Shown: positions 1 to 64,000 of the stretch, piece after piece | Layout: each line of letters begins with the position of its first letter | Numbering within the stretch: the stretch's first letter is position 1 | Source of the DNA: Sphingomonas quercus | GTDB taxonomy: Bacteria > Pseudomonadota > Alphaproteobacteria > Sphingomonadales > Sphingomonadaceae | NCBI RefSeq assembly: GCF_018863195.1 | Contig: NZ_JAHKRT010000003.1 | Location: forward strand, 124,001 to 188,000 | Direction: 5' to 3' | Length of the DNA stretch: 64,000 nt | Program-made: the position numbers and the translations under genes | The notes under the pieces: model-generated | What the model was told of the DNA's origin: nothing | Databases searched by the model: none | What the model saw: only the letters and a program-made list of their open reading frames with translations

Positions 1-349
1 AGCCGAACGGGAGCGCCGCCACCCAGCGCGGCACCGGCACGCCATGGCTCCGCGCGTCGGACAACCACAGGATCGCGCCCTGCGCCTCCAGCACCGCCCG
101 CGACACGGCGATGATCAGCGGCACGATCACCACCAGCAGCACCGCGCAGGTGATCAGCGCCGCGACCAGCGTCCGGCGGCCCGGCCACAGGGCCATCAGG
201 CGCAGGCGCAACGGCTCGACGGCGATGGCGACGACGCCGGCCCACAACACCGCCGGCACGAAGGCCGCGCCGATCCACAGCGCGCCCAGCGCGACCGCGA
301 CGGCCAGCGCCACCCGCGCGCGCAGCTGGGCAGGCGTCGAACTGTCCAT
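1..349 (-). CDS. AI-2E family permease, N-terminal part (runs off left edge)
   Basis: The minus-strand frame opens at an ATG ending at 349 and stays open to the window edge, giving 116 residues of the N-terminus. It has two strongly hydrophobic stretches, about residues 10-45 and 61-82, separated by a short Arg-rich loop (LRLRLMALWPGRR). This is the usual start of AI-2E / PerM-type inner-membrane permeases. Members of that family move small molecules or ions, and only a few have a known substrate. The gene begins 16 bp after the stop of the 2OG-oxygenase-like gene and follows it in the same direction, so the two are probably co-transcribed. The rest of the protein is outside the window, so the family call rests on the N-terminal pattern only. 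Confidence 0.6.
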   Translation of the reverse strand, partial: MDSSTPAQLRARVALAVAVALGALWIGAAFVPAVLWAGVVAIAVEPLRLRLMALWPGRRTLVAALITCAVLLVVIVPLIIAVSRAVLEAQGAILWLSDARSHGVPVPRWVAALPFG

Positions 350-365
350 GGCCGATCTCCCCCGC

Positions 366-971
366 TCAGCGATAGTTGAAGCTGATGCTGATCCGATCCG
401 ACTTCGCCCGACCGGCGGGCACCTCGTGCCGGAGCCAGCTTTCCCAGAGGAAGATCGAGCCGGCCGAAGGGGTGGCATAGACGAAGCTGCGCGCGTCCTC
501 CGGCGCGTCGTCGCGGCGCAGCGGCGCCGCCATCATCATCGGCAGGCGCGGATCCTCCAGCTTGAGCGGGGCGGCGCCCTCGGGCACCCGCACATAGACC
601 GTGCCCGAGACGATGCTGTGCGGGTGGATATGGCCGCTGTGATGGCCGGCCATGCCTTTCATGACATTGGCCCACAGACTGTCGAGCCGGGGCTTGCGTC
701 CGCCGAGATCGAGAAACGCCTCCTCCACGAACCGGCCGACATGCCGATCGAGGCTGCGCTTCAGCCGCTCGAACGCCGGGTAGCGCGCCGGCAGATCGTT
801 GAGCGAGGCATAGGAGGTGTAGCCCGGGTAGCCGTGAGCCTTGCACCATGCCCGGCCGGCGCGGTCCTCGCGCGCCAGTTCATAGGCATCCTGCTCCAGC
901 TCGGCGAGCAGAGCCGCATCACCAAGCTGGCCGTCATAGAAGCGGGTGGCGAAAAGCGTGCGGATGGTCAT
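366..971 (-). CDS. putative 2OG-Fe(II) oxygenase (TIGR02466-type)
   Basis: The product has 201 residues and no signal peptide, so it is probably cytoplasmic. The central HSGHIHPHS segment (about residues 111-119) and the later RHEVPAG (181-187) followed by R193 give the H...H...R pattern of a double-stranded beta-helix Fe(II)/2-oxoglutarate enzyme. Spacing and length fit the TIGR02466 / 2OG-FeII_Oxy_5 family, which has no assigned substrate in most bacteria. It lies between the gamma-glutamyltransferase gene (45 bp upstream) and the AI-2E permease (16 bp downstream), all in one direction, suggesting one transcript. The fold family is fairly secure; the substrate is unknown. Confidence 0.7.
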   Translation of the reverse strand: MTIRTLFATRFYDGQLGDAALLAELEQDAYELAREDRAGRAWCKAHGYPGYTSYASLNDLPARYPAFERLKRSLDRHVGRFVEEAFLDLGGRKPRLDSLWANVMKGMAGHHSGHIHPHSIVSGTVYVRVPEGAAPLKLEDPRLPMMMAAPLRRDDAPEDARSFVYATPSAGSIFLWESWLRHEVPAGRAKSDRISISFNYR

Positions 972-1016
972 CCGGCAGGCGAACCACAGCGCCCGCTTCT
1001 ATTCAAGACGCCATCG

Positions 1017-2774
1017 TCAGTGCACGGCAACCGCGGAGCCGCCGGTACCGCGCGCATCATGAGCGCCGAACATCGTCGCTCCGGGTGCGATCGCTCCGCC
1101 CACCGCGAGGAAACCGGCGCCCGTCCGCGGCCCGGGCGTGAAACGGGGCGCGCCGACCGATATGCCCTCGGCGATCCCCCAATTTTCCTCGTCGCTGAAC
1201 TTGTGCCCTCGTCGTTCGAGCAGCGCGCGCGTATCGGGCGAGAGCGCGAACGGCTCGAGCGAGACCACGTCCGGTAGCCATTGCTCGTGGATGCGCGGGG
1301 CGTTGATCGCCTGCTGCACGTCCATGCCGTGATCGACCATGTTGATGATCGCCTCCAGCGTGATGGTGATGATCCGCGATCCGCCCGGGCTGCCGATGAT
1401 CAGCGCCACCTTGCCGTCCCTGGTGACGATCGTCGGGCTCATCGAGCTGAGCGGCGTCTTGCCGGGACCGACGGCGTTGGCCGCGCCCTGGACCAGGCCG
1501 AACATGTTCGGCGCGCCGGGTTTGGAGGTGAAATCGTCCATCTCGTTGTTCATGACGATGCCGGTGCCCGGCGCGACGCGATGGATGCCGAACCAGTCAT
1601 TGAGAGTATAGGTGACGGAGACGGCGTTCCCGTCGGCGTCCAGCACGTCATATTGAGTGGTGCTATGCCCTTCCGGGGCGGGCACGGGCGGGCCCAGCCG
1701 GGACGAAGGCGTTGCCCGCGCCGGATCGATGCCGGCGCGCAATCGCGCCGCATAGGCCGGATCGAGCAGCTCGGCGGTCGGGTTCGCGACGAAATCGGGG
1801 TCGCCCAGCTTGTTGTTGCGATCGACGTAGACGCGGCGCAGGGTCTCGACGAGGACATGCACCTCATCCGCCGAATGGAAGCCCATCGCGCCGAGATCAT
1901 AGCCCGACAGGATGTTCAGCGCCTCGCAGATCGAGACCCCGCCGGAACTGGGCGGCGGCGCAGAGATGACGTGGTAGCCGCGATAATCGCACTCGATCGG
2001 CTTCAGCTCGCGGACCTTGTAGCGGGCAAGGTCCTCCCGCGTGATGATGCCGCCGCCGCGCGCCGAGGCGGCGGCGATGGCCGCGCCGATCGGCCCGCGG
2101 TAAAAGGCATCCGGCCCCTTTGCGGCGATCAGCGACAGGGTGGCCGCGAGATCCTTCTGGACCAGCCGCTCGCCTCTCGCCGGCGGGCGCCCGTGCGGGA
2201 GGAAGATGCGCCGCGCCTCGGGATCGCGGGCGAGCTTGTCGCCCTCCAGCGCCATGATGCCGGCGTCGCCCTGCCCGAACACATAGCCCTCGCGCGCCAG
2301 CCTGATGGCCGGCGCCATCAGCGCTGCGCGTGACATGGTACCGTAGCGCGTCCGCGCCGTCTCCAGCCCGAGCACGGTGCCCGGGACGCCGACGCCCAGC
2401 CAGCTCTCGGTCGATCGGCCGGGCACGACCTTGCCGGCTGCGTCCTGGAACAGCGTGGCGGTGGCGGCGAGCGGCGCCTTCTCCCTGAAATCGATGAAAG
2501 TCGCGCGGCCGTCGGCGAGGCGCAGCGTCATGAACCCGCCACCGCCGATATTGCCCGCCTGCGGGTAGACGACGGCGAGCGCATAGCCCACCGCCACCGC
2601 CGCATCGACGGCATTGCCGCTGCCCCGCAATATCTCGGCGCCGACCTGCGAAGCGAGATCATGGGCGCTGACCACCATGCCCCCGGACCCCGCCACCGGC
2701 TCGGGGTCGGCGGCCGCCGCCGGCGCCGTCAGGGCGAGCGCGAAACAGATAGCCAGCAGCCTGTCGCGGATCAT
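1017..2774 (-). CDS. ggt: gamma-glutamyltransferase (gamma-glutamyltranspeptidase)
   Basis: This 585-residue periplasmic Ntn-hydrolase cleaves gamma-glutamyl bonds (glutathione and conjugates) and transfers or hydrolyses the glutamyl group. An N-terminal signal peptide (MIRDRLLAICFALALTAPA) is followed by the family core: GNAVDAAVAVGYAL near residue 55, an NIGGGGFM loop, and the autoprocessing site EGHSTTQYDV near residue 371, whose Thr becomes the N-terminal nucleophile of the small subunit. Later come LSSMSPTIV and GSPGGSRII, the oxyanion-side glycine loop. Length is normal and nothing is missing. It is transcribed away from the BlaI-type repressor, whose two operators lie 96-132 bp upstream of this start, so shared control is possible but unproven. 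Confidence 0.93.
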   Translation of the reverse strand: MIRDRLLAICFALALTAPAAAADPEPVAGSGGMVVSAHDLASQVGAEILRGSGNAVDAAVAVGYALAVVYPQAGNIGGGGFMTLRLADGRATFIDFREKAPLAATATLFQDAAGKVVPGRSTESWLGVGVPGTVLGLETARTRYGTMSRAALMAPAIRLAREGYVFGQGDAGIMALEGDKLARDPEARRIFLPHGRPPARGERLVQKDLAATLSLIAAKGPDAFYRGPIGAAIAAASARGGGIITREDLARYKVRELKPIECDYRGYHVISAPPPSSGGVSICEALNILSGYDLGAMGFHSADEVHVLVETLRRVYVDRNNKLGDPDFVANPTAELLDPAYAARLRAGIDPARATPSSRLGPPVPAPEGHSTTQYDVLDADGNAVSVTYTLNDWFGIHRVAPGTGIVMNNEMDDFTSKPGAPNMFGLVQGAANAVGPGKTPLSSMSPTIVTRDGKVALIIGSPGGSRIITITLEAIINMVDHGMDVQQAINAPRIHEQWLPDVVSLEPFALSPDTRALLERRGHKFSDEENWGIAEGISVGAPRFTPGPRTGAGFLAVGGAIAPGATMFGAHDARGTGGSAVAVH

Positions 2775-2869
2775 TCGAAGCCCCCTCGCCCGCCCGCTTT
2801 TTGGAGCGTGTCCCGGTCATATTGTCCGGCCGCCGCGACAGGCGCAACCGCCGATGCGGCGCGGCCTTG

Positions 2870-2883
2870 ACTACAAACGTAGT
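2870..2883. promoter_or_regulatory. BlaI-type operator, distal copy
   Basis: ACTACAAACGTAGT is an inverted repeat ACTAC-N4-GTAGT. Its centre is 23 bp, about two helical turns, from the centre of the second copy. BlaI/MecI repressors recognise TACA/TGTA half-sites; the left half here matches exactly and the right half reads CGTA. It lies in the divergent region between ggt and the repressor gene. Confidence 0.65.
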
Positions 2884-2892
2884 AGCATTATT

Positions 2893-2906
2893 ACTACATC
2901 TGTAGT
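2893..2906. promoter_or_regulatory. BlaI-type operator, proximal copy
   Basis: ACTACATCTGTAGT is a palindrome broken only at the central two bases, with perfect TACA/TGTA half-sites as in classical bla/mec operators. It sits just upstream of the repressor gene, implying autorepression. Its last base is the first base of an in-frame TTG, an argument against that TTG being the real start. Confidence 0.72.
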
Positions 2907-2926
2907 TGAGTCGGGAGCGCCGCCGC

Positions 2927-3292
2927 GTGGAACGGATCAGTGAAGCCGAAGCCGTCGTCCTTTCCGTCCTGTGGGATGACCATCCCCTGACCGCGCAGGA
3001 GGTCGTCGAGCGGGTGCCGGACGAGCGTCGGTGGTCGGCGAACACGGTCCGGACCTTGCTGGCCCGCCTCGTCGCCAAGAAGATCGTCGCCCATGAGCCG
3101 GACGGACGCCGCTTCCTCTACCGCCCCCTCGTCGCGCGCGAGGATTATGTTGCCCGGGAGTCCCGGCGGCTGATCGACGGCCTGTTCGGCGGCCGGCCGA
3201 CGCGGCTCGTCGCCCACCTCGTCCAGCGCGACGAGCTGAGCGCTGAGGAAGTGGCGGAGATCCGGGCGCTCCTCAAGGATCTCGGCGCGTGA
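2927..3292 (+). CDS. BlaI/MecI/CopY-family transcriptional repressor
   Basis: This 121-residue winged-helix repressor begins VERISEAEAVVLSVLWDDHPLTAQEV, with the recognition region ANTVRTLLARLVAKKIV and the wing GRRFLYRPLV. The C-terminal half, after about residue 70, is the helical dimerisation part that BlaR1-type peptidases cleave in this family. I chose the GTG at 2927 because GGGAG lies 9 bp upstream; the longer in-frame TTG at 2906 overlaps the proximal operator. The stop overlaps the start of the M56 peptidase gene (GTGA), so the two are translationally coupled. The two palindromes upstream point to autoregulation. Confidence 0.9.
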   Translation: MERISEAEAVVLSVLWDDHPLTAQEVVERVPDERRWSANTVRTLLARLVAKKIVAHEPDGRRFLYRPLVAREDYVARESRRLIDGLFGGRPTRLVAHLVQRDELSAEEVAEIRALLKDLGA

Positions 3293-4623
3293 GCCCGTTC
3301 GCCGCCTGGCTGCTGACCACGCTCGCCGCGTCGACCGCCCTGATGCTGCTCGTCCTCGGCGTTCGCGGGGCGGTGCGCCGCTGGATCGGCCCCGGCCTGG
3401 CCTATGCGCTGTGGGCGCTGCCGGCGGCGCGGATGATCCTGCCGCCCCTCGCCATCGACGGCGCCGGGGAGCTGCCGCTGGCCGGCCCGATCGCCCGCAA
3501 GATGCTGGTGCTGGCCAGCGGCACGGCGGGCGGCAGCGACGTTTCCGGCCAGTGGGCGCTGCCCTCCGGCTGGTTCATTATGCTGGCAATCTGGGCCGCT
3601 GGCGCGGCGGCGCTGCTCGGCATCCACGCGATCCGCCATTTCGCCTTTTGCCATCGGCTTCGCGCGACAGGCACCGCGTCGGGCCGCGTCGGCAAGGTGC
3701 GGATCATCGCGGCCGACGTCGACGGCCCGGTCGCCTTCGGCGTGTTCCGCCGCTTCGTCGCCGTGCCGCGTGACTTCGCGTTGGCCTATGACGAGCGCGA
3801 GCAGGCACTCGCGCTCGCCCATGAATGCGCGCACCACGCGCGCGGCGATCTGGTCGCCAACTGGGCGGCGCTGGTCATGCTCGCTGTCCACTGGTGGAAC
3901 CCCGTCGCATGGATCGCCAGCCGGGCCTTCCACGATGATCAGGAATTCGCAGCGGACGCGCACGTTCTCGCCCGCGCCGGGCGCTCCGCGGTCGCGCCCT
4001 ATGCCGCGCTTCTCGCCAAGGCCGCGGGCGTCGGCGCGCCGCCCGTGTGCAACCTCAACGCGCGCTCAAGCCTGAAAGGACGATTGATGATGCTTGATCA
4101 GAAGCCACGGTCGATGCGTGCTGTCGTGATCGGCGGTTCGCTGATGCTGCTGTGCGGCGGGGCGGCGCTGGCGGCAAGCGCGGTGCAGCCCGGGCGAGCG
4201 CCCGCCGCTGCCGGCAAGCAGGCGGTGACGATCGCCGTGAAGCCCGACGGTTCGGGAGCCTATGCGCTGATCGTCGGCGGGCGCAGCGTCGCCCCCGGCG
4301 CTGCCCTGCCGGGCGGGCTGACGCTGCCCGCCAGCTTCGGCAAGGGCGGCGGTTGCGATCTGAAGGCCGCCGCCAAGCCCAGCGCCCATGCCATCAAGGG
4401 CATCGGCGGCGAGCAGACCTATACGGTGATGTGCGCGAGCGCCGCCCCCGCATCGGTGCGCGCCACGCTCGACGAGGGGCTCGCCAGCCTCAGGAAGATG
4501 CGCGCCTCGGTGGCCACGCAGCAGGCGTCGGCGGCGTTTCCCGAGACCGAGCGTGCCCACGCCCTCGGCGCCATCGATCGCTCGATCCGCGAAGTGCAGG
4601 GCAGTCTCGCCGGCCTCGGCTGA
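3289..4623 (+). CDS. BlaR1-like M56 family membrane metallopeptidase
   Basis: The product has 444 residues. Transmembrane segments lie near residues 7-25, 36-55, 92-112 and 283-300. The zinc-site motif HECAHH (about 178-183) is followed by the downstream acidic partner region DDQEFAADAHVL, as in M56 peptidases. In BlaR1/MecR1 this domain destroys the partner repressor after a signal. Here the C-terminal extracytoplasmic part (about 300-444) is not a penicillin-binding domain: I see no SxxK/KTG set, only an Ala-rich linker and a small domain containing two Cys (GGGCDLK and TVMCAS) that could form a disulfide. The signal sensed is therefore unknown. It overlaps its repressor by 4 bp. Confidence 0.85.
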   Translation: MSPFAAWLLTTLAASTALMLLVLGVRGAVRRWIGPGLAYALWALPAARMILPPLAIDGAGELPLAGPIARKMLVLASGTAGGSDVSGQWALPSGWFIMLAIWAAGAAALLGIHAIRHFAFCHRLRATGTASGRVGKVRIIAADVDGPVAFGVFRRFVAVPRDFALAYDEREQALALAHECAHHARGDLVANWAALVMLAVHWWNPVAWIASRAFHDDQEFAADAHVLARAGRSAVAPYAALLAKAAGVGAPPVCNLNARSSLKGRLMMLDQKPRSMRAVVIGGSLMLLCGGAALAASAVQPGRAPAAAGKQAVTIAVKPDGSGAYALIVGGRSVAPGAALPGGLTLPASFGKGGGCDLKAAAKPSAHAIKGIGGEQTYTVMCASAAPASVRATLDEGLASLRKMRASVATQQASAAFPETERAHALGAIDRSIREVQGSLAGLG

Positions 4624-4646
4624 ACCGCCTCAGCGGCCGGGCCCGG

Positions 4647-7637
4647 TCAGGGCCTGGCCGCGTAGAGCGTGCGGTGGGTGAGGATGTACAGCGTCTTGCC
4701 GTCGGCGCCGCCGAACAGGATCTGGATCGGACGCTCGGGCACCAGGATGCGGCCGAGCGACTTGCCATCCGCGTCATAGGCGAACACCTCGCCGTTCAGT
4801 ACGTAGACCCGGCCGTCCGGACCGCGCGCGACGCCCTCGCCGCCGCGATTGGCGAAGGGCTTGAGATCGGTAAGCTGGCCGGCCGCGCCCACCCGGGCGC
4901 TATAGGTGCGGTCTTCCGAGCCGTTGACGACGAATACCCGCTCCCCGGCCCTGGCGGTGACGAAGCCGTAACTGTCGAGGCTGTCCGACCAGCGCCAGCC
5001 CTGGAAATTGGTCGGCCCCTGCGTCAGCACGCGGTAGGCCGGCAGTGCGAGGCTGCCGTCCGGCGAGACATATTCCCGCGCCTTGGCGGCGCCCGCATCC
5101 CGGACATACATGTCGTGCAGCGTGGTGAAGCGCATCGTCGCGGGATCGAGCTGATCCCTGAATTCGCCATTGACCCAGGTGTTGACCGGCAGCGCGATAC
5201 GCGCGTCGGCGTGGGCGGCAACCGGCGTCGGCTTGATCAGCGTGATCGGGTCGTGGCTACCGGGCTTGAAGCTGTAGACGGTCGCCTCCGGCCCGTCCGA
5301 GGACAGCACCATCAGCGCGCCCGAGGTATCGATGGCGAGGTTCACCGGGTCGACCGGAAGGTCCCGCACGATCGACAGCTTCTCCCGGTCGCTCCAGCCA
5401 TAAATGCGCTGGAAGCGGTGGTCGACGAAATAAAGCTTGCCGGCTGCGTCCACCGCCGCGCCGGAGATCGAATAGAAGCCGTCGGCCAGCTTCTCGACCG
5501 GCGCCAGCGAGGCGGCCGGCGCGGCGACGGGCGTGGCCCCGACATCGAAGCTCGCGAACTCGCGCTGACGCACCGCGAGATTGTTGGTCATGTCGAGAAT
5601 GGCGTTCTCGAAGGGGAACTTGCTGGCGCGCAGATAGGTGGTGCAGCCATTGGCGTCGCAGGTGGCGAAGCCGCTCTCGGCATTCACATGCACGTTGCGG
5701 AAACGGATGTCGGAGGAGTTGAATAGCCGCGCCGCGGTCAGCGCCGGCTTGATCGTCCGCGTGACGCGGTAGGCGTGGTAGTTGGCGAACAGGATGTTGC
5801 GCGAGTTGCGCACTTCCAGCGACACGGTATCGACGCCGTCGCGCACCTCCTGCTCGGTCTGCGGCGCGAGGAACTCCCAGTTCTCGACGCCGTCGAGGAC
5901 GATCTCGTTGCGGTAATGATGCTCGTTGGACAGCTCATAGACATGGCCGGGCGTCTTGGTGTTGGAAACGTAGAAGCCGGCCGAAGCAAAGGTGTTCGGC
6001 GACCACACGTCGGCGAAGGTGCCGCCGCCGCCGTCCGTCACCCAGATGCTCGGATGCTGGCCGTCCGAGCGATAGGCGGGCTTGGACATGTCGAGATGCT
6101 TGCCGTCGGCCATGTAGGTGCCGCCGCCGCCCTGGATCTTGACGTCGTCGACCAGCGAGGTCTCGCCGGCCCGCCAGATGAGGTTGCTGGCGCGCGGATT
6201 ATAGCCGCCGGTGAACAGGCCGAGCCCGGTGACGATGTTGGTGCCGCCCGACGGCGCCTCGATCAGCGCCTTGGCCGGGCCGACGCCGGCATAGGCCGGG
6301 GCGTTGTCCGGCAGCACGATCTGGGTGCGGCTGGGATGCAGGCCGATCAGCACCGTGTCCGGCTTCATCGCCAGGGTGTCGCTGACCACATAATGGCCCA
6401 TCGGGAAATAGAGCACGCGATGGCTGGCGATCGCCTGCCGGATGGCGGCGGTGTCGTCGCTCTTGCCGTCTCCCTTGACGCCGAGGTCCTTGACGTTGGT
6501 CCATTCGGACATCGGCGGCAGATCGCGGATCGCCGCCTCGCGCGGGGCGGGAAGCGCCTTGAGGGGTTCGGCCTCGGCCCTCGTCCTGAACGTGCCGGCA
6601 TCGCCATAGCCCGACAGCGCCAGGCCGTAGCCGAAATCCTTCATCCGGTAGGCCGTGCCCGCTCCGGCCACGGTCCTGCCGCTGGTGCGGAAGCGCGCGA
6701 AGGTCGGGGTGCGGCTGGCGAGCGCATTCTCGAAACCGATCTGGGTATAGGCATTATCCTCGTTCGAGATGATCACGGCCGCCCTGGCGACATTCTCGAA
6801 GCGGACGTCCTTGCCCCACAGCCAGTCGCCATAGCCCTCGTCGATATCGATGCCGACCGGGGTGTTTGCGATGCGCACGTTGACGAGAGTGAGCCCCACC
6901 TCATGCTCGCGGATCGCCGCGTCGCGCTGGCCGTCGAAGGTGGAGTCGATCAGCGTGAACTGCCAGGCCGGCGAGGTCTTCTCGGTGAGGATGCCATAGC
7001 GGCCGCCGTGGAAATGCACGTCCTCCATGACGTTGCCGGCCTGATAGACGCCGGCGAGGCCGGAGCCGATGCGCATGTCGACATGGCGCAGGAAGCCGTG
7101 CTGGGCGACGCGGAAGCGCACCCCCGTCGCCGCCGGATTACCGGCGCCGATCTCGATGTCGACATTGCTCATCGCCGAATAGAAGGTGCTCGACGTCGCG
7201 TCCTGGATGCGCGGATTGAACGGCACGCTCGTCGGCGGCGGCACCGCGACGGCGCCGATCTGATACTGATCCTCCCCGGTGAAGCTCAGCATCGTCTTCA
7301 CGCCGCTGTCGAAGCCCGGCGTGCGATTGCCGAGCAGGATCACCGGCCGGGTCGGCCCGACGCCGAAGATGCGCACCGCCGAACGCACGAAGATCGTCTT
7401 CGAGATGCGATAGCGGCCCGACGGCAGGAACACGATGCCGCCGCGGCCATTGGCGAAGGCCGCGTCAATGGCCTGCTGGAGGGCGGCGCTGTCGTCGGCC
7501 TTGCCGTCGCCGACCCCGCGCACCGTCACCGCGCCCTGTTCGGCCGGCACGTTCGGCAGCGCGGAGGGCGCCGCCAGCGCCGCCGCCGGCGCCATCATCG
7601 AACACAGGGCCGCAGTCGCCAGCAGTCGCGCCTTCAT
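4647..7637 (-). CDS. secreted double beta-helix protein (Pectate_lyase_3 / GH55-like) with beta-propeller-like tail
   Basis: The product has 996 residues with a signal peptide (MKARLLATAALCSMMAPAAALA). Two copies of the N-terminal signature of right-handed beta-helix proteins are visible: VRGVGDGKADDSAALQQAID near residue 39 and VKGDGKSDDTAAIRQAIAS near 388. Each is followed by long beta-rich repeats, as in tandem-helix GH55-like or Pectate_lyase_3 proteins. From about 690 the style changes to repeated blades of the NHL / SMP-30 type (ISGAAVDAAGKLYFVDHRF, VARGPDGRVYVLNGE). This suggests a polysaccharide-active or polysaccharide-binding protein outside the cytoplasm. It is divergent from the GH130 gene across 203 bp. 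The substrate cannot be told from sequence alone. Confidence 0.72.
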   Translation of the reverse strand: MKARLLATAALCSMMAPAAALAAPSALPNVPAEQGAVTVRGVGDGKADDSAALQQAIDAAFANGRGGIVFLPSGRYRISKTIFVRSAVRIFGVGPTRPVILLGNRTPGFDSGVKTMLSFTGEDQYQIGAVAVPPPTSVPFNPRIQDATSSTFYSAMSNVDIEIGAGNPAATGVRFRVAQHGFLRHVDMRIGSGLAGVYQAGNVMEDVHFHGGRYGILTEKTSPAWQFTLIDSTFDGQRDAAIREHEVGLTLVNVRIANTPVGIDIDEGYGDWLWGKDVRFENVARAAVIISNEDNAYTQIGFENALASRTPTFARFRTSGRTVAGAGTAYRMKDFGYGLALSGYGDAGTFRTRAEAEPLKALPAPREAAIRDLPPMSEWTNVKDLGVKGDGKSDDTAAIRQAIASHRVLYFPMGHYVVSDTLAMKPDTVLIGLHPSRTQIVLPDNAPAYAGVGPAKALIEAPSGGTNIVTGLGLFTGGYNPRASNLIWRAGETSLVDDVKIQGGGGTYMADGKHLDMSKPAYRSDGQHPSIWVTDGGGGTFADVWSPNTFASAGFYVSNTKTPGHVYELSNEHHYRNEIVLDGVENWEFLAPQTEQEVRDGVDTVSLEVRNSRNILFANYHAYRVTRTIKPALTAARLFNSSDIRFRNVHVNAESGFATCDANGCTTYLRASKFPFENAILDMTNNLAVRQREFASFDVGATPVAAPAASLAPVEKLADGFYSISGAAVDAAGKLYFVDHRFQRIYGWSDREKLSIVRDLPVDPVNLAIDTSGALMVLSSDGPEATVYSFKPGSHDPITLIKPTPVAAHADARIALPVNTWVNGEFRDQLDPATMRFTTLHDMYVRDAGAAKAREYVSPDGSLALPAYRVLTQGPTNFQGWRWSDSLDSYGFVTARAGERVFVVNGSEDRTYSARVGAAGQLTDLKPFANRGGEGVARGPDGRVYVLNGEVFAYDADGKSLGRILVPERPIQILFGGADGKTLYILTHRTLYAARP

Positions 7638-7840
7638 GGGAAATCCTCGCTCTCGTCGTTGCAGCGCCCCGCAGCGATCGTCGGAGCCTTGCCGGATTGG
7701 CCCCGGCTAGACCCTCGCCCTGGGCGAAACAGCCGCGACCAAAGTCGTAATGCGACGAGCCGGAGGAACGCCGGCTGGCATTTGATAGTATGGCACCCCA
7801 ACCAGGCGGCCTTGGTCGTCCCACATGGAGTCGAGCGGGC

Positions 7841-9127
7841 ATGAATGACGGGCTGTTCGAATTTTCGAGCCTGCATCTGCGGCCCGACCCGTCCCGCACC
7901 GTCATCAAGCCGTTCAACGTCGATTATCCCGAGGCCTTTCGCGATCCGGCGCGCTCGCGCACGCGCACGGTGATCGACCGTATCCTGACGCTGGGCAGGA
8001 ATGCCTGCCACGCGGAATGCGACGCGGCGATCGCCTCGCTGTCCGAGCGCCATCGCGACGTCGAAGGCGCTCTGCTCCGCCGCTTCAAGGAGGTGAATGA
8101 CGCGCTGCCCGAGCCGGTCGCCGCCGATGCCGAGCAGCAATTGCTGATCGGTGCCTATCTGAGCGCGGAATATTCGTTCGAGGCGGCGGCGCTGTTCAAC
8201 CCCAGCATCGTCAAGCGCATGAACCAGGACGGCGCGCCGGCCGACGGCTTCAACTTCATCCTGTCGCTGCGCGGCATCGGCGAGGGGCATCTCTCATCGG
8301 TCACCTTCCGCACCGGCCGCTGGAGCAGGAGCGGCGGCTTCCATGTCGACGATCCCAGCCCGTGGATCACCTCGCCCCGCATCGAGGGCACGGACGAAAG
8401 CGGCGACACCACGCGCGTCATCTGCGAAGGCAGCGAAGATCCATCGGAAAGCGTCTTGTTCCCGGTCACCGCCAGCCAGCGCCAGGGCATCGAGGACCTG
8501 CGCATGGTGCGCTTCACCGAGGAGGACGGGTCTCCGAGCTTTCTGGGCACCTATACCGCCTATGACGGCCGGGACGCGCGTTGCGAGCTGTTCCGCGGCA
8601 CCGGCGTCAATACCTTCGAGATGACGGTGCTCAAGGGATCGGTGGCGGCCAGCAAGGGGATGGCGCTGTTTCCCCGCCGGATCGACGGTCGGTTCGCGAT
8701 GATCGGCCGGCAGGACAATGAGAATCTCTGGTTCGTGGCTTCCGACGACATCACCACATGGGATGGCGGCACGAAGCTGGTCACGCCGCGCTATCCGTGG
8801 GAATTCATCCAGGTCGGCAATTGCGGCTCGCCGATCGAGCTTGACGAGGGATGGCTGGTCATCACCCACGGCGTAGGCCTGATGCGCAACTATTGCGTGG
8901 GCGCCTGTTTGCTCGACAAGGCCGATCCGTCGAGGCTGCTGGCGCGCACGCCCGAGCCGATCCTGCGGCCGAGCCCGGGCGAGCGAAGCGGCTATGTGCC
9001 CAATGTCGTCTATAGCTGTGGCGCGGTCGTCCATGATCGCACGCTGCTGCTGCCGTTCGGCGTGGCCGACAATTTCACCAGCTTCGCCAGCTGCAACGTG
9101 GACGATCTCCTCAAGCGGATGGTCTAG
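7841..9127 (+). CDS. glycoside hydrolase family 130 protein (mannoside phosphorylase-like)
   Basis: The product has 428 residues, no signal peptide, and is probably cytoplasmic. The pattern AALFNPSIV, GFNFILSLRGIGEGHLSSVTFRTG and the closing YSCGAVVHDRTLLLPFGVAD matches GH130 five-bladed propellers, which phosphorolyse or hydrolyse beta-mannosidic linkages. I start at the ATG at 7841 (MNDGLFEFSSL), preceded by GGAG 10 bp upstream; an upstream in-frame ATG at 7790 adds 17 residues with no family character. The stop shares the bases CTAG with the convergent Crp/Fnr gene. It is divergent from the beta-helix gene, which could supply oligosaccharides, although no transporter lies nearby. Confidence 0.75.
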   Translation: MNDGLFEFSSLHLRPDPSRTVIKPFNVDYPEAFRDPARSRTRTVIDRILTLGRNACHAECDAAIASLSERHRDVEGALLRRFKEVNDALPEPVAADAEQQLLIGAYLSAEYSFEAAALFNPSIVKRMNQDGAPADGFNFILSLRGIGEGHLSSVTFRTGRWSRSGGFHVDDPSPWITSPRIEGTDESGDTTRVICEGSEDPSESVLFPVTASQRQGIEDLRMVRFTEEDGSPSFLGTYTAYDGRDARCELFRGTGVNTFEMTVLKGSVAASKGMALFPRRIDGRFAMIGRQDNENLWFVASDDITTWDGGTKLVTPRYPWEFIQVGNCGSPIELDEGWLVITHGVGLMRNYCVGACLLDKADPSRLLARTPEPILRPSPGERSGYVPNVVYSCGAVVHDRTLLLPFGVADNFTSFASCNVDDLLKRMV

Positions 9128-9843
9128 AGCGGCTCGGGATCGAGATAGAGATAGCCATCGTCGAAATCGGCGAGGCGGCGCAAGCCGGCGAGATCATAGA
9201 TCTCCGCGCGGTTGTGCCGGAACGACATCAGCTTCTCCTCGCGCAGCCGCGCCAGCGTGCGATTGACGTGAATGGGGGTGATGCCGAGGCATTCGGCGAG
9301 CTCGCTCTGCGACATGCGCAGCATGAACTCCTTCGGACTGGTGCCGTCGATCAGGCCGATGCGGACCTGCAATTCGCAGAACAGCGTCGCCGTCCGCTCG
9401 GCGGCGCCGCGCGTGCCGAGGGAGAGCACCCATTCGCGGTGGATGGCCGCGTCGAGATTGGTGCTGAACCAATAGATGCGGCCAAGGCGGGGATGATCGT
9501 TGATCAGCCGCTGGATTCGCTCGTGGGGAACGGTGGCGAGGAGGCTGTCGCTCATCGCCAGGATGTTATGGTCCAGCCGCTTGAGCGTGAAGCTGTGCAA
9601 GTCCGCGAAGTCGCCGGGCAGATGCAGCTCGGTGATCTGGCGTCGGCCCTCCTCCATGTCCTTGTAGCGGCACAACAGGCCATCGAGCAGCAAGGTGCTG
9701 GAATCGAGCAACGCGCCTTCGCGGATCAACACCGTCTGCTTTGCGACCCGGCGGGTCTCGGACACGAGCCCGCGGATCGCCTGCTCCTCGGCCCCGCTGA
9801 TTGAATGACGCGCGCGCAGACGAGCGATGTGGCGTTCAATCAT
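9124..9843 (-). CDS. Crp/Fnr-family transcriptional regulator
   Basis: The product has 239 residues. An N-terminal cyclic-nucleotide-binding-type beta-barrel (about 15-130: VLIREGALLDSSTLLLDGLL, ITELHLPGDFADLHSFTL) and a connecting helix lead to a C-terminal winged helix (about 165-225) with MSQSELAECLGITPIHVNRTLARLREE as recognition region. No Cys cluster for an Fe-S centre is present, so this is not an FNR oxygen sensor. I start at the ATG at 9843 because it lies inside the stop of the DUF6894 gene (an 8-bp overlap), which implies translational coupling. Target genes are unknown. Confidence 0.85.
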   Translation of the reverse strand: MIERHIARLRARHSISGAEEQAIRGLVSETRRVAKQTVLIREGALLDSSTLLLDGLLCRYKDMEEGRRQITELHLPGDFADLHSFTLKRLDHNILAMSDSLLATVPHERIQRLINDHPRLGRIYWFSTNLDAAIHREWVLSLGTRGAAERTATLFCELQVRIGLIDGTSPKEFMLRMSQSELAECLGITPIHVNRTLARLREEKLMSFRHNRAEIYDLAGLRRLADFDDGYLYLDPEPL

Positions 9844-10096
9844 GCGCGGCTCCGGCAGGCTGCCGCACCTGGACCGCATCCTCGAAGCTGATCGACATTA
9901 CAGTCTCCCCGGCAGCGCCGCGCACGTCGATGCGGCCGACGAGATCGAGTGATCCGGACCTCGCCTCGTCGCTCAGGATCGACCGGATCGTTTCCAGCGA
10001 GACGGCGCGCGCCGCCGCCTCGTCCACGAGATCGAGCCCTTCCTCGTCCCGGGTGAGGCCGGTTCCGTTGTGAAGATCGAAATAATAATGCGGCAT
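9836..10096 (-). CDS. small DUF6894-type protein
   Basis: The product has 86 residues: MPHYYFDLHNGTG, then DEEGLDLVDEAAARAVSLETIRSIL, then a short beta part ending in ISFEDAVQVR. This matches the small DUF6894-type proteins common in alphaproteobacteria, usually read as PxYxFhl...D..G...D...A. No function is known. It overlaps the Crp/Fnr gene by 8 bp and lies upstream of it, so the two are probably made together. Confidence 0.7.
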   Translation of the reverse strand: MPHYYFDLHNGTGLTRDEEGLDLVDEAAARAVSLETIRSILSDEARSGSLDLVGRIDVRGAAGETVMSISFEDAVQVRQPAGAAHD

Positions 10097-10145
10097 GCCG
10101 TCACGAACGCACGATCATTGTTCCGTATCCTGCGCGCGCGGGGCG

Positions 10146-11765
10146 TCACACGTCGTCGATCAGGGCGTCGAGCAAGGCGTCGCACCGCTCCGGCAGGTTG
10201 GCATCGGCCAGCCGGCCGAACTTGATGTCCCGTTCGGCGCAGGCCGCGCTCACGGTGTCCTCTGCCACATCCGCCATGATCACAGCCCACGGCCGAAGCC
10301 GGTCGAGGGAGGCGACGTCGATGCGCTCGACCAGCACATGGGCGAGATCACGATGCCGGCAGGCGGCGGCGATGCCTTGCCCGGCCGAAGCCTCGCCCGC
10401 GATAAGGATCGGCGGGGCGGCGCGGGCGCGAGCCGGGTCGCGGGCCGGCAGATGTTCGCGCATCGGCGCCGGGCGCGGCGACACCGGATGATGGAGGCGG
10501 ATCGACCGCCGCCACCAGCCCTCGCCGGCCACCGCCGGGTGCCCGGCTTCGCCGCCCTGCAACCCTTGCAGCAGCTTGAGCATCGCCGTCTCGCGCGGCA
10601 AAGCGCCGCTGACGTCCCAGGCCCCGGGCTCATAGCGCCCGCCGCCGGTCAGCAGCCGGTCCCATCCCTGGCTGCCGAGCAGGGCCCAGCTCGTCACCGC
10701 GCGGACGTCGACGCCGTCGTCGCGCAGGCTCTGCGCGGTGCGCCATGCGTGGACGATCCACCGCATCTGCTCGTCGCGGGTGCAGCCATTATGGACTTCC
10801 GTCACCGCCAGCGGGAGGCCGTAGCGCTGCCACGCCTCGCGCAGCACGCCGCCGAGCCCCGGCGGTGGCGGCTGGAGCACGCGCACCGCCTCGGTGTCGG
10901 CGAAGCGCTGGCGGCCATTGCCGCCCTGCGCCCGGTCCGGATAGCGGCGGACGCGGTGATCGAGGAAGCGATCGCTGGTGAGATAATGGTTGATGCCGAT
11001 GATGTCCGGCGGGCACGGATCGTCGGCGATCACGCGCAGGCGCTCCTCCAGCCCGAAATCGCGCAGCCGCCGCCACAGGTCATGGCCCGGCCTCACCCGG
11101 CCGGTGAGCAGATCCCATCCCATCCAGCGCCGCACATTGTCGAAGCCGGCCTGATCCTTGAGCTCGGCGGTCGCCCAGGTACGGCCGAGATCGTCGGTCT
11201 GGATCAGACGCGCGGCGGGGTTGATCCGCCGTATCGCGCGCATCGACAGGCGCACCGCGTCGATCTGGTTGATGAGTGCCAGCCAGAACAGGCGCTCGTC
11301 ACGCTGATGCGGATACCAGAGGCCGTAAAGTGCCGCGAAGCGCGCGGTGGTCAGCGGCTCGTTGACGGGCGTCCAGTCCTCGATCCACGGATAGCGTGCG
11401 GCGACCGCGCGCGCATGATCGGCAAGGCCGCTCGCAAAGCCCGGATCGAGCAGGTCGGTGTAGCGCGGGCCGCTGCCATGGTGAACCAGCCCGGCGATCA
11501 CCGGCATGCCGAGATCGCGCAGCCGGGACATCCGCGCGTCGCTCCACGCGAAATCGCGCTGGTCCGGGCGCTCCGGCGCGATCCGTTCCCATAGCAACGG
11601 GTAGCGCAGGGCGCTGAACCCGGCCGCGGCAAAGCGATCGAGATCGTCGATGCGATCCTCGTGACCCGTCGCGCGGATCTGGTCGAAAAAGTCGTTGCCG
11701 ATCCGGTTGACGGTGCATTCCGGGCCGCCCCACAGCGCCAGCCCGGTCGATTGTCGCGGTGCCAT
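10146..11765 (-). CDS. GH1-like glycosidase domain with a shortened RmlD-like C-terminal tail
   Basis: The product has 539 residues. The first 400 or so form a GH1-type TIM barrel: LALWGGPECTVNRIG, LRYPLLWERIAPE, the acid/base site TPVNEPLT near residue 133, and a late LAVTEVHNG segment carrying the expected nucleophile Glu. From about residue 450 the sequence changes to ILIAGEASAGQGIAAACRH, LAHVLVERIDVASLDRLRPWAVI. This resembles the beginning of dTDP-4-dehydrorhamnose reductase (RmlD) with a damaged glycine loop, and stops after about 85 residues, whereas RmlD has about 290. I start at 11765 because AAAGGGG lies just upstream; the longer form adds 7 residues. Related proteins with a full RmlD part would mark this one as truncated. 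Confidence 0.7.
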   Translation of the reverse strand: MAPRQSTGLALWGGPECTVNRIGNDFFDQIRATGHEDRIDDLDRFAAAGFSALRYPLLWERIAPERPDQRDFAWSDARMSRLRDLGMPVIAGLVHHGSGPRYTDLLDPGFASGLADHARAVAARYPWIEDWTPVNEPLTTARFAALYGLWYPHQRDERLFWLALINQIDAVRLSMRAIRRINPAARLIQTDDLGRTWATAELKDQAGFDNVRRWMGWDLLTGRVRPGHDLWRRLRDFGLEERLRVIADDPCPPDIIGINHYLTSDRFLDHRVRRYPDRAQGGNGRQRFADTEAVRVLQPPPPGLGGVLREAWQRYGLPLAVTEVHNGCTRDEQMRWIVHAWRTAQSLRDDGVDVRAVTSWALLGSQGWDRLLTGGGRYEPGAWDVSGALPRETAMLKLLQGLQGGEAGHPAVAGEGWWRRSIRLHHPVSPRPAPMREHLPARDPARARAAPPILIAGEASAGQGIAAACRHRDLAHVLVERIDVASLDRLRPWAVIMADVAEDTVSAACAERDIKFGRLADANLPERCDALLDALIDDV

Positions 11766-11941
11766 CGCACCCCTTTCCCGGTTCACGCGTTTACCGGGGC
11801 GGTCAATGATCCAGCGGGCAAATCGTTTCGCAACCGCGCGAATAAATCTCGTATAAACACAGATTAGTTCAATCGATTATGGCGGAACTGTTGCTGATTT
11901 TGCTTCGTTGCGAATATTCATCTCGCAGCAAGGTAACCCAC

Positions 11942-14317
11942 ATGGACCAGCAGACCCCGGCCGCCGCGGCACCTCTCACCGCGGGGAAGGAGTATGACGG
12001 ATCCGGCACGACATTGATCTGCTTTAGTCACCTACGTTGGGATTTCGTCTTTCAGCGCCCGCAGCATTTGATGAGCCGGTTTGCGCACCAGTATCGTGTG
12101 ATCTTCTGGGAAGAGCCGAAATATCTGGACCATGTCACTGCCCCGGCATTGGCGGTGCGGCGGTGCCAGACCACCGGCGTCGTCGTGGCGGTGCCGGAGC
12201 TTCCCGCCACCGCCGATCGCGCCGACGAAGCGCAGACGCTGCGCGGCCTGCTGGACGGCCTGCTGGCCGATCGGCAAGGCTCGCTGGTGTGCTGGTATTA
12301 CACGCCGATGATGCTGCCCTGGTCGGAGCATCTCGCCGCCGATTGCGTGGTCTATGACTGCATGGACGAGCTTGCCAATTTCAAGGGCGCGCCGCCGGAA
12401 TTGCTGCCGCTGGAGGCGCGGCTGATCCGGCGGGCCGACCTCGTCTTCACCGGCGGCTACAGCCTTTACGAGGCGAAGCGCGACCGCCATCCGAACATCC
12501 ACCCGTTCCCGTCGAGCGTGGACGTGGGGCATTTCGCGGCGGCGCGACTGCCGGGCGCCGAGCCGGCCGACCAGGCGGGGATTCCTGCCCCCCGGTTCGG
12601 CTTTTACGGCGTCATCGACGAACGCATGGACCTGGATCTGCTCGCCGCCGTCGCCGACGCGCGGCCGGACTATAGCTTCGTCATGGTCGGGCCGGTGGTG
12701 AAGATCAGCGAGGCCGACCTGCCGCGGCGCCCGAACCTCTTCTATCCCGGCGGCAAGAGCTATGCCGAGCTGCCCGACTATCTGCGCGGCTGGAATGTCG
12801 CGCTGATGCCGTTCGCGATCAACGAGGCAACGCGGTTCATCAGCCCGACCAAGACGCCCGAATATCTCGCCGCCGGCTGTCCGGTGGTATCGACGCCGAT
12901 CGCCGATGTGGTGCGCCATTACGGTCAGGTCGAGGCGGTCAAGATCGCATCCGGCGCGGATGCCTTCGCCGAGGCCTGCGACAATGCCCTCGCCCTTGCC
13001 GACAGCGACGGGCCGTGGCGCGCCGAGATCGAGGCGCTCCTCGCCGAGATCAGCTGGGACCGCACCTTCCGGCAAATGGATGGCCTCATCGAAGCGGCCC
13101 TGCTCGCCGCCGAGCACGCTCAGCCGATCGTCTCGCCGACGGTGTGGCCGGCGGAACGGCCCAGTGCCTATGATGTGATGATCGTCGGCGCCGGGTTCGC
13201 CGGCGCGGTGATGGCCGAGCGGCTCGCCTCCCAATCCGGCAAGCGGGTGCTCGTCATCGATCGCCGTCCGCACATCGCCGGCAACGCCTTCGACCGGCTG
13301 GACGATGCGGGGCTGCTCATCCATCAATATGGTCCGCACATCTTCCACACCAACAGCAAGGACGTGTTCGACTATCTGTCGCAGTTCACCGCGTGGCGCC
13401 CCTATGAGCACCGCGTGCTGGCCCAGGTCGACGGGCAGCTCGTGCCGATCCCGATCAACCGCACCACCATCAATCGTCTCTACGGCCTGGACCTGCGCAC
13501 CGAACAGGAGGCGGCCGCCTTCCTCGCCGCGCGCGCCGAGCCGGTGGCCGACATCCGCACCTCTGCCGATGTCGTGGTCTCGGCGGTCGGACAGGAACTC
13601 TACGAGAAATTCTTCCGCGGCTATACCCGCAAGCAATGGGGCATGGATCCCTCGGAGCTGGACAAATCGGTGACGGCGCGAGTGCCGACGCGGACCAATG
13701 ACGACGACCGCTATTTCAGCGACACCTTCCAGGCGATGCCCGCCGAGGGCTACACGCGGATGTTCGAACGGATGCTAGATCATCCCAACATCGATATCCT
13801 GCTCGGCGTCGACTATCGCGAGGCGCGGGGCGCCTATCCGCACGATCGCCTCGTCTTCAGCGGGCCGATCGACGAGTATTTCGATTATCGCTACGGGCGG
13901 CTGCCTTACCGGTCACTGCGGTTCGAGCACCGCACGCTCGCGCAGGAATGGCACCAGCCGGTGGCGGTGGTGAACTATCCGGACGAGGCGGTGCCCCATA
14001 CCCGCGTCACCGAATATAAGCACCTCACCGGACAGGAGAGCGAGCACACCTCGATCACCTATGAATTCCCGGCGGCCGAGGGCGATCCCTATTATCCGAT
14101 CCCCCGCGCCGAGAACCAGGCCCTGTTCAAGCGTTACGAGGCGCTGGCGCTCGCCCAGACCGACGTGACCTTCGTCGGGCGGCTTGCGACCTATCGCTAC
14201 TATAACATGGATCAGGTGGTCGGCCAGGCGCTGGCGACGTGGCGCAAGACCTTCGGCGCGGACGCCAAGCCGCGCAGCGAGGCGCGCGCACAGCCGTTGA
14301 TGGTCGCCGCCGAATGA
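11942..14317 (+). CDS. glycosyltransferase / UDP-galactopyranose mutase fusion
   Basis: The product has 791 residues. Residues about 20-395 are a GT4-like glycosyltransferase (FSHLRWDFVFQRPQHLMSRF at the start, then FYGVIDERMDL and the donor-site region SPTKTPEYLAAGCPVVSTPI). Residues about 410-780 are a complete flavin-dependent UDP-galactopyranose mutase: FAD loop IVGAGFAGAVMAE, HQYGPHIFHT, FFRGYTRKQWG, and the late RLATYRYYNMDQVV. One polypeptide could thus make UDP-galactofuranose and act in a pathway that uses it. The start at 11942 begins at MDQQTP; the longer frame from 11879 has no convincing upstream signal. A small uncharacterised gene follows 19 bp downstream. Confidence 0.87.
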   Translation: MDQQTPAAAAPLTAGKEYDGSGTTLICFSHLRWDFVFQRPQHLMSRFAHQYRVIFWEEPKYLDHVTAPALAVRRCQTTGVVVAVPELPATADRADEAQTLRGLLDGLLADRQGSLVCWYYTPMMLPWSEHLAADCVVYDCMDELANFKGAPPELLPLEARLIRRADLVFTGGYSLYEAKRDRHPNIHPFPSSVDVGHFAAARLPGAEPADQAGIPAPRFGFYGVIDERMDLDLLAAVADARPDYSFVMVGPVVKISEADLPRRPNLFYPGGKSYAELPDYLRGWNVALMPFAINEATRFISPTKTPEYLAAGCPVVSTPIADVVRHYGQVEAVKIASGADAFAEACDNALALADSDGPWRAEIEALLAEISWDRTFRQMDGLIEAALLAAEHAQPIVSPTVWPAERPSAYDVMIVGAGFAGAVMAERLASQSGKRVLVIDRRPHIAGNAFDRLDDAGLLIHQYGPHIFHTNSKDVFDYLSQFTAWRPYEHRVLAQVDGQLVPIPINRTTINRLYGLDLRTEQEAAAFLAARAEPVADIRTSADVVVSAVGQELYEKFFRGYTRKQWGMDPSELDKSVTARVPTRTNDDDRYFSDTFQAMPAEGYTRMFERMLDHPNIDILLGVDYREARGAYPHDRLVFSGPIDEYFDYRYGRLPYRSLRFEHRTLAQEWHQPVAVVNYPDEAVPHTRVTEYKHLTGQESEHTSITYEFPAAEGDPYYPIPRAENQALFKRYEALALAQTDVTFVGRLATYRYYNMDQVVGQALATWRKTFGADAKPRSEARAQPLMVAAE

Positions 14318-14336
14318 GGAACGACCGGGGCAGGCC

Positions 14337-14627
14337 ATGACGCAATCCACGCGCGACGGAGGCCTGAGCGATCTCACCAGCCTCCACGCGCAGGTGATGG
14401 CCCACCGGCTGGCGCTCGAGCTGTTGTGGGCGAACGTCCTGCGCACCCATGACGACCCTGCCGGCGCCTGCTCGCGCATCGCCGAGCAGGGCCATCAGGC
14501 AATCGACGCCTGTTACGAGCGGGTCGGTCGGGTGTCGGAGGCCGAGCATATCTTCGTCCAGGCGATGCTGACCCACCATGAGAATCTGTGGAAGAGCATA
14601 GAGACCCAGGTTCGGGCGCTCGCCTGA
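14337..14627 (+). CDS. small helical protein of unknown function
   Basis: The product has 96 residues with no signal peptide. It appears mostly alpha-helical (LHAQVMAHRLALELLWANVL, ACSRIAEQGHQAIDACYERV) with several His residues and two Cys. I recognise no family. It follows the glycosyltransferase/mutase fusion by 19 bp and may share its transcript, and it converges with the cyanophycinase gene across about 60 bp in which I see no clear terminator. Confidence 0.6.
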   Translation: MTQSTRDGGLSDLTSLHAQVMAHRLALELLWANVLRTHDDPAGACSRIAEQGHQAIDACYERVGRVSEAEHIFVQAMLTHHENLWKSIETQVRALA

Positions 14628-14686
14628 CGCCGGGCGGACGCAGAACATCCGGCCTCACGGTCTGCGCTACAGGAAGGCGGATCCGA

Positions 14687-15484
14687 TCAGGCGGGGCGCA
14701 GCGGACGGCGTCGATCGAGATCGAAGACGTCGCCGTCGCTCAGCACATGCACCGTCACGTCGTGGATCGACAGCGTGCGGTCCGCGCTTGCCTCGGCGAT
14801 GTTGGAGGAAGTGACCCGCGTGCCGTCGACGATATAGACAGCGCCGGCGCCGATCACGCGGAAGCGTGCGCCTTCGACGACGATCGCGGTATCCTCGTCG
14901 ATGCCGATGCCAAGCACGCGCGGATTCTGCGCGACCGCGCCGAGCAGGCGCCCGAACCGGCCGCGTTCGGCGAAATGCTGGTCGATGATGACGTCGCGGA
15001 CGAGGCCGAGACCCGGCGCCATGTGAAGATCGCCGATGCGATGCGATTCCTGGCTGCTGCCCTTGACCAGCATCGTCTCGCTCATCACCGAGGCGCCGGC
15101 CGAGGTGCCGGCGACGACGCCACCGCGGCGATGGATCTCGCGCACCATCTTTTCCACCGGCGTGTCGCCGATCTGGCTGGAAATGCGCAACTGGTCCCCG
15201 CCGGTGAAGAAGATGCCGGCGGCACCTTCGAATATCGCCGAGGTCTCATGCTCGAGCGTCTCGCCGCGCTCATGGACATAGAGCTCGACGAGATTGTCGG
15301 TGCCGAGATCGGCAAAGGCCTTGCGATAGGCGTCGAAATAGCCTTCCGGCTCGTGGCTGGCGACGGTGGCGATGACCAGCTTGCCCCCCTTCACGCGCTC
15401 GGCGATCTCGCGGAGGATGCGCTTCTTGCCCTCCTTGTCCTCATGTCCGCCAATGATGACGAGCGGGCCGCTGCCGTCAGCCAT
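14687..15484 (-). CDS. cphB: cyanophycinase
   Basis: The product has 265 residues, the usual length of cytoplasmic cyanophycinase, a serine exopeptidase that cuts cyanophycin (multi-L-arginyl-poly-L-aspartate) into beta-Asp-Arg dipeptides. The start MADGSGPLVIIGGHEDKEGK and the nucleophile elbow VAGTSAGASVMSE (Ser) with GLGLVRDVIIDQHFAERGR are diagnostic. The start at 15484 overlaps the stop of iaaA by 8 bp. A longer open frame continues upstream, but it is the shadow of iaaA. It is last in the cphA-iaaA-cphB series, so storage and mobilisation enzymes are made together. No signal peptide is visible, which suits degradation of internal granules. Confidence 0.92.
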   Translation of the reverse strand: MADGSGPLVIIGGHEDKEGKKRILREIAERVKGGKLVIATVASHEPEGYFDAYRKAFADLGTDNLVELYVHERGETLEHETSAIFEGAAGIFFTGGDQLRISSQIGDTPVEKMVREIHRRGGVVAGTSAGASVMSETMLVKGSSQESHRIGDLHMAPGLGLVRDVIIDQHFAERGRFGRLLGAVAQNPRVLGIGIDEDTAIVVEGARFRVIGAGAVYIVDGTRVTSSNIAEASADRTLSIHDVTVHVLSDGDVFDLDRRRPLRPA

Positions 15485-16367
15485 CCAGCATATCCTCCAG
15501 TTCGTAGCGGTGAAGTCCGGAACGCGGCGCGTCCAGCCAGCTGGCATGAACCCCCATCGCGAAATGCCTGCTGTTATGGGCGATGCCGACGCCGCCATCG
15601 CGCGCCAGCACGATGGCGCCGGCCTCGCCGCCGACCCGCGCCAGCTTCTCCAGCGAATGGGCGGCCGCCCGATCGGCTGAGCCATATTGGAGGCCGCGCA
15701 TGACGTGGGCCGCCAGCATCGTGCGCAGGATGCTCTCCCCGTCGCCCGAAAAGGCCACCCCGCCCAGGGCATCGTCGGCATAGAGACCGGCGCCCGGAAT
15801 CGGCGAATCCCCGATCCGGCCCGGATGCTTGCCGGGCAGCCCGCCGGTGGAGGTGGCGGCGGCGAAACGGCCGTGGACGTCCATGGCGACGCAGCCGACG
15901 GTGTCATGGCCCCCGTCGCCTTCGGATGCCAGCGCGTCTTCGGAAATCATCTCGAACGGGCTGCACAGCGTGATCCCCTGCCCGCGGGCGAAGCGCTCCG
16001 CCCCCTCCCCGGCGAGCAGCACCGGCGGCTCATCCAGCAAGGCGCGGGCGACGCTGATCGGATTGCGCACGCGCCGCACCCCGGCCACCGCGCCGGCAGC
16101 GAGCTTGTGGCCGTCCATGATCGCGGCATCCATCTCGACTTCGCCGTCGCCGTTCAGCACCGAGCCGAAGCCGGCGTTGAACACCGGATCATCCTCCAGC
16201 CGCCGCACCGCGGATTCCGCCGCGAGCACAGCGCTGCCGCCGCTGCGCAGCACCAGCGCGCCGACCCGCGCGGCGGCGAGGCAGCCGGCGCGGTTGCGCT
16301 CATAGAGATGCGGGGCGATCGTCTTGGCGCCGCCATGCACGATGAGGATCCAGCGGCCCTCAGACAT
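15477..16367 (-). CDS. iaaA: isoaspartyl peptidase / type 2 L-asparaginase
   Basis: The product has 296 residues. This Ntn-hydrolase cleaves beta-aspartyl dipeptides, here most likely the beta-Asp-Arg released by CphB, giving Asp and Arg. It begins MSEGRWILIVHGGA, has DPVFNAGFGSVLN, and the autoprocessing site GGHDTVGCVAMD, whose Thr becomes the nucleophile, followed by ATSTGGLPGKHPGRIGDSP. The start at 16367 lies inside the end of cphA (8-bp overlap), and its own end overlaps cphB by 8 bp. Placement between synthetase and cyanophycinase strongly supports this dipeptidase role. Confidence 0.92.
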   Translation of the reverse strand: MSEGRWILIVHGGAKTIAPHLYERNRAGCLAAARVGALVLRSGGSAVLAAESAVRRLEDDPVFNAGFGSVLNGDGEVEMDAAIMDGHKLAAGAVAGVRRVRNPISVARALLDEPPVLLAGEGAERFARGQGITLCSPFEMISEDALASEGDGGHDTVGCVAMDVHGRFAAATSTGGLPGKHPGRIGDSPIPGAGLYADDALGGVAFSGDGESILRTMLAAHVMRGLQYGSADRAAAHSLEKLARVGGEAGAIVLARDGGVGIAHNSRHFAMGVHASWLDAPRSGLHRYELEDMLDG

Positions 16368-19140
16368 GAGCGCGACGCCGCGCGACGGGCACCGGGGCGG
16401 GCCCGGGCGCGAAGGCAAGGATCTGCTGCCACACCGCCTCGACCGAGGTCGGCATGAGCACCAGCAGGTCGCCCGCCTCGCTCATCGCGAGCGTCGTGGT
16501 GACGGCCTCGAGCTCGTCGACGATGCGGTGGACGCGCTCCGTCGCCATGCCGGAAAGCATCGCGCCCTGGGACATCAGCCCGTTGGTTTCGCCCGGTGGC
16601 CGTCCGCGACCATCAGGCGCCTCGCGGAAGATGATCTCGTCGAAAATGCCGGCGGCGAGCTGGCCCATCTCGACGATGTCCTCGTCGCGGCGGTCGCCCG
16701 GAATGCTGACCATGCCGATTACCCGCTTGTGGCGCCCGCGCAGGCGCTCGATCACCTGGCCGAGCGCGGACAGCCCGGCCGGGTTGTGCGCGTAATCGAG
16801 GATGAAGCGGCGGCCATGCGCATCATGAACGTTGAGCCGGCCAGGCGAATCCTCGAACGACGTGGTGAAGTCGCGCAATCCCTCGCGGATCGAGGCCAGC
16901 GACACGCCCTCGGCGGCGCACATTGCCACTGCCGCCAGCGCGTTGGCGAGATTGAATTCGGCGATGCCGCCGAGCGTCGCGGGAATCTCGGCGGCGGCGA
17001 TCACCATGATCCGCTCGCCCGCCCGGTGGAGGACGATCGTGCCGCCATCGGCACCGGGCTCGCGCAGCACGGCCATGCCGCCGTCCGCGATATGCCGCCG
17101 CATCGCCTCGGACATGTCCGCCCCGCCCGAGAGCGAGAACCATACCAGCCGCCCGCGGGCATGGCGGGCGATGCGCCAGCACATCGGATCGTCGGCATTC
17201 AGGATCGAGTGGCCACGCCGGGCGACGCTTTCCACCACCACGCCCTTGACGTCGGCCAGTTCCTCGACGGTGTCGATGCCCTTGAGGCCGAGATGATCGG
17301 CGGTCACGTTGAGCACCGCGCCGATATCCGCCCCATCGAAGCCCAGTCCTTCGCGCAGGATGCCGCCGCGCGCCGTCTCCAGCACGGCGACGTCGACCTT
17401 CGGATTACGCAGCACGGCGCGCGCGCTCTTCGGGCCACTGGCATCGGCGGCCATCATCAGATGGCCGTTGAAATAGATGCCACTGGTCGTCGTCATGCCG
17501 ACATTGCGCCCGTCCTTGCAGAGAATGCGGGCGACCATGCGCACGGTGGTCGATTTGCCGTTGGTACCGGTGATCGCGAAGATCGGCACGCGGCTGCGGC
17601 TGCCGCGCGGGAACAGCGCCTCGATCACCGGGCCGGCGACGTCGCGCGGCGTGCCGCTCGATGGCTCGAGATGCATGCGGAACCCCGGCGCGGCGTTGAC
17701 CTCGACGATGCCGCCGCCTGTCTCGCGCACCGGTCTGGAGATGTCCGGCGACAGGAAATCAATGCCGCACACGTCGAGCCCGACCACCGCCGCCGCCTGC
17801 TCGGCGATGGCGATGTTGGCCGGATGGATGACGTCGGTGCGATCGACGGCGGTGCCGCCCGTGGAGAGGTTCGCCGTGTCACGCAGCACCACCCGCTCGG
17901 CCGCCATCGGCACCGTGTCCGGCGTCCGGCCCTGCTTGGCAAGCAGCGCCAGCATCGCCCCGTCGATGGCGATGCGCGTCAGCATGTTCTCATGGCCGTC
18001 GCCGCGGCGCGGATCGTCGTTGAGGAATTCGATGAGTTGGCGGATCGAATGGAAGCCGTCGCCGACCACCTGTGCCGGCAACCGCTCGGCCACCGCGACC
18101 ATCTTGCCGCCGATAACCAGGATGCGATGATCATTGCCGGGCACCTGCTGCTCGACGATCACCCGCCGGCTGTGCCGCGCGGCGAGCTGGAATGCCTGGC
18201 GAAGCGCGTCCTCGGCGAACAGCCCGGTGGTCACCCCACGGCCATGATTGCCGTCGAGCGGCTTCACCACCACCGGCACGCCCAGCCGCCGTCCCTCGCG
18301 CACCGCCTCGTCCTCGCTGCGCACGACGACGCCGCGCGGCACCGGCAGCCCCGCCTCGGCGAGCAGGCGCTTGGTCAGGCTCTTGTCGCCGGCGATATCG
18401 ACCGCGATCTGGGACGTGTCGCCGGTGATGCTGGCGCGGATCCGCTTCTGACGACTGCCGTGGCCGAGCTGGATCAGGCTCTGCTCGTTAAGCCGCATCA
18501 CCGGGATCCCGCGCCGCTCCGCCGCCTCGACCAGTGCGCGGGTGGTCGGGCCCAGCGCACCGGCGCGAAGCCGCGCCTTCAGGTCGGCGGCGATCGCCCC
18601 GACGTCGCGCACATCGTCGAGGGCCGGCGTGTCGAGCAGCTCCAGCCCATCCACCTTTCCCAACGGCGACGGCAACAGCGCGGCGACGAGGCGGATGGCA
18701 TGAGCACCGGCGGCAAGGCCGGCCTGCTCGTCGCGATAGGCGTAGAGCATATTGTACACCCCCGGCCGGCCCTTGACCGAGCGGGTCTTGCCCCGCGTCA
18801 CCTTGAGTCCGGCGAGCGTCTGCAATTCGAGTGCGACATGCTCGATGACATGGCCGAGCCAGGTGCCCTGGCGCATGCGCCGCAACAGCCCGCCCGGCTG
18901 TCGATAGCTGCAGCCATGCGTGGCGAGCCCCGGCAGCAGTGCGAGCAGCTGGTCGGTGAAATGAGGGAGCCGATCGGTCGGCCATTGCTCGAGATCGCGC
19001 AGATCGAGCTGGATGCGGATCATCGGCCGCGTGCTGTAAAGATGAGGACCGCGATAAACGCTGCGCTCCGTCACCTTGATGCCGCGCGCGCCGACACCCC
19101 TCGAACGAACGAAAACCGCCCGCTTCATCAGCGCTGTCAT
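16360..19140 (-). CDS. cphA: cyanophycin synthetase
   Basis: The product has 926 residues. This ATP-dependent enzyme polymerises Asp and Arg into cyanophycin. An N-terminal region with YRGPHLYS near residue 29 is followed by an ATP-grasp domain (about 200-470; VVVKPLDGNHGRGVTTG, GGGIVEVNAAPGFRMHL) and a Mur-ligase-like domain with P-loop ITGTNGKSTT near residue 530 and LNVTADHLG. I chose the ATG at 19140 (MTALMKRAVF) because GAGG lies 7 bp upstream; a longer frame from 19221 lacks a Shine-Dalgarno sequence. It is preceded by the symporter gene at 91 bp and overlaps iaaA downstream. All key motifs are intact. Confidence 0.93.
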   Translation of the reverse strand: MTALMKRAVFVRSRGVGARGIKVTERSVYRGPHLYSTRPMIRIQLDLRDLEQWPTDRLPHFTDQLLALLPGLATHGCSYRQPGGLLRRMRQGTWLGHVIEHVALELQTLAGLKVTRGKTRSVKGRPGVYNMLYAYRDEQAGLAAGAHAIRLVAALLPSPLGKVDGLELLDTPALDDVRDVGAIAADLKARLRAGALGPTTRALVEAAERRGIPVMRLNEQSLIQLGHGSRQKRIRASITGDTSQIAVDIAGDKSLTKRLLAEAGLPVPRGVVVRSEDEAVREGRRLGVPVVVKPLDGNHGRGVTTGLFAEDALRQAFQLAARHSRRVIVEQQVPGNDHRILVIGGKMVAVAERLPAQVVGDGFHSIRQLIEFLNDDPRRGDGHENMLTRIAIDGAMLALLAKQGRTPDTVPMAAERVVLRDTANLSTGGTAVDRTDVIHPANIAIAEQAAAVVGLDVCGIDFLSPDISRPVRETGGGIVEVNAAPGFRMHLEPSSGTPRDVAGPVIEALFPRGSRSRVPIFAITGTNGKSTTVRMVARILCKDGRNVGMTTTSGIYFNGHLMMAADASGPKSARAVLRNPKVDVAVLETARGGILREGLGFDGADIGAVLNVTADHLGLKGIDTVEELADVKGVVVESVARRGHSILNADDPMCWRIARHARGRLVWFSLSGGADMSEAMRRHIADGGMAVLREPGADGGTIVLHRAGERIMVIAAAEIPATLGGIAEFNLANALAAVAMCAAEGVSLASIREGLRDFTTSFEDSPGRLNVHDAHGRRFILDYAHNPAGLSALGQVIERLRGRHKRVIGMVSIPGDRRDEDIVEMGQLAAGIFDEIIFREAPDGRGRPPGETNGLMSQGAMLSGMATERVHRIVDELEAVTTTLAMSEAGDLLVLMPTSVEAVWQQILAFAPGPAPVPVARRRAHV

Positions 19141-19230
19141 CCCTGGCCTCTGTTCTGAAGGCACCGCGGACCGGCGCCTGGATTGCATAAACGGGCCGGC
19201 GCTATTCCCGTTCCCCAGCAAGTATTTGAA

Positions 19231-20433
19231 CTAACGTGGATTAATACCGACGATGGAAGTCACGGCGATATCGTTGGTGACATTGCCGAGGGTGCGAAAC
19301 AGGTCGGGAACCGCTTCGATCGCCAGCAGCAGCGGCAAGGCGGTCACCGGTACGCCGATCGCAATGCAGACCGGCGCGATCGTCGCGAAGAAGGAGACCT
19401 GCGCCGGCAGGCCGACCGCCCCGAGGCTGATCGGCACCGCCACCAGCGCCGCCAGCGCCAGTTCCCCCGCGCCGATCGGGACGTCGTGCATATGCGCGAG
19501 ATACACCGCCACCGCGACATTCGCCGCCGCGCTCGCCGCCCGGAACAGCGACACCGCCAGCGGCAGCACGATGCCGGCGGCAGCCGGCGGCACACCGAGG
19601 GCGGCGGCGGATTCCAGCATCACCGGCAGCGTCGCCAGCGAGGATTGGGTGCCGAGCGCCACCGTCTGCGCCGGCAGCGCCGCGCGCGCGAGGCGCAGCG
19701 GGGAAACCCGTCCCGCCGCCGCCGCCCATAGATAGGCGAGCAGGGTCGCCGCCAGGCAACAGGCCGCCACCACCACGACATACTGGCCCAATGTGCCGAG
19801 GATGCCGGCGCCGAGCCGCGCGCCCGCGCCGAAGGCGAGCGCGGCGATGCCGATCGGCCCGACCACGAGCACCCAGCCCACGATCACCAGCATCGCCTCG
19901 ACCAGCGCGCGCAACGGCTTGAGCAACGCTTCGGCCAGCTCGTCGCCGATGCGCGCCGTTGCGAAGCCCAGGAACAGGGCGAAGACCACCAGCGGCACCA
20001 TCGCCGTTTCGACGGCGGCCTTGATCGGGTTGGCCGGGATGATCGACCGATACCACGCGCCGGCATCCGGCCCGGCCGGCGGCATGCCGGCGACAGCGAG
20101 CGTGCCCTGCGCCGGCCAGAGATGCAGCATCCCCTCGGCAAGCGCCGCCGCGAACAGGCACGCGCCGGTCAGCATCACCGCGAAGAGCAGCAGCGCGCGC
20201 GTCGCCGTCTTGCCAGCGGCCGCGCTCCGTGACGCCGAAGCGACGCCGGTCACCAGCAGGCCGAACACCAGCGGCACTACCGGCATGGTCAGCGCATCCA
20301 GCCACAAGCTTCCGACCGGCTCGAGAATCTGGCCGAGAACGCCTTGCGCCGGGCCGCTCGTCGCCATCCCCGCGATCAGCCCGACCGCCAGACCGGCGAG
20401 CAGGCGGAGCGGCTGCGCGCCCGGCAGGCTCAA
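19231..20433 (-). CDS. dicarboxylate/amino acid:cation symporter-like (SDF/GltP) protein
   Basis: The product has 400 residues with about eight hydrophobic segments and two re-entrant loops, an inner-membrane carrier of the DAACS family. HP1 reads LGTQSSLATLPVMLE and the TM8 part NVTNDIAVTSIVG keeps the Asp/Thr positions. The TM7 sodium-site motif NMDGT is not present: the equivalent stretch reads LPLAVSLFRAASAAANVA, so coupling or substrate may differ from glutamate transporters. The start overlaps the methyltransferase stop by 4 bp (ATGA), and cphA follows at 91 bp. Import of aspartate or a related acid for cyanophycin is an inference from position only. Confidence 0.8.
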   Translation of the reverse strand: MSLPGAQPLRLLAGLAVGLIAGMATSGPAQGVLGQILEPVGSLWLDALTMPVVPLVFGLLVTGVASASRSAAAGKTATRALLLFAVMLTGACLFAAALAEGMLHLWPAQGTLAVAGMPPAGPDAGAWYRSIIPANPIKAAVETAMVPLVVFALFLGFATARIGDELAEALLKPLRALVEAMLVIVGWVLVVGPIGIAALAFGAGARLGAGILGTLGQYVVVVAACCLAATLLAYLWAAAAGRVSPLRLARAALPAQTVALGTQSSLATLPVMLESAAALGVPPAAAGIVLPLAVSLFRAASAAANVAVAVYLAHMHDVPIGAGELALAALVAVPISLGAVGLPAQVSFFATIAPVCIAIGVPVTALPLLLAIEAVPDLFRTLGNVTNDIAVTSIVGINPR

Positions 20434-21392
20434 CGCGCGATCACCGCGGCGATCAGCGCGATCCGATCGACGTCGCGATAGACGTCATTCTCCAGTTCCT
20501 CGCCGAACACGTCGGGGTCGATCTCCTCATAGCGCAGCGTACAGCGCTCGGCCGCCGCCAGTTCGCCCAGCCTGTCGCGCAGCTGGTCCATGCCATCGAC
20601 GATGGCGCTGCCGGTATAGAGGATGAAGCGGCCGCCGGGGGCAAGGCGCGGCACCGCGTCCTGCGCCATCGCCAGCGACACCTCGCCGCCGTGCATGCCG
20701 CCGCCGTCGCGATAGGCGCGGCCGGCGACGTCGATGATATAGGGCGGATTGGCGAGGACCAGATCGAGCGCGCCATCGATTGCCGACAGGTCCTCGGCGA
20801 TGACGAAGCTCGCCGCGACCCCGGCGGCGGCCGCGTTGACGCGCGCCAGCCGGAGGGCGGCGGGGTTGATGTCGGTCATGACGATCTCGGCCGCCGGGCA
20901 GAGACGCGCGGCGACGATCGCACCAACGCCTGCGCCGGTGCCGATATCGACGAGCCGCCCCCCCGGCCGCTCCGGGCAGCGCCTCAGCTCCTCGGCGATC
21001 AGCCGCGCGAAGCGATAGCTGTCGGGGCCGAAGAACACCGCGTCACGCCCGTCGGTGGGAAAGGCGGAATGGACGAACAGGTCCTGCCCGAGCGAAGACA
21101 CGCGAACCCGGCTGCGGAGCAAGCCGCCTTCTCCCGCCACGACGATCCCCGCCTCGCGCAGCCGGTCGAGCAGGGCCGCATCGACCAGTTCGGCGGCGAA
21201 GTTCAGGCTCCAGCCGAAGATGCCGCGCAGATCACGCGCGCGCTGGTTTTCGGGCCGGGCCAGGACCCGCGCATGGGTGGCCGGCGTCGGCGTCACGAAA
21301 CGATAGCCGCCCGCCTTGAGGAAGGCGATCAGCGCGGCGAGGGCGTCGGCCCCGGCGTCGCGCCCCTCGATCACGCCCGGCATGAACCCCAT
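20430..21392 (-). CDS. class I SAM-dependent methyltransferase (HemK/RlmG-like)
   Basis: The product has 320 residues. The SAM-binding motif VDIGTGAGVGAIVAA and the catalytic NPPYI place it among N-methyltransferases acting on planar amide or amino groups (protein glutamine or rRNA guanine). The N-terminal 130 residues (TPATHARVLARPENQRARDLRGIF) form a separate domain that may bind the target. The substrate is not predictable. It lies 28 bp after the ZIP transporter gene and overlaps the symporter by 4 bp, so it belongs to the same minus-strand transcript series. Confidence 0.75.
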   Translation of the reverse strand: MGFMPGVIEGRDAGADALAALIAFLKAGGYRFVTPTPATHARVLARPENQRARDLRGIFGWSLNFAAELVDAALLDRLREAGIVVAGEGGLLRSRVRVSSLGQDLFVHSAFPTDGRDAVFFGPDSYRFARLIAEELRRCPERPGGRLVDIGTGAGVGAIVAARLCPAAEIVMTDINPAALRLARVNAAAAGVAASFVIAEDLSAIDGALDLVLANPPYIIDVAGRAYRDGGGMHGGEVSLAMAQDAVPRLAPGGRFILYTGSAIVDGMDQLRDRLGELAAAERCTLRYEEIDPDVFGEELENDVYRDVDRIALIAAVIAR

Positions 21393-21420
21393 TCGTCGCT
21401 CTCCCCTGATCCGCGCCGGA

Positions 21421-22203
21421 TCAGCCCAATGTCGTATCGAGGAACATCATCGCCGCCAGCCCGACCATCAGTCCGGCCGACACCCGCCCGCCGCCGCCGA
21501 TGCGGGCATGCGCCTCGGGGATCAGGTCCGAAGCGACGACATAGATCATCGCGCCGCCGGCCAGACCGAGACCCCAGGACAGGAACGCCTGGGCGACCGA
21601 GACGATGCTGACCCCGATCAGCCCGGCGACAGGCTCGACCAGACCGGAGGCCGCCGCGATCGCCGCCGCCTGGCCACGGCGATAGCCGACCGACAGGAGC
21701 GCCACCGCCACCGCCAGTCCTTCAGGGATGTTCTGCAGCCCGATGCCGAGCGCGGTCACCCGCCCGGCCGCGAAATCGCCGCCGCCGAAACTGACGCCCA
21801 CCGCCATCCCTTCCGGGAAATTATGCAACGTCACCGCCGCCACGAACAGCCACACCCGGCGCAGCGACAGGCTGGCGATACCGGGCGGGCCGAGGCCGAT
21901 GCGCTCCGGCGGCGGCAGCCAGGCGTTGAGGCGCGCGATCGCAAATGCGCCGAGCAGAACCGCCGCCACCACCTGCGCCGAGGCAAGGGTCGGCCCGGCG
22001 CCCTGCTTCTCGGCAACCTCGATCGCCGGCAGGATCAGGGAGAAGAAGGATGCGGCGAGCATCACGCCCGCCGCGAAGCCGAGCAGCAGATTCTGCCGCT
22101 CGTCATCCATGCGCTTCAGGAACAGCGCGGGGATGGCGCCAAGGGCGGTCGCCATCCCCGCGCACAGGCTGCCAAGTGCGCCTGCGGCAATGACCTCGTT
22201 CAC
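21421..22203 (-). CDS. ZIP-family divalent metal transporter
   Basis: The product has 260 residues with about eight membrane segments. The two signature metal-binding helices are plain: AVTLHNFPEGMAVGVSF in TM4 and GIGLQNIPEGLAVAVALL in TM5. A third acidic/His site DLIPEAHA lies in the next helix. Bacterial ZupT/ZIP proteins import Zn, Fe or Mn. It is downstream of the manganese catalase gene at 84 bp in the same direction, making Mn supply a reasonable idea, but the metal is not shown by sequence. Confidence 0.88.
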   Translation of the reverse strand: MNEVIAAGALGSLCAGMATALGAIPALFLKRMDDERQNLLLGFAAGVMLAASFFSLILPAIEVAEKQGAGPTLASAQVVAAVLLGAFAIARLNAWLPPPERIGLGPPGIASLSLRRVWLFVAAVTLHNFPEGMAVGVSFGGGDFAAGRVTALGIGLQNIPEGLAVAVALLSVGYRRGQAAAIAAASGLVEPVAGLIGVSIVSVAQAFLSWGLGLAGGAMIYVVASDLIPEAHARIGGGGRVSAGLMVGLAAMMFLDTTLG

Positions 22204-22213
22204 GGACGCCGCA

Positions 22214-22282
22214 TCAATGGCCCGCCGCCTCGCCCCGGGCGCGGAGCAACGCCTCGTCGCGGCCGGCGGTCAGTGTCGTCAT
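22214..22282 (-). other. possible 22-codon ORF between Mn catalase and ZIP genes
   Basis: A short frame (MTTLTAGRDEALLRARGEAAGH) fits in the 84-bp gap, beginning 5 bases after the catalase stop with GAGG about 10 bp upstream. It could couple translation across the gap or be chance; no family is recognised. Confidence 0.2.
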
Positions 22283-22287
22283 GACGC

Positions 22288-23199
22288 TCAGTCCTCGATC
22301 GCAGGATCGAGCTGCTTGGTGCGGCCGGCGCCCGGGCCTGCGCCAAGATCGGCGCCGGTCGTGGGATCGGACGTCGTGTCCGATTTACCGCGCAGCATCA
22401 TCTGTTCGAGCGCATCCTGATCGTCGCCGTCAAGCTCGACCGTCGCGGTGCCGTCGCGGCCATCGATCGGCATCGTCTGGCTGAGATCGTCGATGCGCTC
22501 CCATTGCGGACCGGAATTCCACGGACCGGTCATGTCGCCCTCGCCCTGCGAGGCGTTGACATAGATATTGGCATATTCCTCGATGCCCGGCAGCTTGCCC
22601 GGCGGGAAGTTGTTCTCGATCGAATAGAGCGCCTTCTCGAACGACTTCTGGTGCGCGACCTCACGCGTCATGAGGAAGCCGAGCGCCTCCTTGATGCCGG
22701 GATCGTCGGTGATGTTGATCAGCCGTTCATAGACGATCTTGGCACGCGATTCCGCCGCGATGTTCGAGCGCAGATCGACGGTCGGCTCACTGCGCGTATC
22801 GACATAGGCCGCAGTCCACGGCACGCCCGCCGAATCGACCAGCGCCGGGCCGCCGCCGAACAGGAGCGATTCCTTGGCGCTGGTGCCGGTCTGGCCGACC
22901 ATCGCGAACAGCTCGGCCTCCTCCTGCTGCGCTTCGGAAAGCTGGGCGCGAGCGCCCTTGTTGAGCATCGCCACGATCGAGCCGATCACCTCCAGATGCG
23001 AAAGCTCCTCGGTGGCGATGTCGAGCAACATGTCGCGGCGCCCGGCATCCTCCTCGCCAAGGCCTTGCGTGAAATAACGCATCGCGGCAGCAAGCTCGCC
23101 ATCGGCGCCGCCGAACTGCTCGAGCATCATGCAGGCCAGCCGTGGATTGGGCTCGGACACCCGCACCGTATATTGAAGTCGTTTGTTGTGCATGAACAT
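22288..23199 (-). CDS. manganese-containing catalase
   Basis: The product has 303 residues. This non-haem di-Mn catalase disproportionates hydrogen peroxide. It begins MFMHNKRLQYTVRVSEPNP; the expected ligands are in place: E35 in GADGELAAAM, E65 and H68 in EELSHLE, a later Glu in IAAESRAK and His in REVAHQKSF. The C-terminal 60 residues are acidic and probably disordered. A very strong AGGAGGT sits 6 bp before the ATG at 23199, which decides this start over the ATG two codons later. It heads the minus-strand series that ends in the cyanophycin genes. Confidence 0.93.
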   Translation of the reverse strand: MFMHNKRLQYTVRVSEPNPRLACMMLEQFGGADGELAAAMRYFTQGLGEEDAGRRDMLLDIATEELSHLEVIGSIVAMLNKGARAQLSEAQQEEAELFAMVGQTGTSAKESLLFGGGPALVDSAGVPWTAAYVDTRSEPTVDLRSNIAAESRAKIVYERLINITDDPGIKEALGFLMTREVAHQKSFEKALYSIENNFPPGKLPGIEEYANIYVNASQGEGDMTGPWNSGPQWERIDDLSQTMPIDGRDGTATVELDGDDQDALEQMMLRGKSDTTSDPTTGADLGAGPGAGRTKQLDPAIED

Positions 23200-23373
23200 T
23201 GCGCCACCTCCTGGTTGCCCAGAGAACTTCGCAGGGACGGCAGAGTTGCGAGAGAGCCAAGTTATATTTTTTGATATCAGATTGCTGTCCGCAATAAATA
23301 TGATGTGGATTAGTCGTTACGAATCCATCATAACTTCGCCGTCGCAACGATCTCTATATTCTTGCCGTTCGAG

Positions 23374-23399
23374 GGAACGCGCGATGATCTGCGCGGGTT
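23374..23399 (+). promoter_or_regulatory. possible EcfG (general stress sigma) promoter
   Basis: GGAAC at 23374-23378, then 17 bp, then GGTT at 23396-23399, resembles the alphaproteobacterial GGAAC-N16/17-CGTT stress promoter with one mismatch in the -10. It is correctly placed 30 bp before the following membrane-protein gene. Seen by eye only. Confidence 0.35.
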
Positions 23400-23428
23400 G
23401 AACGCCCGACACATTTCCGGAGGATAAC

Positions 23429-23902
23429 ATGGTCTATAAGCAGCTTGGCTTCGGCCTGGGCGTCTTCTCGATCGCGCTCGGGCTGACAGAGCTTCTCGCC
23501 GGCCGGCGCCTGGCCAAGGCCCTCGATGCCGAGGAGGCGAGCGGCATCGTCCGCGCCTTTGGCGCGCGCGAAATGGTCGCCGGGGCAGGCCTGCTCGCCA
23601 ATCCCGCCCATGCAACGCTCGTCTGGGGCCGGGTAGCGGGCGATGCGGCGGATCTCGCCGCGCTTGGGCTTGCCCTGGGCAAGGCGCCACGCAATCGCTT
23701 CGCCTGGGGCGCGCTCGCCTCGGTCGCCGCCGTAACCGTCATCGACATCGTCACCGCGCTGGGGCTCGACCGCACCACGGGCAAGACCTTGCCCGACGAT
23801 GCCGGGCGGACCGCGCGCGGCGAGGCTACGACCAGCGAGCCGGACCATGTCGCGACACCCCGCGCGCCCGATGTGCCGGCGAGCCTGCTCGTCGCCCAAT
23901 AA
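23429..23902 (+). CDS. small membrane protein of unknown function
   Basis: The product has 157 residues. Hydrophobic segments lie near residues 5-23, 47-65, 72-83 and 93-112, so it is probably a four-helix inner-membrane protein with a polar C-terminal tail of about 45 residues. A good GGAGG precedes the ATG. I have seen similar short membrane proteins beginning MVYKQLGFGLG-like in sphingomonads, but no function is known. It is divergent from Mn catalase across 229 bp, and a stress-type promoter candidate lies just upstream, so an envelope-stress role is conceivable. Confidence 0.7.
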   Translation: MVYKQLGFGLGVFSIALGLTELLAGRRLAKALDAEEASGIVRAFGAREMVAGAGLLANPAHATLVWGRVAGDAADLAALGLALGKAPRNRFAWGALASVAAVTVIDIVTALGLDRTTGKTLPDDAGRTARGEATTSEPDHVATPRAPDVPASLLVAQ

Positions 23903-23998
23903 TCGCGGTAGACAGCATCCGCCCGTCTGACAGGATGTCGATGCAGTGGGCGGCCTATGCTGCCCATCGGCCGAGGAACCATGTCGGGGAGAATGCCG

Positions 23999-24319
23999 AT
24001 GAAGCCCGCCGTCACGATCGCGCTTGGCCTGCTGGCCGCCGCCTTTCCAGCGCTCGCCGCCACCCAGACGCCGCCTGCGGCCGCCCCGGCGGCAGCGCCG
24101 GGCTATAACGTCGCCTCGACGGAGATCGGCAAGCTGCTCGACGATCCGGCGGCGAAGGCGGTGCTCGACAAATATGCGCCCGGCCTCACCACCCACCCCC
24201 AGATCGACGAGGCGCGCCCGATGACGCTGAAGGCGGTACAGCCCTACGCGCCGGACCTGCTGACCGACGCGGTGCTTGCCAATATCCAGGCCGAGCTGGG
24301 CAAGCTGTCCGCCAGATAG
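23999..24319 (+). CDS. small secreted helical protein of unknown function
   Basis: The product has 106 residues with a signal peptide (MKPAVTIALGLLAAAFPALAA), then an Ala/Pro linker and a compact domain with IGKLLDDPAAKAVLDKYAPG and RPMTLKAVQPYAPDLLTD. From memory, this roughly 65-residue domain resembles an N-terminal or spacer domain on secreted esterases and other hydrolases of sphingomonads and caulobacters; here it stands alone. The start at 23999 was chosen for the signal peptide and a GGGGA 8 bp upstream; in-frame ATGs at 23957, 23981 and 23993 are possible. It converges with the TonB receptor gene. Confidence 0.6.
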   Translation: MKPAVTIALGLLAAAFPALAATQTPPAAAPAAAPGYNVASTEIGKLLDDPAAKAVLDKYAPGLTTHPQIDEARPMTLKAVQPYAPDLLTDAVLANIQAELGKLSAR

Positions 24320-24325
24320 CGGGAC

Positions 24326-24359
24326 GTCGGGCGGCCATGCACCGGCATGACCGCCCGAC
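24326..24359. terminator. long hairpin between convergent genes
   Basis: GTCGGGCGG (24326-24334) pairs with CCGCCCGAC (24351-24359), and inside it CATGC pairs with GCATG. It lies between two convergent stops, as a bidirectional transcription stop would, but lacks a T-run on either strand. Confidence 0.45.
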
Positions 24360-24371
24360 TTAGACGGGTGA

Positions 24372-27335
24372 TTACATCTTGATACGCAGGCCCACCGAAA
24401 CCAGGCGGCCGATCGGGTTGGACACGAAGCCGTTGAAGCCCCAGGCGCCACCGAGAATACCGGAGGTGTTGCCGTTGTAGAAGGGCGGATCCTTGTCGAA
24501 GACATTCTGCGCATCGACGTAGATCTGCCAGCCGCGCATGAAGCTATCGCCCTGGAACTCATATTGGAGATGCAGGTCGAAAGTATCGTTCGACTTCACC
24601 TTGTCGCCGCCGCCGACCGGGTTGCCGACGCTGTCGACAGTGATCGGGTCGACGGTGGTGCTGATCCAGTTGCGATAGCCGCCGGTGTGGTTCCAGAACA
24701 CGTCAAGCGACAGGCCACTCTTGCTCCAGCCCAGCTGAGCGCGGTTCTTGAACTGAACCGATGGGAACACCGTGTTGTAGCCCGAGGTGTTGAGAATGCT
24801 GAAGCTGGTGCCGCCGCCGAAATTCTGGCGGAACTTGGTGAAATAGGTGAAGCCGGTGCCAATATTGAAGTTACCGAGTTCGCCGATATCGGTGCGATAG
24901 CTGAACTGGCCGTCAATGCCCTCCACCGTCAGGTTAAGCGCGTTGCGCGTGCTCTGATCGAGAAGGAAATAGACCTGCGGCGGCACCGAGCCGGAGATGG
25001 TGGCGCCGTTCGCGATATTGGCGAACTGGTCAATCTGCGCCTGGCTGCAGCTGCTCGGGCAGATCGTCAGCAGCGGGCGCAGGCCAGCCGAGTTGACGAT
25101 GGCGGTCGGGCTCGGCGAGGAGACGCCGCCGATGAACTTATTGTGGAAGAAGGTGCCCGCCGCCATGAAGCCGGGCAGGAAGCGCGGCGAAAGATCGATG
25201 CCGGCCGACCAGCTGCGGCCCTTTTGCGGGCCCATGTTGGACAGGCCGCCGCCGAGCTGGCGCCGCATGCCCTGGATGGTCGGCGTGCCGATCGTGCAGG
25301 TGGTGGCGCCGCAGGCGACGCCCGGGATGTTGCGCACCTCAGGATAATTGGCGATCGGCACGTTGATCTGGCCGTTCTGCACGCCGACGCTGCCCGACGC
25401 GTAAAGATAGCCCTGGCTCGGATCGCCGATCACCGCAGGCGGCGGGGCCACGAAGGCGCGGGAATAATTGCCGCGCAGCTTGACGCCCGCAACCGGCTGC
25501 CAATTGGCGGCAAACTTCGGATTGAAGGTGTCTCCGACGTCGTTATATTTGTCGTAGCGGCCGGAAATGCTGAGATCCAGGCTATGGACCAGCGGGATTC
25601 CCATTTCGGGCGAGACGACCGGGATGTACAGCTCGGCATAGGCCGATTTCACGTTGCGATCATAATTATAGACGCGGAAATTGGAACCCGTCGTCGTCGG
25701 CCCGGTATTGTTCGACCCGGTGATCTTCTGCGTCTGTTCCTGCCACAGATATTCAGCACCGACGGCGATCTTGAACGGCCCGGCCGGCAAATCGAACAGC
25801 GAGCCGTTCAGGTCCAGCTTGGTCTGGTTGAAGGTGTTGTAGTTCGTGTTCTCACTGTTGTTGCGATAGAGCGAGCGGACAACGGCATCGGAGCTGCGGT
25901 TATTGCCGTCGAACGGCCGCCACACGTCCAGCGCATTGGCGCTGGTCAGCGGCAGGTTGAGCGCGATCACATTCTGGCCGGCGATGTCGCTGGTCGTCGT
26001 GCTGCCGCTGAGCTGCGCGGTGCCGTTCAGCGCCAGCAGGGCGCAGGCAGAGCAGAACGTATTGATGTTGTTCAGCGCCGAACGATTCCAGCCGAAGGCG
26101 TCGCTGAACGTCAGCGTCCACTTGTCGGTGAAGCGATATTCCGCGTTGAGCGTCGCATAGATCGAATCCGACTGGGATTCCGCCTCGCCATATTTGCCGT
26201 CCGGAAGCAAGGCGAGCCAGCTGACCGTGCCCTGCGTCGCAGTGGCGGCGCCGGCCGGCGCGACGAAGAACGGGTTGATCTGCCCGCCCTTGCCCGAACC
26301 TGGGCCGTACACCGTCGCATTGGTAAGACCGCCCGGGCCGGAGTCGTTATGCGTCTCCTGCCGGTTATAGTTGATCATCGCCGTGACGGTGATCTTGTCC
26401 GAGAAGTCGTTGGTGACTTTCATCATCGCGTTCGCACGGAACTGGGACGGCAGCAGATTGGCGTAGATCGAATTGTTGCACGGCGAATTGGCGATGGTGT
26501 TGGCCACCGCCGACGTCGAGCCGGGGGTGAGGAATACGCCGGTCACGCCGGGCACAACCATCGTCGCCGGGCTGCACTGATAGCTGTTGGTGTTGGTGCC
26601 GCCGACCGGGCGATAATCGCCGAGGCTGCTGAAGCTGCGGTCCTTATTGGCAAGATCGGACTGATAGGTGTAGCCGCCGGCGACATAGACGCCGCCAGTG
26701 TCCCACTTCTTGCCCCAGATGAAGTTGCCGCTGTAATTCTTGTAGCTGTCGGCGAAGCCCACCTGGGCGTTCCCCTCGAAGCCGTCGAATGTGCGGCGGG
26801 TGATGAAGTTGATCACGCCGGCCACCGCGTCCGATCCGTAGACCGAGGAGGCGCCGTCGGCGAGCACTTCGACCCGCTGGATCGCGCTCACCGGGATGAT
26901 GTTGGGATCGGTCTGGTTGAACTGGGTGCCGCCGCCGGGCAGGCGCAGGCCGTCGACGATCACCAGCGTGGTGTTAGACGAAGACCCGGCAAGACTGTGG
27001 ATCGACGGCGCGTAATAGGAATAGGCGTTCTCGCCCTGTGCTACCGATCCGGCCGTGGTCACTGACGGCACGGTGTTGACGAGCTGCGAAACGTTGACCG
27101 GCGCCGTCTTCTCGATCGTCGCCTGCCCGACCGAGATCAGGTTGGACCCGACCGGCGCCACGCCGCGGATCGCCGATCCGGTGACGACGATCTCCGCGTC
27201 GGCGCGGGAATCCTGGGTCTGCGGCAGCGCGGAGGAATCCGCCGACTGCGCCTGGACATTCGTCGCCGCCAGCATCGCCACGGCGACTGCGATCACCGAC
27301 GCGCCGATCCGATTTTGAGACCATTTCTCAAACAT
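24372..27335 (-). CDS. TonB-dependent outer-membrane receptor 1
   Basis: The product has 987 residues with a signal peptide ending near AATNVQAQS, then EIVVTGSAIRG and a plug domain (about 60-190) with IVDGLRLPGGG and VEVLADGASSVYGSDAVAGV. A 22-strand-type barrel follows, ending in the aromatic-rich IGRLVSVGLRIKM. Such receptors take up substrates too large or too rare for porins, using energy from TonB. The style (Ser/Asn-rich barrel, short extension) is that of sphingomonad carbohydrate or aromatic receptors; the substrate is unknown. The upstream palindromic site places it in the inferred GntR regulon. It converges with the small secreted gene. Confidence 0.93.
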   Translation of the reverse strand: MFEKWSQNRIGASVIAVAVAMLAATNVQAQSADSSALPQTQDSRADAEIVVTGSAIRGVAPVGSNLISVGQATIEKTAPVNVSQLVNTVPSVTTAGSVAQGENAYSYYAPSIHSLAGSSSNTTLVIVDGLRLPGGGTQFNQTDPNIIPVSAIQRVEVLADGASSVYGSDAVAGVINFITRRTFDGFEGNAQVGFADSYKNYSGNFIWGKKWDTGGVYVAGGYTYQSDLANKDRSFSSLGDYRPVGGTNTNSYQCSPATMVVPGVTGVFLTPGSTSAVANTIANSPCNNSIYANLLPSQFRANAMMKVTNDFSDKITVTAMINYNRQETHNDSGPGGLTNATVYGPGSGKGGQINPFFVAPAGAATATQGTVSWLALLPDGKYGEAESQSDSIYATLNAEYRFTDKWTLTFSDAFGWNRSALNNINTFCSACALLALNGTAQLSGSTTTSDIAGQNVIALNLPLTSANALDVWRPFDGNNRSSDAVVRSLYRNNSENTNYNTFNQTKLDLNGSLFDLPAGPFKIAVGAEYLWQEQTQKITGSNNTGPTTTGSNFRVYNYDRNVKSAYAELYIPVVSPEMGIPLVHSLDLSISGRYDKYNDVGDTFNPKFAANWQPVAGVKLRGNYSRAFVAPPPAVIGDPSQGYLYASGSVGVQNGQINVPIANYPEVRNIPGVACGATTCTIGTPTIQGMRRQLGGGLSNMGPQKGRSWSAGIDLSPRFLPGFMAAGTFFHNKFIGGVSSPSPTAIVNSAGLRPLLTICPSSCSQAQIDQFANIANGATISGSVPPQVYFLLDQSTRNALNLTVEGIDGQFSYRTDIGELGNFNIGTGFTYFTKFRQNFGGGTSFSILNTSGYNTVFPSVQFKNRAQLGWSKSGLSLDVFWNHTGGYRNWISTTVDPITVDSVGNPVGGGDKVKSNDTFDLHLQYEFQGDSFMRGWQIYVDAQNVFDKDPPFYNGNTSGILGGAWGFNGFVSNPIGRLVSVGLRIKM

Positions 27336-27363
27336 ATCTTCTCCCCTTCGTGTCGCTATGGTT

Positions 27364-27380
27364 TTGATATACTATATGAT
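27364..27380. promoter_or_regulatory. island operator, site 1 (TonB receptor 1)
   Basis: TTGATAT-ACT-ATATGAT: the right half-site is exact, the left 5 of 7. It lies 29-45 bp before the receptor ATG, where it would overlap a promoter or leader. Confidence 0.6.
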
Positions 27381-27430
27381 TTATTGTCATAGCCGCGGGT
27401 CGGGCGACCGTACCGACCCGGGTCTAGCGG

Positions 27431-28378
27431 TCAGCGCGGCTGGAAATTATGCAGGCCACGCGGATAGGGATTGATCGCGACGCGGGTGTCCATCTGGCCG
27501 ACCGGACCACCGGAGCTGGCGCGATGCCAGCGCCCCTGCGCCGCGATCACGATATCGCCGGGGGACGCCGTGAAAAACGGCACACCCTCGATCTGATAGC
27601 TGATATTGCCTTCCATGATGAACCAGAATTCATCATAGCCGAAGTGATAATGTCCGAGATCGCTTGCCGGCGGTGTCGGAACACCGGGGCCGCGAATATT
27701 GTTGACGAACAGATGATCGCCCGCGATGAACGCGCCCGCCCGCTGACCGCCGCCGACGACATCTTTGTAGTAGTCGAGATAGGGTTTGTCGTTCGGCCCA
27801 TAACGCCCGTCCCCGCCGCTCAGCGACACGCGCTGATAGGTGAAGCCCTTGACGTCCTTGGGCTTGTCCGGCGTGGTGGCCAGCGGATAGATGGGCAGGT
27901 CGCCCGCGCCATGCACTTCGAACCACAGGGCCGGTTCGTTGCCGACGCTCTCCAGCGTGAACGGCAGGCGGAACGGAATATGGACCTCGCCCCCCTTCAC
28001 TGCGACGAATGGCTCCTGGCCCTTGATGGTGACGCGGACCTGGCCGCCCCACACGATCAGCGCCGTGGCATTGTCAGGATACATGACCTGGGTGGTGCGC
28101 TGACCGGCGGCAAGCTGATGCCAGTCAGCCTCGAGGTCGCGGTTGCGCACGATGGCCTGCGTCCAGCTGGACTCGCCCTTATGCGCGGCGAGCACGTCGG
28201 ACAGCTTCCACCAGGGGCGGTTTGGCGCATCATAGGGGCGCGGCGGCGTCCGCTTCGGCGACCAGCCCAGCTCCATCGGCGGCCGGCCGGCGGGCGCCGG
28301 CTGTGGCGCCTGGGCCAGCGCCGCGGAAGCGATCGCCGCGCTCGCGCACAAATAGAGAGCGGTTTTCAACGACGCCAT
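27431..28378 (-). CDS. periplasmic double-cupin protein 1
   Basis: The product has 315 residues with a signal peptide (MASLKTALYLCASAAIASAALAQ). Two cupin-like beta-barrels are suggested, about 85-160 (VWGGQVRVTIKGQEPFVAVKGGEVHIP) and 230-300 (HYHFGYDEFWFIMEGNISYQIEG, ASPGDIVIAAQGRWHRA). The second has a full HxH...E...H metal set. I start at the ATG at 28378, preceded by GGAGG; a longer frame from 28426 would run through the operator region. It is probably a metalloenzyme or ligand-binding protein acting on the island's substrate. It is downstream of site 2 and codirectional with receptor 1 (95-bp gap). Confidence 0.78.
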   Translation of the reverse strand: MASLKTALYLCASAAIASAALAQAPQPAPAGRPPMELGWSPKRTPPRPYDAPNRPWWKLSDVLAAHKGESSWTQAIVRNRDLEADWHQLAAGQRTTQVMYPDNATALIVWGGQVRVTIKGQEPFVAVKGGEVHIPFRLPFTLESVGNEPALWFEVHGAGDLPIYPLATTPDKPKDVKGFTYQRVSLSGGDGRYGPNDKPYLDYYKDVVGGGQRAGAFIAGDHLFVNNIRGPGVPTPPASDLGHYHFGYDEFWFIMEGNISYQIEGVPFFTASPGDIVIAAQGRWHRASSGGPVGQMDTRVAINPYPRGLHNFQPR

Positions 28379-28421
28379 GGTTCCTCCCCTGAGAAACGAC
28401 TCTTTTTGAGTCCTATTGGAT

Positions 28422-28438
28422 ATCATATAGGATAGGAT
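28422..28438. promoter_or_regulatory. island operator, site 2 (periplasmic cupin 1)
   Basis: ATCATAT-AGG-ATAGGAT: the left half is exact, the right 6 of 7. Read as a 12-mer (28422-28433) it joins one half of ATCATATATGAT to one half of ATCCTATAGGAT, the two perfect palindromes found elsewhere in the island. It sits between divergent genes. Confidence 0.68.
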
Positions 28439-28470
28439 ATTATGGGCTTAGTCAATTGGATAATCGCGTG

Positions 28471-28950
28471 ATGACGAGGAGACGGTGCGTGAGAGCTGTG
28501 GCCAGGCTGGTTCTGATCGGTGGAATGACCTTAGTTTCAACGGCTTCGGCCCTGGCGCAGGATCAAGGATGCGCGCGTATCGACGATCCCGCGGCGCGCC
28601 TTGCCTGCTATGATCAGCGCGCCGGCAGAGCGGCGGCGAGCCCCGCGCCGAGCCCAGCTTTCGCGACGCCGGCCCCCGCCCGGACCGCGCCCCCGGCAAT
28701 GGCCGAGCCCGCGCGCGAGGCGCCGCGCCGCCGCGCCGATTACGACACCGAGATCGCAACGGTGACCCCGCTCCGCCACGGCTATTACCGGCTCCAGCTG
28801 GCGGACGGCACCGCCTACAACACCACGGTGGTGGCGGCGCCGCCCGCCGTCGGCGACGCCGTCCATGTCCGCCGCTCCCCGCTCGGCACCACCTTCTTCG
28901 ACATGGCCGGACGCAGCCCCTTCGCCGTCAAGCCGGCACGGGCGCGTTGA
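28471..28950 (+). CDS. secreted protein of unknown function
   Basis: The product has 159 residues: an N-terminal signal (ARLVLIGGMTLVSTASALAQ), then CARIDDPAARLACYDQRAG, a short Cys-containing motif also seen near the N-terminus of several secreted or T6SS-associated proteins. An Ala/Pro-rich linker (about 60-95) leads to a small beta domain (TVTPLRHGYYRLQLADG). No enzyme motif is seen. I use the ATG at 28471; GTG at 28468 and TTG at 28456 are also in frame. The end overlaps the convergent MFS gene by 23 bp. It may respond to operator site 2. Confidence 0.6.
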   Translation: MTRRRCVRAVARLVLIGGMTLVSTASALAQDQGCARIDDPAARLACYDQRAGRAAASPAPSPAFATPAPARTAPPAMAEPAREAPRRRADYDTEIATVTPLRHGYYRLQLADGTAYNTTVVAAPPAVGDAVHVRRSPLGTTFFDMAGRSPFAVKPARAR

Positions 28951-30235
28951 GCGTCGGCTCCGGCCGCTCCAGCAGGCGGCCGGGGTCGACCACCGCCCAG
29001 GCCAGCACGCCGGCCAGCACCACCGCCGCGCCCGCGAGGAACGCCGCCGTCCAGCCGAACTGCGCGGCGATGATCGGCGTCAGCGTCGAGGTGACGGCGC
29101 CGCCGATCTGGCATCCCATGTTCATGAAGCCGGAGACGACGCCGCTATGCTCGCCCGAGATATCCGCCGTCACTGACCAGAAGGAACTCTGCGAAAGATA
29201 GATCGCCCCCGCCCCGCCGGCGAGGATCACCACCGCCAGCGGCGCATTGTCGACCATCGAGCCGGCGATGAGGAATATGCCGGTGAGGATGAATGACACC
29301 ACGCCGAGCCCCGACCTCCCCCAATAAGGGCCGTAGCGCGCCGACACCCGATCGTTGACGACGCCGCCGATCAGGCAGCCGAACGTCATGCACAGGAAGG
29401 GCAGCATCGAGAATATCGCGCTCGACTTGACGTCGAGATGCCGCGCCTCGGCGAGATAGATGAAGAACCAGCTGAAGAAAATCCAGATCACATAGCCGAA
29501 CGCCGTATAGCTGATGAACAGCCCCCAGACATTGCGGCTGGACAGGATCGCCCGCCACGGGATCGGCGCCTGCGGCCCGCTCACCGCCGGCGGCAGGCCC
29601 GCCTCGATATGGGCGCGCTCTGCGTCATTGACCGCGGCGTGATCCTGCGGCCTGTCACGGGCCGCCACGAACCACACCAGCGCGGCGACGATGCCGATCA
29701 CCGCACAGACGTAGAAGGAGGCGCGCCAGCCGCCCCACAGGATGATGGCGGTGATCAGTGGCGGCGTGATGCCCGATCCGGCGCCGACCCCGGCGAAGAT
29801 CCAGCCATTGGCCTTCCCGCGCTCCTGCGCGGGGATCCAGCGCGAGACGAACTGGTTGCCGGACGGATAGACCACGGACTCACCCATGCCGAGCGCGAAC
29901 CGGGTCAGCGCCAGCAGCAGCAGGGCGGCGCTGCCCTGTGGCGGGATCAGCGCCGTCGCCGCGGTGAACACGCCCCACCAGACGAGCGCGCCGGTCAGCA
30001 CGATGCGCGGCCCATAGCGCGCCGCCAGCCACCCTGCGGGCACCTGGAACAGCCCGTAGCCGATCAGAAAGGCGCTGAAGACCCAGCCGAGCCTGACCTG
30101 GTCGATGCCATAATCCTGGCGCATCTCGACGCCGGCAATGGAGATGTTGGTGCGATCGAGGAACGCGATCGCGCTGATCAGGAACAACAGGAAGATCAGG
30201 CCGAGCCTGACCCTGGATCGCCGCGATCCGCTCAT
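28928..30235 (-). CDS. MFS transporter 1 (anion:cation symporter type)
   Basis: The product has 435 residues and 12 predicted membrane segments. The first helix FLLFLISAIAFLDRTNISIAG, the loop WLAARYGPR and the central RWIPAQERGKANG match the ACS branch of the major facilitator superfamily, which imports organic and sugar acids (galactonate, hexuronates, phthalate and similar). I start at 30235 (MSGSRRSRVRLG) because GGAGGGG is 6 bp upstream; the longer frame to 30307 crosses the operator. It is divergent from cupin 2 with site 3 between them. Confidence 0.88.
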   Translation of the reverse strand: MSGSRRSRVRLGLIFLLFLISAIAFLDRTNISIAGVEMRQDYGIDQVRLGWVFSAFLIGYGLFQVPAGWLAARYGPRIVLTGALVWWGVFTAATALIPPQGSAALLLLALTRFALGMGESVVYPSGNQFVSRWIPAQERGKANGWIFAGVGAGSGITPPLITAIILWGGWRASFYVCAVIGIVAALVWFVAARDRPQDHAAVNDAERAHIEAGLPPAVSGPQAPIPWRAILSSRNVWGLFISYTAFGYVIWIFFSWFFIYLAEARHLDVKSSAIFSMLPFLCMTFGCLIGGVVNDRVSARYGPYWGRSGLGVVSFILTGIFLIAGSMVDNAPLAVVILAGGAGAIYLSQSSFWSVTADISGEHSGVVSGFMNMGCQIGGAVTSTLTPIIAAQFGWTAAFLAGAAVVLAGVLAWAVVDPGRLLERPEPTLNAPVPA

Positions 30236-30262
30236 CGGTTTCCCCTCCGCATCGCGTCTGAC

Positions 30263-30279
30263 AATATCATATATGATTC
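30263..30279. promoter_or_regulatory. island operator, site 3 (MFS 1 / cupin 2)
   Basis: It contains the perfect 12-bp palindrome ATCATATATGAT at 30268-30279; as a 7-3-7 repeat it reads ACAATAT-CAT-ATATGAT. It sits between two divergent genes and could control both. Confidence 0.75.
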
Positions 30280-30343
30280 TCGATGCGATGCCTGTATGGC
30301 TTGGCAAACAGACAAGGGCAAGTCAGCCCGACAGGAGGGGAAG

Positions 30344-31258
30344 ATGATTCCGAGGGTGCTCGCAGCCGCCTTGGTTGCGCTTCCGATCGCCACCGCCACT
30401 TCGGCGGCCGTGCCGCTCGGCGAGCGCATTGGCCACACCGGCGGGCCGGCGACGCAGCGTACCGCCACCGCCGTTCACGGCGGGCCGGGCTCGATGCAGT
30501 TCGGCGCGCTGCTCGGCGACAAGGCGCTGAGCACAAACTTCATCTTCCTTCACCGCGGCACGATCGCCCCGCACAGCGGCATCGGCCAGCATTTCCATAA
30601 CCAGTGCGAGGAGATGTTCGTCATCCTCGACGGCGAGGCGGAGTTCACCGTCGACGGCCGCACCTCGCGCATCGCCGCCCCGGCCGGCGCGCCCGACCGG
30701 ATGGGCCACGCCCACGGCATCTATAATCCCACCGACAAGCCGGTGCAGTGGATGAACATCAATGTCGGGATGACCAAGATCTACGACAATTTCGACCTGG
30801 GCGATCCCCACACCGGCGCCACGCTCGATCCGATCCCGCAATTCATCACCATGCGGCTCGATCGCAGCCTGTTGCGGCCGGCGGCGGACGCGCTTCCCGG
30901 TGCTGCCGGCGCGGTGCTGTACCGCCGCGCCTTGCAGCCGACGGTGTTCTCGACGCCCTGGTCCTATGTCGATCACATCATGATGGCCCCGGGCGGCACG
31001 CTCGCCGCCCACGCCCAGGCCGAGATGAGCGAAGTCTATTATGTGATGGCCGGCGCCGGCGAGATCACCGTCGGCACCGAAACCGCCGCGATCAAGGCCG
31101 GCGACGCCGTGCCCGTCGATCTCGGCGAGGCGCGGGCGATCCGCCAGACCGGCGCGGCGCCGCTGGAGCTGATGGTCATCGGCGTAGCGCGCGATCTCGA
31201 CGCCAAGGCCCGTTATCGCGCCGCCAACGATCCCCGGGCGCGGGCAGCGCAGCGCTGA
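30344..31258 (+). CDS. periplasmic double-cupin protein 2
   Basis: The product has 304 residues with a signal peptide (MIPRVLAAALVALPIATATSA). The first cupin is about 70-140, with HSGIGQHFHNQCEEMFVILDGEAEF giving an HxH...E set and a later His in GHAHGIYNP. The second is about 205-280 (HIMMAPGGTLAAHAQAEMSEVYYVMAGAGEITV), where the first metal position is weaker. It is bicupin-like but not a copy of cupin 1. AGGAGGGG precedes the ATG at 30344. A long open frame extends 900 bp upstream but is the antisense shadow of the MFS gene. It is followed after 44 bp by the SMP-30 gene, so the two are likely one transcript. Confidence 0.8.
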   Translation: MIPRVLAAALVALPIATATSAAVPLGERIGHTGGPATQRTATAVHGGPGSMQFGALLGDKALSTNFIFLHRGTIAPHSGIGQHFHNQCEEMFVILDGEAEFTVDGRTSRIAAPAGAPDRMGHAHGIYNPTDKPVQWMNINVGMTKIYDNFDLGDPHTGATLDPIPQFITMRLDRSLLRPAADALPGAAGAVLYRRALQPTVFSTPWSYVDHIMMAPGGTLAAHAQAEMSEVYYVMAGAGEITVGTETAAIKAGDAVPVDLGEARAIRQTGAAPLELMVIGVARDLDAKARYRAANDPRARAAQR

Positions 31259-31302
31259 TCCCCGACACCGTCATCATCGCCACCACCATCAGGAGCCACG
31301 CC

Positions 31303-32331
31303 ATGTCATCACGCCTTCGGGCTGCCCTGCTCGTCGCCTCTGCCGCGCTGCTGTGCGCCCCGGTCAGCGCGCAGCCCCCCGCCCCGCCGCCGGCTTCGCC
31401 GCCGTCGATCGAGCGGCTCGATCCCGCCCTTGACGCGATCATCGCGCCGAATACTCCCATCGAGCGCGTCGCCACCGGGTTCGAGTTCACCGAGGGCCCG
31501 GTGTGGCATCGCGGGCGACTGTATTTTTCCGACGTCCGGGGCGACAAGCTGCGCACGGTGACCCGCGACGGCAAGGTCGAGCTTATCGCCGACAATGCCG
31601 GCGGCCTCGCCGATCATCCGCCCGGCGCCAGCATCGGCCCCAATGGCATGGTGCCGGCGGCCGATGGCTCGATCCTGATGGTGCAGATGGGCGCGCGGCG
31701 GATCGCCAGGCTCGACGCCCAAGGCCGGATCCAGCCGTTCATCTCCGACTATCAGGGCAAAAGGCTGAACAGCCCCAATGATCTCGTCTACGACAAGGAC
31801 GGCGCGCTGTGGTTCACCGATCCGCCGTTCGGCCTGTTCAACGGCATGGACAAGGATCCGGCCAAGCAATTGCCGTTCAACGCCGTGTTCCGCTACGCCA
31901 ATGGCCGGCTGGAGCCGGTGATCACCGACATGCCGCTGCCCAACGGCATCGGCTTCTCGCCGGACTACAAGACGCTCTACGTCGCCAATTACAGCCGGCC
32001 GGACATGTATATCCGCGCCTATGACGTCGGCGCCGGCGGCAAGCTCTCGGCGCCGCGGGTGGTGGTGCGCTTTCCCGCCAGCGGCGGGCCGGGCGGCGCG
32101 GACGGGCTGAAGATCGACAGCGCCGGCAACATCTGGGCGACGGGCCCGGGCGGCATCCGCATCGTCACGCCGCAGGGCAAGATACTCGGCCAGATCAAGC
32201 TGCCGGAGGTCGCCGCCAACCTCGCCTTCGGCGAGGACGGCCACAGCGTCTACATCACCGCCAGCACCAGCATTTATCGCCTGCACAGCAAGGTGAAGGG
32301 CGAAATTCCGATGTATAGCGAGATGAAATAA
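31303..32331 (+). CDS. SMP-30/gluconolactonase-family secreted protein
   Basis: The product has 342 residues with a signal peptide ending near APVSAQ. This is a six-bladed propeller: FTEGPVWHRGRLYFSD near residue 62 holds the metal-binding Glu, LNSPNDLVYDKDGALWFTDPPFG gives the Asn/Asp ligands, and LPNGIGFSPD and GGADGLKIDSAGNIW complete the set. Family members hydrolyse lactones such as gluconolactone. Periplasmic location next to PQQ dehydrogenases fits hydrolysis of a lactone made by periplasmic oxidation. AGGAG lies 7 bp before the ATG at 31303. Confidence 0.85.
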   Translation: MSSRLRAALLVASAALLCAPVSAQPPAPPPASPPSIERLDPALDAIIAPNTPIERVATGFEFTEGPVWHRGRLYFSDVRGDKLRTVTRDGKVELIADNAGGLADHPPGASIGPNGMVPAADGSILMVQMGARRIARLDAQGRIQPFISDYQGKRLNSPNDLVYDKDGALWFTDPPFGLFNGMDKDPAKQLPFNAVFRYANGRLEPVITDMPLPNGIGFSPDYKTLYVANYSRPDMYIRAYDVGAGGKLSAPRVVVRFPASGGPGGADGLKIDSAGNIWATGPGGIRIVTPQGKILGQIKLPEVAANLAFGEDGHSVYITASTSIYRLHSKVKGEIPMYSEMK

Positions 32332-32342
32332 GCGACGTCGGC

Positions 32343-32367
32343 GCCCGCCGTCTATTTGGCGGCGGGC
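32343..32367. terminator. hairpin at convergent gene ends
   Basis: GCCCGCCG (32343-32350) pairs with CGGCGGGC (32360-32367) around a TCTATTTGG loop, between the SMP-30 stop and the end of the convergent cytochrome gene, whose last codons it overlaps. There is no T-run; function is inferred from placement. Confidence 0.35.
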
Positions 32368-32654
32368 GGCGGCGCGTAGTTCTTCGCAAGATAGTCGGTG
32401 ATCACGCCGATCTCTTCAGGCGACAGCTCGGCGCCCCGCGCCGCCATTTGCTGCACGGTCGCCGCCCAAGCGTCCGGCGTGCGGCGCAACTGGAACACCT
32501 GGCCGACCGGGTGGCAGAAGCCGCAGCGCTCGTTGATCAGCGTCAGGCCGGGGCCTGGCGGCGGTGGCGCCGGAGCGGCATCCTGCGCCACCGCCCCGGC
32601 GCCGATCAGCGCCAGCGCGACCAGCGCCACGGCGATGGGGAGCCTCTCGATCAT
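32352..32654 (-). CDS. small periplasmic c-type cytochrome 1
   Basis: The product has 100 residues: a signal peptide (MIERLPIAVALVALALIGAG), then one haem site CGFCH near residue 44, with a likely distal Met in QMAARGAEL and a C-terminal helix (EEIGVITDYLAKNYAP). It overlaps the PQQ dehydrogenase stop by 4 bp (ATGA), so the two are translated in step. It most likely accepts electrons from that dehydrogenase. Confidence 0.88.
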   Translation of the reverse strand: MIERLPIAVALVALALIGAGAVAQDAAPAPPPPGPGLTLINERCGFCHPVGQVFQLRRTPDAWAATVQQMAARGAELSPEEIGVITDYLAKNYAPPPAAK

Positions 32655-34591
32655 CGTCCTCGTCCTCCTGAAGGCAGCGCATAGGCGACCACCGCGTCGC
32701 TGGTGGTCGGCGCGAATGATGCGCCGCCGGTGGCGACCGCCGCCACCATTTGACGCCCGCCGGCGGCATAGGTCATCGGCGTGGCGCTGACCGGGCCGGG
32801 CAGCTCCGCCTCCCAGAGCAGCTTGCCGGTCCTGGTCTCGAAGGCACGCAGCCTTTTATCCTTGGTGCCGCCGATGAACGTCAGGCCGCTGGCAGTGGTG
32901 ATCGGCCCGCCGGCACTGATCAGGCCGGCATCCTTGAGCGCGGGAATGCCGGTATCGCCGAGCGGGCGTTTCCAGACGATCTTGCCCTTGTTCACGTCGA
33001 CGCCGACCAGCGAGCCCCAGGGCGGCCGATGGCAGGGAAAGCCGGTCTCGCGATCGAGGAAATAGGCGTAGCCGGCCTTCATCCCCCACGTCCCGTCCGG
33101 CTGCTGGGCGAGTTGCTGCGGGCTGGCGAGCTCGTTGACGTTGACGACGTAGATGCCCTGCCTGGCATCGAACGCGCCGCCGCCCCAGTCCACCCCGCCG
33201 AGGCTGCCCGGAAAGAAATTGACGGCGCTGTCCGCGCGCAGCGGCTGAAACATCTTCGAGGCGGAGACATTCAGCTCCTTCGCCACGGCCTCGCACCGCG
33301 CCTTCAGCTCCGGGGTAGCGTCGACGATATCGCCGGGCTCCCAGCTCAGGCGGGTGAGCGGCGGCGGCGTGACCGGCATCGGCTGGGTCGGCCAGGGCTG
33401 CTCGCCCGGCACGTCCGTCTCGGTCGGCACCGGCACTTCGCGCACGTCGTAGATCGGCTTGCCGGTAAGGCGGTCGAGGATGAACATGATCGCCGTCTTG
33501 TTCATCGCCACCAGCGCCGGGATGGTCCGCCCGCCCTTGCGGACGTCGATCAGCGTCAGCACCGGCAGGTCGACATCCCAGATGTCGTGATGGACGGTCT
33601 GGAAATGCCAGAGATACATGCCGGTGCGCGCGTCCACCGCGACAACCGAGTTGGAATAGAGGTTGGCGCCCTTGCGATCGCCACCCCACCGATCGAAGGT
33701 CGGCGCGCCGATCGGCAGATAGGCGATGCCGCTCTTCTCGTCGACCTGCACGAACGTCCAGACATTGGTGCCCGAGCGCTTGTCGGCGCTGCCCGGCTCC
33801 CATGTGTCGGCGCCCTTTTGCCCGGCCTGCGGGATGGTGTGGAATGTCCACACCAGCTTGCCGGTGCGGGCGTCGAACGCGCGCACATCGCCGGCGGCGC
33901 CACGCGTCGGCATCTCCTGCACGCGCGAGCCTGCGATGATCAGGTCCTGGAAAATGGCCGGCGGGCTGGTCATGCCGTAGGGCGCCACGGTGAGGCCGTT
34001 CATCACGTCCGGCGTCTTCAGGCGGACCACGCCATTCTCGCCGAAGCCGGCCGCCGGCTGGCCAGTCGCGGCGTCGAGCGCGATGAGCAGGCCGGAGCGG
34101 GTGCCGAACACGATGCGCGCGCCCACCCCCGCCCCGCCCGGCCAATAGGCGACGCCACGCGTCGACGCCTGATCGCGATTGGGCAGGGCGTATGCCCAGC
34201 GCTCGCGCCCGGTCGCCGCGTCCAGCGCCACCACCCGGCCATAGGGCGTCGGCAGGTACATCACGCCGGCGATGACGATCGGCGTCGCCTCCGAGCCGAT
34301 GAAGCCGGCATTCGACCGCGACGAGGCGCCGTCCGCACCCGCAACGGCGCCTCCCGCGGCCGGCGCTTCGGTGGCGGGGCGCATATGATAGATCCACGCC
34401 TGCCGCAGTCCCGTGACATTGCGCGGGGCGATCTGCGCCAGCGGCGAATAACGCGCGCCGCCGGCATCCCGACCATAGCGCGACCAGTCATCGTCGCCCG
34501 GCGCGGCGACGACGCCCTGCGCGGCCATCGCGGCAATGGAAAACAGCGAAGCCAGCCCGGCGGACCGGCGCAAACGGGATGATGCGCGCAA
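32651..34591 (-). CDS. PQQ-dependent dehydrogenase 1
   Basis: The product has 646 residues: a quinoprotein propeller with a signal peptide (LASLFSIAAMAAQGVVAA) and repeated blade motifs DAATGRERWAY, DARTGKLVWTF and DARTGMYLWHFQTVHHDIWD. The last matches the PQQ-binding W-motif of the glucose/quinate group; there is no attached cytochrome domain. It oxidises an alcohol, sugar or aldehyde in the periplasm. I propose the TTG at 34591 as start because AGGAGGGG lies 8 bp upstream; the longer frame reaches 34675, next to the operator, with a highly basic, unlikely N-terminus. It shares site 4 with the divergent CoA-transferase gene. Confidence 0.87.
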   Translation of the reverse strand: MRASSRLRRSAGLASLFSIAAMAAQGVVAAPGDDDWSRYGRDAGGARYSPLAQIAPRNVTGLRQAWIYHMRPATEAPAAGGAVAGADGASSRSNAGFIGSEATPIVIAGVMYLPTPYGRVVALDAATGRERWAYALPNRDQASTRGVAYWPGGAGVGARIVFGTRSGLLIALDAATGQPAAGFGENGVVRLKTPDVMNGLTVAPYGMTSPPAIFQDLIIAGSRVQEMPTRGAAGDVRAFDARTGKLVWTFHTIPQAGQKGADTWEPGSADKRSGTNVWTFVQVDEKSGIAYLPIGAPTFDRWGGDRKGANLYSNSVVAVDARTGMYLWHFQTVHHDIWDVDLPVLTLIDVRKGGRTIPALVAMNKTAIMFILDRLTGKPIYDVREVPVPTETDVPGEQPWPTQPMPVTPPPLTRLSWEPGDIVDATPELKARCEAVAKELNVSASKMFQPLRADSAVNFFPGSLGGVDWGGGAFDARQGIYVVNVNELASPQQLAQQPDGTWGMKAGYAYFLDRETGFPCHRPPWGSLVGVDVNKGKIVWKRPLGDTGIPALKDAGLISAGGPITTASGLTFIGGTKDKRLRAFETRTGKLLWEAELPGPVSATPMTYAAGGRQMVAAVATGGASFAPTTSDAVVAYALPSGGRGR

Positions 34592-34677
34592 CGCTTTGCC
34601 CCTCCTAAGGCGAGCCCGCCGGTTGACCGCACGAGCCCGGTTGTTCTTTCTCCGTACAGCTGTTAGCAAAGGCACAA

Positions 34678-34694
34678 ATCATATACAATATGAT
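34678..34694. promoter_or_regulatory. island operator, site 4 (PQQ-DH 1 / CoA-transferase)
   Basis: ATCATAT-ACA-ATATGAT: a perfect 7-3-7 inverted repeat, in the divergent region between the dehydrogenase and CaiB genes. Confidence 0.75.
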
Positions 34695-34755
34695 CCACCG
34701 ATAAGGTTGAAGCCCCAAGACGACACCGCGGGCGCGGTGCTGGAGGAGAGACGAT

Positions 34756-35940
34756 ATGGCGACGCTGCCGCTGGCTGGGATCCGTGTACTTGATATCTCG
34801 CAGGTCATGGCGGGCCCGTTCTGCTGCATGCTGTTGGGGGACATGGGCGCCGACGTGATCAAGATCGAGCCGCCGAAGACCGGCGATTCGACGCGGCACT
34901 CGATGGGCTTCCGTCTCAAGGGCGAGGACAGCCCCGGCTTCCTCGCGCTCAACCGCAACAAGCGCAGCATCGCCCTCAACCTCAAGGACGAGAAGGATCG
35001 CGCAGTCCTCTACGCGCTGGTCCGGAGTGCGGACGTACTGGTCGAGAATGCCCGCCCCGGCGTCGCCGCGCGGCTGGGCATCTCCTATGACATATTGTCC
35101 GGGATCAACCCGCGGCTGATCTATGCGAGCATCTCCGGCTTCGGCCAGACGGGTCCCTGGTCCCAGCGCCCCGGCTTCGATCTGATCGCGCAGGCGATGT
35201 CGGGGGTGCTCAGCGCCAACGGCTTTCCCGGCATGGAGCCGGCGAAGAACAGCATCGCCGTCGCCGATCTCGGCGCGGGCCTGTTCTCGATCTACGGCAT
35301 CCTTTCGGCGCTGATCGGGCGGGAGAAGAGCGGCAAGGGGCAATATATCGACGCCTCGCTGCTCGAGGCAGCGCTCGGCCTGTCGGTGTGGGAGACGGCC
35401 GAGCTGTGGGGCACCGGCCGCGCACCGACGCCGATCGGCTCGGCCAACCGCATGTCCGCGCCCTATCAGGCGGTGCTCGCCTCGGACGGCTATTTCGTCA
35501 TCGGCGCCGCCAATCAGGGCCTGTGGCTGACTTTCCTCCAGGTGCTCGGCCGCCCCGAACTGCAGGACGATCCGCGCTACTCTAGCAACGCGGTGCGTGT
35601 CACCAATCTCGGCGCGCTGATGGCCGATCTCGCCCCGACCTTCCTCACCCGCACCCGCCAGGAATGGATCGACGCGCTGCTCGCCGCGGGCGTGCCGGCC
35701 GCGCCGATCCTCGATTATGGCGAGGCAGTGGCCAGCGAACAGGCCGTCGCGCGCGAGATGGTGATGCAGGTGCCGCATCCGGTGGAAGGCTCGTTCAAGG
35801 CGCTCGGCTTTCCGGTGAAGATGCGCGGCACGCCGCAGGAGGTACGCCTGCCGCCGCCGCTGCTCGACGAGCATGGTGACGCCATCCGCAGCGAATTGAT
35901 AGAACAGGGATTTCTTGCCCCGGAAGCGGAGTCCGCCTGA
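34756..35940 (+). CDS. CaiB/BaiF-family CoA-transferase
   Basis: The product has 394 residues, cytoplasmic. The N-terminus LAGIRVLDISQVMAGPFCCMLLGDMGADVIKIE, then NKRSIALNLKDE, ENARPGVAARLGI and PGFDLIAQAMSG are the classical family III CoA-transferase landmarks. The catalytic Asp is expected in NSIAVADLGAGLFS. It moves CoA from a donor acyl-CoA to a carboxylic acid, activating it for degradation. It overlaps the enoyl-CoA hydratase gene by one base (TGATG). It indicates that a carboxylate reaches the cytoplasm and is activated here. Confidence 0.92.
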   Translation: MATLPLAGIRVLDISQVMAGPFCCMLLGDMGADVIKIEPPKTGDSTRHSMGFRLKGEDSPGFLALNRNKRSIALNLKDEKDRAVLYALVRSADVLVENARPGVAARLGISYDILSGINPRLIYASISGFGQTGPWSQRPGFDLIAQAMSGVLSANGFPGMEPAKNSIAVADLGAGLFSIYGILSALIGREKSGKGQYIDASLLEAALGLSVWETAELWGTGRAPTPIGSANRMSAPYQAVLASDGYFVIGAANQGLWLTFLQVLGRPELQDDPRYSSNAVRVTNLGALMADLAPTFLTRTRQEWIDALLAAGVPAAPILDYGEAVASEQAVAREMVMQVPHPVEGSFKALGFPVKMRGTPQEVRLPPPLLDEHGDAIRSELIEQGFLAPEAESA

Positions 35941-36722
35941 TGAACGCCCCACGCCTGATCTATGAGAAGCGCGGCAACCAGGCCCATATCCTGTTCGACA
36001 ATCCCGCCGCGCACAACGCGCTGACCAGCCAGATGTGGCTGGACCTGCGCGACGCATGCCGGGATATCGCCGCCGATCGCGACATCCGCGTCGCCATCTT
36101 CCGCGGCGTCGGCGGCAAGGCGTTCATCTCCGGCACCGACATCTCGAAGTTCGCGGACTATGAAAGCGGCGCGCAGGGCGTCGAGTATGAGCGCGGCATC
36201 GACGAATGCCTCGGCGCGCTGGACGCCGTCCCCTGCGCAACCATCGCCGTGGTCGAGGGCTGGGCGGTGGGCGGCGGCATCAACATCTCGTCCGGCTGCG
36301 ATTTCCGCATCGCCACGCCGGACGCGCGCTTCGGCTCGCCGCTCGGCCGGACCATCGGCAATTGCCTTTCGGCGCTCAGCGTGGCGCGGATCGGCGGAGC
36401 GGTCGGCGTGCAGCGGGCCAAGCGCATGATCCTGCTCGGCGAAATGATCACCGCGCAGGAGATGCTCGAGGCCGGCTTCCTGCTGCGCATCGTCGAGCGC
36501 GACGCGCTGGACGCGGAGGCGGACGCGCTGGCGGTGCGGGCGGCGGAGAATGCGCCGATCACCACCCGCGCTACCAAGGAAATGATCCGCCGCATGGCCT
36601 ACGGCGCGCTGCCGGACGTCGAGGACCTGATCGCCGAGGTCTATGGCAGCGCCGATTTCAGGCGGGGCGTCGCGGATTTCCTCGCCCGCACCAAACAGGT
36701 GCCGGCGTGGACGGGCAACTGA
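35940..36722 (+). CDS. enoyl-CoA hydratase/isomerase-family protein
   Basis: The product has 260 residues in a crotonase fold. KAFISGTDISKFADYE forms the first oxyanion segment, VEGWAVGGGINISSGCDFRIA the second, and FGSPLGRTIGNCLS covers the catalytic-loop region. The usual hydratase Glu pair is not obvious, so isomerase, lyase or decarboxylase chemistry is equally possible. The start is one base into the CoA-transferase stop, so the two act as a unit on the same CoA ester. It converges with the cupin-like gene only 3 bp away. Confidence 0.88.
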   Translation: MNAPRLIYEKRGNQAHILFDNPAAHNALTSQMWLDLRDACRDIAADRDIRVAIFRGVGGKAFISGTDISKFADYESGAQGVEYERGIDECLGALDAVPCATIAVVEGWAVGGGINISSGCDFRIATPDARFGSPLGRTIGNCLSALSVARIGGAVGVQRAKRMILLGEMITAQEMLEAGFLLRIVERDALDAEADALAVRAAENAPITTRATKEMIRRMAYGALPDVEDLIAEVYGSADFRRGVADFLARTKQVPAWTGN

Positions 36723-36725
36723 CGC

Positions 36726-37733
36726 TCAGCCGCCGCGCAGCCACTGCATCACCTTTGCACGGATACGCCCGTAATTGCCGGCCCGCAAAGGACCGAGGAG
36801 CCCGCGTTCCGTCTCCGGCAGGTGCGCCAGCGGGTGGCCGTCGGGGCGGAAGACATAATGATCGAAAAAGGCGCGCCACGCCGCCCGCTCAGCCGGCGGG
36901 CGTTCGGCGATGGCGATCATCGCCAGCAGCATCGTCGTATAGGGCGCGTCCGGACCCGTGCTGAACCCGTCCCACCAATAATTGACCAGCATATTGAACG
37001 GGTCAGCGGCCTCGACCTCGTGCCACCACAATTTGGGCAGAAAGAGTGCGTCGCCAGGGGCGAGATCGGCGATCAGCGCGCGCGCCCGCGCCGCCGGGAA
37101 GCGTGGATAGCGCGGATCGCCCTCCGCGGCGCTCGCGGCCAGCGACACCGGCTGCCCGGCCAGCGTATGGTCGATCCGCCCGACATAAAGGTCGCCGATC
37201 GCATCCGGCGGATAGAGGGTGAAACGCCGCCGCCCGGCGACGACGCAGGCGATATTGTCATAGGCGTCATAATGGCAGGCGACGAGCGATGCGTTGCCGA
37301 GCCAGATGCGCGGCCTTACCGCCGGGGGCAGCAGGCTCAGCCCGTTCTCCTCGGCAAAGCCGGGCACCTGGCTGTCCACCGGCACCGAACCCATATAGAC
37401 GCTGGGCAATGTCGCATCGGCGGCGGCGGCGAGCATGCGCGGCAACGCCTCCGACAGATCCAGCGTCTCGCGCGCGAAATTGAAGCCGTCCGGGCCATCG
37501 CCATAGAAATAGCGGCCGGCCAGTGCCGGCGGCCCGATGAATGCCTGGGCCGGCGCGCCGCTGTCGAAGCGGCGCAGATAGGCGCAGAGTTCTGCGGCCG
37601 AACGCTCCCCCGCGTGACGGGCCGGCCACGTCCGGCATAGCCCGCGCAGGATGACCGGCGCGCAAGGCTCAGCGACGCTGCGCAGGAAGGTGGCCGCATC
37701 GAGCGGCCCGGTGGCGTCGATCTCGCGCAGCAT
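36726..37733 (-). CDS. cupin-like (JmjC-related) putative hydroxylase
   Basis: The product has 335 residues. It has CAPVILRGLCRTWPA at the start, the metal region NASLVACHYDAYDNIACVVAGRRRFTLYP (HxD) and a distal His in PKLWWHEVEA, the arrangement of cupin_8 Fe/2OG enzymes. Such proteins often sit with SapC, tryptophan halogenases and TonB receptors in Xanthomonas, Caulobacter and sphingomonads, as here. I start at the ATG at 37733, 8 bp after the SapC stop; the longer frame overlaps SapC. The substrate is unknown; a role in modifying the receptor or its ligand is speculation. Confidence 0.82.
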   Translation of the reverse strand: MLREIDATGPLDAATFLRSVAEPCAPVILRGLCRTWPARHAGERSAAELCAYLRRFDSGAPAQAFIGPPALAGRYFYGDGPDGFNFARETLDLSEALPRMLAAAADATLPSVYMGSVPVDSQVPGFAEENGLSLLPPAVRPRIWLGNASLVACHYDAYDNIACVVAGRRRFTLYPPDAIGDLYVGRIDHTLAGQPVSLAASAAEGDPRYPRFPAARARALIADLAPGDALFLPKLWWHEVEAADPFNMLVNYWWDGFSTGPDAPYTTMLLAMIAIAERPPAERAAWRAFFDHYVFRPDGHPLAHLPETERGLLGPLRAGNYGRIRAKVMQWLRGG

Positions 37734-37741
37734 CCGCCCGC

Positions 37742-38428
37742 TCAGGCGCCGTGCGCCAGTCGCGCGTTGCGCCGCTCGGCAAGCAGCGGAATCTGCTTGA
37801 GCGAGCCCGCCATGCAATAGGCGAGTTGTAAATAGCCGTTGCGGAACAGCGCCAGCGCAGTGGCGTCATCCAGCTCGTGGAGCGCGTCGAGGCTGACCGT
37901 ATAGAGCCCGTTCAGCTCGATCCGCTCGCCGTCGTCGAAGCGCATGCCGATGTCGATCGGCTCGACCAGCCGATGCGCGAGCAGCGTCGCGATGAAGCGA
38001 TCCGTCTCCTCCAGCCCTGATTTGAGCTGGCCGAGGATGCGCTGGATGCGGCGCAACCGGGGGCTGGGTTGCCCCTCCTCGTCGAACAGCGGATCTCCGT
38101 CCGCCTCGTCGATGCGCGGGTGGTGGCGATCAATGGCGATGCCGTCACCAGCGATATAGAAGGCCTGCCGCTCCAGATCGAGCGGCCAGAACACGTCCCT
38201 TCCGCCAGTGGTGGCGCCAAGCAGATTCTCGCCCGGCCTGAATCCGAACATCGCCCCGGCGAAGAAGGCGCCGGTTGCAGCCTTCTTGGTGAGCAGGATC
38301 GGGCAGGCCGTGGCCGCTGCGGCAAACTCGCCGGTGACGATCTGGACGAAATGGGTCGCCGTCGAATCCCGGCGCCGCAGCCGCAGGCCGCCATGGTCCG
38401 CGGCGTTCAACATTTGCAATTCCGTCAC
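37742..38428 (-). CDS. SapC-family protein
   Basis: The product has 228 residues: LRLRRRDSTATHFVQIVTGEF, then CPILLTKKAATGAFFAGAMFGFRPGENLL, RQAFYIAGDGIAIDRHHPRI and a C-terminal LNGLYTVSLDALHELDDATALALF region, matching the SapC family first noted in Campylobacter S-layer work. The biochemical role is unknown. The start is uncertain: GTG at 38428 (AAGGA 9 bp upstream) is preferred, ATG at 38413 is possible. It heads a two-gene unit with the cupin-like gene, divergent from TonB receptor 2. Confidence 0.82.
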   Translation of the reverse strand: MTELQMLNAADHGGLRLRRRDSTATHFVQIVTGEFAAAATACPILLTKKAATGAFFAGAMFGFRPGENLLGATTGGRDVFWPLDLERQAFYIAGDGIAIDRHHPRIDEADGDPLFDEEGQPSPRLRRIQRILGQLKSGLEETDRFIATLLAHRLVEPIDIGMRFDDGERIELNGLYTVSLDALHELDDATALALFRNGYLQLAYCMAGSLKQIPLLAERRNARLAHGA

Positions 38429-38754
38429 CGCTCTGCGTCCTTCCCCTATTCGTCCGCTATTCTTCGCCCGCTCCCCCCGCGCGGCCACCCGGCAAAACCA
38501 TCCCGAGACTAACGCCGTTTCCCGTCACCATGATCCGTTCTTGCATACAAAACCAGCCGCAAAAGACCCTTGATGGCGCTATAAATGTCTGTATCTATCA
38601 TATCAGATATGATTTCTAGGGGGAAGTTTCCTTCCGCAACTGCGAAGGCTTCCACATCAGCTCAAGAACAACAGCCGCAACATTGATTGCGGAGACGCGG
38701 GAGGCTGGCCGTTTTCGGACAGCAGCGATGTCGAGCAATAGGGGATGAAGGGCA
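38429..38754. other. intergenic region between SapC and TonB receptor 2
   Basis: A 326-bp divergent promoter region with a markedly AT-rich centre (38570-38625) that includes operator site 5. The flanks hold no convincing ORF. AGGGGA at 38740-38745 is the likely ribosome-binding site of the receptor. Confidence 0.6.
38597..38613. promoter_or_regulatory. island operator, site 5 (SapC unit / TonB receptor 2)
   Basis: ATCATAT-CAG-ATATGAT: a second perfect 7-3-7 inverted repeat, 142 bp before the receptor ATG and 169 bp before the SapC start. Confidence 0.75.
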
Positions 38755-41688
38755 ATGACAGCATTTCAGGAGAACGGGCGCGCGCGCCGAGGGCGTCGCG
38801 CAGGAAGAGCCGTATTCATGGGCGCATCGAGCCTGGCGGCGTTGACGCTCGGCGCCCCGGCGACGGCCCAGAGCCAGCCGGCCGGCGGGCCACAGGACGA
38901 GATCGTGGTCACCGGCATCCGCGGCTCGCTGCAACGCAACCTGGATGCCAAGCGCGAGGCATCCGGAGTCGTCGACGTGATCTCCGCCGAGGATATCGGC
39001 AAATTCCCTGACTCCAACGTCGCGGCCTCGCTGCAACGCCTGCCTGGCGTCTCGATCCAGCGCAACGGCGCGCGCGGCGAACCGACCGGCATCACGGTGC
39101 GCGGCTTTGGCGGTGACTTCAACACGACGCTGGTCGACGGGCGGCGCATCTCGACCGCGACTGGCAACCGTTCGGTCGATTTCAGCACCGTCGGCTCGGA
39201 CTTCGTCGGCGGGCTCAGCGTCTACAAGACGCCGGACGTGTCGCTCTCGTCCAGCTCGATCGGCGCCACCCTCAACATCCAGTACGCCAAGCCGTTCGAT
39301 CGCCCCGGGCTCAGAATCGCCGCCTCTGGCTCGGGCTCGATCCAGGACGGGGCCGGCCATGTCGTGCCGGCTGGCGGCCTGCTGATCAGCGATACGTTCG
39401 CGGACGATACGTTCGGCATCCTCGTCGATGCGATGTACACCCGCCACGACACGCAAAGTAACCGCGTCTACGTCGCCGGCTGGATCGCGCAGAATTTCGC
39501 GCCGTGTCAGATCTCGAAATCGGCCGACCCGAATTGCGCCGCGCCGGGCGCACTTGCCGCCGCCAACCGGAACATCGTCGGCTGGTTCCCGCAGCAATAT
39601 GGCGCCTATCAGAACAACGTCCGCGACACCCGCTACGACGGCCGTCTGGCGCTGCAATGGCAGCCGGCGGACAGCCTGCTGATCACTCTTGATGACAACT
39701 TCACACGCCAGAGGATCAACAACGATAATTACGGATTCGGCGTATGGTTCAATCAGGCCAATTTGCGCAACGTCCAGCTTGATGAAAATGGCGCGATGCT
39801 CGACTTCACCCAGCCGGGCGTGTCGCAGACTGATCTAGACGCTACCAACGGCGGCGACATCACCCAGATGAATCAGGTCGGCCTCAACGTCAAATGGGAG
39901 GCGACCGACAATCTCACCGTGGAAGCCGACGGCTCCTGGGCAAAGAGCCTCACCAACCCCGGCAACAAGAAGGGCGGCACGGCGAGCGGGGACGTCGGCT
40001 ACGGGTTCAAACTCATGGATCCCAATTTCGGCCTCAGGGTCGGCGGCGACAGCAGCGATTCGATCCCGGAACTGCATAACTACGGCATCGGCGGCGACCC
40101 GACGCGCTGGGCACCGACCGACTTCATGGGTTCGCACGTCGCCGGTCGCGCCCGCAACAAGAACACCGACGACGTCAAGCAAGTCCGCCTCAGCGCCGAA
40201 TGGAAGCAGGACGACGTCACCATCAAGTTCGGCGGCGATTACCTCAAGGATCGCTACACGATGACACCGTGGGGCTTCGGCACCAGTAACTTCAGCCAGG
40301 CATATGCCGGCTACGGGCCGTTCGGCCAGTTATACCAGACGACCGGCCAGCTCGCCGGCGTGGCGATGAGCCCCAGCCTGTTCACCGGCACCGTCAATCT
40401 CGGCAAGAACTTCATCCCTGGCTATTCCGGATCGCTGCCGCCGGACGTGCTGGTCTATAGCGGCTATGCCTATCTCGCCGCGCTGGAGGCGCTCGGCAAT
40501 CCGCAGGCGACGAATATCCCGGGCTTCAGCTATGGCGGCGTGCCGACCTATCGCGGCCAGTTCAGCCTGTCGGTGAACCCTGCCGCACTCCGCGACATCC
40601 GGGAAAAGACGTGGAGCCTGTTCCTGCGCGCGAAATTCGACACGGAGATCGCCGGCCGGCCGTTCCACTTCAACGCCGGCGTTCGCAACGAACACACCAA
40701 CCTGTCGTCGTCGGGCTTCTCGCTCCTGCCGGTGAGCATGCGGGTAAACCCGGGCGACCCGACCCTGATGACGGTCACGCTGAGCGCGGCCTCGCCGATC
40801 ACCACCAAGAACGACTATGGCTATCTGCTGCCGGCGGTCGACATGAAGCTGGAGCTGACCGATCGCCTGCATCTGCGCTTCGACGCATCGCGGACGCTGA
40901 CCCGGCCGGCGCTCAACGTGCTCAACCCGGTGCTGAGCGTGCCGACCGGTCCGCGTACCGGCGCGCTCTCCGCATCGGGCGGCAACCCGCTGCTCAAGCC
41001 CTATCTTGCCGACAATTTCGATCTTGCCGCCGAATGGTATTACCGGGCCAATTCCTATCTGTCGGTCAATTTCTTCGTGAAGAACGTGTCGAACTTCGTC
41101 GTCGGCGGCACTTCCCGGCAGACCATCAACACGCCGAGCGGGACACCGGTGATCGACCCGACCACCGGGCAGCCCGCCGTGTTCACGGTGACGCAACAGG
41201 TCAATGGCCCGGACGCCACCGTGCGCGGCGTCGAGATCGCCCTCCAGCATGTGTTCGGCAACAGCGGCTTCGGCCTCACCGCCAACGCCACCCTGGTCAA
41301 CACCAACAAGCCCTATGACAAGTTCGATCGCACGACGACCGGCTTCGCGGTGACGGGCCTCGCCAACTCGGCGAACTTCGTCGGCTTCTTCGACAAATAT
41401 GGGTTCGAGGCGCGCGTCGCGCTCAATTATCGCGGGGAATATCTGCTCCAGTTCGGCCAGCCGCAGGCCAGCGGCACGCTGTTCGGATCGGAGCCCATCT
41501 TCGTCAACCCGAGCATGCAAATCGACTTCAGCACCAGCTATGACGTGACGAAGCAATTGACTGTGTTCTTCGAGGCGCTCAATCTGAATAACGAAACGTA
41601 CAGCACGCACGGTCGCTTCGACAATCAGTTGCTGGAGGTGTTTCGCTATGGCCGGCGTTTCACCGCCGGCGCGCGTTTCCACTTCTAG
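38755..41688 (+). CDS. TonB-dependent outer-membrane receptor 2
   Basis: The product has 977 residues with a signal peptide ending near ATAQSQ, then DEIVVTGIRGSLQRNLDAKR. The plug (about 60-190) contains VVDVISAEDIGKFPDSNVAASLQRLPGVSI, the hallmark of the Caulobacter/Xanthomonas (TIGR01782) receptor group. The barrel ends YGRRFTAGARFHF. Such receptors commonly serve complex carbohydrates or plant compounds and pair with tryptophan-halogenase-like proteins, as here (58 bp downstream). It differs clearly from receptor 1 and is not a duplicate. Confidence 0.93.
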   Translation: MTAFQENGRARRGRRAGRAVFMGASSLAALTLGAPATAQSQPAGGPQDEIVVTGIRGSLQRNLDAKREASGVVDVISAEDIGKFPDSNVAASLQRLPGVSIQRNGARGEPTGITVRGFGGDFNTTLVDGRRISTATGNRSVDFSTVGSDFVGGLSVYKTPDVSLSSSSIGATLNIQYAKPFDRPGLRIAASGSGSIQDGAGHVVPAGGLLISDTFADDTFGILVDAMYTRHDTQSNRVYVAGWIAQNFAPCQISKSADPNCAAPGALAAANRNIVGWFPQQYGAYQNNVRDTRYDGRLALQWQPADSLLITLDDNFTRQRINNDNYGFGVWFNQANLRNVQLDENGAMLDFTQPGVSQTDLDATNGGDITQMNQVGLNVKWEATDNLTVEADGSWAKSLTNPGNKKGGTASGDVGYGFKLMDPNFGLRVGGDSSDSIPELHNYGIGGDPTRWAPTDFMGSHVAGRARNKNTDDVKQVRLSAEWKQDDVTIKFGGDYLKDRYTMTPWGFGTSNFSQAYAGYGPFGQLYQTTGQLAGVAMSPSLFTGTVNLGKNFIPGYSGSLPPDVLVYSGYAYLAALEALGNPQATNIPGFSYGGVPTYRGQFSLSVNPAALRDIREKTWSLFLRAKFDTEIAGRPFHFNAGVRNEHTNLSSSGFSLLPVSMRVNPGDPTLMTVTLSAASPITTKNDYGYLLPAVDMKLELTDRLHLRFDASRTLTRPALNVLNPVLSVPTGPRTGALSASGGNPLLKPYLADNFDLAAEWYYRANSYLSVNFFVKNVSNFVVGGTSRQTINTPSGTPVIDPTTGQPAVFTVTQQVNGPDATVRGVEIALQHVFGNSGFGLTANATLVNTNKPYDKFDRTTTGFAVTGLANSANFVGFFDKYGFEARVALNYRGEYLLQFGQPQASGTLFGSEPIFVNPSMQIDFSTSYDVTKQLTVFFEALNLNNETYSTHGRFDNQLLEVFRYGRRFTAGARFHF

Positions 41689-41746
41689 CTACAGGCCGGG
41701 GGCGCCGGCGACGGCGCTCCCGGTATATTCCCGGGAGAGAGGTTGA

Positions 41747-43288
41747 ATGCATCCGGTCAGGAACATCGTCATCGTCGGCGGCGGCACGGCGGGGTGGCTC
41801 ACCGCCGGCGTCATCGCCGCGAAGCATCTGAGCCGCAGCGCCGCCGGCTTCACGGTGACCCTCGTTGAATCCCCGAATACCCCGATCATCGGCGTCGGCG
41901 AGGGAACCTGGCCGACCTTGCGCTCGACGTTGGCGAGGATCGGGGTTTCGGAGACCGATCTCTTCCGCGAATGCGATGCCAGCTTCAAGCAGGGCGCCAA
42001 ATTCGCCCGCTGGACCACCGGCACGGCGGACGACGCCTATTATCACCCGTTGATGCTTCCGCAGGGCTTTTCCCAGCTCAATCTCGTGCCGCACTGGCTG
42101 GCCGGCGGCGACGGACGGAGCTTTTGCGACATGGTCTGCCCGCAGGGCCGGGTGTGCGACGACGGCCTCGCGCCGAAGACGATCACGACGCCCGAATATG
42201 AGGCCTTGGCCAACTATGCCTATCACCTCGACGCCGGCAAGTTCGCGCCCTTCCTCCAGAAGCATTGCTGCGAGAAGCTGGGCGTGCGCCACGTCCGCGC
42301 TGATGTGCGCGAGGTGTTGCTGAAGGAGGACGGCGATATCCGCGCCATCCTCACCGAGCAGGCCGGCGAGATCGAGGGCGACCTGTTCGTCGATTGCACC
42401 GGCTTCCGCTCGCTGCTGCTCGGCGAAGCGCTCGGCGTACCCTTCAAGAGCTGCAGCGACGTGCTGTTCTGCGACACCGCGCTTGCCGTGCAGATTCCAT
42501 ATGACAGCGAGATCAGCCCGATCGCCAGCCACACCATCTCCACCGCGCAACCGGCCGGGTGGATCTGGGATATCGGCCTGCCGACGCGGCGCGGCACCGG
42601 CCATGTCTATTCCAGCAGCCATATCTCCGATGACGAGGCCGAGCGGCAGCTGCGCGCCTATATCGGGCCGGCGGCGGACGGCCTCGCGGTGCGCAAGATC
42701 GGCATCCGCTCCGGCCACCGCGAAACCTTCTGGAAGGGCAATTGCGTGGCGGTGGGGCTGGCGGCCGGCTTCCTCGAGCCGCTCGAATCCTCGGCGATCG
42801 TGCTCATCGAGCTGTCCGCCAAGATGATCGCCGAACAGATGCCGGTCTGCCGCGAGGTCATGGACGTCGTCGCCGCGCGCTTCAACGCCACCACTCATTA
42901 TCGCTGGGGGCGGATCATCGACTTCCTCAAGCTCCATTACGTGCTGACCAAGCGCGAGGACAGCGACTTCTGGCGCGATAACGTCCGCCCGGAGACGGTC
43001 CCCGATCGCCTGCAGGATCTGCTGCTTCTGTGGAAATACCAGTCGCCCTGGTTCCATGACGAGTTCGACCGGGTGGAAGAGGTGTTCCCCCCCGCCAGCT
43101 ATCAATATGTGCTCTACGGCATGGACTTCCGCACCGAAGTGGAGCCCGAAGCGCTGGCCGGCGATGCCCGGCAGGCCGATCGCGCCGTGCGCGAGAACAT
43201 CACCCACACCGAAAGGCTGCGCGCCAGCCTGCCCCGCCACCGCGAACTGATCAACAAGATCAGGACGCATGGCCTGCAGGCGGTGTGA
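41747..43288 (+). CDS. flavin-dependent tryptophan halogenase-like protein
   Basis: The product has 513 residues. It has the FAD loop IVGGGTAGWLTAGVIA, the catalytic-Lys region ASFKQGAKFARW near residue 82, and PLESSAIVLIEL with the second active-site Glu. The halogenase motif WxWxIP is changed: here WIWDIG, with Gly for Pro. True halogenases need a flavin reductase and act on indoles; receptor-linked homologues in sphingomonads and Caulobacter have unknown or different activities. It follows TonB receptor 2 by 58 bp and is followed by a strong terminator, so the two form one transcript. The biochemical name should be held loosely. Confidence 0.85.
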   Translation: MHPVRNIVIVGGGTAGWLTAGVIAAKHLSRSAAGFTVTLVESPNTPIIGVGEGTWPTLRSTLARIGVSETDLFRECDASFKQGAKFARWTTGTADDAYYHPLMLPQGFSQLNLVPHWLAGGDGRSFCDMVCPQGRVCDDGLAPKTITTPEYEALANYAYHLDAGKFAPFLQKHCCEKLGVRHVRADVREVLLKEDGDIRAILTEQAGEIEGDLFVDCTGFRSLLLGEALGVPFKSCSDVLFCDTALAVQIPYDSEISPIASHTISTAQPAGWIWDIGLPTRRGTGHVYSSSHISDDEAERQLRAYIGPAADGLAVRKIGIRSGHRETFWKGNCVAVGLAAGFLEPLESSAIVLIELSAKMIAEQMPVCREVMDVVAARFNATTHYRWGRIIDFLKLHYVLTKREDSDFWRDNVRPETVPDRLQDLLLLWKYQSPWFHDEFDRVEEVFPPASYQYVLYGMDFRTEVEPEALAGDARQADRAVRENITHTERLRASLPRHRELINKIRTHGLQAV

Positions 43289-43313
43289 CCGCCCCGCTCA
43301 CAAGCTCCCGACT

Positions 43314-43344
43314 GGCCGGCGAAATCAAATTCGCCGGCCTTTTT
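43314..43344. terminator. intrinsic terminator after the halogenase gene
   Basis: GGCCGGCGAA (43314-43323) pairs perfectly with TTCGCCGGCC (43330-43339) around a 6-base loop, followed by TTTTT. It ends the plus-strand receptor/halogenase unit and may also serve the convergent cytochrome gene, whose stop it touches. Confidence 0.88.
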
Positions 43345-43783
43345 ATCCGCCGGGCTTTTGCGCGGAAATCCTCACATTGGTCATCATCTGCGGCGTCGGC
43401 GGCAGGGCGAGCTGGCCGGTCGGGAAGCCGTTGGACTGGAAGATGAATGCTTCGATGTCGGCCACCGTCCGTCCGCCGAGCGTACCGGGCGCGTTGAGCG
43501 GCATGGTCATCTGGATGCGCTCGAACAGGTCGGCGGCAGAGGTGTTGTTCCAGTTGCTGAGGAAGGTCGAGCCGACCAGCGCCGGAGCGACGTCGATGCC
43601 TGACAGGGTTTCGCCATGGCAGGCGGCGCAATTCTCGGCATAGGCGGCCTTGCCACGCTCCGCCTGCTCGGCGGTATAGGCTCCGCCCCAGACGTTGCGT
43701 TCCGGCATCTGCGCGCCGACGATCGCCGCGCCGCCCAGCGCCAGAGCCGCCGCGCCCAGCATCAAGTACATTCGCTTCATCAC
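43343..43783 (-). CDS. periplasmic c-type cytochrome 2
   Basis: The product has 146 residues: a signal peptide (MKRMYLMLGAAALALGGAAIVGA), then YAENCAACHGETLSG with haem site CAACH near residue 55, a likely distal Met in IQMTMPLN, and a C-terminal helix (VADIEAFIFQSNG). It overlaps the end of PQQ dehydrogenase 2 by 4 bp. It is presumably the electron acceptor for that enzyme; it is larger than, and not closely similar to, cytochrome 1. Confidence 0.9.
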   Translation of the reverse strand: MMKRMYLMLGAAALALGGAAIVGAQMPERNVWGGAYTAEQAERGKAAYAENCAACHGETLSGIDVAPALVGSTFLSNWNNTSAADLFERIQMTMPLNAPGTLGGRTVADIEAFIFQSNGFPTGQLALPPTPQMMTNVRISAQKPGG

Positions 43784-45861
43784 GCAGCTCCCGGCAGACG
43801 GAACGCCAGCAATTCGGCGCTGTAATTGCCGCCGCCGATAGCGACGACGAGATATTGGCGGCCCTTCAGCATATAGGTCATCGGCGAACCGCTCTGCGGC
43901 GCGGGCATGTAGACCGCGCCCTTCTCGACCCCGGTGGCCTTGTCATAAGCGCGCAGCATGGCGCCGCGCACGCCGTATTCATTGGTGTAGAAACCCGGCT
44001 CGCCGCAGATCACCAGCGTCTTGGTGGCAAGCGGCCCGACATTGCCGGCACGGCCGGTGCGCGGGATCTTGAGGCCCTTGAGCGCCGGGTGATTGCGAAC
44101 ATCGTCCGGCGTCTCGCCATGGGCGATCGTCCACTTCAGGTCGCCCTTGGTGAGATCGATGGCGGCGATGCGGCCATAGGGCGGCTTGATCAGCGGCAGC
44201 CCCTGCACCGTCAGCAGGCCGGGCGACTGCGCCGGCGCGGCATTGGCGCGCGGGCGCGGCGCAGGCCTCGCCCCACCGGGCGGCGCCGCGCCCATCAGCG
44301 TCTGGCTGCGCACCTCCGCGCCGGCGACGCCGTGGACCTGCTCGAACTCGGAGACCTTGGTGTTGGTGTTGGGGACGATGCCCATCAGCGACGGCTGGGT
44401 CTTCGAATAGACAAAGACGGTGTGGGTTTCGGGATCGTAGCAGCCGCCCGGCCAGTTGGTGCCGCCCTGCACGCCGGGGACGCTGATCGTCCCCCAGCGC
44501 TCCGGGGTGCTGACCGTCGGCGGTGTGAACAGCGGGCCGATCTTGTAGCGCTTGACCATTTCGACGGCCTGGGCGCGCAGCTCCGGCGTGAAATCGATCA
44601 GATCGTCGATCGACACGCCCTGCGCGCCATAAGCCGGCGGCTTGGTCGGGAACGGCTGGGTCGGCGAATACCATTCGCCGGGCACGTCGCCCTTCTCCAC
44701 CTTGCGCTCGACGATCGGCCAGATCGGCTTGCCGTTTGTACGATCGAGCACGAACAGGAAATTATACTTGGTCGGCTGGGCGAGCGCCTTGACGATCTTG
44801 CCGTTGACCGGGATGTCGCACAGGATCGGCGCGCAGGGAATGTCGCTGTCCCAGATGCCGTGATGGACGAGCTGGTAATGCCAGCGCCGCTCGCCCGTCT
44901 CGATGTCCACCGCGACGATGGACTCGCCGAACAGAGCATTGCCGTGGCGATAGATGCCCATTTCGTCGCCGGTCGGCAGCTCCACCGGCAGATAGGCGAG
45001 GCCGAGTTCCTCGTCCGCGGACATTTCCGCCCAGACACCGCCATTGCCGGCCGCCTCGGCGTCGCCGGCGTTGATCCAGCTGTCGTAACCGAACTCGCCC
45101 TTGCGCGGGATGGTGTGGAAAATCCATTTGCGCTTGCCGGTGCGCACGTCGAAGCCGCGCACATAGCCCTTCACGTTGCGGCGAACCGCGGGCACGTCAC
45201 CTGCGGTGTGCGCCGCCCCGACGATAACCGTGTCGCGCGCGATCAGCGGCGTTGAATGCAGGCCGACATCGGAGGTTTCGAGGTCGATCTCCTGGTCGAA
45301 ATCCTTCTTCAGGTCGACGACCCCGTTGACGCCGAAGGCGGGATCCGGATCCCCCGTCTCGGCGTCGAGACAGACGAGCTGATAGCCGATGGTGACGAAC
45401 AGGATGCGTTCCTTGGTCCCATCCGTCCAATAGGAGCAGCCATGGCCGGAGAGCTGGCGCGGCGCATTCTGGGCGCGCTTGCCCTCCTCCTTCCGATACA
45501 TCCAGAGGAGCTCGCCGGTGGCCGCGTCGATGGCGATGCAGTCGCGCCGCGATCCGGCGGTGAGGAACAGCCGGCCCTTGATCAGCAGCGGCGTCGCCTC
45601 GAACTGATATTCCTTGCGGGCGCCGAGCACGTCCGTCTTGAAACTCCACGCAACCTGCAGATCGCCGAAATTGTCGGCGTTGATCTGATCGAGCGGCGAA
45701 TAGCGCGTATTGGCCTGATTGGCCCCGTAATGGCGCCATTCGGTGTCCGGCCCGCCGGGCGGGACGGCCGCCACTGCCGCCCTGCGCACCGGATCGAGGC
45801 CGATGGCAGCGACGGCGGCAGCGGTGCCGCCTAGCAGGTTGCGTCGGGATATCTCATACAT
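43780..45861 (-). CDS. PQQ-dependent dehydrogenase 2 (Tat-exported)
   Basis: The product has 693 residues. The N-terminus SRRNLLGGTAAAVAAIG is a twin-arginine signal, so the enzyme is probably folded before export. Propeller motifs DAATGELLWMY, DVRTGKRKWIFHTIP, DIETGERRWHYQLVHHGIWD and the SGHGCSYW region mark the quinoprotein family. An Ala/Pro-rich insertion lies near residues 520-555. The substrate is unknown; it differs enough from dehydrogenase 1 to suggest a different step. It follows the aldehyde dehydrogenase gene by 49 bp; a weak operator-like site lies in that gap. Confidence 0.87.
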   Translation of the reverse strand: MYEISRRNLLGGTAAAVAAIGLDPVRRAAVAAVPPGGPDTEWRHYGANQANTRYSPLDQINADNFGDLQVAWSFKTDVLGARKEYQFEATPLLIKGRLFLTAGSRRDCIAIDAATGELLWMYRKEEGKRAQNAPRQLSGHGCSYWTDGTKERILFVTIGYQLVCLDAETGDPDPAFGVNGVVDLKKDFDQEIDLETSDVGLHSTPLIARDTVIVGAAHTAGDVPAVRRNVKGYVRGFDVRTGKRKWIFHTIPRKGEFGYDSWINAGDAEAAGNGGVWAEMSADEELGLAYLPVELPTGDEMGIYRHGNALFGESIVAVDIETGERRWHYQLVHHGIWDSDIPCAPILCDIPVNGKIVKALAQPTKYNFLFVLDRTNGKPIWPIVERKVEKGDVPGEWYSPTQPFPTKPPAYGAQGVSIDDLIDFTPELRAQAVEMVKRYKIGPLFTPPTVSTPERWGTISVPGVQGGTNWPGGCYDPETHTVFVYSKTQPSLMGIVPNTNTKVSEFEQVHGVAGAEVRSQTLMGAAPPGGARPAPRPRANAAPAQSPGLLTVQGLPLIKPPYGRIAAIDLTKGDLKWTIAHGETPDDVRNHPALKGLKIPRTGRAGNVGPLATKTLVICGEPGFYTNEYGVRGAMLRAYDKATGVEKGAVYMPAPQSGSPMTYMLKGRQYLVVAIGGGNYSAELLAFRLPGAA

Positions 45862-45880
45862 TTCGCCTCGGGATCCCTCT

Positions 45881-45897
45881 CTTATATACTATGTTGG
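45881..45897. promoter_or_regulatory. possible degenerate island operator, site 6
   Basis: CTTATAT-ACT-ATGTTGG: the left half resembles the consensus (5 of 7) and ATATACTAT is shared with site 1, but the right half does not match. Weak. Confidence 0.25.
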
Positions 45898-45910
45898 CGG
45901 CGGATCTCGA

Positions 45911-47395
45911 TTACCAGCTCACCGCGATATACTTGGCTTCGCAGTAATCGAGCATGCCGTGATGGGCCCCTTCCCGGCCGAGTCCGCTCTGCTTGACGCC
46001 GCCGAACGGCGCCGCCGCGTCGGAGACGAGGCCGCGGTTCAGCGCGATCATGCCGCACTCGATGCGTTCGGAAATCTGCAGGCCCTTCTTGAGGTCGCCG
46101 GTATAGACGTAGGCGGCCAGGCCATATTCGGTGGCGTTGGCGAGCGCCACAGCCTCGTCCGCATCGTCGAACGGGATCACCGCCGCCACCGGACCGAACA
46201 CCTCGGTCTCGAGGATCTTCGAGCCGGGCTGGACATTGGCGATCACCGACGGCGGATAGAAGAAGCCCGCGCCGTCCGGCGTCTTGCAGCCGAGCCGCAC
46301 CTCGGCGCCGCGGCCAAGCGCGTCGGATACCAGCTCCTCGATCTTGTCGATCGACTGGCGATTGATCATCGCCCCGCACTGGGTGGCGCCGTCCACGCCG
46401 GGGCCGAGGCGCAGCGCGCCCATCCGCTCGACCAGCTTGGCGACGAACGCGTCGTGAATGCCGCGCTGGACATAGAAGCGGTTGGCCGCGGTGCAGGCCT
46501 CGCCGGCATTGCGCATCTTGGCGATCATCGCGCCCTCGATCGCCTCGTCGAGATCAGCGTCGTCGAGGACCAGGAACGGCGCGTTGCCGCCCAGCTCCAT
46601 GGATGAGCTGATGACCTGGTCCGCCGCCTCGCGCAGCAGGATGCGGCCGACCTCGGTCGACCCGGTGAAGGACAGCTTGCGCACGCGCGGATCGTGCAGG
46701 ATGGCGCTGCATACCGGGCCCGGGGCGCTGGTGTTGATGACGTTGACGACGCCGGCCGGCACGCCCGCGCGGCGCATGATCTCGGCGACGGCGAGCGCGG
46801 TCAGCGGGGTTTCCTCGGCCGGCTTGACGATGCATGTGCAGCCGGCCGCGAGCGCCGGGGCGATCTTGCGCGTTGCCATCGCCGCCGGGAAATTCCAAGG
46901 CGTGATCAGCAGCGCGATGCCGATCGGCTGATATTGCACCATGATGCGGTTGGCGCCGGACGGCGCGATGCTGATCTCGCCGTTGATGCGCACCGCCTCT
47001 TCGGCATACCAGCGGAAGAATTCGGCGGCATAGGCCACCTCGCCGCGCGCGTCGGACAGCGCCTTGCCGTTCTCCAGCGAGATGAGCTGCGCCAGCCATT
47101 CCTGCTCGGCCATCATCGCGTGGAAGCAGGCGAGCAGGATCTCCGCGCGCTTGCGCGGCGGCGTCGCCGCCCATGCCGCGGCCGCGGCGGCGGCGGCGTC
47201 GACGGCGGCTATGCCCTCGGCCGGGCTGGCATCGGCGACCGAGGTCAACACCGCCTCGGTGGCGGGATTGAGGATGTCGATGCGCTCGCCGCTGGCGGCG
47301 GGCCGCCAGGCGTCGCCGATCAGCAGGTCGGTGGGAATGGGAAACGGCCCGGACTGGCCATCGGTGGTCGCGCAGGTGAAGCTGTTGCTGGTCAT
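45911..47395 (-). CDS. aldehyde dehydrogenase, succinate-semialdehyde type
   Basis: The product has 494 residues. NAD(P)-dependent ALDH with ITPWNFPAAMATRKIAPALA, KPAEETPLTALA, FTGSTEVGRIL, the general base in MELGGNAPF and catalytic Cys in GEACTAANRF. The C-terminal GGVKQSGLGREGAHHG is typical of GabD-like enzymes, converting succinate semialdehyde or a similar omega-oxo acid to the diacid. The start is ambiguous: ATG at 47395 is used; a TTG at 47422 overlaps the upstream stop. It follows the iron alcohol dehydrogenase directly, giving an alcohol-aldehyde-acid sequence. Confidence 0.88.
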   Translation of the reverse strand: MTSNSFTCATTDGQSGPFPIPTDLLIGDAWRPAASGERIDILNPATEAVLTSVADASPAEGIAAVDAAAAAAAAWAATPPRKRAEILLACFHAMMAEQEWLAQLISLENGKALSDARGEVAYAAEFFRWYAEEAVRINGEISIAPSGANRIMVQYQPIGIALLITPWNFPAAMATRKIAPALAAGCTCIVKPAEETPLTALAVAEIMRRAGVPAGVVNVINTSAPGPVCSAILHDPRVRKLSFTGSTEVGRILLREAADQVISSSMELGGNAPFLVLDDADLDEAIEGAMIAKMRNAGEACTAANRFYVQRGIHDAFVAKLVERMGALRLGPGVDGATQCGAMINRQSIDKIEELVSDALGRGAEVRLGCKTPDGAGFFYPPSVIANVQPGSKILETEVFGPVAAVIPFDDADEAVALANATEYGLAAYVYTGDLKKGLQISERIECGMIALNRGLVSDAAAPFGGVKQSGLGREGAHHGMLDYCEAKYIAVSW

Positions 47396-47418
47396 GGGAA
47401 GGGCCTGACTTGGGGAGC

Positions 47419-48654
47419 TCAAATGGAATGCAGCGCCGCCCGGTCGCCGGCGAAGGCAGCCCGGGTGATGCTCTGCATAGCCGACAGATCGAGAGGGCGG
47501 GGATTGTTCTTGACCAGCCGCGCCGAGTTCAACGCAGTCTTGGCGACATAATCCTGTTGATCGGCCTCGAGGCCGAGCTCGGCGAGAGAGCCGGGAATGT
47601 GCACCGCGGCCAGCAAGGTCGCCACCGCGTCGATGAACGCCTGCGAGGTTTCCTCCACCGGTCCGGCCGGCAGGCCGATCGCCCGCGCCAGCTCGGCGAA
47701 AGCGGGGGCGCAGGCCGGGCGGTTGAACTGCATGACATAAGGTAGCAGCGTCGCCACGCCATCGCCATGCGCAGTGTGGGTCAGATTGCCGACGGGATAT
47801 TGCAGCGCATGCGCCGCCGCCGTCCCCGCCGTGCCGAACGCGCAGCCGGCCGCCAGCGCCGCCAGCATCAGCCCCTCGCGCGCCTCGATGTCGTCGCCGT
47901 CGCGATAGGCGCGTTCCAGGAAGCGGAAGATGTTGACCACGGCGAGCTGTGCGAACTGGTCCGACAGCAGGTTCTTGCCGACGAAGACGTGCTGCTCGGT
48001 GAGCAGCGGGTCGGCCGGCCGCGCCAGCGTGGTATAGGCCTCCACCGCATGGGTCAGCGCGTCCGCGCCTGAGCAGGCGGTGAGATAGGGCGGGCAGGTC
48101 ACAGTCAGATCGGGATCGCAGATCGCGACCATCGGCACCAGATGCGGGCTGGCGATGCCGACCTTCGCGCCGCGTTCCTCGTCGGCGACCACCGCGACCG
48201 GCGTCACTTCCGATCCGGTGCCCGCCGTGGTCGGCAACGCGATCAGCGGCAGCACCGGCCCCGGTACCGCGAACTCGCCATAATAGGAGCGGATATCGCC
48301 GCCATGGGCCAGCATCACCGCGACCACCTTGGCCATGTCCATCGAGCTGCCGCCGCCGACGCCGATCACCAGATCGGCAGCGAAGCCCCGCACCTCGGCG
48401 ACGCAGGCCTCGATCGAGGCAAGCGGCAGATCAGGGATGGTCTGGTCGAAGACATGGGTCTCCAGGCCATGCGCCTTGAGATCGGCGAGCATCGCTGCGA
48501 ACTCGGGCTGGGCGCTCTGCCGCGGATCCGTGCATAGCAGGGCACGCTTGCCGCGGCTGCTGGCGACGGAGCCGAGCGCGTGGCGCTGGCCGCGTCCGAA
48601 CAGGACGGAGCGCGGCAGCCGCAGCGCGCCGAACGCGGGGACCGACCCGCTCAC
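47419..48654 (-). CDS. iron-containing alcohol dehydrogenase
   Basis: The product has 411 residues, group III Fe-ADH. The cofactor region GVGGGSSMDMAKVVAV, LPTTAGTGSEVTPVAVV, and the iron ligands in SGADALTHAVEAYTT and YPVGNLTHTAHGDGVATLL are complete. Activities in this family include 4-hydroxybutyrate, 1,3-propanediol and related dehydrogenases; with the adjacent succinate-semialdehyde-type ALDH, oxidation of an omega-hydroxy acid such as 4-hydroxybutyrate is a reasonable guess. The GTG start at 48654 overlaps the stop of a 14-codon ORF (GTGA). Confidence 0.9.
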   Translation of the reverse strand: MSGSVPAFGALRLPRSVLFGRGQRHALGSVASSRGKRALLCTDPRQSAQPEFAAMLADLKAHGLETHVFDQTIPDLPLASIEACVAEVRGFAADLVIGVGGGSSMDMAKVVAVMLAHGGDIRSYYGEFAVPGPVLPLIALPTTAGTGSEVTPVAVVADEERGAKVGIASPHLVPMVAICDPDLTVTCPPYLTACSGADALTHAVEAYTTLARPADPLLTEQHVFVGKNLLSDQFAQLAVVNIFRFLERAYRDGDDIEAREGLMLAALAAGCAFGTAGTAAAHALQYPVGNLTHTAHGDGVATLLPYVMQFNRPACAPAFAELARAIGLPAGPVEETSQAFIDAVATLLAAVHIPGSLAELGLEADQQDYVAKTALNSARLVKNNPRPLDLSAMQSITRAAFAGDRAALHSI

Positions 48655-48695
48655 TTGGTACCGCCGCCCGGGCAGAACGACATGCTACTGGTCAC
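48651..48695 (-). CDS. 14-codon ORF with strong ribosome-binding site, coupled to the Fe-ADH gene
   Basis: A GTG at 48695 is preceded by AAGGAGG (48704-48710) with 8-bp spacing, the strongest Shine-Dalgarno sequence in this part of the operon. The peptide would be MTSSMSFCPGGGTK. Its stop overlaps the GTG of the alcohol dehydrogenase in a GTGA junction, the same coupling used by other genes here. It may be a leader that loads ribosomes for the dehydrogenase, or a functional micropeptide (it has one Cys and a PGGG turn). It is too short to test by coding statistics. Confidence 0.4.
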   Translation of the reverse strand: MTSSMSFCPGGGTK

Positions 48696-48754
48696 CTTGA
48701 TAACCTCCTTTTTTGCGCCCTCGCGCAAACCATTCATCCGGAGCCGGGCGCCGC

Positions 48755-50077
48755 TCATGCGCCCGCTTCGTCGCGATAGAAGCGGCGGGACGGATCGACG
48801 AACAGCATCAGGACGCCAGCCACCGCCGCCAATGCCGCAATCACCGCGAACGCCGAGCCCCAGCCATGATCCGTGGCGAGCCGCGCCGTCACCGCGACCG
48901 CGATGGCGGCGCCGATGTTGCCCGCGGTGTTCATCACCGCCGAGATCGAGCCGGCGAACTCGCCGCCGACATCCAGCGTCACCGCCCATGACACGCCGAC
49001 CGTCAGCTCCAGCGCGAACAGCGCCAGCGCGAACCAGCAGATCGACACCACCGGGTCATCGACCCACGCCGCCAGCGTCACCGCGCCTGCCGAAATCCAG
49101 AAGCCGGTCACCGACACGATGCGCCGCGCGAAGGCGAGCTTGCCCGTCTTCTTGAGGATCTCGTCCGACACCACGCCGCCGGTGATGTCCCCGACCAGGC
49201 CAGCGAGGAACGGCACGCTGGCGTAAAATCCCATCTGCGCGAGATCGATGCCGCGCGCCGCGTTCAGATATTTTGGGAACCAGCTCAGGAACACGCCGAT
49301 GTCATAGGCGTAGCAGAAATACATCGCGCCCAGCACATACATCTGCCGGTTGGACAGGATCTGCCCCCACGGCACCTTGCGCTTGCCCTTCTTGAAGATG
49401 CCGAGCGCGCCATTGATTCGCGCCAGCTCCGCCTCGTTGACGCCGGCATGATCGGCGGGCGAATTGCGGTAATAGCGATACCACAGCAGCGCCCAGATGA
49501 TGCCGACCGCCGCGAAAATCAGGAACGGCAGCCGCCAGGTCAGCGCCGAGACGCCGACCAGCCCGACGACGATGATCGGGGTCAGCGTGCTGCCCAGCCG
49601 CGAACCGGCATGGGTGGCGCCTTGCGCCAGCGCGCGTTCGGACGGCAGCATCCAGCGCGACAGGGCGCGGTTGGCGATCGGAAAGGCGCCCGCCTCGCCC
49701 ATGCCGATCAGGAACAGGCACACGCCCATCGACATCGCCGACCAGGTAAGCGAGGTCAGCGCCGTGAACACCGACCACCAGATGACGACGCAGGTCATCG
49801 CCAGCCTCGGCCCGACCTTGTCGCCGAACCAGCCGCCCGGAATCTGGAAGGCGGCATAGGCGATGCTGTAGCTGAACAGCACCCAGCCCATGGTGATCGT
49901 CGACAGGCCGAGGTCGCGCTCGATGAACGGCGCCGACACCGACAGCAGCACGCGGTCGATATAGGTGATGAAATAGGCCGCGATGACGAACGCCAGCACC
50001 TTGTATCGGGTGCGGCTGGGCGCAAGTCCGGCCAGCGCGGCGGCCGCGCGTGCGGCGGGCGGGGCGGTGTCGCTCAC
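48755..50077 (-). CDS. MFS transporter 2 (anion:cation symporter type)
   Basis: The product has 440 residues and 12 membrane segments. YKVLAFVIAAYFITYIDRVLLSVSAPF, GWFGDKVGPRL and SRWMLPSERALAQG match the ACS branch of MFS carriers for organic acids. It is a second member distinct from MFS 1, so the island may import two related acids or substrate and breakdown product. The GTG start overlaps the amidohydrolase stop by 4 bp; 59 bp separates it from the 14-codon ORF downstream. Confidence 0.88.
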   Translation of the reverse strand: MSDTAPPAARAAAALAGLAPSRTRYKVLAFVIAAYFITYIDRVLLSVSAPFIERDLGLSTITMGWVLFSYSIAYAAFQIPGGWFGDKVGPRLAMTCVVIWWSVFTALTSLTWSAMSMGVCLFLIGMGEAGAFPIANRALSRWMLPSERALAQGATHAGSRLGSTLTPIIVVGLVGVSALTWRLPFLIFAAVGIIWALLWYRYYRNSPADHAGVNEAELARINGALGIFKKGKRKVPWGQILSNRQMYVLGAMYFCYAYDIGVFLSWFPKYLNAARGIDLAQMGFYASVPFLAGLVGDITGGVVSDEILKKTGKLAFARRIVSVTGFWISAGAVTLAAWVDDPVVSICWFALALFALELTVGVSWAVTLDVGGEFAGSISAVMNTAGNIGAAIAVAVTARLATDHGWGSAFAVIAALAAVAGVLMLFVDPSRRFYRDEAGA

Positions 50078-51471
50078 GGACGCGGGCCGCAGGCATTGGC
50101 CGGCCGGCCGGTGCAGGTCTGCCAGATCGTCGGCACCTTGTTGCCGCCGACATAGACCGCGTCGATCGCCCGGGTGTTGCGGATGTCGGCGGTCGGATCA
50201 CGATCCAGCACGAGCAGGTCCGCCCATTTGCCGGGGGCGATCGTGCCGACGTCCTTGGCGCCCATGAACTCGGCATTGGCGCTGGTCGCTGCCGTCAGCG
50301 CCTGAAGCGGAGTCACACCGGCCTGGACCATCAGTTCCAGCTCCCAATGGGCGAAATAGCCCGGGAAGCGTGCGCTCGGCCCGCTGTCCGTGCCCATGCC
50401 ATAGCGGATCCCGGCCTTGGCCTCGCGGCCGAAATTGGCCAGCGCCATTTGCAGCGTCGGCCCATATTTGGGGAAGTTCGGCGCCGCGCCGAGCTTCGCC
50501 GCCCGCTCCGGGCTGGCCAGCTCGGTGAGCACCGCCGGCGTCACGGCGCGCGAGAAGAAGGGATCGTCGAGGAATGGCAGCGTCTTATAGGTGAACGAGG
50601 CCTCGCGGCTCAGCGTCGCCGCCATCTGCCATACCCCGCCGGCCTTCATCTGCGCGATCAGCGCATCGTCCACCGGCTTGTCGCGTACCGAATGGGCGAA
50701 GGCATCGATGCCCTCGCGCGCCAGCTCGGCGGCATTATCATAGTAGAAGATGTGGGCGACGGTCTTCTTGCCGTCCTTGTGCGCCTCGTCGATGATGGCG
50801 GTGCTGATCGGCGGCGGCATGCGCAGCGGCAGCTGGCCGAACTCGTCATCGACCCACAGCTTGATGAGGTCCGCGCCCTTCGCCGCCTGGGCGTCGACCA
50901 TCGCGCGCGCCTCTTCGGGCGTCGCCACGGACTGCTCCAGCCCGGGCACGCCGCCATAGCTGCCCTTGTACACCACGCCGCGCCCGACCGTGTAGACCCG
51001 CGCCATCTGCGGCCGGCCGTCGCGCAGCTTCTGGATCGGGAAGATCAGGTCCTGCTCGGTGCCCAATGTCTGCACCGTCGTCACACCATAGGCGGCATAG
51101 GTCTTGAGCTGCTGCTCGATATTTTCCGTCGTCTGGTACTTCAGATCCTGGGTGATGCCATTGACCAGACCGAGATGGACGTGGCTGTCGATCAGCCCCG
51201 GCATGATGAACTTGCCGTCGAGCGGCTGCACCGTGGCGCCCTCGGGCACCTTGAGCTGCGCGACCGGGCCGACCCATTTGATCCGGCCGCCGGCCATGAT
51301 CAGCGCCTGCCCGGCGACGGGCGCGCGGCCGGTGCCGTCGATCAGCGTGAAATCACGCAGCACCAGCGTGTCGGACGGAGTCGCCTTGTCGGCGGACGGC
51401 GCGCAGGCGGCCGTGGCGAGCAGGACGGCAAGCCCGCAGCTTGCCCATCCCGCCGATCGTGCAGCTCCCAT
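50074..51471 (-). CDS. lipoprotein amidohydrolase (imidazolonepropionase/prolidase-like)
   Basis: The product has 465 residues. The signal ends in the lipobox LLATAAC, so it is likely membrane-anchored in the periplasm. Amidohydrolase metal motifs are present: IDSHVHLG, Lys in DLIKLWVDDE as a possible carbamylated bridge, His in TVAHIFYYD and DAFAHSVRD, and Asp in MGTDSG. Relatives cleave cyclic amides, dipeptides, lactones or aryl-organophosphate esters. It is first gene of the minus-strand operon amidohydrolase, MFS 2, micro-ORF, Fe-ADH, ALDH, with two palindromic sites upstream. Confidence 0.87.
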   Translation of the reverse strand: MGAARSAGWASCGLAVLLATAACAPSADKATPSDTLVLRDFTLIDGTGRAPVAGQALIMAGGRIKWVGPVAQLKVPEGATVQPLDGKFIMPGLIDSHVHLGLVNGITQDLKYQTTENIEQQLKTYAAYGVTTVQTLGTEQDLIFPIQKLRDGRPQMARVYTVGRGVVYKGSYGGVPGLEQSVATPEEARAMVDAQAAKGADLIKLWVDDEFGQLPLRMPPPISTAIIDEAHKDGKKTVAHIFYYDNAAELAREGIDAFAHSVRDKPVDDALIAQMKAGGVWQMAATLSREASFTYKTLPFLDDPFFSRAVTPAVLTELASPERAAKLGAAPNFPKYGPTLQMALANFGREAKAGIRYGMGTDSGPSARFPGYFAHWELELMVQAGVTPLQALTAATSANAEFMGAKDVGTIAPGKWADLLVLDRDPTADIRNTRAIDAVYVGGNKVPTIWQTCTGRPANACGPRP

Positions 51472-51492
51472 GGAAATCCCCTCCAGACCTTG

Positions 51493-51509
51493 TTCATATC
51501 ATATATGAT
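51493..51509. promoter_or_regulatory. island operator, site 7 (amidohydrolase operon, proximal)
   Basis: It holds the perfect palindrome ATCATATATGAT at 51498-51509; as 7-3-7 it reads TTCATAT-CAT-ATATGAT (13 of 14 matches). It lies 22 bp upstream of the amidohydrolase ATG. Confidence 0.78.
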
Positions 51510-51563
51510 CCGGACTGCAGGCGTAAGACGTGGCCCAGTGTCCGTCAAGGGACTTCACGTATG

Positions 51564-51575
51564 ATCCTATAGGAT
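51564..51575. promoter_or_regulatory. island operator variant, site 8 (amidohydrolase operon, distal)
   Basis: ATCCTATAGGAT is a perfect 12-bp palindrome differing from ATCATATATGAT only by a symmetrical change in each half. Its centre is 66 bp from the centre of site 7. Two sites of one class in the same promoter could support cooperative binding or looping. Confidence 0.55.
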
Positions 51576-51619
51576 AAGCGCGGCGCGCGGCACCGCCGCG
51601 GCGGGGCGCGACGGCGGTC

Positions 51620-52321
51620 CTAGGCCGACCCGCGATCCATGCGCCGCTGGGAGGAGATGAGGTGCTCGCGCACCGCCTTCTCGGCGGCCGCTGGATCGCG
51701 CGCCAGCAGCGCGGCAATGATGCGGCGATGCTCCTGCGCCACGACCTTGGGCTGCATCTTGCTCTGATAGAGCGAGCGGAAAATCTGGAGATGAGCGTGC
51801 AACCGCTCGATCGTCTCCTCGATCAGGCGGTTGCCGCTGCCGCGCGCGATGATGCGGTGAAACTCGGTATCGGCATTGGCGAATCGGGCGACGCCGCGGC
51901 CGCTGCTCTCCACCTTTTCGTCCATGTCCGCCTGCACCTGGCGCAGCGTGGTGAGGTCATCGTCGTCCATGCGCTCGGCGGCGCGCGCGGCGGCATAGGG
52001 CTCGATCAGCAGGCGCAGCGTGTAGAGGTCGTGCACCTCCTCCGATGACATTTGCGGGCTGGCGCGGTAGCCGACGTTGGTCACCTTGTAGACCAGCTTC
52101 TCCGCCTCGAGCTGGCTCAGCGCCTCCCGGATCGGCGTCTGCGAGATGCCGAGATGGCGGGCAACCGCATCGATGCGGATGCGCTCGCCGGGCGCGATCT
52201 TCACCGTCATCAGCATCGAGAGGAGATATTCGTAAGCGCTCTCGACGAGAGTTAGCCCATTTGCAGAAGGACTTGCCGGGCCTTGCTTGGCGGGAGGAGG
52301 GACGTCACGAGCGTTCGACAT
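51620..52321 (-). CDS. GntR-family regulator with FCD effector domain
   Basis: The product has 233 residues. The winged helix (about 25-90) has LSMLMTVKIAPGERIRIDAVARHLGISQTPIREALSQLEAEKLV, with the recognition helix at SQTPIREAL. The FCD all-helical domain (about 100-225) has LYTLRLLIEPYAAARAAERM, then FHRIIARGSGNRLIEE, EHRRIIAALLARDP and HLISSQ, with the Asp/His pattern that binds metal and carboxylate ligands. It is the only regulator in the 24-52 kb island, so it is the best candidate to bind the repeated palindromes, including the one before its own gene. ATG 52321 is chosen for AGGTGA 11 bp upstream; GTG 52336 is possible. Confidence 0.9.
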   Translation of the reverse strand: MSNARDVPPPAKQGPASPSANGLTLVESAYEYLLSMLMTVKIAPGERIRIDAVARHLGISQTPIREALSQLEAEKLVYKVTNVGYRASPQMSSEEVHDLYTLRLLIEPYAAARAAERMDDDDLTTLRQVQADMDEKVESSGRGVARFANADTEFHRIIARGSGNRLIEETIERLHAHLQIFRSLYQSKMQPKVVAQEHRRIIAALLARDPAAAEKAVREHLISSQRRMDRGSA

Positions 52322-52350
52322 GCGTGAGATGCTCACCTTATTTTTGGCAA

Positions 52351-52362
52351 ATTATATATGAT
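52351..52362. promoter_or_regulatory. island operator, site 9 (GntR autoregulation)
   Basis: ATTATATATGAT differs from the perfect palindrome at one base. It is 30-41 bp upstream of the regulator's ATG, consistent with autorepression. The rest of the gap to 52566 shows no gene. Confidence 0.62.
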
Positions 52363-52566
52363 ATTTCCTAGGCATAAATAGTAGATTTTGCCAATGGCCC
52401 CCGCCACTTCGCCCACCCTCACTGGACGGGCAACGCTTCACATCAGCTCTTATCACTGGCGACATGACTCCGCACGCCCCGCCGCACGCCCCGGGCGGCG
52501 TGCTCCGCACGGGCAATCTGGCGCACTCCCGCGCGCGCAGGCTAAGCGCTCGATCGCGCGGCGGGA

Positions 52567-52782
52567 TCAGTGCAGGCGCGGTGGCGGCGGAAGGCCGGAA
52601 AGCTCCTGCACGCGCTGCTCGATGCTCATCCATGCGAGCAGCTGGTTCCGATCGTCGACCGGCACCAGCAGGATGCGATCGGCGAGGAACTGCCCGGTAT
52701 GGGCGCCCCATCGCTGGAGCAGGCTGGCTGCGCACGCCCACAATTCCTCGTCGGAATAGCCCGTGGGCGCTGGCAGGCTCAT
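52567..52782 (-). CDS. small DUF6961-like protein
   Basis: The product has 71 residues: MSLPAPTGYSDEELWACAASLLQRWG, then HTGQFLADRILLVPVDD and a final WMSIEQRVQELSG. The order helix, RI-helix, W..I..R...L fits the small proteins I know as DUF6961 in sphingomonads; function unknown. ATG 52782 is chosen over GTG 52797 because GAGG lies 9 bp upstream. It is codirectional with the next small gene at 21 bp. Confidence 0.6.
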   Translation of the reverse strand: MSLPAPTGYSDEELWACAASLLQRWGAHTGQFLADRILLVPVDDRNQLLAWMSIEQRVQELSGLPPPPRLH

Positions 52783-52803
52783 ATTGCGGACCCTCACGCC
52801 GCG

Positions 52804-53013
52804 CTATTTGGTCGCGAACTCGCCGGCCTGCGCGCCGAAATGCTCCTTGGCATGAGCGCGCGCGGCCGTTGCCGTCTTGAACGTCTGCGGCTGCATGGTC
52901 GACGTCACCAGCGGGTAATTCTGCGAATTGTAGCGCGTGCTGCGGATCGTGATGCGGAAATTCCCCTCCTCATCCTTGGTGAGCAGGAAGGGGACAATCG
53001 CGGATTTTGGCAT
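52804..53013 (-). CDS. small protein of unknown function
   Basis: The product has 69 residues. A predicted beta part (FRITIRSTRYNSQNYPLVTS) precedes a short helix (ATAARAHAKEHFG). AAAGG is close upstream of the ATG. No family is recognised; basic and soluble. It lies upstream of the DUF6961-like gene and is probably co-transcribed with it. Confidence 0.5.
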   Translation of the reverse strand: MPKSAIVPFLLTKDEEGNFRITIRSTRYNSQNYPLVTSTMQPQTFKTATAARAHAKEHFGAQAGEFATK

Positions 53014-53614
53014 GATGGCCTTTCAGCATGGCAGGACGGGCAGGCGCAAAGGAGAGCGCTTTCCGGCTTCGTGAGGCACGTAAGGGACAAGGAACCTGGC
53101 CGGCCCGATATCCGTCGCAGGCGACGTTCAGCGATCCCCATATAGCGCATTTCGGCGGGAATCCCCACCCCGGAGTTCGCCGCCTCCGGTTTGTAGGGTT
53201 ATGGGGCATATGATGGTTAAGGCGTTCGTTTCTCGCGCGGTTTGCCCGCGAACGGCACGCACCGGCAGGCGCCTGGTCCAGACCCGCGACGAGACGCCGC
53301 ACGATCTCAGCAGATTATGTCCATTTGGTCGAGCGAGGAGATGTTCGCAACAGCGTCGCTGATGAAGTTTTAATGATCGTCCCAATCATAACCGCCAGAA
53401 TTCATTATTGAGGGCAGGGATTCTCTATTTTTACCACCACAATCCTGGAGCCCTTGAATCGACGCTGTCAGTCCCCAAATTATCTGTGCAAGAAAATCCA
53501 TTCTCCATTCGATGGCCGGTTTTTCTTTACCGTATCGTTCCCACCGCGTCGCATGATTTGCCGCTAACCGCAGATGGCCGCACCTCTGCCGGCCGCCTCT
53601 TCAAAGGACAAGCC
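53014..53614. other. 601-bp region without a recognisable gene
   Basis: The left half is GC-rich with only shadow-like short frames. The right half (53340-53560) is clearly AT-richer than its surroundings and probably holds the promoter of the next small gene. I see no tRNA, inverted-repeat element or attachment site. Confidence 0.5.
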
Positions 53615-53887
53615 ATGCTCCCCTCTTCCGATCTCTGCCGGCTTCAGCAAGCCTATCACCGCGATCGCGCGGCAGGCACGTTGCTCGAAAACATCCGGCG
53701 GGTCTCGACCATCGCCGCAGCGGCATGGGGCCAGGAAGCGTTGATCGCCGCTGGTCGGGAAGAGCGACAGGTGCGTACCCGGGCGGTGGCCGATGACATC
53801 GCCTTGCGCAAGCGGGAGGCCACCGAGGAAGAAAGCCGCGCTCTCAGCGAAAATCCCGACCGCGGATTCGCCGACATCGCGATATAA
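53615..53887 (+). CDS. small helical protein of unknown function
   Basis: The product has 90 residues, predicted helical and charged (CRLQQAYHRDRAAGTLLENIRRVSTIAAAAWGQEAL, then ADDIALRKREATEEESRAL). The start at 53615 has AAAGGA 6 bp upstream; the same frame is open to 53408 but that part looks random. No family known. Confidence 0.5.
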   Translation: MLPSSDLCRLQQAYHRDRAAGTLLENIRRVSTIAAAAWGQEALIAAGREERQVRTRAVADDIALRKREATEEESRALSENPDRGFADIAI

Positions 53888-54027
53888 CCCACGGCCAGGA
53901 CAGCGCGCGCGGCTTGCGCTGGCCCGCTGGAACATTAACCTGCATCAATCGTCTGACCGGTATCGCCGGACATGCTGGGCTTCTGGCGGCTGAGAGCGAA
54001 TGCTTCTCGCCCCGCGAGGGTGGAGTC

Positions 54028-54204
54028 ATGTTGGAATTTCCTTCTGTATCGTCCGGCGTGGTTGCTCGGCGGACTGTCGCCATGTCGGGCGCAGCCTTTG
54101 TCGGCCACCGCCCCGTTGCGGATGACGGTCTGTTCGATGACCTGCTGGCGAAGCTCGACCGGCTTGAGGTCGAGCCGCAGAAATGCGGCGGCCGTTCCGC
54201 GTGA
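54028..54204 (+). CDS. possible very small protein of unknown function
   Basis: 58 codons (MLEFPSVSSGVVARR, ending LDDLLAKLDRLE-like helix then EPQKCGGRSA). GAGG lies 8 bp upstream of the ATG. Coding potential is plausible but cannot be confirmed by eye; it may be chance. Confidence 0.35.
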   Translation: MLEFPSVSSGVVARRTVAMSGAAFVGHRPVADDGLFDDLLAKLDRLEVEPQKCGGRSA

Positions 54205-54261
54205 CCGCGCGTTGATGAGCAATGCGCGGCCACTCCGGCCCCGCCCGGGCGGAGACAATCG

Positions 54262-54450
54262 ATGTGGCGGGTAAGCTGGGACGGAGAGGGGCTGAACTGC
54301 TCGTCCGGATTTCACACGGCGCGCGAGGCGCTGGCCCACGCGCAAAGCCTCGCGGAGCTTGGCCGGGAAACGGCCATCGACAGTGCCGACCAACGCTACA
54401 CGGTCGCCGAACTGGCGCGGTTCGTGCGCAATTCGAAGACGCGGAGCTAG
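54262..54450 (+). CDS. small protein of unknown function
   Basis: 62 residues: MWRVSWDGEGLNCSSGFHTAREALAHA, then a helix-turn region (YTVAELARFVRNSK). GGAG is 7 bp upstream. The regular beta-hairpin plus helices pattern suggests a real small domain, but no family is recognised. It lies in a run of small plus-strand genes. Confidence 0.45.
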   Translation: MWRVSWDGEGLNCSSGFHTAREALAHAQSLAELGRETAIDSADQRYTVAELARFVRNSKTRS

Positions 54451-54514
54451 TTTCGCTCAACCTTTGCGCCACCGAGCGATGACATCGCGCATGCCCCCCG
54501 TCCGGCACGAGGCC

Positions 54515-54540
54515 GCGACCGCGACCGCGACCGCGACCGC
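54515..54540. repeat. hexanucleotide tandem repeat (GCGACC)4
   Basis: Four perfect copies of GCGACC at 54515-54538 followed by a partial copy, in the intergenic stretch before the next small gene. Such simple repeats can change length by slippage; none of the listed genes reads through it. Confidence 0.8.
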
Positions 54541-54647
54541 GCGGCCCATCGCATAACTGCCTCGGGTTAATCAAAAATACAGGGATGAGCGCGATACTGG
54601 CCCCATCAGAGGCTCCAGCTTGACCTTGCAGCCGGGGGGCTGCGCAC

Positions 54648-54944
54648 ATGACCAGATATGTCCGCGACTATATCGAGCTTTCCGACCACGTGTCGCTCGA
54701 CGAGATGATCGCCACCCTTTCGGCGCTCCGCGAAACATTGCCGCCCGGCGCCGATGCCGAGCTTCGCATGCGCGGCGACGACGTGTTCGGCCGGCGCTTT
54801 TCGGTCAGCTACATGCGCCCGCTGAACGCCGAGGAAGCCGCCGTCGACGCGCGCTATACGCGTGTCGCCCGGCCCACCCGCCCCGTCATCGCGGAGATCG
54901 GCACGTTCGAGCGGATCGAGGGCGAAACCAGCCTCGCCGCCTGA
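54648..54944 (+). CDS. small protein of unknown function
   Basis: 98 residues: RDYIELSDHVSLDEMIATLSALRETLP, then LRMRGDDVFGRRFSVSYMRPLNAEEA and ARYTRVARPTRPVIAEIGTFE. A helix followed by a beta-rich part suggests a compact soluble domain. No family is recognised. It converges with the GH1 gene 7 bp away. Confidence 0.6.
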   Translation: MTRYVRDYIELSDHVSLDEMIATLSALRETLPPGADAELRMRGDDVFGRRFSVSYMRPLNAEEAAVDARYTRVARPTRPVIAEIGTFERIEGETSLAA

Positions 54945-54951
54945 GCCGCGG

Positions 54952-56265
54952 TCAGCGGCCGACCTCGTCGGCGCTGGCCGTCTGCGCTACCGGACGGGCG
55001 GCCATCCGCGCCGCCGTCGCCTCCTGCTCGCGCGCGTCGACCCGGCCGGCGTGGGACGGCTGCACCACCGGCACGACCAGACACACGCTCTGGGCCGGCA
55101 GCACGTCGCGCCAGTCGCGGATCAACTGCTTGTAGGCCTCGCCGACCTTACGGATATTGCGATCGAGGTCGTAGAGGCCGAGCGGGTTCACATTGCCGTT
55201 CTGCTCGCGCAACGCCGTGTCCCAGTCCACCTGATCGGTCAGCGAATACCAGGTGAAGCCCACGGTGGGGATGCCGACATTGCGCAGGCGAAGGACGTTC
55301 GCCCATTCCTTCCACAGCCAGTTGACCGCCTCGTCGCCATTCGGCCCCTCGCGCAGGTTGGTTTCGGTGTGCATCACCGGCAGGCCATAGCGGGCATAAT
55401 ATTGGCGGGTGATCTCGCTATAGCCGAATACCTCGCCCGAGGCGCAGGTGTGGCCGTCGGCGTGAACGCGATGCTCGTTCGTCCAATAATAGTCGTTCCC
55501 AAGGATACAGTGCTGCTTGAGCCTGTTTCCGAGGAAGAAATGATACTCCTCCTTGGTCATGCCGCAGTCGAGAAGATATTCATACATTTCACTATCGACC
55601 CGGCGACCGTAGTTCAGGTCCAGGCTTAGGAAACGCTTGGAGTTCATCCGCTCCGCCGGGCCGATCGCCGAAGGGCTATCGGCATGAAAATATTCCGAGC
55701 TTTCGCTCTGGATGAAGATGGCGTCGGGACGCCGCTTCAATATTTCCTGCATGGCCATCACGTTGGCCTTGACGATGTGCTTCAGCGCCGTGACGAACGA
55801 CTTGTCGCCCTGCATCTGCTCGTTCCACCAGCCATATTGGGCGGAAAAAACTGCGCAGATGAACATCTCGTTCACCGGCGTATAGAGCTGCACCCAATGA
55901 TAGCGCTCGGCGAAATCCGCGGCATAGCGGGCGAACAGGATCGGAAAATCCGGGTTCTGGAAATTGCCGATCCAGTCCGGCACGCCGAAATGGCAGAGAT
56001 CGACGATCGGCGTGATGTCCCGCTCGCGCAGGTCGTTCAGCGTCAGGTCAGCGAACTCCCAGTCGTAATGGCCCGGACCGAGGAACGTCCGGTGCAGCGG
56101 CGGGCCGAAGCGGAGATAGCGTATGCCCATCTCCTCAACGAGGTCGAAATCCTCCCGCCAACGCCGATAATGGCCGCAAACCTCCATCTGGTCGACGCGG
56201 GTGCGGCCATCGTTGATCGTCGGAATGCTGTTCTCGATGCCGGTCGCGAACATGAAATTGGCCAT
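54952..56265 (-). CDS. family 1 glycoside hydrolase-like protein
   Basis: The product has 437 residues, cytoplasmic. GH1 TIM barrel: FMFATGIENSIPTI at the start, IRYLRFGPPLHRTFLGPG, VDLCHFGVPDWIGNFQNP, acid/base Glu in YTPVNEMFICAVF and a nucleophile Glu in MHTETNLREG; the late FTWYSLTDQVDW covers the usual SxxDxxEW aglycone end. GH1 enzymes are mostly beta-glucosidases or beta-galactosidases. I chose the ATG at 56265 because GGAGG is 8 bp upstream; in-frame ATGs at 56280 and 56322 are less well supported. The second GH1-type protein of the window, not a duplicate of the first. Confidence 0.83.
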   Translation of the reverse strand: MANFMFATGIENSIPTINDGRTRVDQMEVCGHYRRWREDFDLVEEMGIRYLRFGPPLHRTFLGPGHYDWEFADLTLNDLRERDITPIVDLCHFGVPDWIGNFQNPDFPILFARYAADFAERYHWVQLYTPVNEMFICAVFSAQYGWWNEQMQGDKSFVTALKHIVKANVMAMQEILKRRPDAIFIQSESSEYFHADSPSAIGPAERMNSKRFLSLDLNYGRRVDSEMYEYLLDCGMTKEEYHFFLGNRLKQHCILGNDYYWTNEHRVHADGHTCASGEVFGYSEITRQYYARYGLPVMHTETNLREGPNGDEAVNWLWKEWANVLRLRNVGIPTVGFTWYSLTDQVDWDTALREQNGNVNPLGLYDLDRNIRKVGEAYKQLIRDWRDVLPAQSVCLVVPVVQPSHAGRVDAREQEATAARMAARPVAQTASADEVGR

Positions 56266-56424
56266 TGCCGGTGCCTCCATCGCATCCGGGTCGAACGTCC
56301 CGACGGTGGAAGTGGCTCCCACCCCTGCGATTTGCTTCGCGCCGGACGGGTTTCGAGAGGGTGATAGGCGGCAGGACGCGCAAAGGCCGCTTGGCCTCGG
56401 CCGGTGCGACGGGCATCATAAGGG

Positions 56425-56886
56425 GTGAGCAAAGCCGAGCCGCCGGGCGCACGCGATCCGTTCGAGCTGAATCGGTTCGTCGAAGCGCAGAACGCCACCT
56501 ATGCGACGGCCATCGCGGAAATTTGCAGTGGCGCCAAGCGATCGCATTGGATGTGGTTCATCTTCCCGCAGCTGGCCGGCCTGGGCGCCAGTGACATGGC
56601 CCAGCGGTTCGCGATCCGTTCACTGGCGGAAGCACGGGCCTATCTTGACCATCCCCAGCTCGGCCCGCGCTATGCAGAATGCGTCGCCGCCCTCGACGAT
56701 CTGGCCGGCACCTCCGCCCCGCAGATATTCGGCGCCATCGACGCGATGAAGCTTCGCTCGTCCCTCACCCTCTTCGCCGAAGCGAGCCACCGCCGACGGT
56801 TTCAGGCGGCGCTGGAGCGGTGGTGCGGATCGCCGGATCCGAAGACGCTGGAGCTCCTTCGTGCGGCCGGCTCCGACGCCTCGTGA
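56425..56886 (+). CDS. DUF1810-family protein
   Basis: 153 residues: DPFELNRFVEAQNATYATAIAEI, then SHWMWFIFPQL, FAIRSLAEARAYLDHPQLGPRY and MKLRSSLTLFAEA, the standard landmarks of DUF1810 (an ADP-ribosyl-binding-like small fold of unknown function). GTG start with an A/G-rich stretch directly before it. Divergent from the GH1 gene. Confidence 0.85.
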   Translation: MSKAEPPGARDPFELNRFVEAQNATYATAIAEICSGAKRSHWMWFIFPQLAGLGASDMAQRFAIRSLAEARAYLDHPQLGPRYAECVAALDDLAGTSAPQIFGAIDAMKLRSSLTLFAEASHRRRFQAALERWCGSPDPKTLELLRAAGSDAS

Positions 56887-57462
56887 AGCCTGCCGCCGCG
56901 CCCGCGTTGCGCCGACGGCCAGCAATGGAATGTTCAGTCGGCAGCCGCGGCCGTTAACCATTCTTTAGCCGCGAATCGCTAATTCTAGGGACATAGAGAG
57001 CGAGCCAATTCAGCCCGCCCGAGGCCCGGATAAACGGGTCCGCACAAGCAACGAGCGCAGGAACACCGGTCGGGAGACCGCCCGGAAAATGCGCCTTCGC
57101 AACGTCGTGTGGGTGGATGCCCGCGCAACAGCGGATGGCGACGCCTGCCGGCTTCCAAGCTGGCCGCGATCGTCCTTCGCTAACGGCACACCGCCAGCGA
57201 TGGCGGACGCAAATCCTCCGGCCTCGGCACTGCCGAGGTTGCGGGGCTACCGAATAGGGCTGGTCATGCGCACCACTTTTCATGGTGTTTCGGGTCGTTC
57301 GATGCTGTTCGCCGCATCCTGTCGGCCATGTTGATCGCGGCTTTGCCGCTTTCCGTTCCCTGACCGGCGCAGTCGCCTGCACCGACCCGCTCGACGCTCG
57401 AGGTTGCGACATCTCCTGCGGCTGAAGCGCCCATCAAATGACTTTTTACAGCGAGGCCAGCA
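56887..57462. other. 576-bp region without a recognisable gene; two adjacent hairpins
   Basis: No convincing ORF on either strand. At 57191-57206 CCGCC/GGCGG forms a hairpin and at 57222-57238 CCTCGGCA pairs with TGCCGAGG, a perfect 8-bp stem. These could belong to a leader or small RNA before the acyltransferase gene, or be chance in GC-rich DNA. Confidence 0.4.
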
Positions 57463-58281
57463 ATGCCTTTCAATTGGAACGGTCAGCTTGAGCAGAGCGC
57501 TCGGGAAAACATCCACCAGGACGAACCGCATCAATCGGTTCGCTCGATCCGGCTCCGCAAGCTCGAGATATCCGGGAAACTGAAGAACGTCTCGGTCCGC
57601 CTCGTCGAATCCACCGAGAAGATTCAGGCAGCGTGCGACCTCATCAACGATCGTTATGCGTGGCGCGGCTATGGCTCGAGCCATCGCATCGCGGAAGACG
57701 CCAACCACATGACCTTCACGGCCGAAGTCGAAGAGGAGGTGGTCGGCACGATCACGCTCGCCGTCGACTCCGCGCAAGGCCTCGCTGCCGACCGCGCCTT
57801 CAAGGATGAGCTGGACGCGTTCCGCGATCTGCCCGGCGTCAAGCTGTGCGAGCTGACCAAGTTCGCCTTCGATCCCGCCGTCCAGTCCCGGGAGCTGATG
57901 GCCGCGCTGTTCCACATCGTGTTCGTCTACGGCCACCGCACCCATGGCTGCACCGACCTGCTGATCGAGGTCAATCCGCGCCACGTCCGTTTCTACGAGG
58001 CGATGCTCGGCTTCCAGCGGCTCGGCGCGGTGCGTACCAACGAGGGCGTCGACGCACCCGCCCAGCTGATGTGGCTCAAGGTCGCCGCCATCCGCGAGCA
58101 GATCAACTGCCATGCCGCCACCCAGGATCAACCAAGCTCCCGCTCGCTCTACCCGTTCTTCTTCTCGCCGAAGGACGAAGCCGGGATTTACGACCGCCTC
58201 GTCCGGGCGCCCGCGCAGCCGGTGTCGGCCCCACCGCCGAACGAGCCGGTCTTCGCGGAGCGAATCCGTCTGGCTGCCTGA
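57463..58281 (+). CDS. FeeM-like N-acyl amino acid synthase candidate (GNAT-related)
   Basis: 272 residues. After an N-terminal extension (about 1-40), residues 45-215 give the pattern of FeeM-type acyltransferases related to autoinducer synthases: ACDLINDRYAWRGYG, VVGTITLAVDSAQGLAADRAFKDELD, VKLCELTKFAFDP, then CTDLLIEVNPRHVRFYEAMLGFQRLG. Family members join long-chain acyl groups from acyl carrier protein to an amino acid. The tail after about 225 is low in structure. GAGG lies 6 bp upstream of the ATG. It is alone, between a gene-poor region and the histidine kinases. Confidence 0.72.
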   Translation: MPFNWNGQLEQSARENIHQDEPHQSVRSIRLRKLEISGKLKNVSVRLVESTEKIQAACDLINDRYAWRGYGSSHRIAEDANHMTFTAEVEEEVVGTITLAVDSAQGLAADRAFKDELDAFRDLPGVKLCELTKFAFDPAVQSRELMAALFHIVFVYGHRTHGCTDLLIEVNPRHVRFYEAMLGFQRLGAVRTNEGVDAPAQLMWLKVAAIREQINCHAATQDQPSSRSLYPFFFSPKDEAGIYDRLVRAPAQPVSAPPPNEPVFAERIRLAA

Positions 58282-58356
58282 CGCTCGCCATCGGGTCGCC
58301 GTCCACAGCCGGGGGCCGCGGCCCCGCCGTGCACGTCGCTTAGCCGATGGTCACGG

Positions 58357-60441
58357 TCACAACCTGCGTTTGCCCGCCTCTTCCACGGCTGCACCGAGCG
58401 CCGCCGCGGAGAACGGCTTGACCAGCACCGGGACTTGCCCGCGCATCAGATCGGCATTCGGCTCGGCGTAGCCGGTGATGATGATCGCCGGCAGCGCGGG
58501 CCGCAGCAGCCGCAATTCGCGCACCACCTCCGCCCCCGACATCCGGGGCATGGCATAGTCGCTGAGGACGACATCGAACGCCTCCGGCTGCTCACGGAAC
58601 AGCTCCAGCGCGGCGGACCCCTCGCAGGCCTCGGAGACGTGATGGCCGAGATCCTGAAGCATCGCGGCCGTGGCGGCGCGGGCGCCATCATGGTCGTCGA
58701 CCAGCAGGATCCTGAGATTGCTGCGCGCCGCCTCCTCGACCGCCACGGGCACCGCCGGCTCCGCGGCCGGCGCCAGCGCTTCCGCCGCCGCCGCCGGCAA
58801 CCACAGCTCGACGCATGTCCCGACCCCCAGCGCGCTGGTCAGGCGGATGGCGCCGCCGGATTGCTTGACGAAACCATACACCATGCTGAGCCCGAGCCCG
58901 GTGCCTTTCCCGACCGGCTTCGTCGTGAAGAAGGGCTCCATCACCTGCTCGATGCGCTCCGGCGCGATGCCGCAGCCGGTGTCCGACACCGACAGGATCA
59001 CATAGCGCCCGGCGGCAAGATGAACGCCAGCGACGTCCTGCCGCGTCTCCACCACATGATTGTGCACGTCCACCGTCACGGTGCCGCCGTCGGGCATCGC
59101 ATCCCGCGCGTTGATCACCAGGTTCATGATGGCCAGCTCGAGCTGCCCGTAATCGGCAAACACCGCATAGGCGTCGTCAGCCAGCTTCCACGCCAGCTCG
59201 ACCCTGCCGCCCAGCGTGTGGGCGAGCAGCCGGCCCACCGTATCGGCGAGGGCCGCCACGTTGACGGCGGCCGGCTCCAGCTTCTGCCGGCGCGAGAAGG
59301 CGAGCAGGTGCCGGACAAGCCCCGCGCCCTGCTCGGCAGCGTGGCGGATCATGTCGACCAGCCGCTTCTGCTCCTCGTCGAGCGTTATCCGCCGCTCGAT
59401 CATGCTCATGCCGCCAAGCACCGCTGCCAGCAGGTTGTTGAAGTCATGCGCGATGCCGCCGGTGAGCTGGCCGATCGCATCCATCTTGCGGATCTGGTTG
59501 AGCTGGCTTTCCAGCTCTCGCCTGTCCGAGACGTCGAGCAGCGTCCCGGCATATTCCGCCGGGGCGCCGTCCGCGTCGCAGATCAGCACCGAATGATCGA
59601 GGAAATGCCGGTACTGCCCGTTGGCGCAGCGCCACCGATACTCGACCGAGTGAGTGCCGCTGTCGCGCCGCGCAGATAGCGCCGACACCGCCCGCTCGCG
59701 ATCCTCCGGATGAAGCCGCTCGGCCCATGTTTCTGCAGAATTGCCGATCTGATCCGGGGTGAAGCCGGTCAGCGTCACGAAATTCTCGCTGGCATATTTG
59801 AGGGTTCGCGGCGCCTCGTCGATCCCCTCGAGATAAAGGGTGATCGGCAGTGACGCGATAATCGCCGCCTGACGCTGCTCGGTCACTCGCAATTGCTGCT
59901 CGGCACGAAAACGCTCGGTATTCGCCCGCAGATTCTCGTCGAGAAGCCGCTGTTGTTCGCGGGCGTTGCGCTCGATCTCCTTACGCATCGCATAAAGATC
60001 CACGAACACCGCGACCTTCGATCGCAACATCGTCGGATCGACCGGCTTGAAGACATAATCCACCGCGCCCATCGAATAGCCGCGCAGCAGATGTTCGACT
60101 TCCTTGTTCACCGCCGACAGGAACACGATCGGCACCCGTCGCGTCTGTTCGCGCGTGCGGATCAGCGCGGCGGTCTCGTAGCCATCCAGCCCGGGCATAT
60201 AGACGTCGAGCAGGATCACCGCGAATTCGTCGCGCAGCAAATGCCGCAGTGCATCCTCGCCGGAGCGGGCGGTGACGATCTCGGCCACGTCCTCCAGCAC
60301 GCTGGCGATGGCACGCAGATTTCGCTCGTCATCGTCGACGACGAGCACGCGCACCAGATTGGTGTCGGCCCGGCTTTTCGGCGTGGCTGCTGTCGTCATG
60401 GTCGGGGAAAGCGGCGTCGTTGATGCGGTCATGTCAGTCAT
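58357..60441 (-). CDS. hybrid histidine kinase, REC-PAS-HisKA-HATPase-REC
   Basis: 694 residues, no membrane segment. Receiver 1 about 28-145 ([10 protein letters not shown], phosphoacceptor Asp in [17 protein letters not shown]); a helical linker; PAS about 205-315; HisKA with phosphoacceptor His in [14 protein letters not shown] near residue 335; ATPase with [23 protein letters not shown] and [13 protein letters not shown]; receiver 2 about 575-690 ([21 protein letters not shown]). It starts 8 bp inside the larger kinase gene's end, so the two are co-expressed and may share signals. Confidence 0.92.
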
Positions 60442-63400
60442 GGCCCAGGACGATCAGCCCCGCCCCCTGATGGGCCTCCCGCGAGCGGCCGATCCACACG
60501 CGCAGCAGCGCCAGCAACAGGTCGATGTCCACCGGCTTGGCGATATAATCTGAGGCCCCGGCATCGAGGCACTTCTGGCGATCGCCCTTCATCGCCTTGG
60601 CGGTGACCGCGATCAGCGGCAGCTCCGAAAGGGCTGGCCGCTTGCGGATCTGCTGCATCGTCTCGTAACCGTCCATTTCCGGCATCATGATGTCGATCAG
60701 CGCCACGTCTATGCCCGCAAACTCCTCGAGGATGATGATGCCCTCGCGTCCGCGCTCGGCATGCAGCACCTCGACGCCATGGCTCTCGAGCACGCTGGTC
60801 AGCGAGTAGATGTTGCGGATGTCGTCATCGACGATGAGGATCTTCGCGCCGGCGAGTTCGGGCACGGCGTGGGCGGTTCTCGTATACTCCTCCGGCAGGA
60901 CCTCGACGACGACCGTGTCCGCCTGGTCCATCGCGCCGGCCATGGCGGTGAACAGCGCGGAGAGCGTCTCCGCGCTCGCCGGTTTCTCGATCACCCCGGC
61001 GGCGCCGAGATCGAGCGCCCGCGCCAGCTTGTCCGCGCCCGAAATCACATGGATCGGGATCGCCTGCGTCTGCGGATCGTGCTTGAGAAGGTCGAGCAGC
61101 ACGAAGCCGTCGATATCGGACAGCCCGAGGTCGAGCGTGACGGCATGCGGCCGGAGCTTGCGCGCCATCGCCAGCGTGCCTGCACCCGCAGCGGAGATGA
61201 CGCCCTTGAGGCCGGCGCCGTGGGCGGCGTCGAGCAGGATCGAGGCGAAGGTCGGATCGTCCTCCACGATGAGCACGAACGGCGCACCATCCAGCCCGTC
61301 CCGATCGTCGCCGACGTCGAAGGCGTCGGGCAGCGCCGGCGGGACCATCGCGCCGTTATTCTGATAGCGCGCGGGGGTCGCGTCGCTTGGCAGCGTCGCC
61401 GGCGCCACGACCTGAAGCGGCACGAACAGCGTGAAGGTCGATCCCTGCCCCGGCATCGAGCGCACCTGCAACTCCCCGCCGAGCAGCCGGGCGATCTCCC
61501 GGCTGATCGACAGGCCGAGCCCCGTGCCGCCATATTTGCGGCTGGTGGTGCCGTCGGCCTGCTGGAAAGCCTCGAAGATCAGCTTCTGCTTCTCCTTCGG
61601 GATGCCGATGCCGGTGTCGGTGACGCTGATGGCGATGGCACGGTCAACGGAGCGCAGCACCGGATGATTGCTGCTCCAGCCGCTATTGGCGGTGCGCACG
61701 GCGAGCGTCACCGAGCCGTGGGCGGTGAATTTGAAGGCGTTCGAAAGAAGGTTGAGCACGATCTGCTGGAGACGTTTCTCGTCGGTGCGGATCGTCGACG
61801 GCAGCTCCCCGTCGAAGTCGACGACGAAATCGAGCCCCTTGTCCGCGGCGAGCTGTCGGAACGTGCGCTCCATGCGCTGCTTGAGGCCGTGCATCGGCAT
61901 CTCGCCGATCTCGATGGAAACGGTTCCGGACTCGATCTTGGAGAGGTCGAGAATGTCGTTGATCAGGCTGAGCAGGTCCGAGCCGGCGGAGTTGATCGTC
62001 CGTGCGAATTCCACCTGCTTCTCGTTGAGATTGCCTTGCGGATTGTCGGCAAGCAGCTTGGAGAGGATGAGCAGGGAATTGAGCGGCGTACGCAGCTCGT
62101 GGCTCATATTGGCCAGGAACTCGGACTTGTACTTCGAGGTCAGGGCGAGCTGTTCCGCCTTTTCCTCCAGCGCGCCGCGAGCCATCTCGATCTCGAGGTT
62201 CTTCGCCTCGACCTGCCTCTTCTCATTTTCGAGGAGCTGGGCCTTCTCTTCCAGTTCCTCGTTTGTGTTGTGCAGCTCTTCCTGCTTCGTGGTCAGCTCG
62301 GTCTGGCGCGCCTGAAGCTCCTGGGTGAGGAGCTGGGACTGTTTGAGGAGCCCTTCGGTGCGCATCGTCGCGGCAATGGTGTTGAGCACGATGCCGACCG
62401 ATTCCATCAGCTGGTCGAGGAAGTTCTGGTGGGTCTCGTTGAATTCGTTGAACGAGGCCAGCTCGATCACCGCCTTGACCTCGCTTTCGAACAGCGCGGG
62501 AAGGATGGTGATATTCGCCGGCCGCGCCTCGCCCAGGCCCGAACCGATGCGAATGAAGTCTGCCGGCACCTCCTGCAAGAGGATCGACCTCTTGTCGGCC
62601 GCAGCCTGCCCGACCAGCCCCTCGCGCAACTGGAAGACCGGCTTCAGGGCCTGGCGATTTTCGGCACCATAGCTCGCCGCGAGTTCAAGGACGGTTTCGT
62701 CGCCGTCGCGATTGGTGACGTAGAAGACGCCATATTGCGCGCCGACCAACGGCGCCAGCTCGGTCATGATCAGGTTCGACACGGTCGACAGATCGCGTTC
62801 GCCCTGCAGCATGCGGCTGAACCGCGCCAGGTTCGTCTTGAGCCAATCCTGTTCGGCGTTCTTGAGGGTCTGATCCTTCAGGTTGCGGATCATTTCGTTG
62901 ATATTGTCCTTGAGCGCCGCCATCTCGCCCGAGGCCTCCACCGCGATCGAGCGGGTAAGGTCGCCCTTGGTCACCGCCGTCGCCACGTCGGCGATCGAAC
63001 GCACCTGATTGGTGAGGTTCGCAGCAAGCTGGTTGACGTTGTCGGTGAGATCGCGCCACAGCCCGGCGGCGCCGGGGACGCGGGCCTGCCCGCCAAGCTT
63101 GCCTTCGATGCCGACCTCGCGCGCCATGTTGGTGACCTGATCGGCGAAAGTGGCAAGCGTTTCGATCATCAGGTTGATCGTCTCGGCGAGCGCGGCGATC
63201 TCGCCCTTGGCGTCGAGCGTCAGCTTGCGCTTCAGATTGCCCTGCGCGACGGCGGTGACGACGTCGGCGATGCCGCGCACCTGATTGGTGAGGTTCGTTG
63301 CCATCAGGTTGACGTTGTCGGTGAGGTCCTTCCAGGTGCCGCCCACGCCGGGCACCTGCGCCTGCCCGCCGAGCTTGCCCTCGGTGCCGACCTCGCGCGC

Positions 63401-64000
63401 CACGCGCGTCACCTCCGAGGCGAAGCCGTTGAGCTGGTCGACCATGACGTTGATGGTGTTCTTCAGCTCGAGAATCTCGCCCTTCACGTCGACCGTGATC
63501 TTCTTGGACAGGTCGCCGCGCGCGACCGCGGTGGTGACGTCGGCGATGTTGCGCACCTGACCGGTGAGATTGTCGGCCATCAGGTTCACATTGTCGGTAA
63601 GGTCCTTCCAGGTGCCGGCAACACCGCGCACATTCGCCTGCCCGCCGAGCTTACCCTCGGTGCCGACCTCACGCGCCACGCGCGTCACTTCCGAGGCGAA
63701 GGAATTGAGCTGATCGACCATCGTGTTGATGGTGTTCTTCAGCTCGAGAATCTCGCCCTTCACGTCGACGGTGATCTTCTTGGACAGGTCGCCAAGCGCC
63801 ACCGCGGTGGTCACCTCGGCGATGTTGCGCACCTGACCGGTGAGGTTGGCCGCCATGGCGTTGACGTTGTCGGTGAGGTCCGCCCAGGTGCCGCCCACGC
63901 CGGGCACCTGCGCCTGCCCGCCGAGCTTGCCCTCGGTGCCGACCTCGCGCGCCACGCGCGTCACTTCCGAGGCGAAGCCGTTGAGCTGATCGACCATCGT
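60434..64000 (-). CDS. large multi-HAMP hybrid histidine kinase (5' end outside window)
   Basis: At least 1187 residues are visible and the frame stays open past the right edge, so the N-terminus is missing. Order: four tandem 92-residue HAMP-type units (about 1-368), GAF about 395-545 ([26 protein letters not shown]), a long coiled coil (560-620), HisKA with His in [11 protein letters not shown] near 632, ATPase ([30 protein letters not shown]), and two receivers, about 915-1035 ([10 protein letters not shown]) and 1055-1175 ([20 protein letters not shown]). Poly-HAMP soluble kinases resemble group III osmosensing kinases. No output partner is visible except the overlapping second kinase. 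Confidence 0.92.
62894..63997 (-). repeat. four tandem 276-bp HAMP-coding repeats
   Basis: Units begin at 63997, 63721, 63445 and 63169 (minus strand). The first three share long near-identical DNA and the peptides [20 protein letters not shown] and LTDNVN; the fourth is diverged. The repeat probably continues beyond the right edge. Such DNA can recombine and change unit number. Confidence 0.9.

Follow-up and report, generated by a model that had tools for sequence, protein, structure and literature searches.

A 17-bp palindrome at seven promoters of a Sphingomonas quercus gene island is the predicted operator of its GntR/FCD regulator

Introduction

Similar palindromes recur between genes in a 64,000-nt stretch of Sphingomonas quercus DNA (contig NZ_JAHKRT010000003.1 of assembly GCF_018863195.1, positions 124,001-188,000, forward strand), here called the window and numbered from its first letter. 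The locus raises two questions: do the palindromes represent a single operator, and which protein reads it? In a first-pass annotation the FCD-type GntR regulator encoded at 51620-52321 (minus strand) was proposed to control about 20 genes as one unit.

Results

A single motif at seven island promoters

Searching the window for ATCATAT-N3-ATATGAT returned exact matches at 34678 and 38597, as had been annotated; the matches at 28422 and 51493 have one mismatch, those at 27364 and 30261 have two, and the one at 52346 has three. The sites at 27364 and 28422 were the near matches reported before. Allowing up to 3 mismatches there were 9 matches in the window, where 0.51 were expected, and none of 100 shuffles reached 9 (the dinucleotide-keeping shuffles gave chance expectations of 0.65 and 0.51). 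Two of the 9 were excluded as sites: 27632 is within a gene and 28410 overlaps 28422. The second palindrome, ATCATATATGAT, was exact at 30266 (not at 30268, as first recorded) and at 51498, and occurred with one mismatch at 52351, both of the latter as annotated, at 28422, and at 38602 within the 38597 site. The first-pass distinction of two palindrome types was not upheld: the 'even' palindromes found at 30266 and 51498 fall within odd-type 17-mers at 30261 (ACAATATCATATATGAT) and 51493 (TTCATATCATATATGAT). Every strong site is a form of a single 17-mer with odd symmetry, the 'even' palindromes being internal windows of it, and since this 17-mer explains both forms, a two-motif reading was rejected. 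The consensus of the seven island sites is WTCATAT-MNK-ATATGAW (17 bp), with matrix (PWM) scores of 21.1-31.7. The symmetrical variant ATCCTATAGGAT is indeed present at 51564-51575, but fits the 17-mer poorly (PWM 8.5-11.1); it is unsupported as a full operator and might at most provide accessory half-sites.

The seven sites lie between genes, mostly in divergent or leader positions, as had been noted, with likely start codons 21-141 bases downstream (21-44 bases at five units, 61-141 at the others). Gene products were assigned with Pfam, apart from two small proteins. TTGATATACTATATGAT (27364-27380) is 28 bases upstream of the start (27335) of the TonB-dependent receptor TBDR1 (24372-27335, minus strand), and ATCATATAGGATAGGAT (28422-28438), with weaker overlapping boxes from 28410, precedes a cupin gene (27431-28378, minus) whose ATG at 28378 was chosen from the sequence behind a ribosome-site-like stretch, GGGGAGGA. 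ACAATATCATATATGAT (30261-30277) occupies the divergent promoter between the MFS transporter gene MFS1 (28928-30235, minus; start placed at ATG 30235) and a bicupin gene (30344-31258, plus; assigned also from the sequence), which is followed by a gene for an SMP-30/gluconolactonase-like protein (31304-32331, plus; start read from the sequence). The perfect site ATCATATACAATATGAT (34678-34694) separates the PQQ-dependent dehydrogenase gene PQQ1 (32651-34588, minus; start approximate, TTG near 34588) from genes for a family III (CaiB-type) CoA-transferase (34756-35940, plus) and an enoyl-CoA hydratase family protein (35940-36722, plus). Next to PQQ1 is the gene of a small protein with a CxxCH motif (32352-32654, minus); its same-place counterpart on a plasmid of Sphingobium indicum is annotated cytochrome c. 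The other perfect site, ATCATATCAGATATGAT (38597-38613), lies between the SapC gene (37742-38488, minus), adjoined by a cupin_8 gene (36726-37817, minus), and the TonB-dependent receptor gene TBDR2 (38755-41688, plus), followed by a gene for a tryptophan-halogenase-like flavoprotein (41747-43288, plus). TTCATATCATATATGAT (51493-51509) is 21 bases upstream of the start of the amidohydrolase family gene (50074-51471, minus), the first of a six-gene run on the minus strand that continues with MFS2 (MFS transporter, 48755-50077), an iron-containing alcohol dehydrogenase (47419-48654), an aldehyde dehydrogenase (45911-47422; the closest models, scoring below cut-off, are those of succinate-semialdehyde dehydrogenase), the PQQ-dependent dehydrogenase PQQ2 (43780-45861) and a small protein (43343-43783), whose same-place S. 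indicum plasmid gene is likewise annotated cytochrome c. Finally, GGCAAATTATATATGAT (52346-52362), with 3 mismatches and the lowest score of the seven (21.1), precedes the ATG of the regulator gene (52321) by 24 bases; the first-pass claim of a site before this gene was confirmed.

The units behind the seven sites hold 20 genes together (24372-52321), operon limits being inferred from gene adjacency, so the earlier figure of about 20 was right. NCBIfam, applied to 10 island proteins, gave a single model above cut-off among the matches listed, an enoyl-CoA hydratase subfamily, and a sigma-70 consensus scan at three promoters found no sigma-70-like promoter.

Occurrence in the genome

The genome (3,636,518 bases) was searched with the reversed pattern as control. 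The 17-mer at up to 3 mismatches was found at 42 places versus 6 for the control, and WTCATAT-N3-ATATGAW at up to 2 mismatches at 12 versus 0. Six of the 12 are in the island (the seventh island site, 52346, has 3 mismatches and is not counted here) and the others are C9:204555, C8:541734, C8:565622, C14:112689, C9:481206 and C12:100205. Judged by ORF position, 10 of the 12 are in promoters, and C12:100205 and C9:481206 were treated as chance matches because both lie inside ORFs. At up to 1 mismatch the genome has 7 sites, its genus mates 0-1. At E <= 1e-40 the regulator itself was detected in just one genome out of 118, that of the window; nine genus mates gave no such match. In genomes from other families of the order that lack it at this threshold, up to 6 scattered matches at up to 1 mismatch occurred (G088, 6, control 3; G097, 6, control 0).

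Conservation of the sites in relatives

Conservation was assessed in seven genomes encoding a 53-73% identical regulator, by scoring with a matrix derived solely from the seven sites of the window; because four of the seven are Sphingobium, they are not independent. One of five loci, L086 (25% identity), was dropped. No score of 16 was attained in 1,500 random 360-base windows or anywhere in 188,842 control bases, promoters included. The operator was present in 7/7 relatives at the orthologous PQQ1/CaiB promoter, at the MFS1/bicupin promoter and before the regulator (scores 15.2-22.5, one below 16), in 6/7 at the amidohydrolase promoter, and, where the gene was found, in four of five at the TBDR1 and four of six at the cupin promoter. 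The tested stretches without a site were the amidohydrolase upstream of G365, the TBDR1 upstream of G434 and the cupin upstreams of G118 and G365; the homologous SapC/TBDR2 pair in G351 is also without operator. Upstream of within-run genes there was one match of at least 16 (G433, iron-containing alcohol dehydrogenase, 16.8). Plasmid pSRL1 of S. indicum carries the operator at each of the six orthologous promoters. An AT/AT core is found in the seven window sites and in 30 distinct sites scoring at least 19, a count that is partly circular because the matrix favours AT there.

At the PQQ1/CaiB promoter the 17 bases are identical in eight genomes, while the ungapped flanks are 47% and 33% identical. 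It could be argued that such sites have no shared reader and represent AT-rich promoter elements or palindromes arising by chance, since they are located in promoters of a GC-rich genome. This invariance within varying flanks contradicts that explanation, as do the dinucleotide shuffles, the reversed-pattern controls and the 188,842 control bases, and the likelihood of the explanation is negligible.

More distant homologues (44-46% identity) with available upstream DNA numbered nine (L072-L078, L161, L162), of which seven were scored with the matrix. Sites of at least 16 were found upstream of two of the seven (L161, 24.4; L162, 16.4), and the upstreams of L072-L076 scored -3.8 to 9.8; L073 has a perfect palindrome but with different spacing, L074 has a 3-mismatch site, but on the opposite side of its gene, and no match at up to 3 mismatches was found for L077 or L078. 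On pSymA of S. meliloti the gene of a 44% identical homologue, surrounded by other neighbour genes, is preceded by ATCATATACGATATCGT (24.4).

These observations bear on the possibility that a non-FCD regulator encoded elsewhere in the genome reads the motif, the GntR gene being merely one of its targets. The assignment to GntR comes from sequence, and among the seven sites the one before the regulator gene scores lowest. However, the motif accompanies the regulator gene in 7/7 relatives and on the plasmid, it recurs at the homologue's promoter in S. meliloti among other neighbours, and its MNK centre and 3-base spacing are those of FadR-subfamily operators (PMC4494728), which makes another reader very unlikely. 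The data support assignment of the predicted operator to this GntR/FCD protein and its recurrence at orthologous promoters in seven genomes and one plasmid.

The regulator among the FCD proteins of the genome

The protein contains an N-terminal GntR winged-helix domain (PF00392, 43.3 bits, cut-off 27) and a C-terminal FCD domain (PF07729, 106.4 bits, cut-off 24.3); its best sequence match of solved structure is the FCD regulator 7XP0/7XP1 ('Probable transcriptional regulator', E 7.6e-26). Asp151, His155, His198 and His220, which we take to be the metal ligands of the FCD domain, are invariant in eight sequences. The recognition helix is SQTPIREAL; SQTP[IV]REALSQLEA is common to the regulator and 7/7 close orthologues, all of which have Gln61 in place of the usual G-contacting Arg.

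It had been described as the only regulator inside the island, and this holds for the ORFs covered by the Pfam scan, which included only part of the small ones. The genome contains ten other FCD regulators, one of them within a xylan cluster on C8, so it is not the sole candidate and had to be tested genome-wide. In these ten the helix residue is Arg in eight, Lys in one and Gln in one; the last (L034) is yet without operator site. Only the window's FCD gene, among 11, has a site above 16 before itself. A scan for the canonical TnGT-n-ACnA found it upstream of two of the other ten and inside the start of a third, and a strict palindrome search before FCD genes gave nothing useful.

Sites beyond the island

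Operators also precede glucuronoxylan genes and a beta-xylosidase unit at two other places in the genome: a glucuronoyl esterase and a GH3 gene on C8, with weaker sites at an arabinofuranosidase gene and a TonB receptor/SapC pair, and an MFS-GH43 pair on C9. TBDR2 shares 59% identity with the receptor encoded in the C8 xylan cluster. The first-pass inference of common control over about 20 genes is supported, with the refinement that the predicted regulon exceeds the island and reaches xylan genes elsewhere.

As several of the extra-island sites are in the C8 cluster and the C8 FCD regulator (C8:570658-571530) adjoins them, this protein could read the operators, alone or together with the window regulator, which might then be local or idle. 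But its recognition helix (SRPSLREGL) differs, its own promoter scores -0.5, and no site of at least 15 is present in the 58.8 kb and 40 kb around its 66-67% identical orthologues of G002 and G009, respectively. In the G351 stretches GH67, a GH3 and the island occur together with sites and a window-type regulator, and a search of these stretches at a minimum of 35% identity (E <= 1e-15) did not detect the C8 protein. The C8 protein is therefore disfavoured, and we regard it as an improbable reader.

As 4-O-methylglucuronate was considered as a substrate, the operator was looked for at GH67. G351 has an operator between the regulator and GH67, and G000 has operators at other promoters of a GH67-bearing xylan cluster. 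In G432 a ThuA-like gene roughly 2 kb beyond GH67 has a site, and a weaker site lies 12 kb beyond GH67. The retrieved sequence surrounding GH67 contained no site of at least 16 in G118, G433, G434 and G435, and GH67 was not found in G365. UxaC is present in all eight island genomes, and lies within 10 kb of GH67 in three of the four Sphingobium genomes without operator at the GH67 promoter. Because of these four promoters, 4-O-methylglucuronate was weakened as a candidate, and it is only a weak guess at the substrate.

Discussion

The palindrome is very probably the operator of the FCD-type GntR protein at 51620-52321, as judged from sequence comparisons. A winged-helix dimer would bind each palindrome, and at sites before start codons it would obstruct RNA polymerase; the regulator may then be released when its FCD domain takes up a small carboxylate at the Asp/His3 metal site. 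The protein would act as an autoregulated local repressor, switching the island on together with hemicellulose genes. A motif noticed by eye thereby becomes a testable regulon with a named reader: a single block of about 20 genes, plus no fewer than four promoters elsewhere (C9:204555, C8:541734, C8:565622 and C14:112689). It also hints at a catabolic pathway that is as yet uncharacterised, lies on a plasmid in S. indicum and is tied to hemicellulose genes in two genomes. Neither regulon nor motif was found, by title and abstract, among the matches listed from the open-licence literature, which does not imply that they are unpublished.

According to PMC4494728, the FadR-subfamily consensus is TKGT-N3-ACMA or NyGTM-N0-1-KACNy, and our system shares with this subfamily the GntR winged helix plus FCD domain, an A/T-rich palindrome, the 3-base MNK centre, and divergent and autoregulatory operator placement. 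It differs in that the subfamily's GT/AC boxes, 2-3 bases apart, are replaced by AT/AT in the seven window sites (PMC4494728); FadR has Arg45 in the recognition helix and the S. quercus regulator Gln61 (invariant in eight sequences). Gln where ordinary members use Arg would fit an A:T pair replacing G:C, and a specificity switch, in which the operator is the subfamily consensus with G:C changed to A:T and the helix has Arg changed to Gln, is probable. Membership of the FCD subfamily stands, because NanR and BioR also use other motifs (PMC4494728). More speculatively, these proteins may form an orthogonal FadR-type branch, in which Arg-to-Gln switched the core GT-MNK-AC to AT-MNK-AT, distributed over sphingomonads and, at 44% identity, rhizobial plasmids. 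Sphingomonads would have used it to wire a PQQ/CoA-transferase pathway, once plasmid-borne, to glucuronoxylan breakdown; the pathway possibly handles 4-O-methylglucuronate or a different fragment of lignin-hemicellulose origin.

Two members of the VanR group can also be compared. AlkR of Pseudomonas aeruginosa is an FCD repressor whose short palindrome likewise stands near the start codon, 27-40 bases before it, but its ATTGTCAGACAAT retains the GT/AC core and its targets are alkane genes (PMC12042122). Atu1419 of Agrobacterium fabrum shares the FCD domain, a catabolic region, a metal site and a palindromic operator; it reads ATGTATACAT through an Arg45-G3 contact, and changing that G:C to A:T abolished its binding (PMC7797058). 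The A:T form that disabled this Arg regulator in the laboratory is the wild-type predicted operator of a Gln regulator in S. quercus, a clear-cut example from nature of the way in which operator specificity may shift within the GntR family.

The probable operator motif in the window and the genome

Pattern searches of the window recovered the palindromic sites described in the first-pass annotation, one of them at 30266 and not at 30268. The even sites do not form a separate motif, since both exact ones fall within 17-mers of the odd type. With up to three mismatches, ATCATAT-N3-ATATGAT had 9 matches in the window as compared to 0.51 in shuffles. Scored with a matrix (PWM) built from them, the seven window sites reached 21.1-31.7, and the short symmetrical box at 51564 reached 8.5-11.1.

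In the whole genome (3,636,518 bases in 15 contigs, the window being C9:124001-188000), 12 matches to WTCATATNNNATATGAW were found with at most two mismatches, and none to the reversed control. The island holds six of the 12, and two fall within ORFs. Sites also precede an MFS and GH43 gene pair (C9:204555), a glucuronoyl esterase gene (C8:541734, 29 bases from the ATG at 16779 of locus L024), a GH3 gene (C8:565622) and a beta-propeller lactonase-like gene (C14:112689). Weaker C8 matches lie in a TonB receptor/SapC divergent promoter (PWM 20.2) and upstream of an arabinofuranosidase gene (10.7); this block also contains GH67 and an acetyl-xylan-esterase-like gene.

The genome encodes 11 FCD regulators, one of which adjoins the xylan genes (C8:570781-571164). 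Only the window regulator has a site scoring above 16 upstream of its own gene (21.1); the next best is L036 (15.7), and the C8 gene scores -0.5. The recognition helix of the C8 protein is SRPSLREGL as opposed to SQTPIREAL in the window regulator, and the regions retrieved around its orthologues in G002 and G009 (58.8 kb and 40 kb) contained no site of at least 15.

Paralogous genes were noted at two places. A cluster adjoining its own FCD regulator (C12:94549) lies at C12:90001-106000 (L119), with identities of 71% (CoA-transferase), 63% (PQQ2), 58% (MFS2), 53% (enoyl-CoA hydratase), 51% (cytochrome-like protein), 46% (cupin) and 41% (TonB receptor); its sole match of at least 15 is inside the receptor ORF. 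MFS1 (67%) and PQQ1 (65%) have paralogues past the xylan cluster, at C8:577164-583992 (L026), a stretch that also holds a glycerate kinase gene and one sharing 64-65% identity with the bicupin orthologues in other genomes. In the window, a manganese catalase gene (22288-23199) just past a TonB receptor is outside the regulon by operator positions. A very large minus-strand ORF (60434-63997, and C9:186001-189101, L022) may encode a giant repetitive protein, as outside the window there are matching stretches, 552 bases from one another and about 80% identical to it.

Conservation in related genomes

At E <= 1e-40 the regulator was found in its own genome only, among 118 genomes including 9 genus mates; with at most one mismatch the motif occurs 7 times in this genome versus 0-1 times in the genus mates. 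At E <= 1e-25, 14 of 396 genomes of the order, this one counted, gave a match to the regulator. The genome collection yielded loci in four Sphingobium (70-72% identity); one further locus, at 25% identity, was considered distant and left out. Island synteny is largely kept in G351, G118, G365 (where it is rearranged) and Sphingobium G432-G435. The mobilizable plasmid pSRL1 of S. indicum B90A, from sugarcane rhizosphere, bears the island, and each of the six orthologous sites is present there. Among other regulator homologues, that of A. pusense adjoins iron alcohol dehydrogenase and succinate-semialdehyde dehydrogenase genes, and a 44% homologue on S. meliloti pSymA is separated from an Ldh-family oxidoreductase gene by a stretch with several overlapping operator-like matches (L161, 9856-9891).

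The matrix, made from window sites only, was applied to orthologous promoters of seven relatives, four of which are Sphingobium and hence not all independent. Sites were present in 7/7 at PQQ1/CaiB, MFS1/bicupin (19.2-30.6) and GntR (15.2-22.5, at least 16 in six), in 6/7 at the amidohydrolase gene and, where the gene was found, in 4/5 at TBDR1 and 4/6 at the cupin gene. Upstream regions of genes inside runs gave a single match of at least 16, and no such match occurred in genus mates lacking the regulator (188,842 control bases). The PQQ1/CaiB site, including its central ACA, is identical across eight genomes; its ungapped flanks show 47% and 33% identity. The perfect site at 38597 is not common to G351, where the homologous pair scores 4.5. 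Outside the island, the four Sphingobium genomes share the one-mismatch site TTCATAGCACATATGAT (G432 C15:229251, G433 C3:241939, G434 C74:151728, G435 C75:10722). The proposal that the GntR protein controls the island as one unit is supported and extended.

For TBDR1, cupin, MFS1, amidohydrolase and GntR the sites are 21-44 bases upstream of the start codon, and for the remaining units the distance is 61-141 bases; these distances and the habit of the family suggest that the regulator would repress its target units. The invariance of Asp151, His155, His198 and His220 hints at a metal site in the protein and at a carboxylate as inducer.

Link to hemicellulose genes

G351 has, within about 54 kb, the operator-bearing island, GH3, GH67 directly past the regulator and a halogenase/TonB/SapC/cupin set; the counterparts in S. 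quercus are divided between C9 and C8, with the same operators. UxaC is present in 8/8 island genomes. In other genomes, however, the fetched GH67 loci of G118, G433, G434 and G435 contain no site of at least 16, the nearest site in G432 is beside a ThuA-like gene some 2 kb beyond GH67 (a weaker one, 20.4, is 12 kb beyond), and GH67 was not found in G365; the island is thus tied to hemicellulose in two genomes.

Probable operator core and recognition helix

According to PMC4494728, FadR-subfamily operators follow NyGTM-N0-1-KACNy, and an Arg of the recognition helix contacts the G. In contrast to this GT/AC core, all seven window sites have AT-N3-AT, and in place of the Arg the regulator and 7/7 close orthologues have Gln61. 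The 30 distinct sites scoring at least 19 read AT-MNK-AT, the AT being partly circular, as the matrix itself favours it; M and K (about 97%) are less so, six of the seven matrix-building sites varying at the centre. In PMC7797058 a G:C to A:T change abolished binding by Atu1419, and section 10 of PMC4494728 gives Gln a preference for A. In an ungapped register, the table in that paper makes Pro63 and Asn82 (the latter not significantly) fit A:T at the next position, whereas Asp51 would predict G:C there, contrary to the A:T reading. Further caution in pairing Gln with A:T comes from L034, an FCD protein of this genome that has Gln without the motif, and from the distant SQTP homologues, 5/7 of those scored lacking a site of at least 16. 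Judged from sequence, the operator is a new variant within a known kind of regulator.
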